Origin: Arenibacter sp. ARW7G5Y1
Lineage (GTDB): Bacteria; Bacteroidota; Bacteroidia; Flavobacteriales; Flavobacteriaceae
Direction: 5' to 3'
NCBI RefSeq assembly: GCF_003201775.1
Contig: NZ_QJJZ01000004.1
Coordinates: 340,643 to 404,642 of the forward strand
DNA length: 64,000 bases
Shown here: one piece after another, positions 1 through 64,000 of the stretch
How positions within the stretch are numbered: the stretch's first letter is position 1
Layout: each line of letters begins with the position of its first letter
Made by a program: the position numbers and the translations under genes
The notes under the pieces: generated by a model
The model's input: only the letters and a program-made list of their open reading frames with translations
Told to the model about the DNA's origin: nothing
Database searches by the model: none

Positions 1-28
1 GTTTAACAACAATCGCTGGGACAGATAA
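1..28 (+). CDS. C-terminal end of an upstream gene (partial)
   Basis: The first bases read as an open frame ending FNNNRWDR followed by TAA at 26-28. That stop overlaps the ATG of the next gene by one base (TAATG), a common form of translational coupling. Tandem rhomboid genes are frequent in flavobacteria, so this may be the end of a first rhomboid gene. Eight residues cannot prove a family. Confidence 0.45.
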
Positions 29-900
29 TGGGCAATCAGAACATTAGGTATTATTACAACAGGTTAAATATTGCAGAAAGACTTATAGTCATAAATGTGG
101 CGGTATTTATCCTGAGTGGATTGCTAAAGATATTGTTCGGTTTCTCCGGGGACAGCATTATTGGTTGGTTTGAGCTTCCCAAGGATTTTTTTCATTTTCT
201 TACCCAGCCATGGTCCATTGTTACCTATTCGTTTTTTCATTCCGGATTGGGCCATATTTTTTGGAACATGTTAATGCTCTATTTTGCAGGTAGGATTTTT
301 TTGAACCTTTTCGACAATCGGAGGTTTCTCAATGTGTATTTTTTAGGGGTAATCCTTGGCGGATTGATATTCTTATTGAGTTATAATATATTCCCCGCCC
401 TATTGGGTATAAATACCTCCTTGATTGGTGCTTCTGCCGGGGTCACAGCTGTACTGATATTTGTATGCTCCTATTTGCCAAATCAGGAGGTACGCGTTAT
501 TTTTTTCAATGTTAAACTATGGCATATTGGGGTCTTTGTAGTACTGTTGGATCTTATTCAAATTTCAATGGGAGGCAATGTAGGTGGCCGATTGGCTCAT
601 TTGGGAGGTGCCGCTTTGGGGTATTTTTATGCACGACAGCTTATTGGAGGCAACGATATAGGTAGCGGATTTGCCAAGTTTTTGGATGCCATTGCCAATC
701 TATTTAAAAGCAGTGAAAAAAAAGCTCCCTTAAAAACGGTTTATCGCAAAGATAACCGTGGTGGTGCCAAAACGGACAATTATGATAAAGAAAGTAGGCA
801 ACGTAAAATAGATGCTATTTTGGATAAGATTAGCAAGTCCGGTTACGAAAGTCTTTCCAAGGCGGAAAAGGATTTTTTATTTAAGGCAGGAAAAGAATAA
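28..900 (+). CDS. Rhomboid-family intramembrane serine protease
   Basis: This is an inner-membrane protease of about six to seven hydrophobic segments that would cut transmembrane substrates within the bilayer. The catalytic dyad is visible: Ser136 in the GASAG motif and His191 in the AHLGGAALG segment. The usual L4-region residues His71, His76 and Asn80 precede them. After the last membrane helix (about residue 205) comes a charged cytoplasmic tail with a short helical segment at 255-290 of the kind found in Bacteroidota rhomboids. The start overlaps the stop of the previous gene. The next gene begins 3 bases downstream, so the two are probably co-transcribed. Substrates are unknown. Confidence 0.93.
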   Translation: MGNQNIRYYYNRLNIAERLIVINVAVFILSGLLKILFGFSGDSIIGWFELPKDFFHFLTQPWSIVTYSFFHSGLGHIFWNMLMLYFAGRIFLNLFDNRRFLNVYFLGVILGGLIFLLSYNIFPALLGINTSLIGASAGVTAVLIFVCSYLPNQEVRVIFFNVKLWHIGVFVVLLDLIQISMGGNVGGRLAHLGGAALGYFYARQLIGGNDIGSGFAKFLDAIANLFKSSEKKAPLKTVYRKDNRGGAKTDNYDKESRQRKIDAILDKISKSGYESLSKAEKDFLFKAGKE

Positions 901-903
901 ATT

Positions 904-1938
904 GTGAAGAACCTTAATTTTATTGATAAATTCCTGTTCTTCATAAATGCAATTTTTGCACTTCTGTTGTTTATTTCCTGTTTTGTACCGCAAATCTCGG
1001 TGACACATTTTGCTTATTTTTCAATTCTGAGCCTCACAGTGCCCCTTTTGGTACTTTTTAATTTGCTTTTTGTGGCGTATTGGCTGTTTAAAAGAAAGCG
1101 CCAATTATGGTTGTCCACGGTTGTTTTGATTATGGGCTATTTCTTATTGGGAAACTTTTTCAGGTTTAAATTGGCCGAAGAGGAGGTCAAGGAAATGGAT
1201 CTCAGTATTATGAGTTATAACGTAAGGGCTTTCAATAGATACGATTTACTGAATGATCCGTCGGCAGAAGGACGTATAATGGAGTTTATTTCCTCTGAAA
1301 ATCCAGATATTTTATGTATTCAGGAATTTAGCCGTATCAAGGATAGTCAGCTTAAGAAGATGTATCCCTTTAATTATTTTACTAGATATAAATCTAGCGA
1401 AAAGAGGTCCACTCAAGCAATTTATTCGAAATATCCCATAATCAATAGTGGATCTTTGGACTTCCCTGATAGTGGAAATAATGCCATATTTGCGGATATC
1501 GTTGTGACTAAGGATACCTTTAGGTTGTACAACCTTCATTTGGAGTCACATAAGATCATCCCCAGTGTTAGTCGATTGTCAAATGAGCCCAAGGGGAGGT
1601 TGTTGAAAAGGTTAAGTAAATCTTTTGCCAAACAGGGAGAGCAGGCGCATTTGGTTCAGAAACACATAGAGGCCACGCCCTTCAGGAAAATTGTATGTGG
1701 CGATTTTAACAATACCCAGTTTTCCAATGTCTATAAGGTGATCACAGGGGATATGAACGATTCCTTTATGGAACAGGGAACTGGATATGGCAGGACCTTT
1801 AATTTTAGATATTACCCGCTTAGAATAGACTTTATCCTGGCCGATGAAGCTTTTGAGATTACGGCCCATAAAAATTTCGATATAAAACTATCGGATCATT
1901 TTCCGGTAATGGCAGCTATTAAAATAGACACTGAATAA
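904..1938 (+). CDS. Membrane-anchored endonuclease/exonuclease/phosphatase-family protein
   Basis: The first ~90 residues form three hydrophobic segments. The rest is an EEP-fold (DNase I-like) domain with its signature blocks: MSYNVRAFNRYD (metal and phosphate binding), DILCIQEF (catalytic Glu), CGDFNN (the Asp/Asn pair) and the final SDHFPV (catalytic Asp-His). All key residues are present, so it should be an active metal-dependent phosphodiesterase or phosphatase facing the periplasm or cytoplasm at the membrane. The family includes nucleases, sphingomyelinases and inositol phosphatases, so the substrate is open. The start is GTG at 904, three bases after the rhomboid stop; a TTG at 902 is out of frame. 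Confidence 0.88.
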   Translation: MKNLNFIDKFLFFINAIFALLLFISCFVPQISVTHFAYFSILSLTVPLLVLFNLLFVAYWLFKRKRQLWLSTVVLIMGYFLLGNFFRFKLAEEEVKEMDLSIMSYNVRAFNRYDLLNDPSAEGRIMEFISSENPDILCIQEFSRIKDSQLKKMYPFNYFTRYKSSEKRSTQAIYSKYPIINSGSLDFPDSGNNAIFADIVVTKDTFRLYNLHLESHKIIPSVSRLSNEPKGRLLKRLSKSFAKQGEQAHLVQKHIEATPFRKIVCGDFNNTQFSNVYKVITGDMNDSFMEQGTGYGRTFNFRYYPLRIDFILADEAFEITAHKNFDIKLSDHFPVMAAIKIDTE

Positions 1939-2030
1939 CTTGTCTCTCGGATAATATATATCCTAACTTTTCCACCTTTTCTCCTGTCTGCTATTATGGC
2001 TAGGAATTGTCCCAATCCCCCAACCAATCG

Positions 2031-2780
2031 TTAAAATATTTTTTTGGCAGTCTGTTCCTCCGTGGTAACCCCTGGAGGCAATTCTATTATTTTAAAATTT
2101 CTAAACTGTATTTCGGCACCTTCAGACTCCAGGCATAAGTAGCCTTTTTTGATAGACGACTTGCTTATACCATTTACAAATTTTCCATTTACGGAAAGTT
2201 TTATGGTTCCGTCCACACAAACAACTTTGTAACTGTTCCACTGGCCTTTGCCAAGTGCCCTGTTTTCAATAGATTTACTTCTAGTGCCCCTTGGGTTGTC
2301 CGGTAGGGTAATTACCCCGCCCACACCAAAAAGTTCTCCGTGTACATATGCTATGGGAGGTTTTACCCCGTCACGTATATTTTGATTTACCCAATCCAAT
2401 TCCAGCATTTGCACTTCCACCCCTCCTGGTAAGCGATCCTTTTCGCCTGGTATGGCATCACTCCAAACAAACACTCCAGAATTTCCACCGGCTTCCATAT
2501 GTCGCCACTCTACCAACATGATAAAGTTCTCATATTGTTTTTCAGATCGCATAACACCTATGGGGAGACCGGAACAAATAAGTAAGTCCTTTTCTTTTCG
2601 CCAAGTGTCCGGTGCTGTATTTACATTGATCCAATTGATGGGTTTTTCCTTGGCCTTTTCATTGTTGGCCAATTGTTCCAAAGTGGTTTCGGAACCAAAG
2701 CTTATCGGATGGCTCTGGGCTAAACTATATAGACTGGTTCCCAGGGAAAATAACAGGCAAAGGTGTGTAAAAGTCTTCAT
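2031..2780 (-). CDS. Secreted DUF1080 (3-keto-disaccharide hydrolase-like) protein
   Basis: A Sec signal peptide covers about residues 1-22, ending at a run of the type SLAQS. The mature part is a single DUF1080 / 3-keto-disaccharide hydrolase domain: a concanavalin-like beta-sandwich with the blocks [24 protein letters not shown] and ending in [17 protein letters not shown]. Some members hydrolyse 3-keto-glycosides and others are only carbohydrate-binding. The neighbour upstream on the same strand is a Tat-exported Gfo/Idh/MocA oxidoreductase, the type of enzyme that makes 3-keto sugars, which supports a shared periplasmic sugar pathway. The substrate cannot be read from the sequence. Confidence 0.88.
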
Positions 2781-2871
2781 TTGAGTGTTTGTTTTTGTGT
2801 TGAATGTATGGATTGCCTTGATGTATCATTCTATTGTGACCTGTTGTGCGTTTGCATTTGGTTTGGAGAAA

Positions 2872-4185
2872 TTATACAAATTTAGTTTTACCGGGAACGG
2901 CCACAGGGGGCGTGGGCCATTTTAGGTCCCAATTATATTCATCCACTTTGGGACCTAGGATTTCTTGTGAATTAAAAGCTTGTTCCCAACTAATGGTCTG
3001 GCCTGTGTAACCAACCATACGGGCCCAAATAGCCAACATGGTGCTGGTGGCCATCCATTCGCCATTGTTGATCGGATTACCGCTTCTGATGGATGCAAAA
3101 AGTTCATCGTGTTCTGTCTGGAACATATTGTTTCTTTCACCCCCATAGGTCCATTTGTTCTTTCCCGTTATTTCATATCTACGACCAATATGTACTATGG
3201 CACTGCCTTCGCTACCAAATACTTCAACACTGTTTTTGTGCGAAGTATCGCTTTGTTGTCTAGTAAAATGATACCCTTTTGCACCATTTTCGTATTCGAA
3301 CTCCACGGCAAAATGATCAAAAATATTGCCGTATTTTTTGTCTACCCTAACTTGTCTCCCGCCTGTTCCGGTGGCACTTATGGGCATTTTGTCTCCCATT
3401 ACCCAAGACATCATATCCAAACTATGAACGGCCTGTTCCACTACAAAATCGCCGGACAACCAATTATAATAATACCAGTTGCGCATATTGTATGCCATAT
3501 CGGTCCAGTCCGGTTGCCGGTCCTTGTACCAAGCTTCCCCGCCATGACGGAAAGTGGTAACGGTCCTAATATCCCCTATGGCACCGTCCAAAACGCGACC
3601 ATATATGGCCCTATTGGGGTAGTCATACCTAAAACAGAATCCGGATACCAGGGAAAGGTTCTTTTCTTTGGCTATTTTGGCTGCAGCCAGCACTTTGTGC
3701 ACACCAGGTGCATCCACTGCCACTGGTTTTTCACAGAAAACATGCTTTCCGGCATTTACTGCTGCCGTAAGATGGTCTGGTCTAAATGCCGGTGGCGTTG
3801 TTAATAGCACAACGTCTACACCGGACTCAATTACCCTTAGATAGGCATCGAATCCTATAAATTTGTTTTTATCCTCTACTTTTACTTTGTTTCCAGCAAC
3901 CTGTATTAGCGCAGAATGTGCCTCTTCCAGGCGATCTTCAAAAACATCGCCCATGGCATAGAGGACTGCATTGGGGTCGGCTTCCAAGGCCTGGGCAGCA
4001 GCTCCGGTTCCCCGTCCGCCACATCCCACCAAACCAACCTTTAGCGGGGAGTCTTTGTATGTGTTTGTAGCTCCAAAGGAAATAGTGGGATATGTTAACG
4101 ACCCCCCTATAATTGCCATGCCGGATTTCTTTATAAAATCCCTTCTTCCAGGGGTGGTGGAAATAATAGATTTACGATCTTTCAT
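2872..4185 (-). CDS. Tat-exported Gfo/Idh/MocA-family oxidoreductase
   Basis: A twin-arginine signal is visible (RRDFIKKSG at residues 14-22, then a hydrophobic stretch). It is followed by an N-terminal Rossmann fold with GLVGCGGRG at about 51-59 and the family EKP motif at about 152-154, then the C-terminal alpha/beta domain with the GDFVVEQAVHSLDMMSWVMG segment. Such enzymes oxidise or reduce sugars and related polyols with a tightly bound NAD(P). Tat export fits a protein folded around its cofactor before transport. It lies 91 bp upstream of the DUF1080 gene on the same strand, so the pair probably handles a keto-sugar intermediate. Length (437 aa) is normal for Bacteroidota members. Confidence 0.93.
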   Translation of the reverse strand: MKDRKSIISTTPGRRDFIKKSGMAIIGGSLTYPTISFGATNTYKDSPLKVGLVGCGGRGTGAAAQALEADPNAVLYAMGDVFEDRLEEAHSALIQVAGNKVKVEDKNKFIGFDAYLRVIESGVDVVLLTTPPAFRPDHLTAAVNAGKHVFCEKPVAVDAPGVHKVLAAAKIAKEKNLSLVSGFCFRYDYPNRAIYGRVLDGAIGDIRTVTTFRHGGEAWYKDRQPDWTDMAYNMRNWYYYNWLSGDFVVEQAVHSLDMMSWVMGDKMPISATGTGGRQVRVDKKYGNIFDHFAVEFEYENGAKGYHFTRQQSDTSHKNSVEVFGSEGSAIVHIGRRYEITGKNKWTYGGERNNMFQTEHDELFASIRSGNPINNGEWMATSTMLAIWARMVGYTGQTISWEQAFNSQEILGPKVDEYNWDLKWPTPPVAVPGKTKFV

Positions 4186-4409
4186 TGTATTGTTGTCAAT
4201 TAGATTTAGCCTTGATAAAAGAATTTACAAAATAGCAATAATTTTCTTAAGTGCTTAAACGGACTTTTTCCGGTTTTTAATTTGGGAGTCCTATTAATGG
4301 GAGCATCAAGGACGGTAGAAGGATTAATTAACCGTATATGGAAAAAGCAGGTGGATATGCATTGTGACGGTAAGTTTTCTGAATAGGGAAAATAGGGGGG
4401 CTATGGACA

Positions 4410-4718
4410 TTACATTAAATAGCAGTCTACAGTATCTGCCAATATGTGTATTAAAAAGGCAATTCCGAGGACCCTGGTTTTTGCGAAAAATAGTAATAGG
4501 AAATAACTGGCAATGGCCCAATACGTATGTAAGGGATGAAAGTTGATGCTACAACGGATCGGGTCAAAAATTGGATCTGCCCATAGATGATCCAGATCCA
4601 AAATAATTCCGGCCAATAGTATCAATGTTATTTTTAGGCGGTGTTCCTTAAAGAAGACCAGACCAATAATGATTGGAAGTATAAAATGAATGCCATAATG
4701 CAAACAAAACCTAAGCAT
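4410..4718 (-). CDS. Small integral membrane protein, DUF6122-like
   Basis: This is a 102-residue protein of three to four hydrophobic segments. It carries conserved polar residues at the segment ends, such as His7/His11, the DLDH cluster (about 41-44) and a His-x3-Asp near the C-terminus. These resemble the small metal-site membrane proteins annotated as DUF6122 in flavobacteria; the biochemical role is unknown. It overlaps the end of the WbqC-like gene by 8 bases and is the last gene of the parA-to-lepB run, which supports a real coding sequence despite its size. Confidence 0.75.
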   Translation of the reverse strand: MLRFCLHYGIHFILPIIIGLVFFKEHRLKITLILLAGIILDLDHLWADPIFDPIRCSINFHPLHTYWAIASYFLLLFFAKTRVLGIAFLIHILADTVDCYLM

Positions 4719-5343
4719 GGGTCAGGGTTAGGTTCAAATTTTTTAGATAGGTTAAGGTATTGGTACCTTCATTGAATAAAAGGTCCAAAATACTTAAATT
4801 AGGAATAAAGTCATTTCTGTCCCCAAATACTTGTACATATGGTGGTTGTTGAAATGGCAGCTTTGTCTTGGAATTGATCAAAGCCCTGCCATCAATTTTG
4901 TCCGTAGCACCAACCTCAAAGACTTCAGTCCTGGCCAAAGGCATTTTAATTTGCAAACATTTGCATATGGTCTCGATTGTTTTTAAGTTAAAATCCATTA
5001 AGGAGGGGAAGGTATTGTGGTACAATGGAGCAATATCGTCTTCGTAGAACTCGAAGAAAGGAGAGGTCCTATAAGCGGTTTCCAAGGTTCGCCAATGTTG
5101 TCTCTGCCAAGGATAATCGTTGTCTATTTTTACATTACGGTACTTTTGCTTCCCTTTACTGTTACGCAGGTGTTTTATGGGTATAGTGAGCATGTGTATA
5201 CCTAAATCTGTGCATATATAACACCTGTTGCGAAAGGTTTGCTTTTGAAAATTGTCCATTACTTCCCAGCAAATATCATTTTGAACAATAGCGGCAAAAT
5301 TGGCGATATTGGGAAAATAACTTGGATGAAGTAGAAGGGACAT
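4711..5343 (-). CDS. WbqC-family protein
   Basis: The N-terminus (LLLHPSYFPNIANFAAIVQ) and the following segment WEVMDNFQKQTFRNRCYI are characteristic of the WbqC-like family. That family was first seen in O-antigen clusters and is very widespread in flavobacteria next to lepB. The exact reaction is not established; members have been proposed to be amino-sugar modifying or transferase-like enzymes. Length (210 aa) is usual. It follows lepB by about 107 bp and overlaps the small membrane protein downstream by 8 bp, so all three are probably in one operon. Confidence 0.85.
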   Translation of the reverse strand: MSLLLHPSYFPNIANFAAIVQNDICWEVMDNFQKQTFRNRCYICTDLGIHMLTIPIKHLRNSKGKQKYRNVKIDNDYPWQRQHWRTLETAYRTSPFFEFYEDDIAPLYHNTFPSLMDFNLKTIETICKCLQIKMPLARTEVFEVGATDKIDGRALINSKTKLPFQQPPYVQVFGDRNDFIPNLSILDLLFNEGTNTLTYLKNLNLTLTHA

Positions 5344-5450
5344 AGTTCCTGTGATTGATCAATGTAAAAAAAACGTTTAATGTATCAATGGGATATATGA
5401 TAAGCTTGTGTTGAACAAGTGGTACATTTAATTATTGCTCAATTGATTCC

Positions 5451-7181
5451 TTAACCATCCACTTTTTTCTTTTTCCTAAAGAAATCAAATATAAACCAGG
5501 CCGCCAATAGGATCAAGAAGTACTTAAAGTAGGAGGTAGGCTCGCCTTCTCCGTTCACAGTGGTAAAGACCCTATCCCACCTTACTTTCCAGTTACTCAT
5601 GCCGTCGTTGATGCCATCAATACTCATCCATATAAAAATAGGGGTGCCAACAATGTGGTCTTCAGGGACATAGCCCCAGAATCTGCTGTCTTCGGATCTA
5701 TGTCTGTTATCGCCCATCATCCAATAATAATTCTGTTTAAAAGTGTAGGAATTGGCAACTTCACCATTAATGAGGATTTGGTTTCCGTTCACTTTAATGT
5801 CATTTCCTTCGTATTCCTTAATTATCTTTTCATAAATGGGAAGTACTTCCATGTTGAGGGGAACCGTTTTTCCCTCTTCAGGAATATATATTGTTTCCAT
5901 ATTGTCCACAGTGCCTGAATGTGCTGCATTTTGAGGAAAAATGGAAGTGTCGGGATTTCTATATGAAAATTTGTCGATTGAGCTAATCCCATCCTTACCT
6001 GTATAATTTCTGGCCTCTTCCTCGGTTAAATTAAAGAGCGCCATATTCTTCATGTCTTCGGACTTTAAATAGTCCTTTACCTTTTGGTTACCTACGTTAC
6101 CGGCGTAATAGGTGTAGGATGAATCGGATTTTATTAATTCCAGATTCATGGCATTTATTACTTCGGTGGCCCGTTCCTGTTGGAGGGAGGCGTTGGGTAC
6201 CCGTATAACATTTCCTGATAGGTTCTCCCTGCCCAAAAGCTCAATAGCGGCATTCGAAAATTGTCCGTCTACGGTAACCGTATGCAGGAATTCAGGTTTT
6301 GCCCTATAGGGTAAAACGGTTTTTTCTCCGTTGATATAAACATAGCCATCTTTAATGGTCAAGGAATCTCCAGGTACTCCAACACAACGCTTTACATAGT
6401 TGGATTTTTTATCGATGGGTTTGCGCACTCCCTTCTGTTTTTTAAAGAACTGGTAAACCGTATCTGCCGGCCAGCTAAAAACAACAATGTCATTGCGCTT
6501 TACTTTCTTAAATCCAGGAAGCCTTAAATATGGGAGCTGTAATTTATTCCATATCGAAGTCTTATAGGTTTCAGGATCAACATCGGCCACGTAGGATCTG
6601 GTCTTAAGTACGGGCAGGGTATCGTGAACCATTGGTGCGGCTACGGTAGTCATAGGTATCCTTGCCCCATAATGAAATTTACTCACAAAAAGGAAGTCGC
6701 CCACCAATAGGGTTTTTTCCAAGGAACTGGTAGGTATAACAAAGGGCTGGATCAAATAGGTATGGACCAAAGTAGCGGCCACAATGGCAAATACAATGGA
6801 ACTGACCCATTCACCGAGTGCAGTCTTGGGATGAATGTCCCTGTTTTCAATATATACAACCTCCTCAAAATAATTCACATAATAGATGTACAGGCCTAAG
6901 GTTAATATGGCCAGCCAGGTATCCAATAAACTATTTTTTCCAAAACTTCTAAGGGTTTCCACCCAGACTACAGGAAACATCAATAAATTAATGATAGGGA
7001 TAAAAAGCAAGATTACCCACCATTTTGGCCTATTGATAATCTGCATCAACACAATGGCGTTATAAACGGGGATTGCAGCTTCCCATGCTTTTCTTCCTGC
7101 CTTTACATATAATTTCCAAGTGCCTAAAAAATGTATCACCTGAATAATCAAAATAAAAATAATCCACTGAGTGCCGTTCAT
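5451..7181 (-). CDS. lepB: Signal peptidase I, extended Bacteroidota form
   Basis: This enzyme removes signal peptides from Sec- and Tat-exported proteins at the periplasmic face of the inner membrane. The catalytic serine is Ser153 in IPTSSLEKTLLVGD and the general-base lysine is Lys263 in YVKRCVGVPGD. The late block MMGDNRHRSEDSRFWGYVP is also present. At 576 aa it is far longer than the E. coli enzyme. The extra length is an N-terminal multi-helix membrane domain (about residues 1-145) and a large insertion between the conserved blocks, both normal for this phylum. A final transmembrane helix and a Lys-rich tail end the protein. It sits 84 bp downstream of dapB in the conserved parA-parB-dapB-lepB operon. 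Confidence 0.97.
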   Translation of the reverse strand: MNGTQWIIFILIIQVIHFLGTWKLYVKAGRKAWEAAIPVYNAIVLMQIINRPKWWVILLFIPIINLLMFPVVWVETLRSFGKNSLLDTWLAILTLGLYIYYVNYFEEVVYIENRDIHPKTALGEWVSSIVFAIVAATLVHTYLIQPFVIPTSSLEKTLLVGDFLFVSKFHYGARIPMTTVAAPMVHDTLPVLKTRSYVADVDPETYKTSIWNKLQLPYLRLPGFKKVKRNDIVVFSWPADTVYQFFKKQKGVRKPIDKKSNYVKRCVGVPGDSLTIKDGYVYINGEKTVLPYRAKPEFLHTVTVDGQFSNAAIELLGRENLSGNVIRVPNASLQQERATEVINAMNLELIKSDSSYTYYAGNVGNQKVKDYLKSEDMKNMALFNLTEEEARNYTGKDGISSIDKFSYRNPDTSIFPQNAAHSGTVDNMETIYIPEEGKTVPLNMEVLPIYEKIIKEYEGNDIKVNGNQILINGEVANSYTFKQNYYWMMGDNRHRSEDSRFWGYVPEDHIVGTPIFIWMSIDGINDGMSNWKVRWDRVFTTVNGEGEPTSYFKYFLILLAAWFIFDFFRKKKKVDG

Positions 7182-7265
7182 ATTGGTAATTGTTATTTAA
7201 GGATTAACGGTTGTAAAGTATTTGCCTATCCTTAAGTCATTATAATTTGTTCTTTGTTACGTTAT

Positions 7266-7967
7266 TTAACGAAGGTTTAACACGTCTTTCATAGTGAAAA
7301 CCCCAGTTTTCCCAACGATCCACTCTGCTGCAATAACTGCCCCTAGGGCAAATCCTTCCCGGTTATGGGCGGTATGTTTAATTTCAATGCCATCCACTTC
7401 GCTTTCATACGAAACGGTATGGGTTCCGGGGGTATCGGCTATACGCTTGGCGGTTATGGGAATTTCCTTGTCCCCGGCACTGTCCAATTTCCATTTGGTG
7501 TAATTGGTATTGGCTATAACGCCTTCGGCCAGAGTAATCGCAGTTCCGCTAGGGGCATCCAATTTTTGGGTATGATGGATTTCCTCCATGGAAACCTGAT
7601 ATTGGTCTTGGGACGCCATCAATTTGGCCAAATAGGAATTCAGCTCAAAAAATAGATTGACTCCTAGGCTAAAGTTGGAGGCATAAATGAATGCTCCATT
7701 ATTTTTTTTACATAGTTCCACGGCTTTTTGGTAATCCTGAAGCCAACCGGTAGTTCCGGAAATTATGGGAACATTGTTTTCCAGACAGTTTTTAATGTTG
7801 CCATATGCGGCGTTGGGCATACTAAAATCGATGGCAACGTCAATTTTGGCAAAATTTATTTCCGTAGCATCCAAATCAATTTTGGCTACAATATTATGGT
7901 TTCTTTTTAGGGCGATCTTTTCAATCATTTTACCCATTTTACCATATCCGAACAAGGCAATATTCAT
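7266..7967 (-). CDS. dapB: 4-hydroxy-tetrahydrodipicolinate reductase
   Basis: DapB catalyses the NAD(P)H-dependent reduction in the diaminopimelate/lysine pathway, in the cytoplasm. The Rossmann motif is GYGKMG at residues 7-12. The catalytic blocks EIHHTQKLDAPSGTA (His-His and the Lys/substrate loop) and ISGTTGW are intact. Length (233 aa) matches the shorter Bacteroidota form. The stop of the DUF5683 gene upstream is 3 bases before its start, so translation is probably coupled within the parA-to-WbqC operon. Confidence 0.97.
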   Translation of the reverse strand: MNIALFGYGKMGKMIEKIALKRNHNIVAKIDLDATEINFAKIDVAIDFSMPNAAYGNIKNCLENNVPIISGTTGWLQDYQKAVELCKKNNGAFIYASNFSLGVNLFFELNSYLAKLMASQDQYQVSMEEIHHTQKLDAPSGTAITLAEGVIANTNYTKWKLDSAGDKEIPITAKRIADTPGTHTVSYESEVDGIEIKHTAHNREGFALGAVIAAEWIVGKTGVFTMKDVLNLR

Positions 7968-7970
7968 AAA

Positions 7971-8618
7971 TTAAAACTTAATGGTTAATGCCATACCATA
8001 AACAGGTTTGGCGGTAATAGCGTCCATATCCAAATATGGTTTTAAATCCATACTAAGGTCATCATCCACGTTAAATTGTTTTAAATGTGAATCAACGTTG
8101 GCATCTATAATATTTAGGGCGTACATCCCAATGGTGACAAGAAGCCATAGATCCCGGTCTTCCTGATATCTTTCCTGGGCACTTTCCAACGCGGCTTCCG
8201 AAAAGTCAGGATCTGCCCCTGGCGCATTGGGGGTTCCCAGATCATAAAATTCATCGTCAGTAAAACCGGCCTGGCGGCGTTTAAAAGCTGTCCTAAAACG
8301 GTCATATAGGTCGTCGTTGTAAATATAGCCATATATGCCGCCACCAATTATGGCGTAGACTATAGGGGCTTTCCAATAGCGTCTGTTATATATTTGGCCA
8401 AGTCCGGGAAAAACAGCGGAGTAGAAGGCAGCCTTACTTGGAGCCAATGGATTGATGGCCTTTTTTCTGATTTTAAGTGTGTCGACCACGGTAATCCCCT
8501 CTTTTTTAAGAGAGGTTGTAATAGAATCGGATGCCTGGGTAGTGCTTTCTTTCTCTTGCGCTAGTCCAAAGCTGATGACAAGAAAATATATAGCCAGTGA
8601 TACAAGATATTTACTCAC
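7971..8618 (-). CDS. DUF5683 envelope protein
   Basis: A signal peptide covers residues 1-20 (ending FGLAQ). About 60 residues of low-complexity linker follow, then the DUF5683 domain, which starts at APSKAAFYSAVFPGLGQIYNRRYWKAPIV, a pattern of short hydrophobic helices with conserved PGLGQ. The protein is almost always encoded between parB and dapB in flavobacteria. Its function is unknown. It overlaps parB by 8 bases at its start and precedes dapB by 3 bases. Assignment to the family is firm; any role in envelope assembly would be a guess. Confidence 0.88.
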   Translation of the reverse strand: MSKYLVSLAIYFLVISFGLAQEKESTTQASDSITTSLKKEGITVVDTLKIRKKAINPLAPSKAAFYSAVFPGLGQIYNRRYWKAPIVYAIIGGGIYGYIYNDDLYDRFRTAFKRRQAGFTDDEFYDLGTPNAPGADPDFSEAALESAQERYQEDRDLWLLVTIGMYALNIIDANVDSHLKQFNVDDDLSMDLKPYLDMDAITAKPVYGMALTIKF

Positions 8619-9537
8619 CCGTGATCAATTTTTTTAACCGATTGAATTCTTCCTTGGAGTGAAAGGGGATAGTAATTTTTCCTTTACCTTTTTCTGAGGC
8701 CTTAATATCTACTTTTACCGATAAATAATCTGAGAAAGCACCAAGGTTTTTGCTGATAAAATCAGGGCTTATGGGAGCTTTCTTTGGCTCCTTTCCAGCG
8801 GTGGCCGTGACCGATGTTGCCTGGGTATTGCCTTCCTGATATTCCTTTACCGCTTTTTCTGTATCCCTTACCGATAGGTTTTCACCTACAATTTTTTCGT
8901 AAAGGGCAATTTGGTCCTGTTTTTTTTCCACATTTACCAATGCCCTTCCATGGCCCATACTAACAAAACCGTCACGTATACCGGTTTGAATAATGGGATC
9001 CAACCGTAGTAATCGCAAATAGTTGGTAATGGTAGATCGCTTTTTTCCTACCCGTTCGCTCATTTTTTCTTGGGTCAATTGAATCTCGTCGATCAATCTT
9101 TGGTAGGATAGTGCTATTTCAATGGGATCTAAATCCTGTCGTTGAATATTTTCAACCAAGGCCATTTCTAGGGACTCCTGATCGTTTGCAATACGGATAT
9201 AGGCCGGTATGGTTTCCAGGCCAATTAATTTGGATGCCCTGAACCTACGCTCCCCTGAAACTAATTGATATTTGTTGAAATCGAGCTTTCTTACGGTTAT
9301 TGGCTGTATTACCCCCAGTTCCTTTATGGAAGAGGCCAATTCCTGTAATGCTTCATCATTGAAATTGGAACGGGGCTGAAATGGATTCACATCTATAGAG
9401 TCCATGTCCAACTCCACAATATTGCCCACTACCTTGTCGGCGTTCTTGTCGCTTGCCGACTGAATATCGTTTTCCGGGTCTTTCAATAGGGCCGATAATC
9501 CGCGGCCCAACGCTTGTTTTTTTATCGCTTTCGCCAT
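8611..9537 (-). CDS. parB: Chromosome-partitioning protein ParB
   Basis: ParB binds parS sites and spreads on DNA to form the segregation complex that ParA positions. The N-terminal arm (about residues 40-130) holds the ParB/sulfiredoxin-like nuclease fold with NPFQPRS and the CTP-binding GERRFRAS box, followed by ENIQRQDLDPIEIA and a helix-turn-helix (KMSERVGKKRSTITNYLRLLRL). A linker and a C-terminal dimerisation segment end the protein. The start overlaps the parA stop by one base. No clear parS palindrome was found by eye in this window. Confidence 0.97.
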   Translation of the reverse strand: MAKAIKKQALGRGLSALLKDPENDIQSASDKNADKVVGNIVELDMDSIDVNPFQPRSNFNDEALQELASSIKELGVIQPITVRKLDFNKYQLVSGERRFRASKLIGLETIPAYIRIANDQESLEMALVENIQRQDLDPIEIALSYQRLIDEIQLTQEKMSERVGKKRSTITNYLRLLRLDPIIQTGIRDGFVSMGHGRALVNVEKKQDQIALYEKIVGENLSVRDTEKAVKEYQEGNTQATSVTATAGKEPKKAPISPDFISKNLGAFSDYLSVKVDIKASEKGKGKITIPFHSKEEFNRLKKLITGE

Positions 9538-10310
9538 TATACTGTCTCCTTGTTTTTCACAACTACTTCATTTGCCAAATTTAAATAATTGGCAGCTCCT
9601 TTACTACTGGCATCATATTTAATAATGCTTTCACCATAACTGGGGGCTTCGCTCAACCTTACATTTCTTTGTATTATGGTGTCGAAGACCATTTCCGAAA
9701 AGTGCTTTTTTACCTCTTCCACTACCTGGTTGGATAGCCTTAATCTGGAATCGTACATAGTAAGCACCATTCCTTCGATATCCAATTCCGGATTGTGTAT
9801 TTTTTGGACACTTTTTATGGTGTTTAATAATTTGCCCAATCCTTCCAATGCAAAATATTCACATTGTATGGGAATCATTACAGAATCGGCCGCAGTTAGG
9901 GCGTTTAATGTTAAAAGACCTAGGGAAGGTGCACAATCTATAAGAATATAATCGTACTGGTCCTTAAGATGGCGAATGGCATTTTTCATCATATATTCCC
10001 TATCGTCCTTGTCTACCAATTCTATTTCAATGGCCACAAGGTCAATATGTGCCGGGATAAGATCTACATTTGGGGAGGAGGTCTTAATGATGGTTTCTTC
10101 GGCGGTTTTGGTATGTTCCAATAGTTGGTAGGTTCCCAATTCAATACTATCTACATCCAAACCTAGTCCGGAAGTTGCATTAGCCTGGGGGTCAGCGTCT
10201 ATTAGTAATACCTTTTTTTCCAATACACCCAAAGAGGCGGCCAAATTTACCGAAGTAGTAGTTTTTCCTACACCACCCTTTTGATTAGCAATAGCAATTA
10301 TTTTGCCCAT
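9537..10310 (-). CDS. parA: Chromosome-partitioning ATPase ParA
   Basis: This is a deviant Walker-type ATPase that binds nucleoid DNA and moves ParB-parS complexes. The deviant Walker A box KGGVGKTTTS lies close to the N-terminus. The Walker A' block LLIDADPQANAT and Walker B block YDYILIDCAPSLG are intact. The frame opens at 10316, but the ATG at 10310 gives the usual family N-terminus (MGKIIAIANQKGG) and is preferred. It is the first gene of the operon leading to dapB and lepB, and the 355-bp gap upstream carries DnaA-box-like sequences. Confidence 0.97.
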   Translation of the reverse strand: MGKIIAIANQKGGVGKTTTSVNLAASLGVLEKKVLLIDADPQANATSGLGLDVDSIELGTYQLLEHTKTAEETIIKTSSPNVDLIPAHIDLVAIEIELVDKDDREYMMKNAIRHLKDQYDYILIDCAPSLGLLTLNALTAADSVMIPIQCEYFALEGLGKLLNTIKSVQKIHNPELDIEGMVLTMYDSRLRLSNQVVEEVKKHFSEMVFDTIIQRNVRLSEAPSYGESIIKYDASSKGAANYLNLANEVVVKNKETV

Positions 10311-10316
10311 TATCAT

Positions 10317-10665
10317 AGTAAGTTAGGGGGTAAAAATACGATTATTTAAGTTGTTATAAAATGTAATTTGTTAACACTGGGTGAATAACTGTAGTCTTTG
10401 GAGTTAAAGTACGTTAAAGTTGTATGGTATTTGTAGTCAGTTAATTACAGGTTTATTGTTTTTTTTGGAATCACTTATACACAATTTATTAAATGGGACA
10501 CAATTATTAATAGGTACAAGCCTCAATGTAGGGAAATTGTGGCAGCAGGTACCAAATAGGAGGGGTCATTGTCCAAATATCTGCCACTTAAGCTTATTCC
10601 CTGATTTTGATCCAAGGCCGGTATACCAGTTTTAAGCCATTTCGTCCGGTATTGGACCTAAGGTA
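10317..10665. other. AT-rich gap upstream of parA with DnaA-box-like sites
   Basis: There is no convincing gene in this gap between parA and the mutase large subunit. It contains a perfect match to the bacterial DnaA box, TTATACACA at 10475-10483. A one-mismatch box lies on the other strand (GGTGAATAA at 10380-10388, consensus TGTGnATAA). T-rich and A/T-only runs lie at 10452-10466 and 10483-10495. It should also hold the parA operon promoter, but no clean TAnnTTTG element is visible on the minus strand. One or two boxes are too few to call an origin. Confidence 0.4.
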
Positions 10666-12840
10666 TTATATGCTTAGAATTTTCAAAATTTCGATGGCCG
10701 TATCGCTTATTTTTGTTCCGGGACCAAAAATGGCAGCGGCACCTGCTTCCAATAAAAAGTCGTAATCCTGTTTAGGTATAACCCCGCCCACAATTACCAT
10801 AATATCTTCGCGCCCATAGGATTTCAATTCCTGGAGTACCTGTGGTACCAGGGTCTTATGTCCACCTGCTAAGGACGAGATCCCTAAAACATGTACGTCG
10901 TTTTCCACGGCTTGTTTTGCCGCTTCCGCAGGAGTCTGGAACAAAGGGCCAATGTCCACATCAAAACCTAGATCGGCATATCCGGTTGCCACAACTTTGG
11001 CACCACGGTCGTGACCGTCCTGCCCCATTTTGGCAATCATTATCCTAGGTCTACGGCCTTCCTGCTCGGCAAAACTGTCGGCCATTTGCCTAGCTTTGTC
11101 AAAGCTGTTATCCCCTTTTATTTCTTTTGAATACACTCCGGTAAACGAATTTATAATGGCCTTATGTCTTCCAAAGGCGTTTTCCAAAGCTGTGCTGATC
11201 TCGCCCAACGTAGCTCTTGCCCTGGCTGCCTTTATGGCTAAAGCTAATAAATTTTCTTCTTCTACGGTATTTATGTTGGCTGTTTTGGCAGAATTCGGTT
11301 TCATCCTTTCCTTTGCAACTTTGGTAAGTGCCAAAAGCAATTGTTGAACTTCCGGCTCATTTCTATTTGCCCTTACCCTTTGTAATCGTGCCAATTGCTG
11401 TTTTCTGACCTCGGCATTATCCACTTCCAATATTTGCAGATTATTCTCCGTTTTTGATGGGTATTTGTTAATGCCAACAATGATATCTTTGCCACCATCT
11501 ATACGGGCCTGTTTTTTTGCGGCTGCCTCTTCGATCCTCATTTTGGGGATTCCCGCGTCGATTGCCCTGGTCATTCCCCCTAATTCTTCCACTTCATTTA
11601 TGAGGGCCCACGCCTTTTGAACGATCTCTTCGGTTAATTTTTCCACATAATAACTACCGGCCCAAGGGTCTACAGTTTTGGTGATTTCGGTCTCTTTTTG
11701 CAAATATAATTGGGTGTTCCTGGCAATACGTGCGGAAAAATCCGTGGGAAGGGCTATGGCTTCGTCCAAGGCATTGGTATGTAGACTCTGGGTGCCACCA
11801 AAAACCGCTGCGGCCGCCTCTATGGTTGTTCTGGTAATATTGTTGAACGGATCCTGTTCGGTAAGGCTCCATCCGCTGGTTTGACAATGGGTCCTTAGGG
11901 TAAGGGATTTCTCATTTTTTGGGTTAAACTGTTTTACCAATTTCGCCCAGAGCATTCTTCCGGCCCTCATTTTGGCGATTTCCATAAAATGATTCATCCC
12001 TATTCCCCAAAAGAAGGATAATCTTGGAGCAAAATCGTCTATTTTCAACCCCGCCTTTAAACCGGTTCTAATGTATTCCAGTCCATCGGCCAAGGTATAG
12101 GCCAGTTCTATATCTGCCGTGGCCCCGGCTTCGTGCATGTGATAACCGGATATACTAATGCTATTGAATTGGGGCATGAACCTACTGGAATATTCAAAAA
12201 TATCGGCAACGATCTGCATTGATGGGGCAGGGGGGTAGATGTAAGTGTTCCTTACCATAAATTCCTTAAGAATATCGTTCTGTATAGTTCCCGAAAGATC
12301 CTTTGGTGAAACTCCCTGTTCCTCTGCAGCTACGATATAAAAAGCCATTATGGGCAACACTGCTCCGTTCATCGTCATGGAAACCGACATCTCATCCAAT
12401 GGGATATCTTGGAACAAAATTTTCATGTCCTCCACAGAATCAATGGCTACACCGGCTTTGCCCACATCGCCTACCACCCTAGGGTGATCACTGTCATATC
12501 CTCTATGGGTTGGTAGATCAAAAGCAACGGAAAGTCCTTTTTGTCCTGCCTTGAGATTTCGTCTGTAAAATGCGTTGCTTTCCTCCGCTGTCGAGAATCC
12601 GGCATACTGCCTTATAGTCCAAGGTCTACTAACGTACATGGTGGTATAGGGTCCACGCAGAAAAGGAGGAATGCCTGCGGCAAAATTTAAATGCTCGGTA
12701 CCCTCAATATCTTCCTTGGTATAGTTTTTTTTCAGTATTATTCCTTCTGCGGTCTCATATGGCAAAACAGGGTCCTGAACCGGAATGTTCTTTTCCGGAA
12801 CGGACTTCAGTTGAATATGTTGAAGGTTTTTTCTTGCCAT
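10666..12840 (-). CDS. scpA: Methylmalonyl-CoA mutase, large (catalytic) subunit
   Basis: This is the adenosylcobalamin-dependent enzyme that interconverts succinyl-CoA and (R)-methylmalonyl-CoA, linking propionate metabolism to the TCA cycle. The N-terminal TIM barrel is recognised by [23 protein letters not shown] and [17 protein letters not shown]. The C-terminal B12-binding domain carries the cobalamin-ligating [11 protein letters not shown] (DxHxxG, His at about residue 610) and the SSLAGGHK and VIVGGVIP blocks. At 724 aa it is full length. The small subunit is encoded 78 bp upstream on the same strand, so the two form a heterodimer operon. Confidence 0.97.
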
Positions 12841-12918
12841 GGTTATTTTATGTCTTATTCTGATCTATACTTGTCCGTTGGGAAATAAAATACTTTTTGA
12901 AATCGTCGCAAGGAGCAC

Positions 12919-14304
12919 TTATTCGGTTTTCAATCGCTGCTGTTCCCATTCTTCGGACAATCTTTTTTCAATTATGGGTTCAATCAAGGTTTTGCGGGTA
13001 TGGGTTTTAACAAAGGGATATAATTCCAAGCTATCCTTCATTTTATCCGATCTGGAGGCATATCTATTGGTGCCTACGAGAATTTTATCACCTTTCATAA
13101 AACTGTCCTGTTCCTTGGAGGCGCTTTCCTTTATTTTTTTTTGAATGTGATGAGCCTTCAATTGCACAAGAAATCCACCACCCGCTTCAATTTGTTTAAA
13201 TTGATCCAATGCTTTGGAGGAAAGTTGATGTGTAATGGACTCTATGTAATAGGCTCCATCGGCCGCATTGTCCACCTTGTCAAAATAACTTTCATTTTTT
13301 AAGATCAACAGTTGATTTCTGGCCATACGCTCCCCAAATTCATTGTCCTTATGATATATAGAGTCATATGTCATATTCAATATCGTATCTGCTCCCCCTA
13401 AAATAGCCGACATACATTCTGTTGCCGTGCGAAGCATATTGGTATTGTAATCGTACAAGGTTTTATTTCTCAGAGTGGGTGTGGCAATAATATGGCAATA
13501 CTCCAAAGCTCCATATTCCCTGGCAAGCGTCCCGAACAAAATTCGTAAGGCCCTCAGCTTTGCTATTTCAAAAAAATAGTTGCTCCCAACCGCCACCTTA
13601 AAGGTTGTTACAGTATTTTTTAACTTGTCCTTGTGGTGGTTGTTTAAATGGTTCAGGTATTCATTGGCATGCGCAAGGGCATAGGCCAATTGTTGAACCA
13701 GATCGGCTCCGGCATTAGCGTAGAGTGCCATATCCACTCCCAAGGTTTGTTCATGATTTAAATTTAGAATTTCACCTAATATTTTATGATCTTGATCAAG
13801 GTTGTAATGCCAGTTGCCATTTCTGGCCAGATGACCAACAATATCGATGTTGGTAAAGACTTTTTGAAGATGGTTTTCTGTGACTGTCAAAAGCGATTGC
13901 ACGTATTGGACGGACAGAAATTGTAGATCAAAATGGATAATTGTTTGGCCAAGATCTATTTCATTAAGCAGTTGATGAATATTTATTTCTGAGGAAGGAA
14001 CGGTAAAACAGATACATTCTGCCCCTCTCGTTATGGCATCCAAGGCTTTTTTGTTGGCCAGTTTGGCATTCCCGGCGTATATGCCCTGTGCTGTGCTCCA
14101 GCCTTGGTTTTTTGGCTTTCCGGATAATCCTATGGCCTTTAGGTCTTCGGAGTTGTAGAAGGGCTTTACTTTAATGCCCTCGGGAGATTCCCAAACCAAT
14201 TTATTGTTGTAATCCTCTCCTTGCAACTCATACTGGATCTTTTGCTTCCAAGCCTTGGAAGAAATCTCGTTAAAATCGCTAAAGAGTTCGGATTTATTCA
14301 TCAC
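12919..14304 (-). CDS. mutA: Methylmalonyl-CoA mutase, small subunit
   Basis: The protein is homologous to the mutase TIM barrel but lacks the B12-binding DxHxxG domain and most catalytic residues. This is the situation in the structural beta subunit of heterodimeric mutases. Recognisable barrel segments are GNWHYNLDQDHKILGE, FFEIAKLRALRILFG and MARNQLLILKNESYFDKVDNAADGAYYIE. Length (461 aa) is usual for the Bacteroidota subunit. It overlaps the division-protein gene upstream by 11 bases and precedes the large subunit by 78 bp. Confidence 0.93.
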   Translation of the reverse strand: MMNKSELFSDFNEISSKAWKQKIQYELQGEDYNNKLVWESPEGIKVKPFYNSEDLKAIGLSGKPKNQGWSTAQGIYAGNAKLANKKALDAITRGAECICFTVPSSEINIHQLLNEIDLGQTIIHFDLQFLSVQYVQSLLTVTENHLQKVFTNIDIVGHLARNGNWHYNLDQDHKILGEILNLNHEQTLGVDMALYANAGADLVQQLAYALAHANEYLNHLNNHHKDKLKNTVTTFKVAVGSNYFFEIAKLRALRILFGTLAREYGALEYCHIIATPTLRNKTLYDYNTNMLRTATECMSAILGGADTILNMTYDSIYHKDNEFGERMARNQLLILKNESYFDKVDNAADGAYYIESITHQLSSKALDQFKQIEAGGGFLVQLKAHHIQKKIKESASKEQDSFMKGDKILVGTNRYASRSDKMKDSLELYPFVKTHTRKTLIEPIIEKRLSEEWEQQRLKTE

Positions 14305-14626
14305 CCTTGGTTTTTATACTATCCTCGTACTCAATTAAATAAATTTCTTCATTTTTCTTTTTTATATAATACTGTTCCCTTGCAAATCTTTCCAACTCCT
14401 CTGGGTCCGATAGCTTTTCGATAATTTTTTTATCCTTGGCAATTTCTTCATGAAGAAATTCTTTCTGTTTTTCCAGATTATTAATTTGTTTTTTAAGCTC
14501 CCAATGTATGAGGAGGGAGTTGGTGTCGAAAAAAACCATCCAAACCACAAAAACCGTCAGCACCAGTACATACATATTAGTGACCACCCCAAACCATTTT
14601 TTCTTTCTTATCCCCTTTATTCCCAT
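14294..14626 (-). CDS. FtsB/DivIC-type septum formation initiator
   Basis: This is a small bitopic membrane protein of the divisome: a basic cytoplasmic N-terminus, one transmembrane helix (about residues 17-34, MYVLVLTVFVVWMVFF) and a coiled coil (about 40-80, rich in K, E and L heptads). It ends with the family's conserved ELERFAREQYYIKKKNEEIYLIE. In the divisome it would pair with FtsL/FtsQ-type partners. The overlap with mutA and the 6-bp gap to udk show one transcription unit, udk - divIC - mutA - scpA. Confidence 0.9.
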   Translation of the reverse strand: MGIKGIRKKKWFGVVTNMYVLVLTVFVVWMVFFDTNSLLIHWELKKQINNLEKQKEFLHEEIAKDKKIIEKLSDPEELERFAREQYYIKKKNEEIYLIEYEDSIKTKGDE

Positions 14627-14632
14627 TGGTGT

Positions 14633-15241
14633 TTAGCTTAATTTTTCGTTGATAATGGTCCTTACAATGTCTACCGCCACGGTATTGTACTTGTTGTTTG
14701 GAATTATAATGTCCGCATATTCCTTGGTAGGCTCTATAAACTGATTGTGCATGGGTTTAAGGGTGTTTTGATATCGTGTTAAAACTTCATCCAAATCCCT
14801 GCCTCGCTCAGTGATATCCCTTTTTAAACGCCTAATCAATCGTTCGTCCGAATCGGCATGTACAAAAATTTTAATGTCGAACATTTCCCTGATCTGGGGA
14901 TTGGTCATGATAAGGATACCTTCTACGATCATCACTTTTCTTGGATGCGTTAGAATGGTGTCGTTGGTGCGGTTGTGTTTAACAAAAGAGTAAACAGGTT
15001 GGTGAATTGGTATCCCCTGCTTTAAATCTTGTAAGTGGTTGCCCAGCAATTCAAAATCTATGGCACGGGGATGGTCAAAATTTACCTGTGAACGCTCGTC
15101 ATATGATAAATGGGACAGATCACAATAATAGGAATCTTGGGAAATAACCCCAACTTCCTCAAAAGGCAACTCGTTTATTATTTGATTTACAACGGTAGTT
15201 TTTCCACAACCCGTTCCACCCGCAATACCAATAATCAACAT
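14633..15241 (-). CDS. udk: Uridine kinase
   Basis: The enzyme phosphorylates uridine and cytidine in pyrimidine salvage. The P-loop GIAGGTGCGKTT sits at the very N-terminus, followed by the substrate-binding SQDSYYCDLSHLSYDER and NFDHPRAIDFELL segments. Late blocks are VDSDERLIRRLKRDI-like and RYQNTLKPMHNQFIEPTKEYADIIIP. The open frame extends to 15277, but the ATG at 15241 gives the family N-terminus MLIIGIAGG and is chosen. It is the first gene of a minus-strand unit. Confidence 0.96.
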   Translation of the reverse strand: MLIIGIAGGTGCGKTTVVNQIINELPFEEVGVISQDSYYCDLSHLSYDERSQVNFDHPRAIDFELLGNHLQDLKQGIPIHQPVYSFVKHNRTNDTILTHPRKVMIVEGILIMTNPQIREMFDIKIFVHADSDERLIRRLKRDITERGRDLDEVLTRYQNTLKPMHNQFIEPTKEYADIIIPNNKYNTVAVDIVRTIINEKLS

Positions 15242-15610
15242 GTTTATATAATTTGTTCCAAAAATAACAATTTGCAATCAAACCGTAATAATTAAAATGG
15301 ATGCCCCTGTATTTACAAGTAATCTTTTTATGGGCATTCAGCGTAAGTATAGGAAGTAATTGGGAAGACTATAATTTTTAGGTTGGTGGGTGGATTTTTA
15401 TTTCCCGGATCTTGAAATAATTTAACAGGCACAAATCAGAAAATGACAAAAATAGCGTTATATTCTTTAAGTTATTTTTTTATTACAGCCCCAAAAAATT
15501 AACAAATTTCCAAAGCTAATTTGGAATATCTTTGATGGGGTTGGAGGGTGGTTCTTTTGTTATAACGATTCATTTTATTTGGCAATAAACAGTACTTTAG
15601 AATTTATATA
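15242..15610. other. Divergent intergenic region
   Basis: This gap lies between udk (minus) and a serine hydrolase (plus) and holds no gene. It contains the probable promoter of the plus-strand gene (see 15527-15534) with a short inverted repeat next to it (CCAAA-N5-TTTGG at 15510-15524). On the minus strand TATTTTTG at 15259-15266 matches a -7 element close to the udk start. The rest is AT-rich sequence with no further structure recognised. Confidence 0.5.
15527..15534 (+). promoter_or_regulatory. Putative -7 promoter element with adjacent inverted repeat
   Basis: TATCTTTG matches the Bacteroidota -7 consensus TAnnTTTG about 77 bp before the ATG at 15611. No good TTG -33 element lies at the usual distance. 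The inverted repeat CCAAA-gctaa-TTTGG ends 2 bases upstream of the element, in the position of an operator. Confidence 0.35.
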
Positions 15611-16552
15611 ATGGGTAAAATTTATTTTGAATTGCAGACACGTATATTTGGAATATTATGTGTTGTTTTTTGTTCTAGTTTGGCAATTGCACAAAAGGAC
15701 TTGCCCATTAGTATAGACGATTCCAAAATAAAGCCCTTGCCCAGTTTGGTAAATAATGAATTGCAAAAAAGTTTGGAAAAGGAGCTTATGTCCAATCCCG
15801 GCTGGAGATCTTTAATGAACAACAACAAGATGGCTGTTGGAATAGTAGACCTCTCCAATCCTGAAAATGTAAAATATGCCAGTATTAATGGTGATTATAT
15901 GATGTACGCTGCCAGTTTGCCTAAAATAGCAGTACTCTTATCCTCAATGGATGCCATTGAAAAAGGGGAACTTAAGGAGACTCCGGAAATTAGGAAGGAT
16001 ATGCGTTCTATGATTAGCAAATCCAACAATGAGGCAACTACGCGAATGATAGATCGTTTGGGATATGACAAAATACAGTCCGTTATGACCGATCCAAAAT
16101 ATATGTTCTATGATGAGAGTCGGGGCGGTGGATTATGGGTCGGGAAAAGATATGGAAGTGGTGGGGATACCAATAGGGAGCCCCTAAAGAATTTGTCGCA
16201 TGCCGCCACAGTAGACCAAGTGTGTAGGTATTATTATCTCTTGGCCAATGGTAAATTGGTAAATAAGGGCCGATCCAAGCAGATGTTGGATATTATGGGA
16301 GATCCCGAACTACATCATAAATTCGTAAATACCTTGGACAATATCGCTCCCGATGCCAGATTGTACAGAAAGTCGGGCTCTTGGAGAACCTTTCATTCCG
16401 ATTCCATTTTAGTTTGGGGAAATAATCCCAATCGCCGCTACATTTTGGTAGCTTTGATAGATGATGCGGGAGGTGAGCAAATTATTCGGGACTTGGTAAG
16501 ACCAATAGAAAAGGTGCTAAAGGCAGAGCGGGTGCATTTTGCCGTTAACTAA
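15611..16552 (+). CDS. Class A beta-lactamase-like serine hydrolase
   Basis: A signal peptide occupies about residues 1-27. The mature protein shows the three motifs of the penicillin-recognising fold: SLPK (SxxK nucleophile, in YAASLPKIAVLL), SNN (in SKSNNEATTRM) and KSG (in YRKSGSWRTFHSD). The omega-loop Glu that defines true class A beta-lactamases is not obvious. The protein may therefore be a hydrolase or peptidase of the same fold acting in the periplasm rather than a resistance enzyme. It stands alone, 126 bp before a membrane transporter gene. A second member of the fold lies at 19524-20783. Confidence 0.87.
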   Translation: MGKIYFELQTRIFGILCVVFCSSLAIAQKDLPISIDDSKIKPLPSLVNNELQKSLEKELMSNPGWRSLMNNNKMAVGIVDLSNPENVKYASINGDYMMYAASLPKIAVLLSSMDAIEKGELKETPEIRKDMRSMISKSNNEATTRMIDRLGYDKIQSVMTDPKYMFYDESRGGGLWVGKRYGSGGDTNREPLKNLSHAATVDQVCRYYYLLANGKLVNKGRSKQMLDIMGDPELHHKFVNTLDNIAPDARLYRKSGSWRTFHSDSILVWGNNPNRRYILVALIDDAGGEQIIRDLVRPIEKVLKAERVHFAVN

Positions 16553-16604
16553 TTCTATTGAGAAGATTTCCTTTTGTTTATTCGTTAAATGTCTGCCAAT
16601 AAAG

Positions 16605-16612
16605 TAATTTTG
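16605..16612 (+). promoter_or_regulatory. Putative -7 promoter element
   Basis: TAATTTTG fits TAnnTTTG about 67 bp before the TTG start at 16679. No TTG at the normal -33 spacing was found, so support is weak. Confidence 0.28.
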
Positions 16613-16678
16613 GCCCTAATCTTTTATGGATCGGTTTTGGATAGGAGTGCTTTTGGATACCATTAAAATGCATAAAAC

Positions 16679-19519
16679 TTGAACTACCTAATTTCATTTG
16701 TTAGAACCGTTAAAACCTATCTTTTAAGGGCTTTTGATTTAAAAGAGGAGGAACTGACCAAAACGCTTCTGCTTCAATTAAATATATTCCTCATTATTAC
16801 GGTTTTATTGATAGTAAAACCAACCATTAATTCCCTTTTTCTTTCTGAACTCTCTTCGGAAGCATTGCCTTTGGGCTATGTTTTAACAGCAATAATGGCG
16901 GTTGTGGGCTCTTTTTTTTACGATAGGGCCCTGGAAAAGTATCCATTGAATATTATAGTGGACCGCACTTTATTGGGCTCCGTTATTTCTTTGGTAATAT
17001 TTGGGGTGGCCTTGAATTTTAATCTGGGTTACGGTCTGGCATTGTATATACCTTATATCTGGGTGGCCATTTTTGGACTGTTGACAGCTTCCCAGTTTTG
17101 GGTCATGGCCAATCTGGTTTATAATGTTAGGGAAGCCAAGCGCGTATTTGGCTTTATTGGTGCCGGAGCTATTGCCGGTGGAATATTTGGGGGATACCTC
17201 ACTTCTTTGTTGACCAATATCCTTTATACGGAGGATTTATTGTTTGTTGCCGCCGTTTTGTTGATGTGCTGTTTGCCCATTACCCGTTATATCTGGAAAA
17301 ATGAAGTACTGAAACTCAACCCTTTCCAAGTATCGAACCGTTCCAATCCCAAATCCGAGTCCCCTTTTAGACTTATCAAGCAATCCAAATTACTTAGCTT
17401 AATTGCAGTAGTTATCGGAATAAGCGTTTTAGTGGCCAAATTGGTAGATTACCAGTATAGCGATTACGCCTCCAGGTTTATTAAAGATCAGGATGAGTTA
17501 ACATCTTTTTTCGGATTTTGGTTTTCTACCTTGAGCGTTATCTCCCTTTTGATACAGCTGTTCCTCACCAAGCGTATAGTAGGAACTTTTGGTGTGGGCA
17601 AATCCTTGCTTTGGCTGCCTTCGGGAATATTGTTGGGCTCTTTTTTGTTATTGGTAGTGCCACAACTTTGGGTAGTGGTATTTATAAAAATTGTGGACGG
17701 AAGTTTAAAACAGTCTGTAAATAAGGCAGCCACGGAATTACTATCCATACCCATACCCATAGAAATTAAAAAAAAGACCAAAACATTTACGGATGTGGTT
17801 GTAGATAGCATAGCTACCGGGATGGCCGGGTTTATTCTAATCTTTTTTATAAATGGTCTGGAAATATCATCTACCTACATTAGTATAATAATAATAGGGC
17901 TAATTCTAATCTGGTTATATTTTATATATCATTTGAGGAATGAATATATAATTTCTTTTAAGAGCTTGCTGGATTATAATCCGTCGAAAAAAGAGAAGGT
18001 TGGCAAATCGGAAATAAAGATCACATCCATTATAGATACGGTAATCCGGGTATTTGAAACGGGGAACGAAAACCAGATATTGCACATGTTGCATAAAACA
18101 CTGGAAGTAAAGGATGAACGTTTCTTTATGGCAATCAAAAATCTGTTGGGGCACCCTTCTGCCAAGGTGAGGGCTTTGGCTATTGAAAATCTTTATTTTT
18201 TGAACAAGGAAAATTTATGTTCTACAGTAGAGCCCATGATCTATGATATGGATCAACAAGTGACCACCGTTGCCTTTCGGTATTTATTGAAGCGCTATCA
18301 ACAAAACCCCGTGGAACTTTTGGACAAATACCTATCGGTGGAGGACAATACCATTGCCAATGCGGCCCTAATTGGCTTGTCCATGGAATTGCGCAATAAT
18401 AGGGTGATGCAGGACCGATTTGGTTTGGAACAAAGAATTGAAAATACTCTAGCCCAGTTATCGCCGAACTATACCGATCAGGAAAATATCCATAAGATAT
18501 TGGCCATTTTGGAAACCATTGGAAATGCCAAGGTAGAAAGTTGCTACCCTGTAATAAGGGAACATCTATATTCCGATAATGTTCTGATTGCAAATACTGC
18601 GATTTTAGCGGCATCAAAAACACTGGACAAAGAGTTTATAGAACCAATAGTTTCCAGGTTATCGGGCAAGGAAACCAGGAAATCGGCAATGGAGGCCCTT
18701 TACTATTATGGAGAGCCCATTATGGATATTTTGTTTGAGGGCTTGAGAAAGGAAAGCATAGACCCTGACGATAGTGCCTATGTGGTTATGGTTATTGGAA
18801 AGTTTAATTCTCAAAAGGCCATCAATACCTTGATGAAACTTACTGGGGATATGGAACACACAGTGAAAATAGAAGCTATTGAAGCCTTAAAACACTTAAA
18901 GTGGAAATATCCCCACCTTCAAATTAGGGATCGGTTTATTGTAGATAAGATCTTGGACGAGTGCCATCTGTATCAAAGTACCCTGTCCGTGATCCATACC
19001 CAAATAGTATTGCAGTACAAGAAGAACCCTGAAAAAATGGAGACCAAGGAAGAAAATGAAGCCAGAAATGGCCTTATCCATTTATTGGAACTGAGATTGG
19101 ACAGGCAATTAAAACGAATTTTTCAATTCTTGGGGGTAAAATACCCGCCACAGGATGTAGACCCCATTTTAAATGCCATTTTAAAAGGTCAGGAGGAGCA
19201 ACGTTTACATGCCATTGAGTTTTTGGACAATATTCTGGATATTCAGCTAAAAAAGGAATTGATTCCTGTTGCGGAATCCATTTTTCAAGTGGGGGTCATT
19301 TCGGAAGAAAATCTAAAAAATCTGAATGTTAAGGTACTTAGCGAATCAGAAAGCTATTTGGCCCTATTGAAACGAAAGGATATTAAACTTAAACTGGCGG
19401 TACTTTACTTGATTGAAAAAACCAAGGACCCTAAATTTACTCCCCTTTTGGAAATGGTTTTGGCGGATCCCAATGAAAAGGCACGAAAAAAGGCGGCCGA
19501 AATCCTGGGTAACCATTAA
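16679..19519 (+). CDS. Nucleotide-transporter/MFS-like membrane protein with HEAT-repeat C-terminus
   Basis: The first ~420 residues contain about 11-12 transmembrane helices resembling the NTT (ATP:ADP exchange) transporter and MFS type: start FDLKEEELTKTLLLQLNIFLIITVLLIVKPT, a glycine-rich FIGAGAIAGGIFGGYL helix, and ATELLSIPIPIEIKKKTKTFTDVVVD. From about residue 470 to the end, repeated helical pairs (for example HPSAKVRALAIENLYFL and DPNEKARKKAAEIL) are HEAT repeats on the cytoplasmic side. Such fusions occur in free-living Bacteroidota, where the transported substrate is unknown; nucleotide exchange should not be assumed. The start is a TTG, since the ATG at 16668 is out of frame. The stop lies 4 bp from the convergent stop of the next gene. 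Confidence 0.83.
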   Translation: MNYLISFVRTVKTYLLRAFDLKEEELTKTLLLQLNIFLIITVLLIVKPTINSLFLSELSSEALPLGYVLTAIMAVVGSFFYDRALEKYPLNIIVDRTLLGSVISLVIFGVALNFNLGYGLALYIPYIWVAIFGLLTASQFWVMANLVYNVREAKRVFGFIGAGAIAGGIFGGYLTSLLTNILYTEDLLFVAAVLLMCCLPITRYIWKNEVLKLNPFQVSNRSNPKSESPFRLIKQSKLLSLIAVVIGISVLVAKLVDYQYSDYASRFIKDQDELTSFFGFWFSTLSVISLLIQLFLTKRIVGTFGVGKSLLWLPSGILLGSFLLLVVPQLWVVVFIKIVDGSLKQSVNKAATELLSIPIPIEIKKKTKTFTDVVVDSIATGMAGFILIFFINGLEISSTYISIIIIGLILIWLYFIYHLRNEYIISFKSLLDYNPSKKEKVGKSEIKITSIIDTVIRVFETGNENQILHMLHKTLEVKDERFFMAIKNLLGHPSAKVRALAIENLYFLNKENLCSTVEPMIYDMDQQVTTVAFRYLLKRYQQNPVELLDKYLSVEDNTIANAALIGLSMELRNNRVMQDRFGLEQRIENTLAQLSPNYTDQENIHKILAILETIGNAKVESCYPVIREHLYSDNVLIANTAILAASKTLDKEFIEPIVSRLSGKETRKSAMEALYYYGEPIMDILFEGLRKESIDPDDSAYVVMVIGKFNSQKAINTLMKLTGDMEHTVKIEAIEALKHLKWKYPHLQIRDRFIVDKILDECHLYQSTLSVIHTQIVLQYKKNPEKMETKEENEARNGLIHLLELRLDRQLKRIFQFLGVKYPPQDVDPILNAILKGQEEQRLHAIEFLDNILDIQLKKELIPVAESIFQVGVISEENLKNLNVKVLSESESYLALLKRKDIKLKLAVLYLIEKTKDPKFTPLLEMVLADPNEKARKKAAEILGNH

Positions 19520-19523
19520 AAAA

Positions 19524-20783
19524 TTAGCGTCTAATAATTTTGTCGACGCTACTGGCCAAGGTCATGTGGTCCGTTGCTGAATTCTTGCGCAAGACGTTGG
19601 TCATAAGCACTACCATATATTTGCAATTGTCAGGATGTTCTACAATGGCCACGGAATTCATATAGTTGGTTACGTTGCCCATATATTTTCCACAGCTTTC
19701 GCCTGTACTTCTATCACATTTATAGAGACTGCCCGATTTAAAATAGACGGCAGCAGGCTTTAGGGCTGTGGATTGTGCATATCTGATCCTTCGGTCCGTC
19801 ATATACATAAGTCGTTTCATTTCCAGGCTCGATTCCTGGTCCACCACCTTGCCTTGCTCCATCTGTATCAAGAATTTCATCAATCCCACAGGAGAACCAA
19901 TACTGCCCCCTTTATCGCCTACATAGCGGTTGGGGCCTGAAGTAAAAAAGCTCCCTAAACGCCATTCGTTTGTTGTTATTCCCAGTTCCCGTAGGGGCAG
20001 GTTTACCACGTCATTGGCCAAATCTGTCAATTCCTTTTTTGGGGTTGTGGTGAAGTAGGTATCCGCTTCTTCCTGGGTCAAGGTGGGGTACGATTCTCCG
20101 AAGGCGGCCATCAATAAGGCTTCCCGCCATACAATGCTCGCTGCCCCGTTGTTACTAACGGATAACATGTGGTCTGCCCATTCAAACAATGTAAAAACAT
20201 CACTGGCTATGACTTGCCTTTTCACTAGCTTATTGGTTTCTACATTAAAAATAGGAACGGTATGTTCATCCGTTAGTCCCCAAACGCCCGATTTCACTGA
20301 TTTGGAACGCAAAAGCTCCAGTCGCTTTTCAAAGGAATCCGGATATATATTTTTCAATTGGGTGAACAAAGCTACCATTACGGCCAGTTTGCCAACACTG
20401 CCCGGTTGATAGCCGGAAGTTTCGTTTCGCTTGGCATATCTAATACTGTCAATATCAGAAATATCCAATACGGTAATGGAATAACTCTTGTCCAACCCCC
20501 TAAAAAGCGCATTGATATCCTTTTGGAATTGCTCATCTACGTTTAGGAAGGTGGCTGTACTGTCCTCCTTTTTTGATATTAGGTTCAATTCAATATCCAT
20601 GTAGGACTTTTGGGCCCCTGGAGGGATAACAGTGGTCGATTTAATCTCTCCACTTTTAACAAGCTCTATATACTTCAACCGTTTGATTCCAGTATGTAAA
20701 TACCCATCAATGGGGTAGTAGCTCATGGTGGTAAAGGCCGAACATATCAGCAATAAAACAATATATTTAATATTCTTTTGCAT
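19524..20783 (-). CDS. Class A beta-lactamase-like serine hydrolase
   Basis: After a signal peptide or membrane anchor (about residues 5-22) and a ~90-residue extension, the penicillin-recognising fold shows SVGK (SxxK, in YQPGSVGKLAVMVALF), SNN (in LSVSNNGAASIVW) and KSGS (in VYFKSGSLYKC). A pair of Cys near the C-terminal motif (CDRSTGESCGKY) could form a disulfide. It starts 1 bp after the stop of the dikinase-like gene on the same strand, so the two are translationally linked. It could be a periplasmic peptidase or a stand-alone domain with altered specificity; resistance is not implied. Confidence 0.83.
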   Translation of the reverse strand: MQKNIKYIVLLLICSAFTTMSYYPIDGYLHTGIKRLKYIELVKSGEIKSTTVIPPGAQKSYMDIELNLISKKEDSTATFLNVDEQFQKDINALFRGLDKSYSITVLDISDIDSIRYAKRNETSGYQPGSVGKLAVMVALFTQLKNIYPDSFEKRLELLRSKSVKSGVWGLTDEHTVPIFNVETNKLVKRQVIASDVFTLFEWADHMLSVSNNGAASIVWREALLMAAFGESYPTLTQEEADTYFTTTPKKELTDLANDVVNLPLRELGITTNEWRLGSFFTSGPNRYVGDKGGSIGSPVGLMKFLIQMEQGKVVDQESSLEMKRLMYMTDRRIRYAQSTALKPAAVYFKSGSLYKCDRSTGESCGKYMGNVTNYMNSVAIVEHPDNCKYMVVLMTNVLRKNSATDHMTLASSVDKIIRR

Positions 20784-20784
20784 C

Positions 20785-23691
20785 CTATATTTTTTTAGAA
20801 AGGGGAATGTTTTTGTCCAAATCGATTTTTGGCGTAATAGATTCCAAATAATCGGAGCTTAACGCTTTTTTATTTTCTACAAAAGGGCGTATTTGAAACA
20901 GCCACAACTTATTGTTCTGGAATCCCAATTCCACGTCATAGGCCCCTGTATAATCCGATTGGGTTGCAGAGGGCATAGTTTCGCGAATGGTTTTGGCCAA
21001 TGCACTTATTTCCTCCATATTTTTTTGGTTGAGGATGAAATTCTCAAAGGTGGACATTTTTTTCTCCGTTCCTCCGGTTGCGGGAAGGCGATTATGGTAC
21101 ATTTCCCTGGCGGGTGCCAAAAGTTGGGCGCCACCGGTATCCTTGATCAGATAAGTTTCTGCCGATTGGCCATCTACAGCACCCCCTGCCCCCCTGCTAA
21201 AGGCTATGGTAAGATCATCAGGATTACCGGAACTTATGCCCTTGGTGATCAATACTCCGGAATAGTCCACATCCACACTGGGAATTATTAAAATGGAGGG
21301 GAAAACATTTTCCGGATTTAGGAGGTATTTCTGGCGCCATTTAAAACTGCGTTCAGAGTAGGGGGATGCCCATACATCCTTAATTCCAGATATAATTTTT
21401 TCCTTGGCCGCTACGTTGAAAATGGTAAGGTTTAATCCAGCACCGGTAAAATTCTTCAAATCCTCCATGTTGGTGTCACTTCTCAGGAAAACTGGAATTT
21501 CCCCCATCTCCTTACCCAATACCTCTTTGAACCCATTTTCCAGGAGGGCAATGAATTGGGGTTTCATGGGCATTTTTTTAATGGCCTCCCTCAAGATTTC
21601 CAATTGCCGTAATTGATAGCTTTCAACCTCTCCTTCAGATTTGCCTTCGGCCCTCATTTTTTCGGCCTGCTTAAAGGTGGAGTTTAAAAATTCCCAATAG
21701 CTGGCTTGCGCACCGGGCATGGTTTGGTCCATATGGTCCCTAAAGATTCCGAAGGGAATCACCAGACCTTCGACTACCATTTCCGGGAACATTTTTTTTA
21801 ACTGTCCCAAGTTGGCCGCTTTTGGACCGCAAAGTTTACCGGAATCGTCTGCGTCCACTGCCCTAAGGTTTAATATGGCATTTTGGTCCAGGCGTATATT
21901 CTCAATGGGTACTTTAATTCTTTCTTCTTTGCGCTCTATTTTAATGAACAAATGGCGTTCCTCCTCGGACATGTCCTTTTCCAACTTCATAATAATGTTG
22001 CCCTTGTTGGATACCGCATAAAACACTTTTTCTCCGTTGTATTTTTTAAGATCTTTAAGGTTTTCATCGCCCAGGGCGGCATTGGGAATACCCATATTCC
22101 GAGCCAGCAATTGCACATGGGATACCATGTTTCCTTCGGATACGGTAGCAATACCAGCTACCGGTTTAAGATCGGAAGGTGGTCTTTGAAAAATATAAAT
22201 CTTGTCCGAGGATACTTCTATTTCATCTGGGGAACCACCTACTACTACCAATTCACCAAGGGCATAACCAGGGTTTAGGCCCCGTAGGCCACTTTGGTTG
22301 TCTATGTCCATGACCTTATTGGTCAAAGCGGATTCCTGGGCGATGAGATCGCCCAATTCTCCTACAGTCTGACCTAAATGTAGGGCAATGGAACCTCTAA
22401 TTCTATCATCTATAAAACCATATGTCTTAGGTTCAAAACCGGTATAAATATCCACGATATCCTGATAATTGGCCTTTACCATGGAAGAGCTCCATTCCAC
22501 TTCCCTACGTGCATTTTCCAATACTGTGGTTAGTTGCCCAAGGGACATGGTACTGCTGCCGGATCCTTTTAGCGATAAATTGAGTTGTTCCCATTCTGCC
22601 AGTTCTATATAACCTGCACCGGCATTCGCCATTCCCAAATAACAAACCTTGTCCAATAAACCGTTTAGATCTTGTGGCTGCCACTGGGGAGAATTTTTAA
22701 ATATTACTTCTTCCAACTTCAGGGAGGCGTCCAATAACTGGAGGCGGGCCGATGCATTTTCTTCTTTTAAGATGGCCTGTCTTATATTTAAAAGCAATTC
22801 GGCCGTAGCGGGAATAAGCTCTGCAGCATTTGTTTCTCCACTGTAACTACGGGTAAAATCTTTGATGGAAGCCCCGATAGGGCTGTCTTTAACAAGGGGA
22901 GTATTTTTCTGAATTTGCGCAATATCTACAGGTTTGTAGAAACTGGCCATGGCAGACACCAGAGCATCTATTTTTGTTTTAACCCCATTGGTTAGTTTAT
23001 GGCTGTTTTTAGATCTAAAGTCCTTTACTTTATTAATATCCCCAGCATCTGGCCGACTATGGATTTTGACCCTTAAATCCATGAATTCAGGGATTAAATC
23101 CGATATTACTTTGGAATCGCTCCTTATTTTTTGGGCCAGATTGTCATCGCCATTATGTGGAATATCCTTTAATGATTGTCGAACGAGATAAAAATGTTTG
23201 ATTAAATTCTCGGTGTTGGACAACAGCCAATTGTAAAAATCCAAACCCCAGGCCTCTTCGTCCTCTGCCTGTGTAGCCCCACGATAGTACTGCCCCCTTT
23301 CAAGGATCCAGCCATTGTCAACGGTTCTTAAATACTTGTCCAATTGGTACTGCTTAAGGCGGGAATGATTATTTTCTGCGTCCCATAATTCCTCTTTGGA
23401 AGTGTAGGATAAAATTTGACCTAAAAAAAGGTGGTTGCTCTTTCCTAAGTCGATAACCGAGCTTTTATAGGTGGCGTGTTGTACTCCAGGTCCAATATTA
23501 TCGGGACAAGGGTCTTTGGGTTGGCGTATGCTCCCATCTGTACAGAACCAACGAATTTCTTTGTAAGGTCCGCGGATATCCTTTTTGTAGGAATTGATCA
23601 AATCCTTTATTTCCTCATTGCCCAGTTTTTGACCCGGACTTAGCAGTGGAAAACAAAAAAGAAGGATATATATAAATGTATGTTTTTTCAT
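20785..23691 (-). CDS. Exported dikinase-like protein (phosphohistidine domain plus ATP-grasp PPDK_N domain)
   Basis: A signal peptide occupies residues 1-20 when the ATG at 23691 is used (MKKHTFIYILLFCF...); the frame opens upstream at 23736. About 480 residues of mostly helical sequence without a recognised domain follow. Then comes a PEP-utiliser phosphohistidine domain (about 490-590) with the swivelling His in GNMVSHVQLLARNMGIP (about residue 525). An ATP-grasp PPDK N-terminal-type domain (about 615-950) carries LCGPKAANLGQL, VFLRSDTNMEDL and the late ELGFQNNKLWLFQIRP. This order (His domain before ATP-grasp, no PEP barrel) is like glucan water dikinases, not PEP synthase. An export signal on such an ATP-using enzyme is unexpected. 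Confidence 0.82.
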   Translation of the reverse strand: MKKHTFIYILLFCFPLLSPGQKLGNEEIKDLINSYKKDIRGPYKEIRWFCTDGSIRQPKDPCPDNIGPGVQHATYKSSVIDLGKSNHLFLGQILSYTSKEELWDAENNHSRLKQYQLDKYLRTVDNGWILERGQYYRGATQAEDEEAWGLDFYNWLLSNTENLIKHFYLVRQSLKDIPHNGDDNLAQKIRSDSKVISDLIPEFMDLRVKIHSRPDAGDINKVKDFRSKNSHKLTNGVKTKIDALVSAMASFYKPVDIAQIQKNTPLVKDSPIGASIKDFTRSYSGETNAAELIPATAELLLNIRQAILKEENASARLQLLDASLKLEEVIFKNSPQWQPQDLNGLLDKVCYLGMANAGAGYIELAEWEQLNLSLKGSGSSTMSLGQLTTVLENARREVEWSSSMVKANYQDIVDIYTGFEPKTYGFIDDRIRGSIALHLGQTVGELGDLIAQESALTNKVMDIDNQSGLRGLNPGYALGELVVVGGSPDEIEVSSDKIYIFQRPPSDLKPVAGIATVSEGNMVSHVQLLARNMGIPNAALGDENLKDLKKYNGEKVFYAVSNKGNIIMKLEKDMSEEERHLFIKIERKEERIKVPIENIRLDQNAILNLRAVDADDSGKLCGPKAANLGQLKKMFPEMVVEGLVIPFGIFRDHMDQTMPGAQASYWEFLNSTFKQAEKMRAEGKSEGEVESYQLRQLEILREAIKKMPMKPQFIALLENGFKEVLGKEMGEIPVFLRSDTNMEDLKNFTGAGLNLTIFNVAAKEKIISGIKDVWASPYSERSFKWRQKYLLNPENVFPSILIIPSVDVDYSGVLITKGISSGNPDDLTIAFSRGAGGAVDGQSAETYLIKDTGGAQLLAPAREMYHNRLPATGGTEKKMSTFENFILNQKNMEEISALAKTIRETMPSATQSDYTGAYDVELGFQNNKLWLFQIRPFVENKKALSSDYLESITPKIDLDKNIPLSKKI

Positions 23692-23721
23692 AGCGTTGTA
23701 ATGGCAGTTCCAAAGTGTATT

Positions 23722-23752
23722 CAAATGTAATACCAATTTTAATGCAAATATA
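23722..23752 (-). promoter_or_regulatory. Putative promoter region of the dikinase-like gene
   Basis: On the minus strand two TAnnTTTG matches lie in tandem: TATATTTG (plus 23745-23752) and TACATTTG (plus 23722-23729), the nearer one about 31 bp before the ATG at 23691. No convincing TTG -33 box was found at normal spacing for either. Confidence 0.33.
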
Positions 23753-23893
23753 GATTTAAGCCGAGTTTCCCTGGCCTAATCAATAAAACCATGCCAAAAG
23801 GGGAGGAGTGGTCATGGTGTAAAGTCGGTAAAGCTATAGAATATAAGAAATTGAAGGAAGGTTTACAAATTACGTCATTGTGGTTTCTATGCC

Positions 23894-25195
23894 CTAAGCA
23901 TCAGCTTTCAACCGATGGTCTATTACAATAACGGGTTTTCTGCTCATTTTGGGAAATCGCAATTCCTGTAGGGTTTTAAAATCGTGGAATTCAATTTTTG
24001 GGAGTACCCTTAGTTTTGCCCTGAAGTGATCCTTGATGGTCTGTAATAAATCATTGGTAGGATTGGCGGTAGCTATTTTAATACAAATTTCATCGGTACC
24101 TATGTCGTTATGGTCTATTTCGATAACAAAGGCGTCTATATCATTAAAAGAATTAAGTACGTTGTACATGGCCGGAGGATAGAGTGTAGTACCCTTGTAT
24201 TTTATCATTTGTTTTTTCCTACCTATCACTGGGCCTAAGCGTGGTGTATTTCTCCCACAGGAACATTTGGAGGTGTGGGCTTGTACGATATCGCCGGTTT
24301 TAAATCTGAGTAAGGGCATGCCTTCAACCCCTAGGGTAGTAATGGTGAGCTCCCCTGGCATTCCTTCACCAACCTGTTTACCGTCATCGTCCAGAATTTC
24401 AATAATGATCAATTCCGGGTGATGATGTCCGCCTTGCCTTGCCTTGCATTCGGTAAAGGCCGTACTCATTTCTGTGGATGCGTAGGTGGAATATAGGGGA
24501 ATATTCCAATCTTTCTTTATTTTGGCAGCGAGGGTGTTCAATGAAAAATCTTCGTTGCGCAATGATTCCCCGATACATATGGCTCCTTTTAATCCAACCT
24601 GGTTGGGGTCTATTCCGTGCTGATGGGCATATTCTATGAGTTTCAATAAAAAAGACGGGACCACAATTAGGTAGGTTGGTTTAAATTTAAGAATGGAATC
24701 CCATTGAAGCTCAGGTATTCCTGCGCCTACCCTGATAATTCCTGCCCCCAGTTTTCGGACTCCCAAAAAATACGCCAACCCTGCCATAAACCTTCTATCC
24801 ATGGTTGTCGTTAATTGCAGAATATCGTCTGAGGTAACACCGGCACAGTCAAAAGAGATGGCCTCGTTATAGGCCAAACGATTAAGGTCATTGTCCGTAA
24901 GGGCAAAGGTTACAGGTTCTCCCAAGGTACCTGATGTAGTTACGTAGTCTATTATCTTGTGTCTATCCACACATAGGAAATCATCATTGTATTGTTGTAG
25001 ATCTTCTTTGGAGGTTGTGGGCAGTTTGGCTAGGTCGGCCAACGTTTTTATATCGCTGGCCTGTAGATTGTTTTCCTTAAAAATTCTTTTATAATAGGCA
25101 GAGTTTTGGGTAATATAGTTGATAAGCTCCCTTAAACGCTGTTCTTGTAAATGTTGTATTGCCTCTGCCGATGCTTTTTCAATTTCAGGGATCAT
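23894..25195 (-). CDS. Phenylacetate-CoA-ligase-like AMP-forming acyl activator (probable hydroxycinnamate ligase of the pigment cluster)
   Basis: The adenylate-forming superfamily is shown by YVTTSGTLGEPVTF (phosphate-binding loop), YSTYASTEMSTAF (adenine-binding motif) and LLRFKTGDIV (ribose Asp). The C-terminal KKQMIKYKGTTLYPPAMYNVL hinge is of the PaaK type. The segment CSCGRNTPRLGP may bind a metal, as in PaaK relatives. It is the last gene of the long minus-strand pigment cluster and overlaps the C45 gene by one base. Given a tyrosine ammonia-lyase at the other end of the cluster, the likely job is to activate 4-coumarate (to CoA or ACP) as the polyene starter. This is inference from context. 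Confidence 0.85.
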   Translation of the reverse strand: MIPEIEKASAEAIQHLQEQRLRELINYITQNSAYYKRIFKENNLQASDIKTLADLAKLPTTSKEDLQQYNDDFLCVDRHKIIDYVTTSGTLGEPVTFALTDNDLNRLAYNEAISFDCAGVTSDDILQLTTTMDRRFMAGLAYFLGVRKLGAGIIRVGAGIPELQWDSILKFKPTYLIVVPSFLLKLIEYAHQHGIDPNQVGLKGAICIGESLRNEDFSLNTLAAKIKKDWNIPLYSTYASTEMSTAFTECKARQGGHHHPELIIIEILDDDGKQVGEGMPGELTITTLGVEGMPLLRFKTGDIVQAHTSKCSCGRNTPRLGPVIGRKKQMIKYKGTTLYPPAMYNVLNSFNDIDAFVIEIDHNDIGTDEICIKIATANPTNDLLQTIKDHFRAKLRVLPKIEFHDFKTLQELRFPKMSRKPVIVIDHRLKADA

Positions 25196-26865
25196 TATTG
25201 TAGTTTACGTTTTAATCTTCGAATATACGAATGTACCAAAGCTTTCTCGGGAACTGTGGTAATTTCTTTTGTGCTTGCTTCCAAAAAGTCGTTGAGGGCT
25301 GCCCTATAGTATTTTTTATTGTAATTATAGAGGCCCACCCAATAGTGTGTTTCCCAAAATTCAGGATTCAATCTTTTGAATTCCTCAAGAAATTTAGGAG
25401 GCAAATGTTTTTTGTCTTTGACCGCTTGTTTTATTTGATCAATTTCTATGCGATACTTTTCATAGTTTTGATAAGCTTGGGTATACAGAAAACTATCCTT
25501 TTCAATGTTTTTGCCAGGGATGGAAAGCGCTGATCCTTTTCTGTTGTTTAAACTGTCCTTAAAAACTTTGTTTAGGTCATAGGCCACAAATTCGCCTAAT
25601 TGGTAGGGATTTGAAGAGACCCAGACCAATCGCTGCTCTGGCTTAAAAACAATTCCATGATGGGCCAATAATTGGTTTAACGCCTTTTCATTGCCGTACC
25701 CAATATCGTTGTCCCTAAGGCCTTGCTTATTTCTAAGGATGTCCACCGCAATTGTTGGGGTTATTTTTTTATGGTTTCCCAAAAGTTCTTCCATACGTTC
25801 ATATCTGTATTTGGAATGACTTTCAAAAATGTGTTTTTGGTTGTTTTTGTCTTCGGCATAGGCATCACTCTGAAAGTGGTTGGAGCATATCAATTCGTTG
25901 GAATTGGGAACTTCATAAACCCCAAAATTATGGGGAGAGACTTCGATTATCATCGCCTTTTTATCCCGGGCACTGCCCACGAGAATGGATTCGGATACAA
26001 AAACCTGTCGTTTTTTAGCGATGCTTATAGCTTCCTCCAAAGTAGCGGCATATTGTAATATTTCTCGGGTAAGGATGCTGATAGGCGTCTTTGCAACCAA
26101 GGGAATTTTGGATTTTCCCGCATTGATGGTAACCGTTAGTCCGTGCTCGTTCATCCCCGAGACCACTCCTGTCATACCAGCCCAGGTAACGGACATAAAT
26201 TTGTGGCCTTCGGTGGGATCTTGGAAGGAAATTATTTTGTTTTTAGCAAAATCGTCCCCAGCGTAAAAGTCAAAATTGCGACCAAGGATTAAACTTCCGT
26301 CTTCGGATTTATTGCCCCAGACGGCAAAGGAAGAACAACCAACAAGGGCCAAATCTTGAAGGGCATGCCCTATATCATGGGCACCGTGAAGGTAAAGCAC
26401 CCTAGAATAGGGATCTGCTATGTCGTTAAAGTTTGGGGAGGCATATCTGGATAGTCCCCAAATTTCTGCTTTAATTTCCTCGGGAATGTTCTTGTACATT
26501 TTTCTATTGTACCATGCCAAGAATTTTCTCAGGAAGTACCTTTTTGTTTTAGAGGGCACCAGTTCCTCTACCTTGGATAAAAATATGGCTTCCTGTTGCT
26601 GAAATAGCTCTTTAGTAAGCGCTCCCGTTATTAATCCCCTTTGCAAGGGATCTCCGGAGACATAAAGCTCCCAAAGTCCTTGCTTGTTTTTAAACAGGGA
26701 GTTATTGGAATAAACATAGGAAGTATCCGAAGTTTTTGTTATTTCAGGAATTTGACTGTTGTAGTTACTTAAATCAGGTCTATCCTTCAGGGATTTTGAA
26801 ATCCCACAAGAACTAAAAAGTCCAAGAATAACAGCAATACAAACAATCCATTTTATCCGGTACAT
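25195..26865 (-). CDS. C45-family autoproteolytic acyltransferase/hydrolase, lipoprotein
   Basis: The N-terminus is a lipoprotein signal with Cys20 (LGLFSSCGIS). The Ntn-hydrolase C45 (isopenicillin N acyltransferase-like) domain has its autocatalytic nucleophile at Cys177 in LVGCSSFAVW, followed by GSLILGRNFDF and GMTGVVSGMNEHGLTVTINAG. After processing the new N-terminal Cys would act as the nucleophile in amide or ester acyl transfer. The last ~80 residues resemble a short TPR-like helical tail. It is part of the flexirubin-type cluster, overlapping the ligase by one base. Homologues are regular members of such clusters but have no proven step. Attaching the acyl part of the pigment is a possibility. 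Confidence 0.85.
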   Translation of the reverse strand: MYRIKWIVCIAVILGLFSSCGISKSLKDRPDLSNYNSQIPEITKTSDTSYVYSNNSLFKNKQGLWELYVSGDPLQRGLITGALTKELFQQQEAIFLSKVEELVPSKTKRYFLRKFLAWYNRKMYKNIPEEIKAEIWGLSRYASPNFNDIADPYSRVLYLHGAHDIGHALQDLALVGCSSFAVWGNKSEDGSLILGRNFDFYAGDDFAKNKIISFQDPTEGHKFMSVTWAGMTGVVSGMNEHGLTVTINAGKSKIPLVAKTPISILTREILQYAATLEEAISIAKKRQVFVSESILVGSARDKKAMIIEVSPHNFGVYEVPNSNELICSNHFQSDAYAEDKNNQKHIFESHSKYRYERMEELLGNHKKITPTIAVDILRNKQGLRDNDIGYGNEKALNQLLAHHGIVFKPEQRLVWVSSNPYQLGEFVAYDLNKVFKDSLNNRKGSALSIPGKNIEKDSFLYTQAYQNYEKYRIEIDQIKQAVKDKKHLPPKFLEEFKRLNPEFWETHYWVGLYNYNKKYYRAALNDFLEASTKEITTVPEKALVHSYIRRLKRKLQ

Positions 26866-26879
26866 CCTAATTCCCTGAT

Positions 26880-27752
26880 TTATTCTTTTCCAAACCTATT
26901 ATTGGTTTTTATCAGCATCCTTTTCTCTTTATAGTCTACCCACTTTTGACCCCAAATTTTTCTCATTGTATTTTCAAACGGTCTCATAAAAAATAAATTT
27001 CCAAACATTTTGGACAACAATAAAGGGTTTTTGGGCAAGGCCCTTAAGGTAATGGAAAATCCGCCATCGAGGTATTTAATGTAGTGCCAGTAACCACTGG
27101 GCATATAAAGGGCGTCCCCATGTTTCATTTCCACATATAGCCCTTCTGCCTTTTTTAGGGCAGGATAGCGATCAAAATCTGGATCATCCATATTTATGGA
27201 TTCCAAATTATGTACGGAAAAAGGAACCTTGTACAGGTATTTTGTCTGTTCGGGCGGAAATAAAAGAATGCTTTTGTGTCCGTGAAAATGAAAATGGAGT
27301 AGGTCTGACAAATCCATGTCATAATGGGGAAGCACAGCGGAGCCTTCACCACCAAAAAACATGACCGGCAGCCGTTTAAAAAATTTTAATCCAATTTCCG
27401 GGTAACGTATATCCTTAATGAGTTCGGGCATTTTATCCAGGATATTATAGAAAAAAATACGAAGGTCCGTTGGTTTGGATTTTAGGATTTCCAGGTAGTC
27501 GTACAGTTTCATTTCCGTTACGGGGGCAGCGGAGTTTTGTTTTCCTTTGGTAGGTTCATTGTTGTACAGGGGAACCACCTGGTCTCCTGCCTTTTTCTGT
27601 ATGTAATCTATATTCCATTTCTTACGGGCTGGCCAATCCGAGGTGAGGTTTTCAATTAAAACAGGGCGTTGGGTTTTGTAATATTTATTGATAAAATCCT
27701 CCTTGCTAATAGAACTGACCCTTGTTATAGGAATTGTTTTAATCTGTCCCAT
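26880..27752 (-). CDS. Cupin-like (JmjC-type) putative Fe(II)/2-oxoglutarate oxygenase
   Basis: The family of JmjC/cupin_8 proteins is recognised by the N-terminal RPVLIENLTSDWPARKKWNIDYI and the metal-binding HYDMD (HxD) in GSAVLPHYDMDLSDLLHFHFHG. The block HKSILLFPPEQTKYLY and the later GDALYMPSGYWHYIKYLDGGFSIT supply the second His. The metal triad is present, so it could hydroxylate a small molecule or protein. It lies 1 bp after the CrtI-like oxidoreductase gene in the same direction, and the pair probably modifies the pigment. No hydroxylation site can be assigned from sequence. Confidence 0.88.
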   Translation of the reverse strand: MGQIKTIPITRVSSISKEDFINKYYKTQRPVLIENLTSDWPARKKWNIDYIQKKAGDQVVPLYNNEPTKGKQNSAAPVTEMKLYDYLEILKSKPTDLRIFFYNILDKMPELIKDIRYPEIGLKFFKRLPVMFFGGEGSAVLPHYDMDLSDLLHFHFHGHKSILLFPPEQTKYLYKVPFSVHNLESINMDDPDFDRYPALKKAEGLYVEMKHGDALYMPSGYWHYIKYLDGGFSITLRALPKNPLLLSKMFGNLFFMRPFENTMRKIWGQKWVDYKEKRMLIKTNNRFGKE

Positions 27753-27753
27753 A

Positions 27754-29289
27754 TTAAACTTCTTGAGCTTTATTGACTTCCAAAATTTTTTCCAATAAAT
27801 AATCCTTTCCTACCAACTCCGAACAGGTAATAATTGCGCCAATGGTGACGCCCAAGATTCCGTGCATATTTAGACTTTGACCTGTAAACAATAGGTTTTT
27901 TATTTTTGTTCTGGGAGAAACAAAGGAGTGTAGCGGATTGTTTACATCCTTAACATAGCCGTACATAGATCCGTTGTGCGACCCAATGTAATCTCTATAG
28001 GATAAAGGTGTAGAGGCATAAACGGTTTGAATGCAATCTCTTAGGTTGGGGAATTTTTTTTCCAATTCCGTAATAAAAATTTCAGTTTTATAGGCCTTGA
28101 ACTGTTCATAGGTCTGCCCTCTATCATTTTTGGAGGCAACGGTATTAAAGGTGTTCTGCCAGCACTCTACCTCTTTGAAATTCATATAGGTCATAGCTAT
28201 TAGACTATCCCCCCAACCATCATCCTTTTTGTTGATGCCCATAGAGACCATATACCCCTCGGGCCAACTTTCCTGGGTGTAATTTTGTGCATCCCAAACG
28301 CGATCGCCATATTTAAAATGATAAAAATTTTTATTGTGGTATTTAAAGGATTTTGGTTTTAATACAATGTATACGCTAAAGGCCGAAATAACACTTTCAA
28401 TGTTATTTATCCTGTTGGTGTAGGATTTTCTAAAATTTTCCAAACCAACCATTTTTAAAGTCAGTTTGGGTTCTATGTTGGAAATAAAGATATCACCGTT
28501 TATTTGCTTTCCATTTTTTATTTCCACTGAAGTGACTTTCCCATTTTCGACATTAAATTTGGAAACTTCATGATGTTTGAAGGTGTCGCCCCCCAATTTT
28601 TTTATTTGTCTAATAAGAACTTTGGTAATCTGGCTTCCTCCGTTAACACATCGGTAGGCACTCTCTATATAGGAATTTACGGAGAGGGCATGTACATAAA
28701 ATGGGGAACGTTCCCCGTCACCGGCATAGAGAAAATTGGTGCCCGCGAACACGGCTTGTAATTTTTTATTGTCTGTAAGGGAATTGATGTAGGTTTTGGC
28801 ATTGAGCTTAAAAACGTCATCTTGTCCATAGGAGGGATTGCCCTTGTTTAAATTATATAAGGGGAACTTGGAACATGTTTCCCTTAATTTTTTACTGTAG
28901 GTCTTTATCGCCTTTTCCTCATCCGGAAATTGGGAAACCAAACTTTTTTCAAACCGATCATATCCTTGGGCGTGCCTGTACTCCTTGGGATCCCCTTCAA
29001 ACGTAATGATATCAAAACCGTCTTCATCCAATTTCTTGAGCTTCAATTGGTCCATGATACCCAGATACTTAAAATATTGGTGCAGGTTTTGGCCTTCCGA
29101 AAGTCCGCCAATATAATGCACTCCAGTATCGAAGATGGTTTTGTCCCGGACAAAGGTTTGCAGGTTGCCCCCAAATTGATTGTTTTTTTCCAAGACACAG
29201 ACACTATAACCTTCTTTGGCCATTATCAAGGCAGAAACCAATCCCCCTAATCCGCTCCCAACAATTACAATGTCGTAATGTGCTTTCAT
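27754..29289 (-). CDS. CrtI/RetSat-like FAD-dependent oxidoreductase
   Basis: The N-terminal dinucleotide-binding motif is VGSGLGGLVSALIMAKEGYSV. The C-terminal FAD motif is LLFTGQSLNMHGILGVTIGAI, the pattern of phytoene desaturases, carotenoid isomerases and retinol saturases. Length (511 aa) is normal. In this cluster its substrate is more likely a polyene or alkyl chain than a carotenoid, since no phytoene synthase or GGPP synthase is nearby. It follows the MMPL-fusion gene by 137 bp and precedes the cupin gene by 1 bp. A role in double-bond formation, isomerisation or saturation of the pigment is inferred. Confidence 0.88.
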   Translation of the reverse strand: MKAHYDIVIVGSGLGGLVSALIMAKEGYSVCVLEKNNQFGGNLQTFVRDKTIFDTGVHYIGGLSEGQNLHQYFKYLGIMDQLKLKKLDEDGFDIITFEGDPKEYRHAQGYDRFEKSLVSQFPDEEKAIKTYSKKLRETCSKFPLYNLNKGNPSYGQDDVFKLNAKTYINSLTDNKKLQAVFAGTNFLYAGDGERSPFYVHALSVNSYIESAYRCVNGGSQITKVLIRQIKKLGGDTFKHHEVSKFNVENGKVTSVEIKNGKQINGDIFISNIEPKLTLKMVGLENFRKSYTNRINNIESVISAFSVYIVLKPKSFKYHNKNFYHFKYGDRVWDAQNYTQESWPEGYMVSMGINKKDDGWGDSLIAMTYMNFKEVECWQNTFNTVASKNDRGQTYEQFKAYKTEIFITELEKKFPNLRDCIQTVYASTPLSYRDYIGSHNGSMYGYVKDVNNPLHSFVSPRTKIKNLLFTGQSLNMHGILGVTIGAIITCSELVGKDYLLEKILEVNKAQEV

Positions 29290-29426
29290 AAATGGTACTC
29301 TTTAGAATTTTCCAAACCAACGTTTAAAACTTGGTTCTGTTAGGTGCTGAACCCAAATGATAATTTATATCATTCCCTGATTCTAGACGGATATTTTTTT
29401 TTTGACTCTTAGGAATAATACTTATT

Positions 29427-32400
29427 CTAGGGTCCTGTTTTTTCCAAGATAATAAGATTATCATATTTAAAGACAACTTTAAAACCAGTGGACAATATAA
29501 TTCTTTCCAACAATTTTGCACCGTCCTTTATCAATATCAGCAGCTTTATGTTGTTTCTTATTTTAGATACAAAACTATCCAAGTCCTGCATTTCCACATC
29601 AATGATCAATGTATCTGCAGGATGTGCCATGGCGTCATCAATTGAATCCGCCACGCTTAACTTGGCTATTTGTTGGGAAATAAAACTGTTCTTTACAATA
29701 GGCCTTATCTCCCTATCCTCCAAATAGGTAAAAATTTTACGATCTACGGCATTTAAAGATAATAGAAAATCCAGTTGCCCATAATCTTTTGAAAGGTGAA
29801 TTATGGAATCGGAAGATCCAATGTGTTTTGAAATCTGGGCGTAAACTTTGGCGTTGTTCTTTAAATCTGTTTTTACAGCACGGTAGATACTATCTCCTTT
29901 GTATCGATAATCTTCCAGAATGATTTGTATGAAATAGGTATCTCCTTCCACTTCATTCCTCAATGTCTGGAATTCAGATCTGAAATGGGTTGCGATACCC
30001 TTGTTGCGCTCTCTGTAGTTTTTGCCGAAGCGTTGGTCCTCTGGGGAGATTCGATCCAAGATCTTGACCGTTATACTGCCATTTTTTATCACAAAACTTC
30101 CTTTGGGAAGTACTTCCGAATTTCCATGTATCAACACTGGAACAATATCCATGTTGAATTTTTCCGCCAAATAAAAGGCTCCTTTATGAAACCGTCTTAT
30201 TTTGTTGGTTTTGGATCTGGTCCCTTCCGGGAATGCCATTAATGAATATCCTTGGGCTACCTTGTTCCTTAAGTGTTCAAGGCCATTATCTATTCCCTCG
30301 GACACAGGATAAAATCCCGCCAGTTGTACAGCCTTGCCGAATATTGGGGATTTATACACCCAGTCGTTTACCAAATAAATAATCTTTGGATGTAGCATGC
30401 CGACCGCCAAAATATCCAAAAAAGAGGTGTGGTTGGCTATGATGATGGCAGGTTTACTAAAATCCTCCCCTGACGTATTGATTATTTTTTTGCTTACAAA
30501 GGGATTGGTATACAGTACTGATTTCATAAATTTTGAAATGGTCTTGTGAAACCATTTCATTTTAACCTTTTTTTTGAAAGGCAATATTTTCATAAAGGAG
30601 ACGCTCCATATTGACAAGAGTAGTCCGCCGGTACCATAATAACCAAATGAAAGGACGGAATGAACGAGCAACCGAAGGCTAATGGGGCGTTTTTCCTTGC
30701 TCCCAATAAAGAGTAAAAATAATAAGGGTTGTATGGTGAAGGCAACAAAAACGGCCGATAGGATTCCTATAAGTGAAACTAGGCTAATGGAATGCAATGC
30801 CGGGTGTTTGGCAAAAATAAGTACGCCAATTCCCAAAATTGTAGTAATGGCGGACAGTAGGATGGAGGTTCTGTGGGTTCTCAATACTTTTTCCCCTTTC
30901 CCATATTCCTTGAGCAGTCCTGTTGTTATGAATATGCTGTAATCTATTCCCAAGCCAAATATAAAGGTGGAGATAATGATATTAAAGATGTTGAATTCTA
31001 TGTGCAACATCCCCATAATTCCAATAGTAAGCCACCAAGTCAATAGTATTGGGACACTAGTGACCATAACTAGGGAGAGACTCCTGAAGAAAAAGAATAG
31101 GATCAGGACCACTATTCCAAGGGAATAGCCAATTAGTTTATTGAAATCATTTTTGAGGTTGCCCAAAAACATTTCGTTCATTTCCTGTCTATCGATGACA
31201 AGGGTCTTGGGGTAAGTTTTAAAAATTTGCTTAATTCTTTCTTCGTTTCCTTCCTTTAATTTTACCAATGAGGTAACAGTGGTAAAATCATTGTCGGTAA
31301 CCAAATAGTCATCAATTGGCAAGGTAGCAGCACTACTGTAATCCACAATATTCAACAGCCTAAAATCTCTGTTGAGAAAGGAATGGAATTGATCAAAGGC
31401 ATTAGGCTTGAATCCTAATTCGGAGCCGCTTTCCTTAAGGTTCTGTTTTGTGTTTTCAATGATATCCACGTTCCAAAACGCTTTCCAAAGATCAATTTTT
31501 TCCTGCTGCTTTTCTTGGGATAGGACTAGGTTGCCTATGGAGCCAAAACTAAGTATTTCCCCATTATTCCTTAGGCTGTCCAGTGCATAGGCTATGGTGT
31601 TATTGGTTTGTAGGACCTTTTCGCTATCTTCCCCATAGACCGCCAAATAAATGGACTTGGATGACATATTGGTAAGTGCGTCCAATCTTTCCCTAGCTTC
31701 CAATAAGGCTGTAGGTTCATAGTTGAGTTTCGCAATATCCTTATTGAAAATAACCTTGTCGTGAAAAAAAATACTTGCAATCAAGAGGCCTAGAAGGATG
31801 GTTATACTCCATTTGTTTTTATGAAGGTTGTAGGAGGCTATTTTATCCAAGAGGGTATATTTTACTGTAAGCTTGTTGGTGTTTCTATAGACATGGGGAA
31901 TAATCAGGAGAGCAAAAATGCAGGAGCCAATTACGCTAACGGCCGCAAAGATGCCAAGATCCTGTAAGGCTTGCGATTCTAGGAAAAGAAGACACAAAAA
32001 GGCCAGGGCAGTGGTCATACTACTCATGATTACTGGCTGGGCCACATCGGTGTAAAGTGTTTTTACAGAGGGGTTGTTTCTTATTTGGGTTAGTATATGT
32101 AAGGAATAATCCAGGGTAACCCCTAGCAGTACAGAACCTATCCCCAAGGAAATGGCAGAAATCTTTCCTCTAGTCAAATACAGAACCGCAACCGAAAGTG
32201 TGGCACCAAAAAGGGTTGGGGCGAAAAGTATAAAGGGAATGGTTAATTTCCTATAGAATAGGATAAGTATGCCCATTAAAATGGACAAGGCAATTGTGAC
32301 CGTAAGGCGTATATCCTTTTTGATTTGTTGAGCGTTGGCAACGGCTATTAGGGTGGCCCCATAATACTCACTTTTTACCTTGTCCTGAAATAACTGGTCC

Positions 32401-33143
32401 AGTTGCCCTTGAGTTTCATATAGCTCCGCTACGAACTTGGTATTCTCCACGGTTTCGCTGGAAGGATGGACCGGGGTGATAAAGAGTAATATGTTTTGAA
32501 GATCCTTGCTTAGAAGAAAGCCATCCTTAAGGGTAAACTGATCCCCGATGCCCAATCGGCTTAATTTCTTTAAGGCCATAAAGGAGATGCCGAGGGGGTC
32601 TTTTAAAATCATTTCCTTGGCAACGATTCCGGAGGGGGAAATTAATGTTCTATAGTTTTTTTCTGTGATTTTGGCAATGCTGTCCTTTCCCAGTTTTTTT
32701 GAAATGGTATTGTAGTCCTCCCTGTCCAGCAACAGGGGAGCATTTTCATAGACAAATTGCAAAGTGTTCCCTATATCTTCGTCATCTATTTTGCCTTGTA
32801 TTTTTTTTATATGTGAAGAGGATTTTTTGGATATACTATCCAGAAAATCATTTGCATACCTAGTTAGCTCTTCAATTGGCGCTCCTGGTCGGCGCACAAT
32901 ATTAACGATGATCTTATCTGAAAAATTTACCGATTTTAAGACTTTTTGTACTTCTTCGGTCTTGCTATTACTGGGTATAAGTTTGGTTATGTCTTCCTCG
33001 AATTCAATTTTAAAAGCAAAATATACAAGTCCTAAAAATAGGGCAAAGAGACCAATGCCGCCGAGCAGTCTTTTCTTGGCTACATATTGATAAAACCTAT
33101 ATAAAACACTACCCATTTTTAAGTGCAATTCTTTTTCTGTCAA
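29427..33143 (-). CDS. MMPL/RND-type exporter fused to a PlsC-like acyltransferase and a degenerate methyltransferase-like tail
   Basis: Residues about 1-820 form an MMPL/RND transporter of 11-12 helices in two repeats, each with a large periplasmic loop. Recognisable helix blocks are AISLGIGSVLLGVTLDYSLHILTQIR and STFIFGLGIDYSIFITTGLLKEYG. Residues about 880-1050 are a 1-acylglycerol-3-phosphate acyltransferase domain with the NHTSFLD (HxxxxD, His at about 902) and FPEGTRS (about 971) motifs. From about 1065 to 1238 the sequence looks like a Rossmann methyltransferase whose glycine-rich motif I is lost (HLSKDYGQLDFLL). The start may instead be the ATG at 33116. It overlaps the glycosyltransferase gene. 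MMPL exporters are standard in aryl-polyene and flexirubin clusters; the acyltransferase probably acts on the pigment. Confidence 0.9.
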   Translation of the reverse strand: MTEKELHLKMGSVLYRFYQYVAKKRLLGGIGLFALFLGLVYFAFKIEFEEDITKLIPSNSKTEEVQKVLKSVNFSDKIIVNIVRRPGAPIEELTRYANDFLDSISKKSSSHIKKIQGKIDDEDIGNTLQFVYENAPLLLDREDYNTISKKLGKDSIAKITEKNYRTLISPSGIVAKEMILKDPLGISFMALKKLSRLGIGDQFTLKDGFLLSKDLQNILLFITPVHPSSETVENTKFVAELYETQGQLDQLFQDKVKSEYYGATLIAVANAQQIKKDIRLTVTIALSILMGILILFYRKLTIPFILFAPTLFGATLSVAVLYLTRGKISAISLGIGSVLLGVTLDYSLHILTQIRNNPSVKTLYTDVAQPVIMSSMTTALAFLCLLFLESQALQDLGIFAAVSVIGSCIFALLIIPHVYRNTNKLTVKYTLLDKIASYNLHKNKWSITILLGLLIASIFFHDKVIFNKDIAKLNYEPTALLEARERLDALTNMSSKSIYLAVYGEDSEKVLQTNNTIAYALDSLRNNGEILSFGSIGNLVLSQEKQQEKIDLWKAFWNVDIIENTKQNLKESGSELGFKPNAFDQFHSFLNRDFRLLNIVDYSSAATLPIDDYLVTDNDFTTVTSLVKLKEGNEERIKQIFKTYPKTLVIDRQEMNEMFLGNLKNDFNKLIGYSLGIVVLILFFFFRSLSLVMVTSVPILLTWWLTIGIMGMLHIEFNIFNIIISTFIFGLGIDYSIFITTGLLKEYGKGEKVLRTHRTSILLSAITTILGIGVLIFAKHPALHSISLVSLIGILSAVFVAFTIQPLLFLLFIGSKEKRPISLRLLVHSVLSFGYYGTGGLLLSIWSVSFMKILPFKKKVKMKWFHKTISKFMKSVLYTNPFVSKKIINTSGEDFSKPAIIIANHTSFLDILAVGMLHPKIIYLVNDWVYKSPIFGKAVQLAGFYPVSEGIDNGLEHLRNKVAQGYSLMAFPEGTRSKTNKIRRFHKGAFYLAEKFNMDIVPVLIHGNSEVLPKGSFVIKNGSITVKILDRISPEDQRFGKNYRERNKGIATHFRSEFQTLRNEVEGDTYFIQIILEDYRYKGDSIYRAVKTDLKNNAKVYAQISKHIGSSDSIIHLSKDYGQLDFLLSLNAVDRKIFTYLEDREIRPIVKNSFISQQIAKLSVADSIDDAMAHPADTLIIDVEMQDLDSFVSKIRNNIKLLILIKDGAKLLERIILSTGFKVVFKYDNLIILEKTGP

Positions 33144-34278
33144 AAATATTCAAAATAATATAACCGCAAATTCCAGCTGTAAAAGATCCAATTAAGGAAA
33201 GGGTTATACTACCGATTATATAGGATTTTAAATGTTTTATGACTTCAAAATTGGCGCCTGCCTCCTCAAAAGTAAAATTAAATTCGGTACCCAGGACCCA
33301 GTGGCCTATTTTAAGGCTGATGAACAGTACAAAGGGAATCAAAGGTGCGAAGCTTACGTTGGAAAAAGCGAAGGCAATGGTCTTGTTCAGTTTAAATAAA
33401 ACCGCCAAGAAAATAACTATTAAAGTTTGGAACCCCCATAAGGGAGATAGCCCAATAAGTACGCCCAAGGCTATGGAAATCGCCTTTTTTTCATGGGAAT
33501 CGTTGCTGCCTAGAAAGTCTTCGTAGAAAAACCTTTTAATTCCTTTTTTTTTTATTTTTCGAATTAAATCCCTTGGAAAAATATAAAGAAACGTAAGAAT
33601 TACCAAGTAGGTGTTCAATAGGCTAATTCGCGAAAAATCGGTAAAGGGCCTAAAGTGTGATACCCTTTCGGTTACATCATAGCTTACTTTTATGGGGATA
33701 TTCTTCACTGCTATTCCGCTCCATGCGGCCTTGACGATTGCTTCGATTTCAAATTCAAATTTATTTGTAAAGAACTTGATATCCTTTAAGGCCTTTATGG
33801 GATATAATCTATATCCGGACTGGGTGTCCTGTAGCCTAATCCCAGTTTCTACCCAATACCAAAAGTTGGAAAATTTGTTGCCAAAACTACTTTTTTTAGG
33901 AACATCTTTTTGTCCCATATTCCTTGCTCCTATATAGAGGACGTCTTTGGACGTTTCCTTGCTTAGGCTGTTAATAAGCATGGGAATATCATCTGGAAAG
34001 TGCTGGCCATCGGAATCAATGGTAATGGCAAAATGAAACCCCTTTTCCAAGGCCAATTCAAAACCTTTCCTCAATGCATATCCTTTGCCTATGTTTTGTG
34101 GAAGGGTAAGGGTGTTGATATTGGGGAAGTTAGCTAAAATTTGGGCCGTGGTGTCGGTCGACCCGTCATTTACGACCAAAATATCTTGGGTGTATTGCAG
34201 TACCCCTTCAATCACTTTCGTTAGGGTTTTATGATTGTTGTAGGTAGGTATTATCACACAGCATTTAAGCTGATCCAT
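33109..34278 (-). CDS. GT2 glycosyltransferase fused to a DUF2062 membrane domain
   Basis: The first ~220 residues are a family 2 glycosyltransferase: CCVIIPTYNNHKTL, DILVVNDGSTD, GKGYALRKGFE and the metal-binding DSDGQHFPDDI. The C-terminal part is a DUF2062 domain with membrane helices (FYEDFLGSNDSHEKKAISIALGVLIGLSPLWG...). The frame opens at 34437, but the ATG at 34278 directly precedes the glycosyltransferase core and avoids overlap with the upstream gene, so it is preferred. Aryl-polyene and flexirubin clusters commonly contain a lipid-type glycosyltransferase of this kind. The sugar donor and acceptor are not known. Its stop overlaps the start of the MMPL fusion. Confidence 0.9.
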   Translation of the reverse strand: MDQLKCCVIIPTYNNHKTLTKVIEGVLQYTQDILVVNDGSTDTTAQILANFPNINTLTLPQNIGKGYALRKGFELALEKGFHFAITIDSDGQHFPDDIPMLINSLSKETSKDVLYIGARNMGQKDVPKKSSFGNKFSNFWYWVETGIRLQDTQSGYRLYPIKALKDIKFFTNKFEFEIEAIVKAAWSGIAVKNIPIKVSYDVTERVSHFRPFTDFSRISLLNTYLVILTFLYIFPRDLIRKIKKKGIKRFFYEDFLGSNDSHEKKAISIALGVLIGLSPLWGFQTLIVIFLAVLFKLNKTIAFAFSNVSFAPLIPFVLFISLKIGHWVLGTEFNFTFEEAGANFEVIKHLKSYIIGSITLSLIGSFTAGICGYIILNIFDRKRIALKNG

Positions 34279-34387
34279 AGCTTTAGTTGTGGATGTGGTA
34301 AGTTGTGACACGGTTTTAATGTAATTTGGTTGTTCCAACTTGTGGAAAAATACAAGACATGGTTCGCAAAAATAGGAATTACTAAAG

Positions 34388-34876
34388 TTAAAACCGTTGC
34401 TTTTCTTCAGTATTAAATTCTGTTGATTGTAATACAAATGATTTTACAAAGTCCTTGACCGCTTTGGAATTGGTGTTTTCGTACTGATTTAAAATGAATG
34501 CTTTGTCTTCTTGAATGTTGGATTTGTATTTCAAAAACTTGGGGGAATTTTCCTGAATACTAAACCGAAGACACCTTATTTCTATATTTTCAGGTTTTTG
34601 TGATACAGCGTACTCCAATAATGATACCCCATCTTTAAAGAGGTTTTTTCTTTCCATATTTTCCCTGGTATATTTGGCGGTTAAGGCCATAACCGCACCT
34701 TTGTAGGCTACCAAAACCATGTTGTCTTGTTGGGAGACCGATTCCAGTTCTTTCCTTAAGGCCAAGGCTGATTCACGGTTGTTGGTGGCCAATTTAAATT
34801 CTTTGCGAATCTGATCCAGATCGGGAGTGAAAGACACATTGGAAAGTACGAATAGAAGAAAACAGAGAAGTTTCAT
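34388..34876 (-). CDS. Hypothetical secreted helical protein of the pigment cluster
   Basis: This is a 162-residue protein with a signal peptide (residues 1-17, FLLFVLSNVSFT) and an all-helical mature part rich in Lys, Glu and Asn. No family is recognised from sequence alone. It starts immediately after the stop of the hot-dog dehydratase gene (no gap), so it belongs to the same transcript. A periplasmic accessory role is likely, but that is only an inference from the signal peptide and position. Confidence 0.7.
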   Translation of the reverse strand: MKLLCFLLFVLSNVSFTPDLDQIRKEFKLATNNRESALALRKELESVSQQDNMVLVAYKGAVMALTAKYTRENMERKNLFKDGVSLLEYAVSQKPENIEIRCLRFSIQENSPKFLKYKSNIQEDKAFILNQYENTNSKAVKDFVKSFVLQSTEFNTEEKQRF

Positions 34877-35245
34877 TTAGGCCACACTTTTAAAGGTTGC
34901 ACTAAGTTTTAGGGCCAAGGTTTCCCCAAAGTTGGTGGTACTTTTTACCTTGATCATACCATCCATTTCTGTGAGGTTGATATCAATTAAAAGTATTGGG
35001 TCGGTTTCTGGATTTATAATTGCCATGAATTTTACATTGCTGGCAACTGATAGAAATAAATCCTGTCCGAGACTTCTTTCGGTCAATTCCTTTATAATTT
35101 GGATCATACATACCCCCGGCATTATAGGTTTACCGGGAAAATGTCCTTTAAAAATTTCATGCTTGGGATTCAACTTGATTTGGGCAGATAGGCCATCTTC
35201 ATTTTTATTGAAAGTTTCGGTACTGTATAATCCTTCTATCAACAT
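34877..35245 (-). CDS. Hot-dog fold 3-hydroxyacyl-ACP dehydratase (FabZ-like)
   Basis: This is a compact 122-residue hot-dog protein. The catalytic region is FKGHFPGKPIMPGVCMIQI, with the FabZ-type His in GHFPG. In an aryl-polyene pathway it would dehydrate 3-hydroxyacyl-ACP intermediates without isomerisation, leaving conjugated double bonds. It is the third hot-dog protein of the cluster and the one closest to FabZ; two others lie at 46216-47114. It is tightly packed with neighbours (5 bp after the porin-like gene, 0 bp before the next). Confidence 0.86.
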   Translation of the reverse strand: MLIEGLYSTETFNKNEDGLSAQIKLNPKHEIFKGHFPGKPIMPGVCMIQIIKELTERSLGQDLFLSVASNVKFMAIINPETDPILLIDINLTEMDGMIKVKSTTNFGETLALKLSATFKSVA

Positions 35246-35250
35246 TTTGA

Positions 35251-35844
35251 TTACATATTAAATTTGTAGGCAAGTCCAATTTGGATTACCCTGTTCAATT
35301 GATTTTCCTCAGAATTGCCCCCATATTCGCCCGAGTCATTGAAATCCAGATCGATCAAACCTTGTTTAAATCTCAACTCCAATGCCAGTCCAAAATCAAA
35401 CTCATATCCTATTCCCCCAAACAAGGCTAGGTCTATGGGTGTAATTTCTAGACTATTGTCGTTGTCGTTAATTAGGTTGATAAAATTGTCATCAAAATTA
35501 ACGTCAAGGCTCGGACCTAAAATAAAGTGGAAGCCCTGATGCGGACTTACAAAAAACTTATTGGCCAGGCCAATGGACACATAGTTTATATTTAAATTTT
35601 CCCCATTCCTAATACTTGCTTTGCCTCCCTGATTGGAGTATGCTATTTCGGGCTGTAAGGTATAGCTATCCGTAAGACGTACTGCTAAAAACAATCCAGC
35701 GTATAATCCAGTTTTGCTGTCAAGTTGGGAATGGAGGACCTTCGCATTGTTTGCCCCTATTCTTATCCCTAATTGGGATTTACTTTGGGCAAATATCGTG
35801 AAAGACAGAATAAGGAAAAAACTCAATAAAAATATTTTTTTCAT
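35251..35844 (-). CDS. Outer-membrane beta-barrel protein (porin-like)
   Basis: A signal peptide covers residues 1-19 (ending TIFAQ). The mature chain alternates hydrophobic and polar residues in amphipathic strands: QLGIRIGANNAKVL, TLQPEIAYSNQGGKA and VIQIGLAYKFNM. The final residues KFNM form a typical outer-membrane C-terminal strand. Length fits an eight-stranded OmpW/PorT-like barrel. It lies within the pigment cluster, between the lipoprotein gene (1 bp away) and the dehydratase (5 bp away). Flexirubins and aryl polyenes reside in the outer membrane, so a role in anchoring or passage is possible but unproven. Confidence 0.8.
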   Translation of the reverse strand: MKKIFLLSFFLILSFTIFAQSKSQLGIRIGANNAKVLHSQLDSKTGLYAGLFLAVRLTDSYTLQPEIAYSNQGGKASIRNGENLNINYVSIGLANKFFVSPHQGFHFILGPSLDVNFDDNFINLINDNDNSLEITPIDLALFGGIGYEFDFGLALELRFKQGLIDLDFNDSGEYGGNSEENQLNRVIQIGLAYKFNM

Positions 35845-35845
35845 T

Positions 35846-36454
35846 TTAAATTGCTTTTAAATTAATGGACAGCTTAATATCCTTATGTCTTATATTAATT
35901 TGTTTGGCATGATTTTTTTCTACTTCCGAAAAAATATATTGTGATTTTTCTTTGCCGCGTTGCGTAGCCAGTATTTTATGTAGTTGTTGCTTCTCCTCAA
36001 GGTAAAAGTAAGTGTTGTTCTTTATCCGGGTCTCTGTGAACAAGGTGTCCCCAAGGTTTTTGTAATGATCCAATACTTTGGGATTTTCATGGATCAATAC
36101 ATAGAAGTCCTTTCTAAGAAAGTTGACCAGAATTTTTTTATTCATTTCCTTTAGAATAAAATTAATCTTGAATTCGTTTTTGATAAACGTAAAATCAAAT
36201 ATTTTATTTCCCATTTCAGTGGTAAAGACCACCCTGTAGTATTCTTCGCCCAGCTTTTTTACAACAAAAATTCCTCCAAAGGATTTTTCGGCGAAGTTTA
36301 TTTTGGCCTTGTAGATATAATCCTTGGAAAGGTTGGAAAAGTAAGGGTTGATAACGGTTGGTATATCGCCATAACTTCTTTCTAGATTGTTTTTTTTGGG
36401 AAAGGACGCACAGGCAAATACCAACAGGGTTAAGCTAGTTAGAAAATACTTCAT
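35846..36454 (-). CDS. Putative lipoprotein of the pigment cluster
   Basis: The N-terminus MKYFLTSLTLLVFACASFP reads as a lipoprotein signal with the acceptor Cys at residue 15. The mature part is beta-rich, with strands such as YIYKAKINFAEKSFGGIFVVKKLG, reminiscent of LolB/DUF3261-like lipoproteins that accompany LolA-like genes in aryl-polyene clusters. It overlaps the LolA-like gene upstream by 20 bases. A LolA/LolB-like relay that carries the pigment or its lipid carrier to the outer membrane is a fair inference; the exact family is uncertain. Confidence 0.72.
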   Translation of the reverse strand: MKYFLTSLTLLVFACASFPKKNNLERSYGDIPTVINPYFSNLSKDYIYKAKINFAEKSFGGIFVVKKLGEEYYRVVFTTEMGNKIFDFTFIKNEFKINFILKEMNKKILVNFLRKDFYVLIHENPKVLDHYKNLGDTLFTETRIKNNTYFYLEEKQQLHKILATQRGKEKSQYIFSEVEKNHAKQINIRHKDIKLSINLKAI

Positions 36455-37073
36455 TGTCCAAAGGTTTATTGATCAGTCGGTCAGTAAAGACAATTCTGGT
36501 AAAATCATTTGTGGGTTCCACCATTTTAACTTCTAGGACATCGGCTTTTTCCTTATCGAAAAACAAAATAAAAGAAGCGATATAACTTTTTATTTTTTCG
36601 TCTTTAGGGATAAAGATGACCTTATAATAATTTTGGCTTTTAAAATAACTCATTGTGAAATCCGAATCCTGGAACAAGTTGCCCTTTACACTATTTACAA
36701 TCAATTGGTTTAGTTTTCTAAACAAAGCACTATTTCCCAGATCCATATTGCTTTTGGTTCCGGAATCGTTAATTATTAATTTATCACCCTTAAAAATTAT
36801 ACTGTATTTGAAGGGTTCTGTATACTCCCATTTAACCATGTTGGGGGCCTTAAAAGCCATTTTTCCTTGTGTGGTAATATCGTTGGATAAAAAATCCAGA
36901 TGTTTATATTGTGTGAAATTACTTTGAATGGTGTTCGTGGCCTTGGACGTCTCACTGATCTTGGCCTTGAACTCGGCAATTTCCGTATTGTTCATATTGC
37001 TTTCCTGGGCGAACAAAAGAGAGGTATTGGCAATTAAAACAATTAAAAATAGTAGGTTACGCATAGGCTTCAA
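36435..37073 (-). CDS. LolA-like periplasmic lipoprotein carrier protein
   Basis: A signal peptide (residues about 1-22, LLFAQES) precedes a LolA fold: IQSNFTQYKHLDFLSND, GKMAFKAPNMVKWEYTEPFKYSIIFKGDKLIIND and a beta-sheet C-terminus. Housekeeping LolA moves lipoproteins across the periplasm. Copies within aryl-polyene and flexirubin clusters probably move the pigment. Both neighbours overlap it (polysaccharide deacetylase by 17 bases, lipoprotein by 20). Assignment to the fold is good; the cargo is inferred. Confidence 0.86.
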   Translation of the reverse strand: MKPMRNLLFLIVLIANTSLLFAQESNMNNTEIAEFKAKISETSKATNTIQSNFTQYKHLDFLSNDITTQGKMAFKAPNMVKWEYTEPFKYSIIFKGDKLIINDSGTKSNMDLGNSALFRKLNQLIVNSVKGNLFQDSDFTMSYFKSQNYYKVIFIPKDEKIKSYIASFILFFDKEKADVLEVKMVEPTNDFTRIVFTDRLINKPLDNEVFSN

Positions 37074-37833
37074 TATCTAACAATTGGTCTACAGTTACAG
37101 ATTGCATTTTGTTCTGCTGTAAAAATAGCAATAACTGTTCCAATACTTCAACTGTTTTTTCACTACTATCATGTAGCAGAATAATGTCTCCTTTCTGTAT
37201 TGTACTGGTAATGCGTTTCAGAACCGCCTTTTTAGATCTCTTGGTAGTGTCTAAAGATCGAATGTTCCAGCCTACTGTTTTAAGTTCCATTTTTTTAACT
37301 GCCCTTTTTATACTGGGATTGGTTACCCCAAAGGCGGGTCTGTATAATTGGGGGTTTACACCTGTTTTTTCCTTTATGATAGCCTTGGTTTTTTGGAGTT
37401 CCAATAGGACTTTTTGCGTTCCGAAGAATCCAAATTTATTGGCGTGTGTGTAGGTGTGGTTTCCAATAGTATGCCCGTTATCCACTATTTGCTTTGCAAT
37501 TCCACCATATAATTTTACTTGATGTCCCACGCAAAAAAAAGTTGCTCGGGCATTATATTTTTGAAGTAATTCCAAAACTTTTGGGGTATAGTTGGGGTGG
37601 GGGCCATCGTCAAAGGTAATGGATACCAAATTGTCCGGAATTTTATGGTTGAAATGCAAGGCTGGTAGGTGATAGTTCCAGCGGATGTGAAAAGAACCTA
37701 TAATAGTTAAAGTTGTCCAGACAGTAGCAAGCAGTATATAGGTCCACCAGCCAATTCCCCAAATAATATCCAATATTATAAGGACGATGAAGGCAAGAAG
37801 GGATAGACTGTTTATAAAAGGATACTTCAACAT
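37057..37833 (-). CDS. Polysaccharide deacetylase-family (NodB) protein, membrane anchored
   Basis: The N-terminal ~45 residues form two hydrophobic helices. The NodB domain begins at VSITFDDGPHP, which contains the catalytic/metal Asp pair, and continues with ATFFCVGHQV and the metal-binding HTYTHAN (HxxxH). RPAFGVTN and the late GDIILLHDSS supply the remaining motifs, so it should be an active metal-dependent deacetylase on an N-acetyl sugar or a related amide or ester. In this cluster it is odd as a pigment enzyme, unless it acts on the glycosylated product of the GT2 protein. Its start overlaps the preceding KS-like gene by 7 bases. Confidence 0.9.
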   Translation of the reverse strand: MLKYPFINSLSLLAFIVLIILDIIWGIGWWTYILLATVWTTLTIIGSFHIRWNYHLPALHFNHKIPDNLVSITFDDGPHPNYTPKVLELLQKYNARATFFCVGHQVKLYGGIAKQIVDNGHTIGNHTYTHANKFGFFGTQKVLLELQKTKAIIKEKTGVNPQLYRPAFGVTNPSIKRAVKKMELKTVGWNIRSLDTTKRSKKAVLKRITSTIQKGDIILLHDSSEKTVEVLEQLLLFLQQNKMQSVTVDQLLDIEAYA

Positions 37834-38891
37834 TGGCGAAGAAGGGTAAAGCTATGGTTTTTACCTCTGTATTGATTGTACAATAATACAATTCTAAGGC
37901 CTTTGGTTTTAATTGCATTGAGAGCTATTGCCTTAGGTATATGCTGTGATTTGAGAATTTTGGCTCCCAACCAAAATCCAAATGCCGATGCTGTATTAAA
38001 TTCACCGCTCAGATGTTTGTAAACCACTTGTTGGGTATTTTTAAAAGGGCCATTGGTGAGATCCGCATAATAACTGTCGTAGTCAATGTCTCCATTATTA
38101 CCACTGATCAACACATCTATATCGGCCACGGATAGATTGTTCCCTTTTAAATAGGCCTCAAGATTGGAGACTAGATCTGATTTGGCCATGGTATTAAAGG
38201 TCTTTACGTCTATTACCTGCGCATAGCTGGAATCTTGTTTTATATTGGACAACACAAAGAAATTGGCACCTTCTCCAAATACGGTACCCCCGGTTTTGGA
38301 CTGAAGTAGCTTGTTGGTATTTATCTTTTCCGGTTTTATGTATTGTATAAGTTTATGTATGGCATTGGTGTGTTCCCCGGATTCATCAACGCCACCAACA
38401 AGTATATTTTCTGCTTCCCTTAGCTGTAATTGCATTATGGCATCGATGAGGGCGGATTCAAAGGAAACACTGCTATGTACATAGGTGAAATTATACCCCT
38501 TGCAACCAATACCCAATGCAATCTGACCCGCAACCGTATTATGCGTTGACTGAATAAAGGAAGTAGGGGTCAAGAACTGTTCGTTATTGTCCAGGATAGC
38601 GGTTACAAATTTTTCTGAATCCCTAACACATCCCATTCCCGTTCCGGTGATAATGGCATCTACATTTGCTAATCCTGCTTCCTCCAGGGCTATTTTAGAG
38701 GCTACGACGCCCATTTTAATTCCCTTTGCCATTCTCCGAGCAGCCGCTGGCGGGATATACTCCTTATAATTGGGGTCTATAACAGGTAAAATGTTGTCTT
38801 CATAGGTAGTGATTTCCTCCAAAAAATCATTGTTGTCAAATGTTTTTTGGGCAGAAATGGAACCGATACTGTTAATATAAACTTCTTCCAT
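37827..38891 (-). CDS. Beta-ketoacyl synthase-like chain-length-factor homologue (no active-site Cys)
   Basis: The fold is that of a KAS I/II ketosynthase (ITGTGMGC, TPTSFIQSTHNTVAGQIAL, then KHLSGEFNTASAFG). At the nucleophile position the sequence reads YVHSSVSFESA (about residues 137-147), so the Cys of the usual ACxSG motif is absent, and the HGT box is replaced by SGNNGD. It is therefore unlikely to condense by itself and should act as a chain-length-factor partner. In aryl-polyene systems an active KS pairs with such a CLF; the active KS encoded just upstream at 38976-40172 is the obvious partner. It overlaps the deacetylase gene by 7 bases. Confidence 0.87.
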   Translation of the reverse strand: MEEVYINSIGSISAQKTFDNNDFLEEITTYEDNILPVIDPNYKEYIPPAAARRMAKGIKMGVVASKIALEEAGLANVDAIITGTGMGCVRDSEKFVTAILDNNEQFLTPTSFIQSTHNTVAGQIALGIGCKGYNFTYVHSSVSFESALIDAIMQLQLREAENILVGGVDESGEHTNAIHKLIQYIKPEKINTNKLLQSKTGGTVFGEGANFFVLSNIKQDSSYAQVIDVKTFNTMAKSDLVSNLEAYLKGNNLSVADIDVLISGNNGDIDYDSYYADLTNGPFKNTQQVVYKHLSGEFNTASAFGFWLGAKILKSQHIPKAIALNAIKTKGLRIVLLYNQYRGKNHSFTLLRQC

Positions 38892-38944
38892 TAGTTGTAG
38901 GGAATGCCGATTTCTAAAATAATATACAATAAGATCAAATGGTC

Positions 38945-38952
38945 CAAATGTA
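38945..38952 (-). promoter_or_regulatory. Putative internal -7 element before the CLF-like gene
   Basis: The minus strand reads TACATTTG (TAnnTTTG) 54 bp upstream of the CLF-like ATG, in an 84-bp gap between it and the active ketosynthase. No TTG -33 box is at normal spacing. It could be an internal promoter of the cluster. Confidence 0.27.
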
Positions 38953-38975
38953 AATATAACAATTCCTTCTTAAGG

Positions 38976-40172
38976 CTATTTTGAAAAAATAAGAGTAGAA
39001 CAGTTTCCTCCAAACCCAAGGGAATTGGAAAGAACGGTGTTCAAGGCTTTTTCTTTTAAGGAGGTTTGTGGTATAAGGGAAAACTCTTTCATTGGAGTTT
39101 TAAAATTCAAATTGGGATAGATTATATTGTTTTGAAGGGATAGTATTGCATAAACAGCCTCTATAGCACCTGCTGCGGCCAATGTGTGCCCTGTATATGC
39201 TTTTGTAGAACTAAATTCTGGAACTTCTTGGCCAAAAACACGTATAAGGGCCCGTCCTTCGGACAGATCATTGTTGCCAGTGGCGGTCCCATGGGCATTG
39301 ATGTAATCAATATCCTTTGGTTCCAGTCCTGCAACAGCAAGGGCTTTTTCCATGGACAAGGTGGCACCGTCCCCATTTTCGGAAGAGGCCGTTTGGTGGT
39401 ATGCATCGTTGGCATTACCATATCCGACCACATATCCCAGCACCTTTTTCTTTTCCTTTTTTATCAGGAATTCCGATTCCAATACCAAATAAGCGGCTGC
39501 CTCCCCTAAGTTAAGTCCTTTTCTATTTTCGTCAAAAGGTGTGTTGTAGGTGTCGGACAAGATCATTAAAGTATTAAAACCATTGATGGTGAATTTGGAC
39601 AAACAGTCGGCCCCACCGACAATTACCCTATCCAATTTACCTGTTTTAATTAATCTGGCCCCGAACATTATGGCATTGGCAGCAGAGGAACAGGCAGTAC
39701 TGATAGTCGTAACCAAGCTTTGATCTATGCCCAATTGTTCCGCTATTTTTTCCGTAGAGTCCCCGGCATGGTGACCTTCAATGTATCTTCTATTGTCCTC
39801 ACTTTCCAAGTAATCATAATAAAATTTTTCGGTCATATCCATTCCGCCAACACTAGTGGAAGAAATAAGGCCAGTCCTATAAGCTCTTATATTGGCTATT
39901 CCGGCGTCTGCAACGGCTTCTTTAGCAGCTATAGCCCCCAACAAGGCCGTTCTGGAGTAATTGTTGTTGGAATCCAGTCCCAATTGAGCTTGCAGTTCTT
40001 CGTTGGTGTATTCAATTTCACCTACCATAATACTGCCCTTGTGTATGGTGTCTATTTTGGAAATATGGGAAATGCCTGTTCTACCCTCCAATAGTGAACT
40101 GTAATTCTCGGCCACATTGTTTCCAATAGCCGAAATGATTCCCATTCCTGTTATAGCTACTCCTTTGGACAT
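38976..40172 (-). CDS. Beta-ketoacyl-ACP synthase (active KS of the polyene module)
   Basis: This is a KAS I/II type enzyme with the full catalytic set: Cys161 in ISTACSSAANA, His294 in INAHGTATGN and His329 in AYTGHTLAAAG. At 398 aa it is of standard length. It condenses malonyl-ACP units onto the growing chain, most likely as a heterodimer with the CLF-like protein encoded downstream. The acyl carrier protein gene lies 97 bp upstream on the same strand. Confidence 0.94.
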   Translation of the reverse strand: MSKGVAITGMGIISAIGNNVAENYSSLLEGRTGISHISKIDTIHKGSIMVGEIEYTNEELQAQLGLDSNNNYSRTALLGAIAAKEAVADAGIANIRAYRTGLISSTSVGGMDMTEKFYYDYLESEDNRRYIEGHHAGDSTEKIAEQLGIDQSLVTTISTACSSAANAIMFGARLIKTGKLDRVIVGGADCLSKFTINGFNTLMILSDTYNTPFDENRKGLNLGEAAAYLVLESEFLIKKEKKKVLGYVVGYGNANDAYHQTASSENGDGATLSMEKALAVAGLEPKDIDYINAHGTATGNNDLSEGRALIRVFGQEVPEFSSTKAYTGHTLAAAGAIEAVYAILSLQNNIIYPNLNFKTPMKEFSLIPQTSLKEKALNTVLSNSLGFGGNCSTLIFSK

Positions 40173-40269
40173 GAATTTTTTATTTTAAGGTATGCATTTC
40201 CTTGGATGTAACCTATTACATCATGAAGTGAATAAACACCTTGGTATAGTACTTTTGGGTGTAACTGAA

Positions 40270-40527
40270 TTATTTTGTGCGATGTGCGGCTATATAATTT
40301 GCCATGATTTCAATGGATTCAAATATTTTTTTTCCCTCTTTTGGGTCGGTAAGTTTTATTCCATAATCCTTGTCCAACATTACTATCAGTTCCAGCGCAT
40401 CAATGGAGTCCAGTCCAAGACCGTCACCAAACAAGGGATCGTTATCTGCAATTTCTTCAATTGCAATATCCTCCAAGTTTAATTGGGTAATAATTTTTTC
40501 CTTAAGTTCTTGTTTTAAATCGCTCAT
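40270..40527 (-). CDS. Acyl carrier protein
   Basis: This is an 85-residue carrier protein with the phosphopantetheine-attachment serine at Ser41 in GLGLDSIDALEL (D-S-[IL]-D). The helical pattern is that of a type II ACP. It overlaps the half-ketosynthase gene upstream by 4 bases (ATGA). It probably carries the aryl-polyene intermediates; a second ACP is encoded at 50236-50478. No phosphopantetheinyl transferase gene is seen in this window. Confidence 0.93.
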   Translation of the reverse strand: MSDLKQELKEKIITQLNLEDIAIEEIADNDPLFGDGLGLDSIDALELIVMLDKDYGIKLTDPKEGKKIFESIEIMANYIAAHRTK

Positions 40528-41147
40528 TTGGTTGTGTACAATTTTATTATTTCTTCTTTTTTGTGTGCAATGCTTCCTTCTGCAGAAACAAGGTATAAAA
40601 ATGCTTCATAGTCCTCTGCGTCACAGTTTATCCAACCACACAACACTTCGTCCGCTTTTTCCGTTTTGATTAAACTGCTTGCATAGGCGTGTAGATAATC
40701 TGCATTAAAGTGGTTAAAGATAAAAAAACTATTTTCAGAATGCAGCCTATGTTTAATACTTATCTCTCCAAGACAAATATTGGGCAAGGTGTAGACGAAA
40801 ATAGCGGGACTCGGGAAGTAGTTTTCTTTGTCTGTAATGGACTTCTGGTGCTTTCTATCGGTTTGCAGGCTTGAAGCACTATTTGAAAATACCAAGGCAA
40901 TATTCTTGGGCATTTCGGGATCTTGGGTCATTGGTTTAAGTAAAATATCGGTGGCCAGAAACCCAAGTTTGCTGAGGTCGTCCATTTTAAAAAACTTGGG
41001 ATAATTGGTATCCATCTTTTTGTAGGCCAGTTTTATAAAAGTGGTGAAATCGCTCGTTGGGTCTTCAAAGAGCAACTTATCATTCAACAGTACCTTATTG
41101 TTGGAGATTCTACAATAATCCTTTATTTTAAGATTTTGGGCCTTCAT
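40524..41147 (-). CDS. Ketosynthase-like half protein (thiolase-fold N-terminal half, non-catalytic)
   Basis: This 207-residue protein resembles only the N-terminal half of a beta-ketoacyl synthase (segments LGFLATDILLKP, IALVFSNSASSLQTD, FVYTLPNICLGEISIKH and ADEVLCGWINCDAEDY). The nucleophile Cys region is replaced (LPNICLGEISIKH has no ACxSG), and the entire catalytic-His half is missing. Such proteins recur in flexirubin clusters and are loosely named 3-oxoacyl-ACP synthases. A structural or ACP-docking role is more likely than catalysis. It overlaps the ACP and the next KS by 4 bases each, so it is translated with them. Confidence 0.8.
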   Translation of the reverse strand: MKAQNLKIKDYCRISNNKVLLNDKLLFEDPTSDFTTFIKLAYKKMDTNYPKFFKMDDLSKLGFLATDILLKPMTQDPEMPKNIALVFSNSASSLQTDRKHQKSITDKENYFPSPAIFVYTLPNICLGEISIKHRLHSENSFFIFNHFNADYLHAYASSLIKTEKADEVLCGWINCDAEDYEAFLYLVSAEGSIAHKKEEIIKLYTTK

Positions 41148-42292
41148 GATTCAACCTTTTTAAACACGGCAGCTGTATTACAACCCCCAAAACCGGAAGC
41201 TGTTTTTAAGAAGCAATTTAAATCCTTAGAGGTAGTTGCTGTAATTATATTGAGGGGCTGGGATACCCCCAACTCGGTAAATCCCTTGGAGGCATATAAG
41301 GTATTGTGATAAAGGGAATGCATGCCAACAATGGTTTCCAAAAGTCCCGATCCCCCAAGGGTATGTCCAAAATAACCTTTGAGGCTGTTCAACGGAACAG
41401 TGTCCAGACCTAGTCTGTTCAGGGCTATTGCCTCCATTTCATCATTGAAATTGGTTGCAGTGCCATGGGCCGAAATATAATCTATATCCCGAGAACCTAC
41501 CTTGGCTTCCTTGAAGGCGGAAAGTATACTGCGATAAAGACCTTCCCCTGTTCTTGATGGGCCGGAAATATGATTGGCGTCGTTACAGGAGGCTTCGCCC
41601 AATATTTCCACGGCCTCGGGTACTAATTTTTTTTGATCCTTGCTTACCAATACACTGGCGGCCACCTCCCCAATATTAATACCCGATCTTTGTTTGCAGT
41701 AGGGCTTGCAGGGTAAGGGACTCATTGCTTGGAAGGAATTGAAGCCTGAAAGAATAAAATTGGAAACAATATCCCCTCCAACAATAAAGACTTTATCGAA
41801 AGTACCCTGGGAAATAAATCTCTTAGCAATAGAAATGGCCAATATTCCGGAAACACAGGCATTGGAAAGTACAATAGGTTCTGTGGTAAATCCAAAATAG
41901 TTTTTAATAATATGCCCTAAGGTTCCCAGATAGGCCCTCTCAGAAGGCATTGGGTTCCTAGGGTCCAGGGTGTCTATATTTCCTTTGGTTGTAGAGAGGA
42001 TCAACCCAACCCTATCCGTTAATGCTACACCCGACGCTTTGATAATCTTGGTGAGTGATAGGATCATCATTTTCTCCAAGCGGGTATAATCGCCATTCGG
42101 TTGCAATTTTTCAAAGGCCATTCCTAGCTTATCGGTATCCAAAACCGAGGCATAAAACGGGGAAGGAAATAGGTTTTCATCTTCAATCAATGTTACCCCG
42201 GATAAGCCCTCATGAATATTGTGCACCACCGTAGGACTATCAAAACCTAAGGAAGAGACAATATTGTTATATGAGAGATAGATCTTATTCAT
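41144..42292 (-). CDS. Beta-ketoacyl-ACP synthase
   Basis: This is a KAS I/II-type enzyme of 382 aa with Cys146 in LSNACVSGILAI, His276 in ISAHGTATNFND and His310 in GYFGHTLGGSG, so it is catalytically complete. Within the pigment cluster it may serve the initiation or a distinct elongation step. It overlaps the half-KS by 4 bases and the thioesterase gene by 8, and may work with the half-KS. Confidence 0.92.
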   Translation of the reverse strand: MNKIYLSYNNIVSSLGFDSPTVVHNIHEGLSGVTLIEDENLFPSPFYASVLDTDKLGMAFEKLQPNGDYTRLEKMMILSLTKIIKASGVALTDRVGLILSTTKGNIDTLDPRNPMPSERAYLGTLGHIIKNYFGFTTEPIVLSNACVSGILAISIAKRFISQGTFDKVFIVGGDIVSNFILSGFNSFQAMSPLPCKPYCKQRSGINIGEVAASVLVSKDQKKLVPEAVEILGEASCNDANHISGPSRTGEGLYRSILSAFKEAKVGSRDIDYISAHGTATNFNDEMEAIALNRLGLDTVPLNSLKGYFGHTLGGSGLLETIVGMHSLYHNTLYASKGFTELGVSQPLNIITATTSKDLNCFLKTASGFGGCNTAAVFKKVES

Positions 42293-42734
42293 TTAATAAT
42301 CCAACTTTTTGTTTCCATTCCAAGAAAAATGTTGGCATGGTCAGGGATAAACCTCCTTCGTCTTCCACAAAAACCTGTGTGGTTTCCCCGGTGCATACCA
42401 GTTTGTTTTGTGGGTCATAAATTTCGTATTTAAATACCATTTTGGCCGCAGGTGAATCTACAAAAATTGTTTTAATAGTGGCAACATCGCCATAGCGCAA
42501 CGGAAGTTTGTGTTCACAGGACGATTTGACGATAGGGGTGGTGTAGCCGGCCGCCTTGTGATCTAGATAGGCAATACCATGATGTCTGCCAAAGGCTTCC
42601 CTGCCATCCTCAAAATATTGGATGTAATTTCCGTGCCACACAATGCCCAAAGGGTCTGTTTCGGCAAAGCGAACCCTGATTTTACTGGTAAAGCTAATCT
42701 CTGATTTGTTCTTAGACGGCATTTTTTCTTTCAT
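42285..42734 (-). CDS. YbgC/4-hydroxybenzoyl-CoA thioesterase-like hot-dog protein
   Basis: The thioesterase hot-dog is recognised by VRFAETDPLGIVWHGNYIQYFEDGREAF, with the catalytic Asp in the D-P-x-G-x-V-x-H-x-N-Y signature. Length (149 aa) is typical. It could release aryl-polyene acids or clear stalled acyl chains during pigment synthesis. The frame begins at 42734; an internal ATG at 42722 is also possible. Both overlap the ABC permease stop, indicating tight coupling. Confidence 0.9.
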   Translation of the reverse strand: MKEKMPSKNKSEISFTSKIRVRFAETDPLGIVWHGNYIQYFEDGREAFGRHHGIAYLDHKAAGYTTPIVKSSCEHKLPLRYGDVATIKTIFVDSPAAKMVFKYEIYDPQNKLVCTGETTQVFVEDEGGLSLTMPTFFLEWKQKVGLLNE

Positions 42735-43980
42735 TATACACTATGGAAATAGCGGTGGTTATTACAAAAAATAAAAATAATAGGGTTAGTTCAGGTACAA
42801 GGTCCATAATGCCCACATCCCTTAAAAAAACATCATAAAAAGCATTTAGGCCCCAATTCATTGGTGATAAATTTGAAAGCGTCTGCATAAACTTGGGCAT
42901 TATAAAGACAGGCACCCAAACACCACCCAATGCGGCCAATATAACCACAAAAGTAGCTCCGAAGGGGGCAGACTGTTCCTGGGTCCTAGCCACGGTTCCC
43001 AATAGCAGTCCAAGGCCAATGGCCGCTAGGCCCGCAAATAAAGCTACGAGGAACAATAGTGGTATTTTTCCCGAGACGTCAAGGCTTGGGAGGCCCAAGA
43101 AGGGGAATAGATAAACTCCTATTCCTAACATTAGTCCAAATTGTATGAGACATACGGCAAGGTATATCACCGTTTTTCCTCCCAATACCGTTAGATAGGA
43201 GACAGGATTGGTCCTAAGCCGAACAAAAGTGCCCTGACTTTTTTCCTTGACCATATTAATGGACAAGGGGACAATGATGAAAAAAATGGCAAATAAGGTC
43301 CAGGCGGGCACATTGTGCTGTACCGAATTGGGAATTATTTCATTTTTGCCAATACTAGGGGTAATTTCTTTAAAGGTGATAAAGCTTTCCGTGTCAAATA
43401 TCGCTTCCTTTTCATCATCTGTTATTTGGGATTGGAATGCCTTGTAAATAGTTTGGGTCTCTATTTTAAAGATCATCTTGTCTATTCCATTCTTTATAGA
43501 GTTTTTAAAGGCCATTTGTGTTGCTGGGTCGAAGTAAAGTATGACTTCTTTTTTTTCCAAATCCGTTTTATGGGACTGTGGTGTTTCATCTTCCAAGCCG
43601 AATTTGGACAGCAACCCCTCTACATTTAAGTTCACCTTTTTTTCCAGTTCCGAACTAAGGTTGGCAGGTATTACAATGGCCAATTGATATTTGCCTTTGA
43701 AAACTAGTTCTCTGGCTTCCTTATCCGATTCTTTCCCGATAATATTAAAGGATTTGGATTCGGCCAGCCCCTCGTAAATATTTTTGGAAACCTCACCCTT
43801 GTCATAATCTACCCAAAGGATGGGGATTTTATTGTCATTGATAGACCTAAAAGTGCTATCCTGTATTAGGGTTATGGTGACCACCAAAACCAGGGGCATT
43901 ACAAATAAGATGGCCAACCCGCCCAGATCCCTGGACAGGAGCAGTAATTCCTTATATGTGGAGGCCCAAAGTTTATGCAT
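42712..43980 (-). CDS. ABC-2 type transporter permease
   Basis: One N-terminal transmembrane helix (LLSRDLGGLAILFVMPLVLVVTITLIQ) is followed by a large extracytoplasmic domain to about residue 220. At least five further helices follow, ending with an ABC-2 type signature region (VPLSINMVKEKSQGTFVRLRTNPVS, then LGGVWVPVFIMPKFMQTLSNLSPMNWGLNAFYDVFLR). This is the topology of exporters of the YhiH/DrrB type. The ATPase is encoded upstream with an 8-bp overlap. The pair probably exports a pigment intermediate or lipid. Confidence 0.92.
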   Translation of the reverse strand: MHKLWASTYKELLLLSRDLGGLAILFVMPLVLVVTITLIQDSTFRSINDNKIPILWVDYDKGEVSKNIYEGLAESKSFNIIGKESDKEARELVFKGKYQLAIVIPANLSSELEKKVNLNVEGLLSKFGLEDETPQSHKTDLEKKEVILYFDPATQMAFKNSIKNGIDKMIFKIETQTIYKAFQSQITDDEKEAIFDTESFITFKEITPSIGKNEIIPNSVQHNVPAWTLFAIFFIIVPLSINMVKEKSQGTFVRLRTNPVSYLTVLGGKTVIYLAVCLIQFGLMLGIGVYLFPFLGLPSLDVSGKIPLLFLVALFAGLAAIGLGLLLGTVARTQEQSAPFGATFVVILAALGGVWVPVFIMPKFMQTLSNLSPMNWGLNAFYDVFLRDVGIMDLVPELTLLFLFFVITTAISIVYNERKNAV

Positions 43981-44716
43981 GATCTCTCAGGGCTTTTCCG
44001 GTCAAGGTTAAGAAGACGTCTTCTAGATTGTGCGATTCCGGGTATTGGGAAATTAGATTCTTAGGAGTCCCTTCAATGATGATACTACCATGATCAATAA
44101 TGGCCACTTTTGTGCAAAACTGTTCGGCTTCGTTCAAATGATGGGAGGTATAGATGATGGTGGTACCCTGAGTGTTCAATTTCTTTAGATTTTCTATAAT
44201 TACATTTTTGGATTGTACGTCCACACCAACGGTGGGTTCGTCCAGGAACAAAACTTTGGGGTTGTGCAGTACGCTGGCAATTAAATTGACGCGCCGCTTC
44301 ATACCGCCAGAAAAAGTGTCCAATTTTTTGTTGGAAAACATTTTCAATCCCAAAATATCCAAATGATAATGGATCTTTTCTTTTAGCGGCTTCCCTTTTA
44401 GACCGTACATACTCCCCAGGTAATACAAATTTTCATAGGCCGTTAGGGTTGGGTAAAGGGCATACTCCTGCGGTACTATTCCAATTAGTTGTTTAAGTTG
44501 GTTGGCATTCTTTTGAAAGGTTAGTCCGTTGATGGAAAAACTGCCGGAGGTAGGCTTAATGAGGGAGCTTAGTATTGAGATAAGTGTTGTTTTTCCAGCC
44601 CCATTGGGCCCTAAAAGTCCAAAAATTTCCCCCTCGTCTATTTTAAGATCGAGATCCAACACTGAAAAATCGGTGTTATTTTTATATTTTTTGGAGAGAT
44701 GGGATATCTGGATCAT
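43973..44716 (-). CDS. ABC transporter ATP-binding protein
   Basis: The complete nucleotide-binding set is present: Walker [11 protein letters not shown] near residue 35, Q-loop [10 protein letters not shown], signature [14 protein letters not shown], Walker [13 protein letters not shown] and the H-loop YTSHHLNE. It is a DrrA/CcmA-type ATPase and pairs with the overlapping ABC-2 permease gene downstream. The BtrH-like gene ends 8 bp upstream. Confidence 0.95.
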
Positions 44717-44724
44717 GGGTTGGT

Positions 44725-45726
44725 TTATATTGCCTTTTTTAGTTTTTTAAAAAAAACTTCCTCTTTGTTGGCTATATCTTCCAGAAGGGAGGCAACATGA
44801 TCGTATTGGTCTACGGCTACGGAGTTGCTCCTGTTTTTATATATACGCGATGCCTCTACTGCAAAATCGCGCCATTGGTCGCCGATCAAGGTCATTTCTT
44901 TGGAAAGCTCCAAAAGTTGGTCGTTGGTCAATAATTTTCCCGCTTCTTGTAAAAATGCGGCATAGATATAGCGGAACCCACCGCCTCCAGTGCCAATTTC
45001 CTCTTGCATGCGCACAATTTGCCCCAAATAATGATTGGCAACTTTAACGCCTTTGGCCTTTGGCCACTTACGTATAAGCTTTGCTATTTTCCGTATTCCC
45101 TTTACCCCAACTACCGGGACGGGGGCCAACATATCCCTACAGGTGTGCTTTATTCCCTTAACAATGGCTTTTTCGAGCTGTAATTTTTTCGGGAAGGATG
45201 TAGGGTAATAAATATGTCCTTTAGGGGCAAAGGCACCTTTGGCGAATCTTACTTTTTCCAGTTCTTTTTCAGTAAGTGAGGTAACGGTTTCCATTACGGG
45301 GTCACTAATTAAATACGTACCATCCTTCTTCCCGTAGACCACCATGTTATGGGCGTTAAAATGGAAGCGATATTCATCCGGAAAATAGGGAAGGTTGTAC
45401 ACGCCCACCTGAAGTCCTACCGGATTATTTCTTTGTAGGTTTTCATCCAATCTAGCCTTGGCGGTTTGGGGGTTTCGAAATTTTTCACGTTTTATTTTAA
45501 TTCCGACCCGAGTGGCGAATCGGGTAAAGATAATTCCAGGCATTGCCCTATAGGATACTACAGGTGCGTAATTAACTTTTAAAAACGGGATATAGGTAAA
45601 CAAGAGCCCTGAGCCTATTCCAAAAACCATAGGCTCACTTACGGTAAACCCATTATACGTCATTAAGTTGGCTACTACACCGTTCTCGCAGTGTGCAGCT
45701 TGCTTGTGTTTAAAATCTATTTCCAT
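44725..45726 (-). CDS. BtrH-like acyltransferase-fold protein
   Basis: The N-terminal BtrH_N region is recognised by HKQAAHCENGVVANLMTYNGFTVSEPMVFGIGSGLLFTY, with a candidate nucleophile Cys13. A papain-like His follows in YRFHFNAHNMVVYGKKDGTYLISDP. The C-terminal ~150 residues are helical, and length (333 aa) fits. BtrH itself transfers a gamma-glutamyl-aminobutyryl chain from an ACP in butirosin synthesis, so a homologue beside ACP and KS genes could join an ACP-bound acyl chain to an alcohol or amine. Forming the ester bond of flexirubin is an attractive but untested role. It lies 3 bp after an unknown small gene. Confidence 0.86.
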   Translation of the reverse strand: MEIDFKHKQAAHCENGVVANLMTYNGFTVSEPMVFGIGSGLLFTYIPFLKVNYAPVVSYRAMPGIIFTRFATRVGIKIKREKFRNPQTAKARLDENLQRNNPVGLQVGVYNLPYFPDEYRFHFNAHNMVVYGKKDGTYLISDPVMETVTSLTEKELEKVRFAKGAFAPKGHIYYPTSFPKKLQLEKAIVKGIKHTCRDMLAPVPVVGVKGIRKIAKLIRKWPKAKGVKVANHYLGQIVRMQEEIGTGGGGFRYIYAAFLQEAGKLLTNDQLLELSKEMTLIGDQWRDFAVEASRIYKNRSNSVAVDQYDHVASLLEDIANKEEVFFKKLKKAI

Positions 45727-45729
45727 TGT

Positions 45730-46131
45730 TTAGAGATCGGTGCGTTGCAGCTCTTCGATGGAAATATCGAAGACATCTGCATATTTTTGTAATGTTTTGT
45801 TATTTAGGTTTTTAAATACGGCCGGTCGAAAATGTCTTTTAACCCTCCACTTCCAAATCCCCACGTAGCTTGCCAGGATGGGGAGGTCCATTTTGTGGAG
45901 TTCCATATAGTATTCCAAGGGGCTTGCCTTAAGGTCCTTAACCCTTTGTTTGGAGGCTGAAATACGCTCGTTTAAAACTTCTATTGCATTGTTTAGAGCA
46001 ATGGTCTTGGGGCTCCATCCCGTACTTAATTCTGTGGTGTATTCCCCGTTTTCATCAACGGCATAGCACAGTTCTTTGAAATTGGCCGATTCTAGATTGC
46101 TTTTGTCCTGTGGTACTTCATTCTTTTTCAT
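45730..46131 (-). CDS. Conserved-looking small protein of unknown function in the pigment cluster
   Basis: This is a 133-residue soluble protein with a predicted central coiled coil (about residues 45-70, NNAIEVLNERISASKQRVKDLKASP) and a C-terminal helical segment (FKNLNNKTLQKYADVFDISIEELQRTDL). The latter reads like the end of a Cro/C1-type helix-turn-helix (the LxxYADVFDISIEEL pattern), but no full HTH is seen. No family is recognised. It starts the BtrH-ABC sub-operon after a hairpin (46149-46177). A regulator or adaptor is possible. Confidence 0.7.
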   Translation of the reverse strand: MKKNEVPQDKSNLESANFKELCYAVDENGEYTTELSTGWSPKTIALNNAIEVLNERISASKQRVKDLKASPLEYYMELHKMDLPILASYVGIWKWRVKRHFRPAVFKNLNNKTLQKYADVFDISIEELQRTDL

Positions 46132-46148
46132 GCCTAAGGTCGTTATAA

Positions 46149-46177
46149 TTTATAGGCCAAGGTGGCTGGCCTATAAA
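46149..46177. terminator. Intercistronic hairpin (attenuator or weak terminator)
   Basis: A perfect 10-bp inverted repeat (TTTATAGGCC / GGCCTATAAA) flanks a 9-nt loop in the 84-bp gap between the dehydratase-like gene and the unknown small gene. On the minus strand it is followed by ATTATAACG rather than a clean T-run. It may only partly terminate, or it may protect or attenuate the transcript inside the cluster. Confidence 0.5.
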
Positions 46178-46215
46178 GTTATTAATACAATTTCATATTC
46201 GATCCGCAGAGGTAA

Positions 46216-46671
46216 CTAAACTTCCTGTATCAAAAAATTTAATATACAATCTGCCACTAATTCTTTTCCTGTATATATTTTGCATTCCATAGTGCATATG
46301 CTAAAATTTCCCGAATTGTAATTGGATACGAGATTGGCCTTGGTAGTTAAGGTGTCTCCTGTCTTGGGCAATAAAAAAATGTTTGCCTTTTTAATACCGC
46401 TGATAAAGCCAATAACACTATTGCCTTCGCCCTCAAGATCATCTGCTGCAAAGAAATCCTGGCCTACAATTGCGGAACAGGATTGGGCCGCATTTTCTAT
46501 TATGCCCGATTCACTAAACCTATCGTCCTTTACAAAGATACAATCTTCGGTCACTTCAAATTCGGTAGTTACCGTTTCCTTGTTGAGGTCAATAATTTTT
46601 GTGACCATGAGCATTGGCGCTCTATGGGGCAAAAAATTATGTATTTTTATATGTGAATGCGCTGTGTTCAA
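46216..46671 (-). CDS. Hot-dog dehydratase-like protein (ApeP/FabA-like)
   Basis: This 151-residue hot-dog protein contains FLPHRAPMLMVTKIIDLNKETV and GIIENAAQSCSAIVGQDF. The HRAPMLMV block and the ESGIIENAAQ helix resemble the 3-hydroxyacyl-ACP dehydratases of aryl-polyene clusters. It is paired with a paralogue at 46677-47114, and the two could form a heterodimer in which each supplies part of the active site. It starts 5 bp after the stop of that paralogue. Its direction and packing place it in the polyene pathway. Confidence 0.83.
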   Translation of the reverse strand: MNTAHSHIKIHNFLPHRAPMLMVTKIIDLNKETVTTEFEVTEDCIFVKDDRFSESGIIENAAQSCSAIVGQDFFAADDLEGEGNSVIGFISGIKKANIFLLPKTGDTLTTKANLVSNYNSGNFSICTMECKIYTGKELVADCILNFLIQEV

Positions 46672-46676
46672 TTAGT

Positions 46677-47114
46677 TTAGTTTGCCAATACTGTTTTCAT
46701 TTCACTGTTTGCGATAATTTTATCACCGCAGCTTACTTGGATTTTTACTAGGGTAACACCCAAGATCTCATGTAGAATTGTGACGGTGGTTACCAATTCC
46801 TGATCTACGGTTGGCAACTCCAATATTTCGGCCAATTTAATGGCTCCGATATATCCTGTTGGGGCAGGCTCGTTTTTTAGGAAATATTGGTACCCTGTAT
46901 GAAGGGCCACAGATTGTGCCATATGTTCTATTAGTCCGGCAGCCATAAATTTATTATTGTTTACAAACAAATTGCCCAGAGGTGGTGTAAAACCGGTAAT
47001 CACCTTTTCTTCGGAAAAGTGAATCAATTTATCCACCATTACAAAGGGCGCTTTTTGTGGGATCAAATTTTCGATTAGTCCTTTGTCTGCTATTGTTTGT
47101 TTCAATAAATTCAT
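46677..47114 (-). CDS. Hot-dog dehydratase-like protein, paralogue of its neighbour
   Basis: This 145-residue hot-dog protein has LIPQKAPFVMVDKLIHFSEEKVITGF and AAGLIEHMAQSVALHTGYQ. The conserved His of the HRAP block in the neighbour is replaced by Gln (PQKAP), while EHMAQ keeps a possible catalytic Glu/His, so the two paralogues may have divided functions. It follows the DarB-like gene with no gap and precedes its paralogue by 5 bp. It probably handles 3-hydroxyacyl-ACP intermediates of the polyene chain. Confidence 0.83.
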   Translation of the reverse strand: MNLLKQTIADKGLIENLIPQKAPFVMVDKLIHFSEEKVITGFTPPLGNLFVNNNKFMAAGLIEHMAQSVALHTGYQYFLKNEPAPTGYIGAIKLAEILELPTVDQELVTTVTILHEILGVTLVKIQVSCGDKIIANSEMKTVLAN

Positions 47115-48245
47115 TTAACAGACCGTTAGGTATGCATAGGAGTAGGAAAATCTGGCACTTTCCGGTACGTGCAACAATATCTTGTCTCCCTTTTTTAATT
47201 GTCCTGAACCTACCAATTCTTCCAGCATAACAAATATTGAGGCGGCACCAACATTACCAACCTTGCTCAAATTCATAAACCATTTTTCCCAAGGCACTTC
47301 CACTCCTTGTCGTTTTAATTCCTCGTACAAGTTTTCTTTAAAATAATAGGAAGAGATATGCGGTAAGTAATAGTCAAAATCGGCGGTCGTGATCTGGTGC
47401 TTGTTCATAGCCATCTTTAAACTGTCCACTCCTTTTCCCAATATGTTTTCACCCAAGAGTTTAACGTCTTGTTTCATAGCGAAAAGTGATTTTTTGGCCC
47501 AGTCTTCGGCAGGATATTCGCTCCAAGGTTTTAAATGGCCATTTTCCAATTTATCGGCACCGGCATACATACATGTCTCCATTTCAAAGGCATAGGAATA
47601 CCCCTCCATCCATTCAATTTTTAAAGCAATGCCCTTAGGTTCGCTTTCCAGTAATACGGCTCCTGAGCCATCGGAAAGCATCCAGCGCAAAAATTCTTTA
47701 TTGAAGGCCAATATTGGATTGTCTTCCAACTCTTTTAGGTGTTCCACCTCATTTTCAAAAATATCGGATTTCATCCAAGTCGAGGTTCTTTCCGATCCAG
47801 TGCATACCGCATTGGACACCTGTCCTGCCTTTATGGCCAAGAATCCATATTTTAGGGCATTCATCCCGGAGCAGCAGGCTCCGGAAGGGGAATTAACCTC
47901 TAAATTTCCATTTTTTAAAAAGCCGTGCACCATAGAAGCGTGCGATGGCAATATTTGGTCCGGGCTACTGGTGCCACAGGAAAGTAGTTCAATATCCTTG
48001 GTCGTAAAGGTGTCATCACATAACAGCTCAATGGCCTCCTTGGTTAGTTGGGCATTGTTATGGGTAATGTTTCCACTATCATCTATGGCGTAATATCTGG
48101 TCTTAATTTGATTGTTTCGCAGGACAATACGTCTGGCCTTGGAATTCTTACCGTTGATAATGCCCAATTTTTCCTCCATTTGTTCATTGTCAATAGGGTC
48201 ATTAGGTAAGAACTTGGCAATCCTGGTAATATAAACGTCTTTCAT
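47115..48245 (-). CDS. darB: KAS III-type ketosynthase, DarB-like (dialkylresorcinol pathway)
   Basis: This FabH-like enzyme has the nucleophile in SGACCSGMNAL (Cys125 most likely), His295 in YYLPHISSYYF and Asn330 in SKVGNVGAASI, the KAS III triad. The dialkylresorcinol pathway couples two beta-ketoacyl intermediates, with DarB forming the new C-C bond and DarA completing cyclisation and aromatisation. The DarA gene lies directly upstream, sharing one base with this start. The high-confidence KAS III family plus this partner supports DarB. Confidence 0.9.
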   Translation of the reverse strand: MKDVYITRIAKFLPNDPIDNEQMEEKLGIINGKNSKARRIVLRNNQIKTRYYAIDDSGNITHNNAQLTKEAIELLCDDTFTTKDIELLSCGTSSPDQILPSHASMVHGFLKNGNLEVNSPSGACCSGMNALKYGFLAIKAGQVSNAVCTGSERTSTWMKSDIFENEVEHLKELEDNPILAFNKEFLRWMLSDGSGAVLLESEPKGIALKIEWMEGYSYAFEMETCMYAGADKLENGHLKPWSEYPAEDWAKKSLFAMKQDVKLLGENILGKGVDSLKMAMNKHQITTADFDYYLPHISSYYFKENLYEELKRQGVEVPWEKWFMNLSKVGNVGAASIFVMLEELVGSGQLKKGDKILLHVPESARFSYSYAYLTVC

Positions 48246-49171
48246 TAATTGTTCTTTAATCTAACGGATGAATAGTATGCTTTATCCCTTTTAATTTTAT
48301 TGTAACGGGGTATGTAAGTCGCCAAAAATACAATAAAAACTATTGGAGCTATAGCCCAAATTGCAAATAACAAATAATATTTGAACAAAACCAGTAATTT
48401 TTTTCGTTTTGGATTACCTGTAGGGCCTTTCTTTATAATAAGGTTGGCCCATTCTGTAAACAAAACATTACCTCTGATGTCTGTCTGTATCAGCAAGGGT
48501 TTAACTTTAACGGCATCCAATTTTAATAAATCATCCTGTAGGTTGCCGTATTCATTGGCTAATAGTGCCTTCCTGATGGGCGTTCCAAATTTATCCGATG
48601 CCTTTATATCCTCATCGGAAACCCCAGGTTTGGGGAAGATGCCAAGGTATTTGGTTTTTTTTCCTCCCAACATCCAATGCACTATGGTAATTACACTTAT
48701 GTGATTTATGTGACGGTCCACTAAAGCTATATTGCCCACTAAGTGTGCATTACAGGAAAGCAGTAGGCGTTTCATTTTTTCCTGTGCCATTAACCACATG
48801 TTTCTACAGGCAATAACTGTAACTACCGGTGTATTGTCCAGAATTTTCTTGGCCACATCAGATTTCAGGAAAGAATTAATGGGTATTGAAGGTGTTAAGT
48901 ACCAAACTTGGTAACCTAGAATTACAAGATCATATTTCCTTTCAAGGATATCCTCTTTAGGAGGCTTTAGTTTACAGGGTATTTGTAAAAAGGATTCGGG
49001 AAACGCATCATAGAAATCATCCTGTTTCCAGGGAAATTTATAATCATTTTCGGGTTCAATCCTATAATAGGTAATGTTAACATTCTCTCCGTCTATGGAA
49101 GATGCCAAATTCTGAACAATATCCAACAACTGCCCGGATTGGGAGTAATAAATTATAAGAACTTCTTTCAT
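48245..49171 (-). CDS. darA: Dialkylresorcinol condensing enzyme DarA
   Basis: The N-terminal two-thirds have a flavodoxin-like beta-alpha pattern (VLIIYYSQSGQLLDIV, then YDLVILGYQVWYLTPSIPINSFLKS and VTVIACRNMWLMAQEKMK). The C-terminus carries a hydrophobic segment (LFKYYLLFAIWAIAPIVFIVFL). This arrangement is that of DarA proteins of flexirubin clusters, which work with DarB to condense and aromatise the dialkylresorcinol. The frame opens at 49192, but the ATG at 49171 gives the usual MKEVLIIYYSQSG start and is preferred. The catalytic mechanism is not evident from motifs; recognition rests on overall similarity and the DarB neighbour. Confidence 0.87.
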   Translation of the reverse strand: MKEVLIIYYSQSGQLLDIVQNLASSIDGENVNITYYRIEPENDYKFPWKQDDFYDAFPESFLQIPCKLKPPKEDILERKYDLVILGYQVWYLTPSIPINSFLKSDVAKKILDNTPVVTVIACRNMWLMAQEKMKRLLLSCNAHLVGNIALVDRHINHISVITIVHWMLGGKKTKYLGIFPKPGVSDEDIKASDKFGTPIRKALLANEYGNLQDDLLKLDAVKVKPLLIQTDIRGNVLFTEWANLIIKKGPTGNPKRKKLLVLFKYYLLFAIWAIAPIVFIVFLATYIPRYNKIKRDKAYYSSVRLKNN

Positions 49172-49309
49172 GCGTAAGCTATTAATCTTCATTTTAATAC
49201 CGCCAAGAATACCATTTTACAAATACATAAAAGGCCCATACGGAGATTTTTAATACGGTTCAAATTTAATTTTAATTTTGAGATGTGTACCAAGTTCGGA
49301 TAATGTTAC

Positions 49310-49317
49310 CAAATCTA
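49310..49317 (-). promoter_or_regulatory. Putative -7 element upstream of darA
   Basis: The minus strand reads TAGATTTG (TAnnTTTG) 139 bp upstream of the chosen darA start, within the 165-bp gap after the LpxL-like gene. This is the largest gap inside the minus-strand run from darA to the cluster's other end, so an internal promoter is plausible. The -33 match is poor. Confidence 0.3.
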
Positions 49318-49336
49318 AGTGTAATCCTAACCGAAA

Positions 49337-50218
49337 TTAGTTTTTAGTACCCCAAAAATCAAAATAATTAAACCATTGCAACGGATATTGTTCTATTATC
49401 CATTCCATGCTTTTGATATAATTGGCCAATAATCCTTCGGCATCCCTTTTCTTAAAATCTGCTTTTCTTGCGTAAAGATGATAGTGTTTGTTGGTTTCCT
49501 TCATTACATACACAAAGAGGACAGGTACGTTTAATCTGGACCCCATTAAAAAAGGACCGGAAGGAAATTGTGCTTTTTCACCTAATATTGGAGCCGTCAG
49601 CAGCTTGGCCGTTGTTGCATACCTATCTCCGGTCATGCAAATTATTTCATTTTTTGCCAAGGCGGCATTCATTTCAAAGATATGGGAAAGATCTTCCCGA
49701 AGGATAATAAATTTGGTGGCAGATTTCTTGATATACCGATCAAGGTATTCCTTTATTGCCTTATGCTCGGCATCTGTGGTAAGCAAATTAATAGTGGCAT
49801 TACCTTCCAATTCGTCCAAAAAGAATTCAGCTATTTCGAAGTTGCCCAAATGGGCACTGATCAAAATCCCGCCTTTTTTATTGGCCAAGGTTTCGTTAAG
49901 GTGTTCTATTCCGTCGAAATGATAGGTGAACCTATTTCTCAGACCCGAAGAAATAGCTACTTTGTCCAAAATGGTCTGACCAAAAACGTAGTAGCTTTTA
50001 TAAATGGATACGATACTTTTTAGGGGGCTGTACCCAAGTCTTTTGTGGAAGTAATAATAACTGGATTTAGTGCTTTTGGGAGTAAAAAAGCAAAAATAGA
50101 ACGCTACAAAATAAAGAATGAAATAGGCCGATCCCAATCCAAGCCTTCTAATGGAAAAAACAAAAATCTTATATCCTAAAACAGAACCTCTGGACTTTCC
50201 TTTCCATTGATTAGACAT
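49337..50218 (-). CDS. LpxL/HtrB-like lysophospholipid/lipid A-type acyltransferase
   Basis: This membrane-associated acyltransferase of 293 aa has an N-terminal helix (LGSAYFILYFVAFYFCFF). The HX4(D/E) catalytic motif is ISAHLGNFEIAE, followed by ICMTGDRYATTAKLLTAPILGEKAQFPSGPFLMG. True lipid A acyltransferases use acyl-ACP donors, so this copy could take an ACP-bound aryl-polyene chain and acylate the resorcinol or a lipid acceptor in the inner membrane. It is 18 bp after the ACP gene. Acyltransferases of this type are standard in aryl-polyene clusters. Confidence 0.9.
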   Translation of the reverse strand: MSNQWKGKSRGSVLGYKIFVFSIRRLGLGSAYFILYFVAFYFCFFTPKSTKSSYYYFHKRLGYSPLKSIVSIYKSYYVFGQTILDKVAISSGLRNRFTYHFDGIEHLNETLANKKGGILISAHLGNFEIAEFFLDELEGNATINLLTTDAEHKAIKEYLDRYIKKSATKFIILREDLSHIFEMNAALAKNEIICMTGDRYATTAKLLTAPILGEKAQFPSGPFLMGSRLNVPVLFVYVMKETNKHYHLYARKADFKKRDAEGLLANYIKSMEWIIEQYPLQWFNYFDFWGTKN

Positions 50219-50235
50219 TATTTGCGACTAAAATT

Positions 50236-50478
50236 TTAATTTAATTTCTTCTCTATAAGATCATAAAAGTCTTGTAGTGTAATTACATTAATGAAATCTT
50301 CCCCTACTAATTTAACACTAAAGTTAGATTCGATGGCCACTACTAAATCAACAAAATCCAAACTGTCCAATTCCAGTGTTTTCTTTAAATTGGCCATTGG
50401 CGAAATATCATCTGCATCAACTTCAAATTCATCTATAAGAAAGTTGTTTATTTTATCAATAATTACTTCTTTATTCAT
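50236..50478 (-). CDS. Acyl carrier protein
   Basis: This 80-residue type II ACP has Ser39 as the phosphopantetheine site in LELDSLDFVDLV. It is the second ACP of the cluster. Its place between the KS/FabG genes and the LpxL-like acyltransferase and DarA/B genes suggests it carries either the dialkylresorcinol precursor or the chain handed to the acyltransferase. The DarC-like role is an inference. The KS gene stop is 3 bp upstream. Confidence 0.92.
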   Translation of the reverse strand: MNKEVIIDKINNFLIDEFEVDADDISPMANLKKTLELDSLDFVDLVVAIESNFSVKLVGEDFINVITLQDFYDLIEKKLN

Positions 50479-50480
50479 TT

Positions 50481-51704
50481 TTATTCGTTCACTTTTTTTA
50501 TTAGCAATGCTGAATTCGTACCTCCAAATCCAAAAGAATTCGACAAAAATACATCAATTTTTTTATCCAGTGTTTTTCTTACTAGATTTAATTTGGCGGC
50601 ATCCTCGTCGGGGTTTTCTAGATTTATATTTGGTGCAATAAACGAATGCTCCATCATCAACATGGAATAGACTATCTCACTGGCGCCCGCCATCCAACAT
50701 TCATGGCCGGTCATGGATTTTGTGGAACTAACGTAGGGACCCTTATCGCCAAAAACTGCAAATATGGCCTTGGCTTCATTGGAATCGCCCACAGGTGTGG
50801 AGGTGGCATGGGCATTTACATAATCTATTTCACTGGGTTTAATATGCGCTTGGTCTATAGCTTTTTTCATAGCCAGTGTTGGGCCATCAACGTTTGGTGT
50901 GGAGATATGATCCCCATTGGATGAAAACCCGTAACCAATAATTTCACCTAAAATAACAGCTTTTCTTTTTTTTGCGGATTCATAGCTTTCAACTATAAGG
51001 GATGCAGCCCCGCCACTGGGAACCAGTCCGTCCCTACTTTTGTCAAATGGACGGGAAGCTTTCCCAGGTACCTCATCGTTGACCGAAAATACGCCAAGAC
51101 CATCGAAACTTCCCATGGCCAATTCATTGATCTCTTGAGTTCCGCCACAAATGATGCAATCTTGAAGCCCACTTTTAATTAATTGATAGGCAATTCCTAT
51201 GGCATGCGACCCACTTGCACAGGCAGCACTCACGGTGAAGTTGATTCCGGTTAATTTGAAGATGGTGGAAAGGTTCATGGTTACGGACGAGTTCATGGCC
51301 TTGAAAATAGCACCTGAACCCACCAGGGTGGTATCTTTTTTTTCCCTTAGTTTGTCTATGGATTCAATTACGGATTTAGCAGTGCTATCATTTCCGTAAA
51401 GTACGCCAACTTCATTATTGTCCAGGTAGTCTTGCGATATACCAGCGTTTTTTAAAGCTTCCAATGTGGCCATGTAAGCGTAAGCGCCTTCTTCTCCCAA
51501 GCTTAACCTTTGCCTTCTGGTAAGTAGATCCTTAAGGTCGGGTTCTTCTACCATGCCGGTTAGGCAGGAGCGATAACCAAATTCCCTCCGTTTTTCGTCA
51601 AATACAATTCCAGAAGTTCCCTTGTAGAGTGATTCCTTGACTTCGGCCAAGTTTTTTCCTAAACAAGAGTATATTCCCATACCTGTAATTACGACCCTCT
51701 TCAT
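50481..51704 (-). CDS. Beta-ketoacyl-ACP synthase (FabF-type)
   Basis: This 407-aa KAS II-type enzyme has Cys162 in VSAACASGSHAIG, His299 in VNAHATSTPVGD and His334 in MTGHECWMAG. All catalytic residues are present, although the usual HGT is HAT. It is packed between FabG (16 bp upstream) and the ACP gene, so these three probably form the elongation unit of one of the two chains. Confidence 0.94.
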   Translation of the reverse strand: MKRVVITGMGIYSCLGKNLAEVKESLYKGTSGIVFDEKRREFGYRSCLTGMVEEPDLKDLLTRRQRLSLGEEGAYAYMATLEALKNAGISQDYLDNNEVGVLYGNDSTAKSVIESIDKLREKKDTTLVGSGAIFKAMNSSVTMNLSTIFKLTGINFTVSAACASGSHAIGIAYQLIKSGLQDCIICGGTQEINELAMGSFDGLGVFSVNDEVPGKASRPFDKSRDGLVPSGGAASLIVESYESAKKRKAVILGEIIGYGFSSNGDHISTPNVDGPTLAMKKAIDQAHIKPSEIDYVNAHATSTPVGDSNEAKAIFAVFGDKGPYVSSTKSMTGHECWMAGASEIVYSMLMMEHSFIAPNINLENPDEDAAKLNLVRKTLDKKIDVFLSNSFGFGGTNSALLIKKVNE

Positions 51705-51720
51705 CTCTCCAAATGTTTTT

Positions 51721-52464
51721 TTAAGAATATATTCCTCCGTTAATATTAATGACCTCGCCTGTAATATACGATGACTTTTTGGAAGCCAAAAAGGAAACTA
51801 GGTGGGCAACCTCCCCTGCGTCCCCAAAGCGGTTCATGGGAATCATTCTTTTAAGCTCTTTCTCGTCAAGATCTCCGGTCATATCAGTCTTAATAAAACC
51901 AGGTGCCACAGCATTAACAGTGATGTTCCTTTTTGCTATTTCCTGCGCCAAGGCCTTTGTGGCCGCTATTATGCCTCCTTTTGCGGCAGAATAATTGACT
52001 TGTCCCGGTGTTCCTTTTAGGCCGGATACGGAAACCATATTAATGATCCTGCCATATTTATGCACCAATAACTTTTGGATCAGATGATTGGTGACATTGT
52101 AAAAACCGTTCAAACTGGTATTGATAACATTGTTCCAATCCTCTGGTTTCATCCACATGAAAAGGCCGTCCTTTGTAATTCCGGCATTGTTTACGATCAC
52201 CTCTATAATAGCGTCCTTGTTGGCTTCATGCCATTGGTCCAATTTATTTTGTACATCCTTGGTATCACCGACATTAAATTGTATTAGCTCCGCACTTCCA
52301 CCAATTTTCTCTATTTCACCCAAGGTTTCCTGTGCTGCGGAAGCATTGTCCTTATAATTAATTAGAATCTTATACTCGGTATCCAGTGCCAACTGCAGGC
52401 ATATAGCTTTTCCGATTCCCCTTGACCCTCCGGTTACCAGTGCAAATTTCTTTTTTTCGCTCAT
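51721..52464 (-). CDS. fabG: 3-oxoacyl-ACP reductase (SDR)
   Basis: This is a short-chain dehydrogenase of 247 aa. The cofactor motif TGGSRGIGKAI, the NNAG stretch and the catalytic Ser-Tyr-Lys set in NMVSVSGLKGTPGQVNYSAAKGG are all present. It reduces 3-ketoacyl-ACP to 3-hydroxyacyl-ACP, the step before the hot-dog dehydratases. It is the only FabG-type reductase in the cluster and no enoyl reductase is present, which is what a conjugated polyene product requires. Confidence 0.95.
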   Translation of the reverse strand: MSEKKKFALVTGGSRGIGKAICLQLALDTEYKILINYKDNASAAQETLGEIEKIGGSAELIQFNVGDTKDVQNKLDQWHEANKDAIIEVIVNNAGITKDGLFMWMKPEDWNNVINTSLNGFYNVTNHLIQKLLVHKYGRIINMVSVSGLKGTPGQVNYSAAKGGIIAATKALAQEIAKRNITVNAVAPGFIKTDMTGDLDEKELKRMIPMNRFGDAGEVAHLVSFLASKKSSYITGEVININGGIYS

Positions 52465-52482
52465 TTATTTAGTTAGTGTGGT

Positions 52483-53619
52483 TTAATTTTTAACGTCGTC
52501 AAATATTTCTGCATTTTCGTACCATTTGTTGCCCAAAACTTCTCCCTTGGCATTTAGAAAACCCCATTTCTTCTTATATTTTACTCTGGCAAGCCCATTG
52601 ATGAAGCCTTTTTCCAAATTCTTTTTAAAGATGGAAAACGATAATCCTGCCGTGATATCATATTCTGGTTGTATTACCCATTTTCCAGTTTTATCTATGA
52701 ATCCCCATTTCTTTTCTTTTACGGGGGCAAGACCGTTTGCGGAGAACACTTCGGCATCCTTAAACTTGAAATCTATGACCTTTTCTCCTTTTTCATTAAT
52801 ATACCCCCAGTTTTTGTTCATAAACACTGGTGCCAAACCTTGGCTAAAATCCCTGGCTTTTTCATAGGTAGGAGCAATGATCCACTCCCCTGTGTTATTA
52901 ATGAACCCCATCAATTTATTGCTCCTGGCATAGGTTAATTCTGACTTGTCCGTGAATTCCCATATTTTATCGGCATTCTTTACGGGGTTAAAGTTGCCGT
53001 TGGCTATAATCCCAAAAGATTCCTGCTTTTTTACCCATACACCTTTACTGTTGTAATCTCCAATTTCTTGGTTCTCAATGGGGATGTAGATTTCGCCCTT
53101 TTTATTGATCATTCCCCAAAGCTCACCTTTTCTGGCCTTGGCATATCCATCGATAAAGGGTTTAATTTCGTCAAAATCCGGTTCTGCGATTAATTTTCCA
53201 TCGGTACCTAAAAGCCCAATTTTCTCACCACTTTTAAAAAAGGCCACACCATTGTCAAAATCATAATATTTTTCAGAAACTGGGGTTTCCAAGGTTTCTC
53301 CCGAAACATTGATATAATGCCATTGGTCACCTTTGTTTACCAAGGCCAGCCCCGAATTGAATTCTTTCACATGTTCATATTCAGGTTGAATTGCCCATTC
53401 CCCAGCAGTATTGATATAGCCCCATTTGTCGCCCATTGAGGCGGCGGCCCGCTCGTTTGTAAAATTGTCAGCTTTTTTAAATTGAGGCTGTATTGCAAAC
53501 TCCCCGGAGGTATTGATATACCCATAAAGCCCATTTTCCCTTACCAGGGCATATTCCTGTGAATAAAAATTACCAAAAACCAAAAAAAGTGCAACCGAAA
53601 AAATAACCTTTGTTTTCAT
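52483..53619 (-). CDS. Secreted WG-repeat protein
   Basis: The ATG at 53619 gives a clean signal peptide (FSVALFLVFGNFYSQ); the frame opens upstream at 53664. The mature protein is built of about ten WG repeats (units such as KWGYINTAGEWAIQPEYEHVKEF), each about 35 residues with the W-G-x-I-x-x-x-G and P-x-Y core, probably forming a beta-propeller-like or extended solenoid. Such proteins are thought to bind partners at the cell surface. It lies in the pigment cluster between the tyrosine ammonia-lyase gene and fabG. Its function there is unknown; a scaffold in the envelope is only a suggestion. Confidence 0.88.
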   Translation of the reverse strand: MKTKVIFSVALFLVFGNFYSQEYALVRENGLYGYINTSGEFAIQPQFKKADNFTNERAAASMGDKWGYINTAGEWAIQPEYEHVKEFNSGLALVNKGDQWHYINVSGETLETPVSEKYYDFDNGVAFFKSGEKIGLLGTDGKLIAEPDFDEIKPFIDGYAKARKGELWGMINKKGEIYIPIENQEIGDYNSKGVWVKKQESFGIIANGNFNPVKNADKIWEFTDKSELTYARSNKLMGFINNTGEWIIAPTYEKARDFSQGLAPVFMNKNWGYINEKGEKVIDFKFKDAEVFSANGLAPVKEKKWGFIDKTGKWVIQPEYDITAGLSFSIFKKNLEKGFINGLARVKYKKKWGFLNAKGEVLGNKWYENAEIFDDVKN

Positions 53620-53752
53620 CTTAGATCTTTTTAAATTAAAACGTTCATATTCAATAATTACCAAGTTGGGACCCGGTGTATGTTTAACATTAAGCTATGC
53701 CACTATTAAATTATGGATTATTTTATTCAAATAACTTTTCTAACTCAATTTT

Positions 53753-55309
53753 TTAATTAAGATGCTTACAAGCGTAAGATTCTTCCTCAAAATTTAGAAT
53801 AAAGTCTTTAACCTTATTTACATAAGGATACATGGGAACGTCTTTGTCGGAGATAGGGGGGACCAAATTTCTAATATCATCATACATTTTTCTTGTTTTG
53901 GACGATATTTTGTCCTGAACTTTCAAATACTCAATGGCCTGGACAATAGTTATTGTTTCTATCGCAAGGACTTCAAAAGTATTTTCGATGACTTTTTTGG
54001 TAATGTTGGCTGCGTTGGTTCCCATGCTAACAATGTCCTGATTGTCGTTGTTGTTTGGGATACTGTGAACGTACATGGGATTGGACAACATTTGGTTTTC
54101 AGCAGTGGTGGAGGTGGCAGTGAACTGTACACCTTGCATCCCGAAATTTAAACCAAGTTTACCAAGATTGACAAAGGGGGGAAGTATATTATTAAGGTTT
54201 GGATTTAAGAGGTAGTTTAATTGCCTTTCGGCAAGCATGCTCATTTTGGTCACGATTAGTTTTAGTTTGTCCATTTCAAGGGAAACATAATCGCCGTGAA
54301 AGTTTCCGCCATGGTACACATGCTCTTTTTCAACATCCACAATGGGGTTGTCGTTGGCCGAATTGACTTCTTCGATAAGAATTCTTTCTACGTTGTTCAA
54401 AGTGTCAAGAACTGGACCTAAGATCTGGGGTACGCATCTCAAGGAATAGTATTCCTGTACCTTTTCCTCAAATATAGACACTTCGTTATTGCCGTTGTAC
54501 AAATGGTGTTCCCTCTTACGGGTAAGGGCACTATCCTTTAAATGATTTCTCATGGATTTGGCGATCTGCTGCTGCCCTTTGTGTTTTTTGGACTGATTTA
54601 GCTCTAGTGACAAGTGGTCATCATAGGCATGTACTATTTCATTGATGGCAGATGAACAGCATATCATCCAATCCAATAACTTTCTGGTGTTTATGGTGTT
54701 GATGAGGCCAATTCCCGTCATCACCGAAGTGCCATTTATAAGTGCCAAGCCCTCTCTTAAAGAAACGGTAATGGGCTTTAGGTTTTCTATTTTAAATACT
54801 TCTTCCGTTGGTCTTCTCTCTTCTTTGTAAAATACCTCACCTTCCCCAATAAGTACTAGGGCTATATGTGCCAATTGGACTAAATCGCCGCTGGCACCCA
54901 CGCCACCATGCTCAAAAATTACAGGGGTAATGTTCTTGTTGATGAGTGAAGTCATTAATTCGATTACCGAAATATGTACACCTGAATATCCCAAACTTAA
55001 AGTGTTCAATCTGGCCAGCATAGCAGCCTTGACATATTGGGCAGGGATTAAATTGCCTGTTCCGGAAGCGTGGCTTCTTATGAGATTGTATTGTAATTGA
55101 ATCCGGTCGGCGTCTTTTATTTTATATTGCGCCATTGGACCAAAACCTGTATTTACACCGTAAATGATTTTGTTTTGGGAAAAGTGGCTTAAAAAATTAA
55201 AACTATTTTCGACGGTTGTTAAAACGTCTTTATTTATTAGAATAGATTCTTCTTTAAAAATTATACGATAGAAATCCTCTATTCCTAACTTTCCTTTAAT
55301 AGTCAACAT
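53753..55309 (-). CDS. Tyrosine ammonia-lyase (HAL/TAL family)
   Basis: Aromatic ammonia-lyases use an MIO prosthetic group formed from Ala-Ser-Gly, here A139-S140-G141 in HGGVGASGDLVQLAHIAL. The catalytic Tyr lies in YGVNTGFGPMAQY, with conserved LIRSHASGTG and QYYSLRCVPQILGP-like segments. I recognise extensive local similarity (NTGFGPMAQY, HGGVGASGDLVQL, NDNPIVDVE, YHGGNFHGDY, MYVHSIPNNNDNQD) to the characterised Flavobacterium johnsoniae TAL, so deamination of tyrosine to 4-coumarate is the best call over histidine ammonia-lyase. No hutU/hutI genes are nearby. 4-Coumarate would be the starter of the aryl polyene, which fits the gene's place in this cluster. Confidence 0.92.
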   Translation of the reverse strand: MLTIKGKLGIEDFYRIIFKEESILINKDVLTTVENSFNFLSHFSQNKIIYGVNTGFGPMAQYKIKDADRIQLQYNLIRSHASGTGNLIPAQYVKAAMLARLNTLSLGYSGVHISVIELMTSLINKNITPVIFEHGGVGASGDLVQLAHIALVLIGEGEVFYKEERRPTEEVFKIENLKPITVSLREGLALINGTSVMTGIGLINTINTRKLLDWMICCSSAINEIVHAYDDHLSLELNQSKKHKGQQQIAKSMRNHLKDSALTRKREHHLYNGNNEVSIFEEKVQEYYSLRCVPQILGPVLDTLNNVERILIEEVNSANDNPIVDVEKEHVYHGGNFHGDYVSLEMDKLKLIVTKMSMLAERQLNYLLNPNLNNILPPFVNLGKLGLNFGMQGVQFTATSTTAENQMLSNPMYVHSIPNNNDNQDIVSMGTNAANITKKVIENTFEVLAIETITIVQAIEYLKVQDKISSKTRKMYDDIRNLVPPISDKDVPMYPYVNKVKDFILNFEEESYACKHLN

Positions 55310-55375
55310 GTATATAAATTCAATATTTTAAAAGTAAATTGAATAACAATTAATAAAAATAGTTATTTTGGATTG

Positions 55376-55383
55376 CAAATGTA
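55376..55383 (-). promoter_or_regulatory. Putative -7 promoter element of the TAL operon
   Basis: In the 105-bp divergent gap between TAL (minus) and the flavoenzyme (plus) the minus strand carries TACATTTG, 67 bp before the TAL ATG. A TTG lies 15 bp farther upstream, which is closer than the usual 17-23 bp. The divergent plus-strand promoter (TTG at 55350-55352, then TTATTTTG at 55373-55375 region) is less clear. Confidence 0.33.
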
Positions 55384-55414
55384 TGATATTTAACCAATCA
55401 ATATTTTAAAATTA

Positions 55415-56659
55415 ATGAATCAACGTTTAGTCGAAGTCTTAGTAATTGGCGCAGGGCCGTCTGGTTGCGTCTCCGCAGCCTTTTTACAAGGTCAAGGAAT
55501 TCAAGTTCAGGTGGTTGAAAAAAGTATTTTTCCCAGATTTGTAATAGGGGAGAGCCTTTTGCCCAGATGTATGGATCATTTTGAGGAAGTAGGCCTGTTG
55601 GAAGGTTTGAATGCCTTTGGTTTTGAAAAGAAATTTGGAGCCCGATTTATAAAAGGGGACAAAATCTGTGAATTTGATTTTAGTAAGAAACACACCAAGG
55701 GTTGGGATTGGACTTGGCAGGTTCCTAGAGCGGATTTTGACAAAGTATTGGTAGACGAACTGATCAAGAAGGGGGTGGAAGTCTCCTTTGGACATGAGGT
55801 TGTAGATGTTGTTATTGACGAAAATGGGGGTTCCCTGACCACTATTAAGGATGAAAATGGGGAACCATACCAGGTACAGGCAAAATATATAATAGATTCC
55901 AGTGGTTACGGAAGGGTATTGCCCAGATTGTTGGATTTGGACAAGCCCTCTGTCCTGCCCAGCCATTCCTCTATTTTTACCCATGTAGTGGATGTAAACC
56001 GCCCAGAGGGTAGGGAAGGTACCCTGATTACTTTTGATGTGGTTGATAAAGAGGTTTGGTTATGGGTCATTCCATTTTCAAATGGAAGAACAAGTATTGG
56101 GTATGTGGGGCCTACTGAATTTTTGGAGTCCTTTGAAGGAAGTAATGGGGAAAAATTGACACAGATGTTGAAGTTGTCCAACTATTATTACGAACGCTTT
56201 AAGGGGGTCGAATTTTTGTTCGAACCGGTTTTGATAAAGAATTATTCCAAATCAGTAAAAAAACTTTATGGTAAAGGATTTGTTTTAACGGGCAATAGTG
56301 CGGAGTTTTTGGATCCCGTCTTTTCTTCTGGAGTTACTTTTGCCACAGAATCGGCCTTGTTGGGTGCAAAACTCATTGCCAAAGCTCTTAAAGGTGAGGC
56401 AGTTGATTGGGAGAAGGAATACTCTGATTATATTAGGGAAGGAGTAAACGTATTTTCTTCCTATGTTAACGAGTGGTATAGCGGTAATTTACAGACCTTG
56501 TTTTTTCATGAACCGGAAAATCCAGAGGTAAAAAGACAAATATGTTCTGTTTTGGCGGGCTATGTCTGGGACAAGACCAATCCCTTTGTGACCAAGCACA
56601 ATAGACTTATTAGAACGGTAGCCCATATAATTGAACTTGAAAAGCAAAAAAGTGAATGA
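55415..56659 (+). CDS. FAD-dependent halogenase/monooxygenase-like oxidoreductase
   Basis: The dinucleotide motif is GAGPSG (residues 12-17) in VLVIGAGPSGCVSAAFL. The segment WLWVIP (215-220) fits the WxWxIP signature of flavin-dependent halogenases, and KKFGARF (72-78) sits where those enzymes carry a conserved Lys. The overall pattern is also shared with hydroxylases and geranylgeranyl-reductase-like oxidoreductases. It is divergently transcribed from the TAL operon across 105 bp, so it is under separate or joint control. Flexirubins can be chlorinated or hydroxylated on the aromatic ring, hence the tailoring role. A bidirectional terminator overlaps its stop. Confidence 0.85.
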   Translation: MNQRLVEVLVIGAGPSGCVSAAFLQGQGIQVQVVEKSIFPRFVIGESLLPRCMDHFEEVGLLEGLNAFGFEKKFGARFIKGDKICEFDFSKKHTKGWDWTWQVPRADFDKVLVDELIKKGVEVSFGHEVVDVVIDENGGSLTTIKDENGEPYQVQAKYIIDSSGYGRVLPRLLDLDKPSVLPSHSSIFTHVVDVNRPEGREGTLITFDVVDKEVWLWVIPFSNGRTSIGYVGPTEFLESFEGSNGEKLTQMLKLSNYYYERFKGVEFLFEPVLIKNYSKSVKKLYGKGFVLTGNSAEFLDPVFSSGVTFATESALLGAKLIAKALKGEAVDWEKEYSDYIREGVNVFSSYVNEWYSGNLQTLFFHEPENPEVKRQICSVLAGYVWDKTNPFVTKHNRLIRTVAHIIELEKQKSE

Positions 56660-56677
56660 TATCATCATTCACTTTTT
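56647..56677. terminator. Strong bidirectional rho-independent terminator
   Basis: A perfect 14-bp stem (AAAAAGTGAATGAT / ATCATTCACTTTTT) with a 3-nt loop is followed by a T-rich tail on the plus strand and has an A-rich start that serves the minus strand. The plus-strand stop codon of the flavoenzyme (56657-56659) lies inside the stem. It would also stop the minus-strand gene at 56703-57311. Confidence 0.85.
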
Positions 56678-56702
56678 GTTTTCATCCTAAAGCATATTTG
56701 GT

Positions 56703-57311
56703 CTAGAAGCCTTTCTTCAAAATTAACCTGGCAAAGGATTTTCCAGTTTTGGCATAACCTTCCCCTATTCGGTCTTCATTGCTAAACGAGCTACCCCATT
56801 GGTCTCCGGGAGCATTTTCACTTGTTACTTCCAACAAAATATTGTCCCTGTTATTGGTCTCTACAAATTTTAATAGGGTGCTAACCTTTGCTGGTTGCTT
56901 CATGACCCCGGCATCCCAGCCCGGATATACCCATATAGTCTCTACGATAAGGGTGTATTTGGCCTCGGCTAAATTTTCATTAAAGAAGACATTGTGGTTC
57001 TCGTAAAGATATCTATTCATTAATTCCAAAAATTTTGGGGCATAGATCAATTCCCTACTAGCGTACCAGCTTTTTTCCCAAGATGTACCTTTTCCCCGTG
57101 TTTTTTCTTCCAATTCTGCAGAGTGTTCCCTTACATAATCTTCATTGGAGAGGTTCTTTTTCAAAAGTTTCATATTGTCATAAACAAACTCTACGTTTAT
57201 TTCTTTCTGACCCTTGATAAAATTAAAATCTCCCTGTTTAACTTTTAGCTTTTGGCCATAAGTAAATAAGGTTGATAAAAATACTAGAGCAATGATAAAA
57301 TTGATTTTCAT
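56703..57311 (-). CDS. Hypothetical secreted protein
   Basis: This is a 202-residue protein with a signal peptide (residues 1-19, STLFTYGQ). The mature sequence has conserved-looking blocks (FVYDNMKLLKKNLSNEDYVREH and WVYPGWDAGVMKQPAKVSTLLKFVET), but no family is recognised. It lies just outside the pigment cluster and shares the terminator with it. A -7 element (TACATTTG at plus 57337-57344) sits 26 bp before its ATG, so it probably has its own promoter. Confidence 0.72.
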   Translation of the reverse strand: MKINFIIALVFLSTLFTYGQKLKVKQGDFNFIKGQKEINVEFVYDNMKLLKKNLSNEDYVREHSAELEEKTRGKGTSWEKSWYASRELIYAPKFLELMNRYLYENHNVFFNENLAEAKYTLIVETIWVYPGWDAGVMKQPAKVSTLLKFVETNNRDNILLEVTSENAPGDQWGSSFSNEDRIGEGYAKTGKSFARLILKKGF

Positions 57312-57336
57312 AATAAGTAATTAGTGTTTATAACCC

Positions 57337-57344
57337 CAAATGTA
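57337..57344 (-). promoter_or_regulatory. Putative -7 element
   Basis: TACATTTG on the minus strand lies 26 bp before the ATG at 57311. The same 8-mer appears at three other likely promoters in this window (23722, 38945, 55376), which raises its credibility. No -33 match was found. Confidence 0.33.
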
Positions 57345-57547
57345 TGGGAATTAAATCTTAGTGTGGCTTTTCTGGATTTAATTTATGGTTAAGTGAAAAT
57401 AAACGGGAGTGTTTTGTTCCTGTAATTATAAATGGGTTTTATAAACATTGAAGCGTCAGTATTTTGAGGATTTTTTATAAATGTTATCGTTTTGTTATTT
57501 CCAGTAATATATAGTTAAATCTTATTGCATATGTTTAATTTTGCCGG

Positions 57548-58756
57548 ATGCAAAAAAGTCAGCAGCGACCACAATTTGAATTTGTAGCCATTATGGCTTC
57601 CCTAATGTCTATTGTGGCACTGGCCATTGATGCGCTCCTACCGGCTATGTCCACTATAGGTGTGGATATTAATAGCTTGGACCCTACCGAAAATCAGAAG
57701 TTTATAACAATGATTTTTTTGGGTTTGGGGGTGGGACAATTGATTTTTGGGCCTTTATCGGATAGTTTTGGTAGGAAACCTATTGTTTATATTGGCTTTT
57801 TGGTGTTTTGTATGGCGAGTATTATCTGCGTTATGTCCCCCAATCTAGAGTGGATGATAGTTGGTCGAATTCTTCAGGGGATTGGACTTTCGGCCCCTAG
57901 AACAATTAGCATATCCATGATAAGGGATTCCTATAAGGGAGATTATATGGCCAAGATAATGTCTTTTGTAACGGCATTTTTTATATTGGTTCCTATAGTA
58001 GCTCCTGCTATGGGAAAGTTTTTTCTAGATCATTACGGTTGGGAGGCTATTTTTTATATGCAATTGGTGGCTACTATAATGGTGGGCGTTTGGTTCTGGA
58101 GAAGGCAACCGGAAACTTTAAAACCGGAATATAAGATAAAATTTTCCAGCCATGTGTTCGTGGACGGATTTAGGGAATTGCTCAGATACAGGGAAACAGT
58201 TGCTTTTACTATTGTTTCGGGGCTCATTACAGGAGCCTTTATGGTCTATTTGAGTTCGGCACAGGAAGTGTTTGAGGTGCAGTATGGCTTGGTCGATAAT
58301 TTCCCCTATGTTTTCGCAGGATTGGCAATTTCCGTTGGACTATCTACCTTGTTGAACGGTACCATGGTGGTAAAATTGGGGATGAGAAGATTGGCCTTGA
58401 TTTCTTTGACCCTATTTTGTACTGTTTCTTTTGTTTATGTAGGCTTGTTCTGGAATTCGCATAATCCTAGTTTGTGGATATTGATAAGCTTCTTGACCAT
58501 GCAATTTTTTACCCTTGGTTTTTTGTTCGGCAACCTTAGGGCCATTGCTATGGAACCCATAGGTCATATAGCGGGGATAGGGGCTGCCATTACTGGGTTT
58601 GTTTCCACTATGATCGCCATTCCCATCGCAACCTATGTTGGTAGTTATATTCAGCTTACCATTCTTCCTCTTTTTGTGGGATTTTTGGTTTGTGGATCCA
58701 TTTCCTTGGGGATTTTTATGCTTATGAGGAGGCCTAGTATTTTGACGGCTGCCTAG
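57548..58756 (+). CDS. Bcr/CflA-family MFS multidrug efflux transporter
   Basis: This 12-helix MFS protein of 402 aa carries the MFS motif A in GPLSDSFGRKPI after helix 2 and the family's opening pattern DALLPAMSTIG near the N-terminus. It should be a proton-driven exporter of drugs or other small molecules. It is transcribed away from the hypothetical secreted gene and stands alone. Its neighbouring position to a pigment cluster may be chance. Confidence 0.92.
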   Translation: MQKSQQRPQFEFVAIMASLMSIVALAIDALLPAMSTIGVDINSLDPTENQKFITMIFLGLGVGQLIFGPLSDSFGRKPIVYIGFLVFCMASIICVMSPNLEWMIVGRILQGIGLSAPRTISISMIRDSYKGDYMAKIMSFVTAFFILVPIVAPAMGKFFLDHYGWEAIFYMQLVATIMVGVWFWRRQPETLKPEYKIKFSSHVFVDGFRELLRYRETVAFTIVSGLITGAFMVYLSSAQEVFEVQYGLVDNFPYVFAGLAISVGLSTLLNGTMVVKLGMRRLALISLTLFCTVSFVYVGLFWNSHNPSLWILISFLTMQFFTLGFLFGNLRAIAMEPIGHIAGIGAAITGFVSTMIAIPIATYVGSYIQLTILPLFVGFLVCGSISLGIFMLMRRPSILTAA

Positions 58757-59436
58757 TATTTTTCTACATAATTTTGTACACTGGATCTGGAATTGGAATA
58801 ACCCTATGGCTGATCAATATTCTATTGGGCGTCAATTTTAAAGGAATGCTTGTTGGTTGGTTATTATGAGATCTTGGAACACTACAGAGTGTTAGGTTTG
58901 GGAATGGCATTTTAAATTTGTTACGACCTATTCCGGTGGCCAAAACCGGATTGAAGGAATCGGATGGCAAAATGGCCACATGGCCGTTAAGGGCGACAGC
59001 GAACCAACATGTATTCCCGGCATTACCAAAGGAGTATATTTACTAAAACAGTTTCTCCGAATAGGTAGGCCGATAACCATTATTTGCTTTTGAATGTCTG
59101 GAAAAGCGGTCCAAGGCTCTTTTTATATTACAAAAGTAAGAAGGGATACATATTATGGGAAATCATGGACTGTTAGTTCTTCTGAATTCCACCGTTGCTG
59201 CCTTCTTGATGGTTGGATAGTAAAATTCAAGGCTTGGAAATGTAAGTAAATACTTACGGTCATCGATGAAATGCAATTTTTTATCGCTAAAGTGATTTTG
59301 GAACCTCTTACGTTCATCGGGATTTAATTACACTTTATCCGAATTTTATCCACTTAACGAGAAACGGTGTTTTTCATCGAATCAGAACTTGCAAAAATAT
59401 ACTTGCCCTAGTTATATATATAACAAATCGCAAGTC
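58757..59436. other. Long intergenic stretch with direct repeats
   Basis: There is no convincing gene; short open frames here have no coding features. It contains an inverted repeat GGCCA-CA-TGGCC near 58972-58984. A 13-bp direct repeat follows with one mismatch (CTTACGGTCATCG at 59253-59265 and CTTACGTTCATCG at 59307-59319), with a further CATCG at 59375-59379, all upstream of the small secreted protein. These may be binding sites for a regulator. Confidence 0.45.
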
Positions 59437-59676
59437 ATGAAAACCATTTTAACTTTAATCTTTGTTCTTTTTATCGGAGTAGCTGCACAGGCCCAAAACG
59501 ATGCTGTCCAAGTTAAGGTTGAAACCATTGTCATGAGTATTGTAAATGCTACGGAAAAACAAGAAGTTGCTATTAAAAGTAATAATAGTCTTGCCCGTTT
59601 ATATAGGTTCAAAAATTCCAAGGTAACCAAAGAGTTGTCCTTCTCTACCAAATTGAACAAAGCTAAATTGGCTTAA
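59437..59676 (+). CDS. Small secreted protein (79 aa)
   Basis: From the ATG at 59437 the protein has a textbook signal peptide (TILTLIFVLFIGVAAQAQ) and a 59-residue mature part with basic and polar residues (LARLYRFKNSKVTKELSFSTKLNKAKLA). The frame opens at 59389 but the longer N-terminus would spoil the signal. No family is recognised. Repeated sequences lie upstream, and the gene stands alone next to a repeat-rich noncoding region. It could be a small surface or signalling peptide, but nothing in the sequence shows its function. Confidence 0.62.
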   Translation: MKTILTLIFVLFIGVAAQAQNDAVQVKVETIVMSIVNATEKQEVAIKSNNSLARLYRFKNSKVTKELSFSTKLNKAKLA

Positions 59677-60002
59677 TCACAAACTAATATCTGACTGGAA
59701 TTTAAATATGGCATCTTCCGGTCCTCCAGTGTCCTTATGGATCAGGAACAATTGTTGTGTTTATGAAAAAAAGGGATTAATTTGATCAGTCGTGTTTTTT
59801 TTGAGCAACAGTTTTAATTAATAGGAGCAATTTAGTAAAACCAATGATTAAATTATTCTTTCATTTTACTCAAGTGGTTTTTTATTGTTTTTTAATGGTT
59901 TTCGTGAATCTTCGATTTCTTTGCTTGTCCAATGAAACCGACGCAGGAGGTTCATGAATACCTTATTACAAAATAAGCAAGCAATGAATAAAACGAAACA
60001 AA

Positions 60003-60022
60003 CCTGCCTGCCGGCAGGCAGG
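60003..60022. repeat. Perfect 20-bp palindrome
   Basis: CCTGCCTGCCGGCAGGCAGG is a perfect GC-rich palindrome in an otherwise AT-rich region. Palindromes of this CCTGCCGGCAGG type occur as dispersed repeats in many Bacteroidota genomes and can encode PAGRQ-like residues when read through. It has no obvious gene context here. Confidence 0.8.
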
Positions 60023-60088
60023 AGAAAAGACCCTTCTTCGCTAGGTGGTCCCCAAAAACTCTGGATTTTAAGGACCGATGCCATGGCC

Positions 60089-60606
60089 TAAATTATTTCC
60101 AAGGCTTCAATAATTCTTAACGGTCATGCCATCTCCACGACGGAAGAAGAACGACCAAACAATGGACCTTGAGGGCAATGCCAAAGGTTTTTAATAACGG
60201 AAAATGACTTATCCCCACATGAAGGTTGACGCAACGAAAGGACCGGCCTATTTTCAATTTACTTAAGTGGTTATTATTGTTTTTTATAGGTTTTCGTGAA
60301 TCTTCGATTTCGTCTTAAATCAAGTGGTTTTCACATTGGAAGGTGGAAGGCGTCCATAGAGCATTTCACCCAAGTGAAAGAGGCCTGGACGCCGGGGCAG
60401 TGGAAAGTGCGTAGATTTAAAGAAATTTAAAATCAGCTTGGCCATGGCTACAGCTGGCTCCTCCTAACCACAAGGTACCCCGTACCTTGGTTATTCGGCC
60501 CTGGTCGTTTTTTATTCATCGGCTGGTCTATTGATTTTTAATGGTATTCATGAATGCTGCGCATTTGGGCGATGCAAAAAATGAACAGGACACAAAAATG
60601 AGATAG
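60089..60606. repeat. Direct repeat unit, copy A (518 bp)
   Basis: Copy A is nearly identical to copy B except for about 50 extra bases (60261-60312) and scattered substitutions. It contains a hairpin with an 8-bp stem (GGCGTCCA at 60349-60356, TGGACGCC at 60386-60393) that encloses a 6-bp inner stem TTTCAC/GTGAAA. A second hairpin lies at 60466-60492 (AAGGTAC/GTACCTT plus AACC/GGTT). Confidence 0.85.
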
Positions 60607-61073
60607 TAAATTATTTCCAGGGCTTCAATAATTCTTAACGGTCATGCCATCTCCACGACGGAAGAAGAATGACCTAACCATAGACCTTGAGTGCAATGCC
60701 CAAAGTTATTTAATAACGGAAAATGACTTATCCCCACATGAAGGTTGACGCAACGAAAGGACCGGCCTATTTTCAATTTTGTCATAAATCAAGTGGTTTT
60801 CACATTGGATTCAGGTAGGCGTCCATAGAGCATTTCACCCAAGTGAAAGCGGCCTGGACGCCGGGGCTGTGGAAATTGCGTAGATTTAAAGAAATTTAAA
60901 ATCAGCTTGGCCCCGGCTACAGCTGGCTCCTCCTAACCAAGGTACGCCGTAACTTGGTTGTTCGGCCCTGGTCGTTTTTTATTCATGGGCTGGTCTATTG
61001 ATTTTTAATGGTATTCATGAATGCTACGCATTTGGGCGATGCAAAAAATGAACAGGACACAAACTTTAGATAG
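60607..61073. repeat. Direct repeat unit, copy B (467 bp)
   Basis: Copy B follows copy A without a gap; both start with TAAATTATTTCC. The first hairpin is fully conserved (GGCGTCCA at 60818-60825, TGGACGCC at 60855-60862, same inner stem). The second (60935-60959) loses an AC bulge and gains one internal mismatch but keeps the helix. The unit ends with GATAGTAAAT, like copy A. Confidence 0.85.
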
Positions 61074-61354
61074 TAAATAATATTTTTTTGTAATTCACAC
61101 ACAACTTTTGGGATTGATCCCAACAATTGGTCATGATCCCTGGCAAGTGCATCCCGAGGGTTACCTGAAGCGACCTAATTGTTTATTACCATTGTTGGAA
61201 AACTCACGATTACACCTACCAGGGGAAGGATGGTTCCTGGGGATAGGACTATTGACTTTATTTAAATGGCAATCACGGAATCGATTTCCATTTACAATGG
61301 AATATATCTTAAAAAGAGGCTATAATAAAATGGTAGCGCTTGTTTTAGCAGTAA

Positions 61355-62473
61355 TTAAATGATAGTAGATCTTCCCAAGCCTATGTTCTCGTAATTATAG
61401 TTGAGGTTTTCGTCAGAATCTATGATGTTGCCGGCAATAAAATCGCCCACCTGACTCGTCCCATATTTGCTGGAAGCGTTCAGATCTTTGGTAACCACGT
61501 GCTTTTTCATGGATTTGTCCACCGCTATTACCACGGCGAGCGACTCTTCATGAAGGCCAAAATGGCTTAACATCATGGCCGTAGATAAGATGGAGGCGAC
61601 GGGATTGGCTATATTTTTTCCCGATGCCTGGGGGTAGGAACCGTGAAAGGGTTCAAACATGGCATGTTCATTGCCGATCGAGGCCGACGGAAGGAGGCCT
61701 TTGGAACCGCAAATAGCACTGCCCTGATCGGATAAAATGTCGCCGAACATATTATCGGTAAGAATAACATCAAAGTCGTTCGGGTCCAACATCATTTTCA
61801 TGGCGGCATTGTCTACAAATAAAAAATCCAATTGCACTTCTGGATAACTTCCAGATATTCTGGTTACCACTTTGCGCCATAACCTAGAGGTTTCCAATAC
61901 ATTGGCCTTGTCTACCAATGTTAATTTTTTACGTCTGTTCTTGGCAGCTTTAAAGGCCAAATGGGTAATTCTACCGATCTCTTTTTCCGAGTATTCACAC
62001 AAGTCGGAAGCAACGGTCCCATCTTCACTCAATTTTTTTTCACCGAAGTAGATCCCCCCGGTAAGTTCACGGTAGATTACGAAATCCGTTCCAAAAATAA
62101 CGTGCTTCTTAAGGGGTGATTTATTGACCAATGTTGGAAAAATCTTGACGGGCCTAATATTGGTAAAGAGTTGCAATTCCCTGCGCAATTGGAGCAATCC
62201 CTGTTCGGGCCGTACTCTTGCGCTGGGATTGTCATCATATTTCAGGGTCCCTATAGTCCCAAAAAGTATGGCATCCGAAGCCTTGCAAAGATCAATGGTC
62301 TGCTTTGGTAGCGGGGAGCCGTATTTGTCCATGGCTACGGCCCCGATCAACCCTTCCGTATAAGTGAAATGATGGTTGAAGGTCTCTTCAACGGCCTGCA
62401 AGCACTTTACGGACTGTGCCAAGACCTCAGGACCAATTCCATCTCCCCCTAAAAGAGCAATCTTTAGATTCAT
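61355..62473 (-). CDS. leuB: 3-isopropylmalate dehydrogenase
   Basis: This NAD-dependent enzyme of leucine synthesis oxidatively decarboxylates 3-isopropylmalate. Recognisable blocks are LLGGDGIGPEVLAQSVK at the N-terminus, the basic substrate-binding loop RPEQGLLQLRRELQLFTNIRPVK, KANVLETSRLWRKV and the metal-binding LTDNMFGDILSDQ. Length (372 aa) is normal. It starts 1 bp after the leuA stop on the same strand. Confidence 0.97.
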   Translation of the reverse strand: MNLKIALLGGDGIGPEVLAQSVKCLQAVEETFNHHFTYTEGLIGAVAMDKYGSPLPKQTIDLCKASDAILFGTIGTLKYDDNPSARVRPEQGLLQLRRELQLFTNIRPVKIFPTLVNKSPLKKHVIFGTDFVIYRELTGGIYFGEKKLSEDGTVASDLCEYSEKEIGRITHLAFKAAKNRRKKLTLVDKANVLETSRLWRKVVTRISGSYPEVQLDFLFVDNAAMKMMLDPNDFDVILTDNMFGDILSDQGSAICGSKGLLPSASIGNEHAMFEPFHGSYPQASGKNIANPVASILSTAMMLSHFGLHEESLAVVIAVDKSMKKHVVTKDLNASSKYGTSQVGDFIAGNIIDSDENLNYNYENIGLGRSTII

Positions 62474-62474
62474 T

Positions 62475-63647
62475 TTAAGCTATGCTTTTTATTTTGATGC
62501 CACTGGCGATGATGATATCATGGATATCCTCATCAAAAATTTCCTTCTGCTTATCCGCAAATTTTAAAAATTCCTGATAAACCACATCCAGTTGGATCTT
62601 GGTAAGTTCATAGCCTACATTTTTCGCCCTATATGCCAACGCCGCCCTACCACTTCTGGCAGTAAGGACAATGGAAGATTCGGTTACCCCAACATCTGCG
62701 GGATCTATTATTTCATAGGTCTCCCTGTTTTTAATAACACCGTCCTGATGAATCCCCGAGCTATGGGCAAAGGCATTGGCCCCCACTATGGCTTTGTTGG
62801 GCTGCACGTAAACACCCATTTTTTGGGATACCATCTGACTGGTGTCGTATAGTAATTTACTGTTGATATTCGTGTCCAAATTAAGGGTAGGATGCTGTCT
62901 TAAAATCATGACCACTTCCTCTAGGGCAGTGTTTCCTGCGCGTTCACCTATCCCATTGATGGTACATTCAATTTGTCTGGCTCCGTTGATTACCCCGGCT
63001 ATGGAGTTTGCGGTGGCAAGTCCAAGGTCATTATGACAATGACAGGACAAAATAGCTTTATGAATGCCAGTTACGTTTTCCTTTAAATACTTTATTTTGG
63101 CCCCGTATTCCTCAGGTAAACAGTATCCTGTGGTGTCTGGAATATTCAATACGGTGGCACCCGCCTTAACGACGGCCTCACAGACCCTTGCCAGAAATTC
63201 ATTATCCGTTCTACCAGCATCCTCGGCGTAAAATTCTACATCCTCCACAAAGGATTTGGCATAACTTACCGCCTCTATGGCCCGTTCTATTATTGCTTCC
63301 TTATTGGAGTTGAACTTAAACTTAATATGGGATTCAGAAGTGCCTATACCTGTATGTATTCTCGGTCTTTTGGCATATTTTAAAGCCTCTGCGGCCACTT
63401 CAATGTCTTTTTTAACAGCACGTGTAAGTCCACATACCGTTGCGTTCTTTACAATTTTTGAAATCTCCTGTACAGAATTAAAATCTCCTGGACTGGAAAT
63501 TGGAAAACCGGCTTCTATAATGTCTACCCCTAAAAGATCCAGTCTCTCGGCGATAATTAATTTTTGGTCCGTATCCAATTTACATCCGGGGACTTGCTCT
63601 CCATCTCTAAGTGTTGTGTCAAAAATATGTACCTTTTCTTTGCTCAT
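62475..63647 (-). CDS. leuA: 2-isopropylmalate synthase, short form
   Basis: The enzyme condenses acetyl-CoA with 2-oxoisovalerate, the first committed step of leucine synthesis. The HMGL-like barrel has [13 protein letters not shown] at residues 9-21, [16 protein letters not shown] (metal-binding His pair) and the [17 protein letters not shown] block. At 390 aa it ends soon after the barrel and lacks the ~150-residue C-terminal LeuA regulatory/dimer domain, so leucine feedback through that domain is absent. A homocitrate or citramalate synthase cannot be fully excluded, but the leuB neighbour supports LeuA. It is first in the leuAB unit. Confidence 0.93.
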
Positions 63648-63682
63648 TATATTTACGTAATTTTATGTGCGCTATACGAATA

Positions 63683-63708
63683 TAGTACTAGTAGGTTTGC
63701 CAGTACTA
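63683..63708. promoter_or_regulatory. Inverted repeat upstream of leuA (putative operator)
   Basis: TAGTACT (63683-63689) and AGTACTA (63702-63708) form a 7-bp inverted repeat with a 12-bp spacer in the divergent gap between leuA and the gene starting at 63795. On the minus strand the sequence TATATTCG nearby is one mismatch from a -7 element. A regulator-binding site is possible. Confidence 0.3.
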
Positions 63709-63794
63709 ATCACAAAATGGCATTTACAACGTTAAATAACTTTTTGAAGTATTTAAAACACTGATTATCAATTATATAAACCTTTATTATTACG

Positions 63795-64000
63795 ATGACA
63801 AATGCGCATAAAGATGCATTATTCGTTTTGGTCAAATCACTTTCCAAGTCAGAGAAACGTCAATTTAAATTGTATGTTGGACGCTTGGGGGTGAATACAG
63901 ATGCCAAATTTCTTGCCCTTTTTAATTTAATGGATAAAATTAAGGTGTATGATGAAAAGTTAATACTGGAGAATGGGATTGTTAAGAAGGCCCAGTTGTC
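63795..64000 (+). CDS. Start of an unknown conserved-type gene (partial)
   Basis: The ATG at 63795 opens a frame that runs to the window edge. The visible 68 residues (MTNAHKDALFVLVKSLSKSEKR, then QFKLYVGRLG and KFLALFNLMDKI) are a charged helical pattern that I recognise as common in flavobacterial hypothetical proteins, but I cannot name a family. The divergent gene upstream is leuA, separated by 147 bp. The C-terminus is outside the window. Confidence 0.72.
   Translation, partial: MTNAHKDALFVLVKSLSKSEKRQFKLYVGRLGVNTDAKFLALFNLMDKIKVYDEKLILENGIVKKAQL

What the first reader, a model, noticed from the sequence alone, without database searches (positions are those of the whole stretch)
23894..56659. 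Complete-looking hybrid aryl-polyene/dialkylresorcinol (flexirubin-type) gene cluster
Directly visible: TAL, acyl ligase, three complete KAS I/II enzymes plus a CLF-like one, a KAS III (DarB), DarA, two ACPs, FabG, three dehydratase-like hot-dogs, thioesterase, acyltransferases, MMPL and ABC exporters and a LolA/lipoprotein pair, almost all on one strand. Known: flexirubins are esters of an aryl-polyene acid with a dialkylresorcinol. The gene set supplies both halves. The step that joins the halves has several candidates here (BtrH-like, C45-like, PlsC-fused and LpxL-like proteins), so this locus could settle an open question about the ester bond.
Basis: partly seen in the sequence, partly recalled or inferred. 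Interest (0 to 1): 0.85.

Follow-up and report, generated by a model that had tools for sequence, protein, structure and literature searches.

The report
Flexirubin pigment gene cluster, ordinary
This is a normal, complete gene cluster for a flexirubin-type orange pigment in a marine bacterium close to Arenibacter, and comparison with other genomes points to one gene, a BtrH-like acyltransferase, as the likely maker of the bond that joins the two halves of the pigment.

Summary
In detail: 23894-56659 is an intact aryl-polyene (APE) plus dialkylresorcinol (DAR) cluster. Seven proteins pass NCBIfam cut-offs named for flexirubin or DAR biosynthesis. The host is Arenibacter-like, and 14 core genes recur in 69 of 69 full-length relatives. 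It is ordinary.

All acyltransferase candidates co-occur here, so this locus cannot settle the ester step. Other genomes help. G099 has DAR, APE and BtrH-like DarH, but no match to this C45, LpxL-like or MMPL-PlsC protein. G236 has those three but neither DarA nor DarH. The PlsC and GT2/LpxL proteins resemble E. coli ApeD and ApeJ, proposed to attach APE to a lipid (PMC8253772). C45 looks exported. DarH has invariant Cys-His-Asp; its model resembles CtaG, CcbD and AziU3, two of them carrier-protein-dependent.

Best reading: DarH transfers the polyene from its carrier protein to the DAR phenol. NCBIfam already calls DarH an acyltransferase; the ester role is my inference. Against it: few informative genomes, three exceptions, and α/β hydrolases beside FlxY in G099.

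The parts
23894..25195 (-). FlxY, aryl acid CoA/ACP ligase
   Evidence: NF053551 731 bits, cut-off 520
25195..26865 (-). C45-family autoproteolytic acyltransferase/hydrolase, lipoprotein-like signal; candidate for the ester step, disfavoured
   Evidence: NF040521 250 bits, cut-off 85; N-terminus FSSCG
26880..27752 (-). Cupin_8 protein, role unknown
   Evidence: PF13621 E 5e-33
27754..29289 (-). CrtD/CrtI-like FAD oxidoreductase, role unknown
   Evidence: Best NCBIfam match CrtD E 2e-30, far under cut-off
29427..33143 (-). MMPL exporter fused to a PlsC acyltransferase domain (ApeM + ApeD like)
   Evidence: PF03176 and PF01553; E. coli ApeM and ApeD matches
33109..34437 (-). GT2 glycosyltransferase + DUF2062, like the N-terminal half of ApeJ
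34877..35245 (-). ApeI-like dehydratase
   Evidence: PF07977; reciprocal best match of E. coli ApeI
35846..36454 (-). LolB2
   Evidence: NF053540 223 bits, cut-off 60
36435..37073 (-). LolA2
   Evidence: NF053544 247 bits, cut-off 125
37057..37833 (-). Polysaccharide deacetylase
   Evidence: PF01522 E 8e-32
37827..38891 (-). CLF-like ketosynthase (KSN), used here as the APE marker
   Evidence: N-terminal KAS domain only; no Cys at the active-site position, by eye
38976..40172 (-). ApeO-like ketosynthase (KS2)
40270..40527 (-). ACP, reciprocal best match of an E. coli ape ACP
   Evidence: PF00550 E 3e-9; 48%
40524..41147 (-). Conserved 207-aa protein, role unknown
   Evidence: No family; 68 of 69 loci
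41144..42292 (-). Ketosynthase (KS3)
42285..42734 (-). 4HBT thioesterase, ApeK-like
42712..44716 (-). ABC exporter, permease and ATPase (two genes)
44725..45726 (-). DarH, BtrH_N + DUF4872 acyltransferase; proposed ester synthase, Cys13-His126-Asp142
   Evidence: NF053550 508 bits, cut-off 300
45730..46131 (-). DarG, small protein with a Cro/C1-like fold
   Evidence: NF053545 208 bits, cut-off 170
46216..47114 (-). Two FabZ-like hot-dog proteins
   Evidence: Weak NCBIfam FabZ matches
47115..48245 (-). DarB ketosynthase
   Evidence: NF053539 666 bits, cut-off 550
48245..49192 (-). DarA (named by position and conservation)
   Evidence: 68 of 69 loci
49337..50218 (-). LpxL-like acyltransferase, like the C-terminal half of ApeJ
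   Evidence: PF03279 E 9e-12
50236..50478 (-). ACP
   Evidence: PF00550
50481..51704 (-). Ketosynthase (KS1), ApeR-like
51721..52464 (-). FabG ketoreductase, ApeQ-like
53753..55309 (-). FlxA tyrosine ammonia-lyase
   Evidence: NF053541 881 bits, cut-off 700
55415..56659 (+). Flavin enzyme, halogenase-like
   Evidence: PF04820 E 6e-23; 68 of 69 loci

Best explanation
A complete flexirubin cluster. FlxA makes 4-coumarate and FlxY activates it; the ApeO-like ketosynthase with its CLF-like partner, FabG and dehydratases build the aryl polyene on an ACP; DarA and DarB make the dialkylresorcinol. DarH then takes the polyene from the ACP onto Cys13 as a thioester, and a phenol of the resorcinol attacks it to give the ester. 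The MMPL-PlsC, GT2, LpxL-like, LolA2 and LolB2 genes resemble the lipid-anchoring and outer-membrane delivery set of E. coli aryl polyenes and are not the ester synthase. Shown by computation: gene content, conservation, invariant triad, fold class, and dissociation across genomes. Inferred: every substrate and reaction of DarH.
For: DarH passes the NCBIfam DarH model. C13, H126 and D142 are invariant in 77 of 77. AlphaFold model pLDDT 89.0, pTM 0.87; Foldseek finds CtaG, CcbD and AziU3 over the full length. CcbD uses a carrier-bound acyl group through a Cys in a ping-pong reaction and accepts many acyl groups (PMC12945683, passages); CtaG is proposed to move hydroxybenzoate from one carrier protein to another (PMC6772006, one passage); BtrH is described as an ACP:aminoglycoside acyltransferase (PMC10318531, passages). 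G099 (est. 100% complete) has DarA, DarB, DarH and the polyene core but no match to C45, LpxL-like or MMPL-PlsC. G236 and G321 (est. 99%) have MMPL-PlsC, LpxL-like and the polyene core (G236 also C45) but no DarA and no DarH. G192 and G166 have DarA, LpxL-like and MMPL-PlsC, and DarH (G192, G166 as L090), but no C45-family protein at E 0.001. Of 36 DarH genomes, 27 have it within 20 kb of DarB, 17 within 20 kb of the CLF. Azoarcus, whose pigment was assigned by MS as a polyene-DAR hybrid, has a BtrH-like gene in its dar cluster and no C45 in its Table 1 (PMC3949708, sections 18 and 22 and passages).
Against: No activity is shown. Counts alone barely separate the candidates: in 35 DarA+CLF genomes DarH is in 33, LpxL-like 33, C45 32, MMPL-PlsC 32; in 5 CLF genomes without DarA, DarH 1, C45 2, LpxL-like 2, MMPL-PlsC 3, and related genomes are not independent. 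Exceptions: G308 (360 contigs) and G335 (83% complete; broken DarH pieces) have DarA and CLF but no DarH over cut-off; G304 (78%) has DarH without DarA. G099 and G321 carry alpha/beta hydrolases beside FlxY, where G236 and the window have C45; one G099 hydrolase also matches BAAT_C weakly (23 bits), so a stand-in for C45 is not excluded. AziU3, the best Foldseek hit, is to my recollection an aziridine-forming enzyme, not an acyltransferase. CcbD has Glu where DarH has Asp. The solved relatives known to me make amides, not phenol esters. The sequence profile found none of them. Proteobacteria could not be searched.
Confidence: 0.7

Rival explanations
1. The C45 protein (25195-26865) forms the ester outside the cytoplasm, for instance by moving the polyene from a lipid carrier made by the PlsC/ApeJ-like proteins onto exported DAR.
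For: C45 enzymes include acyl-CoA:6-APA acyltransferase (Pfam name). It is next to FlxY and in 31 of 33 DarB-positive genomes and 32 of 35 DarA+CLF genomes. Four of five N-termini read look like lipoprotein signals and the fifth (G236) like a membrane anchor.
Against: No C45-family match at all in G192, G166 and G230, which keep DarA and DarH (G166 DarH seen as L090); present in G236, which has no DarA or DarH. G099 has only two distant members away from the cluster. Not in the published Azoarcus table. But an alpha/beta hydrolase could replace it in G099 and G321; G192, G166 and G230 were not searched for one.
Confidence: 0.12
2. The PlsC domain or the LpxL-like protein joins the polyene to DAR.
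For: Both are acyltransferases of the cluster with HX4D/E motifs (by eye) and are kept in most DarA+CLF genomes (33 and 32 of 35).
Against: They match ApeD and the C-terminal half of ApeJ from an E. coli cluster without DAR genes, where deletions leave late intermediates taken to lack the lipid anchor (PMC8253772, passages). Both are in DAR-less G236 and G321 and neither matched in G099.
Confidence: 0.06
3. Another enzyme does it, such as the published FlxW candidate, and DarH has a different role, for example a C39-like role with the neighbouring ABC exporter.
For: FlxW is the only proposal that I saw in print (PMC3992019). DarH lies beside the ABC genes, and C39-like domains are among its weaker fold matches (3erv TM 0.38, PCAT1 TM about 0.34).
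Against: In G099 the only ligase-like cluster gene found is FlxY, whose C. pinensis namesake is a 4-coumarate-CoA ligase (PMC3992019). The fold matches to CtaG and CcbD cover the whole chain at TM 0.63-0.72.
Confidence: 0.12

Closest known systems
Flexirubin clusters of Flavobacterium johnsoniae and Chitinophaga pinensis
   Same: TAL, 4-coumarate ligase, DarA/DarB, type II KS/KR/DH/ACP set, LolA, GT, acyltransferase, exporter (PMC3992019); order kept in 69 of 69 full-length relatives, several of them Flavobacterium
   Different: In C. pinensis dar and flx loci are apart; here they are one cluster. No ApeB-type methyltransferase matched in the window, while the C. pinensis pigment is methylated
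E. coli CFT073 aryl polyene (ape) cluster
   Same: Reciprocal best matches for 11 genes, which I map to apeE, F, I, J, K, L, M, O, P, Q, R; PlsC domain matches ApeD
   Different: No match for DarA, DarB's role, DarG, DarH, C45, TAL or FlxY; LolB2 did not match ApeN; no DAR genes annotated
Arcuflavin clusters of Azoarcus sp. BH72
   Same: Polyene plus DAR genes, BtrH-like gene with ABC genes and darAB (PMC3949708 Table 1)
   Different: XanB2-type starter instead of TAL, three unlinked loci, no C45 listed; the BtrH-like gene is called darE there (its darH is a PilT protein)
CtaG, CcbD and BtrH, carrier-protein-dependent Cys acyltransferases
   Same: DarH model has the same full-length fold as CtaG and CcbD and Cys-His-Asp at 13/126/142, near CtaG 11/128/144 (variants in PDB titles)
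   Different: No sequence-profile match; those make amide bonds, DarH is proposed to make a phenol ester

Membership tests
Flexirubin gene cluster | TAL (FlxA) and aryl acid ligase (FlxY) | tested here: met
   Both over NCBIfam cut-offs
Flexirubin gene cluster | DarA and DarB | tested here: met
   DarB over cut-off; DarA by position and conservation only
Flexirubin gene cluster | Polyene KS/CLF, KR, DH, ACP | tested here: met
Flexirubin gene cluster | LolA2 and LolB2 | tested here: met
   NF053544, NF053540 over cut-offs
Flexirubin gene cluster | Polyene-DAR ester product, KOH colour shift | not testable with these tools
   Needs cells
Carrier-protein-dependent Cys acyltransferase (BtrH/CtaG/CcbD) | BtrH_N domain | tested here: met
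   PF14399 E 1e-51
Carrier-protein-dependent Cys acyltransferase (BtrH/CtaG/CcbD) | Catalytic Cys, His and acid invariant | tested here: met
   77 of 77; 32 of 32 rows, 30 genomes
Carrier-protein-dependent Cys acyltransferase (BtrH/CtaG/CcbD) | Full-length fold of solved members | tested here: met
   Predicted model; CtaG TM 0.69-0.72, CcbD 0.63-0.67
Carrier-protein-dependent Cys acyltransferase (BtrH/CtaG/CcbD) | Sequence similarity to solved members | tested here: not met
   Profile search of PDB sequences finds none; remote homology only
Carrier-protein-dependent Cys acyltransferase (BtrH/CtaG/CcbD) | Acyl transfer from a carrier protein | not testable with these tools
   Two ACP genes in the cluster; no assay

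The most novel reading that the evidence does not exclude
The cluster is three separable modules: a polyene synthase, an Ape-type lipid-anchoring and outer-membrane module, and a capping module of DarA, DarB, DarG, DarH and the ABC pair. Flexirubin bacteria would make two polyene end products: a DAR ester made by DarH, a phenol-acylating member of the CtaG/CcbD/BtrH fold, and a still unseen polyene lipid made by the anchor module, with the exported C45 protein (or an alpha/beta hydrolase in its place) acting on the polyene side. G099 would make the ester alone, G236 and G321 the lipid alone.
Probability: 0.35. Interest if true: 0.6.

Novelty: new member of a known kind. Interest (0 to 1): 0.4.

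Why it matters
Flexirubins have long been used to classify Bacteroidota (PMC3992019), but I found no paper in the held library that shows which enzyme joins their halves. Genomes that carry the candidates in different combinations turn a list of four into one leading candidate with a ready test. The same data warn that NCBIfam names FlxA, FlxY and LolA2_flexi also pass cut-offs in clusters with no DarA or DarH (FlxA, FlxY and LolA2 in G236, FlxY and LolA2 in G321), so those labels alone over-call flexirubin, and that LolA2 is not confined to DAR clusters.

Tried and rejected
Proteobacterial DAR+APE and DAR-only genomes would be the best controls. They could not be reached: the genome search takes only genome handles as a centre, and the one genome-contig scan kept 80 loci that are all Bacteroidota by title. 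DarB on plasmids: 8 records, four regions read; none shows a BtrH-named gene, and three of the four show no DarA-like neighbour by annotation, so they are no clean DAR-only control. BtrH-like genes on plasmids: 70 records, one region read, no DAR genes there.

DarG as a partner like AziU2 of AziU3: its model looks weakly like a Cro/C1 HTH instead (best Foldseek E 0.015). FlxW could not be mapped. The idea that this one locus settles the question is rejected. The ORF at 34388-34876, at first taken for a hot-dog, has no family over cut-off. G099 was first thought free of any substitute for C45; a fuller Pfam scan made for this check shows alpha/beta hydrolases beside FlxY in G099 and G321, now told as evidence against.

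Print: searched the held PMC library only (no bioRxiv, few subscription journals). The only assignment of the ester step seen is FlxW in PMC3992019; the BtrH-like gene appears in PMC3949708 as a table entry without a role.
Full report
Observation. The gene set is present at the stated coordinates. Seven proteins pass NCBIfam cut-offs named for flexirubin or DAR biosynthesis: FlxA, FlxY, DarB, DarG, DarH, LolA2, LolB2. The window is G000:C4:340643-404642 of a 5.73 Mb genome in 46 contigs. Its DarB is 98% identical to that of Arenibacter algicola, so the host is Arenibacter or near it.

Ordinary character. Fourteen genes are in 69 of 69; DarA, FAD enzyme, ABC permease, the 207-aa protein and the second ACP in 68; WG-repeat in 60; CLF-like in 56, being at the edge of the stretch. 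This is the standard flexirubin cluster (PMC3992019, section 0 part 1 of 5 and passages; PMC11885536 and PMC9606717, passages).

The open step. PMC3992019 suggests a ligase-like FlxW; no test is reported in what I read. In the held library I saw no experimental assignment. NCBIfam calls DarH a BtrH-related acyltransferase without naming its reaction in the text shown.

Module comparison. Against 18 proteins of the E. coli ape cluster the window has reciprocal best matches for 11, which I map by gene order to apeE, F, I, J, K, L, M, O, P, Q and R (Table 1 in PMC8253772, passage). ApeP and ApeL matches are weak (E about 4e-4). The PlsC half of the MMPL fusion matches ApeD by phmmer, and GT2 and LpxL-like match the two halves of ApeJ. 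LolB2 did not match ApeN, and the CLF match is weak and not reciprocal. In E. coli the ApeD and ApeJ acyltransferases are proposed to attach the polyene to a lipid (PMC8253772, passages).

Dissociation. In 198 genomes of the class, DarB (E 1e-40) is in 41, 37 over cut-off; DarH over cut-off in 36, with four weaker or broken; the CLF-like protein in 40. The union is 47 genomes; these and G166 were searched for C45, DarA, LpxL-like and MMPL-PlsC. In one search the PlsC-only matches of about 50-60 bits in G199, G341 and G207 were not counted as MMPL-PlsC. DarA and CLF together: 35 genomes, DarH 33, LpxL-like 33, C45 32, MMPL-PlsC 32. CLF without DarA: 5 genomes, DarH 1, C45 2, LpxL-like 2, MMPL-PlsC 3. 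Counts hardly separate the candidates and kinship makes the Fisher values unsafe; the weight lies on a few genomes.

Informative genomes. G099 (est. 100% complete, 80 contigs) has one compact cluster: a protein like ORF 34388-34876, DarA, DarB, DarG, DarH, ABC pair, ACP, then on the other strand ApeI-like, CLF, two KAS, the 207-aa protein, dehydratase, FabG, TAL and FlxY. It has no match to the window's C45, LpxL-like or MMPL-PlsC. All 19 ORFs of at least 80 aa in its 39.7 kb without a BLAST match were given to Pfam: no acyltransferase family except a weak BAAT_C match (23 bits) in an alpha/beta hydrolase whose main match is BD-FAE; two such hydrolases lie beyond FlxY. G236 and G321 (est. 99%) have the polyene set with MMPL-PlsC, GT2, LpxL-like and LolA2 (G236 also C45, LolB2 and TAL; G321 an alpha/beta hydrolase beside FlxY) but neither DarA nor DarH. 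G236's DarB-like gene stands alone elsewhere beside a TetR gene, like solo DarB genes beside TetR or HTH genes on Prevotella and Bacteroides plasmids. G192 and G166 have DarA and no C45-family protein at E 0.001; DarH is over cut-off in G192 and seen in G166 as L090. Against: G308 and G335 have DarA and CLF but no DarH over cut-off (360 contigs; 83% complete with broken DarH pieces); G304 (78%) has DarH without DarA.

Linkage. In 36 DarH genomes, DarH is within 20 kb of DarB and CLF in 14, of DarB only in 13, of CLF only in 3, of neither in 6.

DarH. BtrH_N and DUF4872. C13, H126 and D142 are invariant in the window plus 76 of the 80 loci; L042, L056, L063 and L068 fell to my length filter. 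They are also invariant in 32 rows from 30 genomes down to 48% identity (two rows are duplicates). The AlphaFold model (42-row alignment) has pLDDT 89.0 and pTM 0.87. Of 22 PDB matches with E up to 0.001, 18 are AziU3, CtaG and CcbD chains over the full length (TM 0.62-0.72 on the query, rmsd 3.8-6.3), one a C39-like peptidase over 216 columns and three PCAT1 chains at TM about 0.34. PDB titles include CtaG C11A, H128A and D144N variants. CcbD works by a Cys-His-Glu ping-pong on a carrier-bound acyl group (PMC12945683, passages). AziU3 is, as I recall, an aziridine-forming enzyme, so the fold does not by itself prove acyl transfer. A sequence profile found none of these.

C45. Four of five N-termini read have a lipobox-like signal, the fifth (G236) a membrane anchor, so the protein is probably exported, where no ACP-bound polyene is expected (inference).

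Mechanism and status. Polyenoyl-ACP to Cys13 to DAR phenol: triad and fold shown by computation; donor, acceptor and reaction inferred. Azoarcus gives outside support: a polyene-DAR hybrid assigned by MS, a BtrH-like gene in the dar cluster, no C45 in Table 1 (PMC3949708, sections 18 and 22 and passages); PlsC-type genes are there too, so it speaks only against C45. Names clash: NCBIfam DarH is Azoarcus darE.

Verdict. A well-formed member of a known kind of cluster. New here are the ranking of the ester candidates and the evidence that the lipid-anchoring and DAR modules are separable. Confidence in DarH as ester synthase 0.7; interest 0.4.

Noticed in passing
window 45730-46131 (DarG): Model (pLDDT 84, pTM 0.64) has a C-terminal Cro/C1-like HTH; DarG lies within 1.5 kb of DarH in 28 of 30 loci. 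It may be a regulator rather than an enzyme.
   Followed up: partly
window 55415-56659: Flavin enzyme divergent from TAL with WLWVIP and FLDPVFSSG, which look like the WxWxIP and FxxPxFSxG halogenase motifs (recalled, by eye). With no ApeB-type methyltransferase matched in the window, the ring may be halogenated rather than methylated.
   Followed up: no
L218-L219 (G236), L221-L222 (G321): NCBIfam flexirubin models pass cut-offs (FlxA, FlxY, LolA2 in G236; FlxY, LolA2 in G321) in clusters without DarA or DarH; both carry an ApeB-like methyltransferase.
   Followed up: partly
L217 15918-16838 and 18123-19025; L221 5505-6416: BD-FAE-type alpha/beta hydrolases close to FlxY in G099 and G321, where G236 and the window have C45; possibly a swap of C45 for another hydrolase.
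   Followed up: partly
L111 14361-16131; L112 13425-15150; L220 8520-10251: Solo DarB-like genes directly after a TetR or HTH gene on Prevotella and Bacteroides plasmids and in G236, without DarA; perhaps a separate signal or lipid system.
   Followed up: partly
G182, G199, G342 and a second copy in G192: DarB-like matches inside long frames of 616-635 codons, below the StlD/DarB cut-off; a fused DarB-like enzyme of unknown role.
   Followed up: no
window 52483-53664: WG-repeat protein (PF14903) with a signal-peptide-like start between FabG and TAL, in 60 of 69 full-length loci; no known role in the pigment.
   Followed up: no
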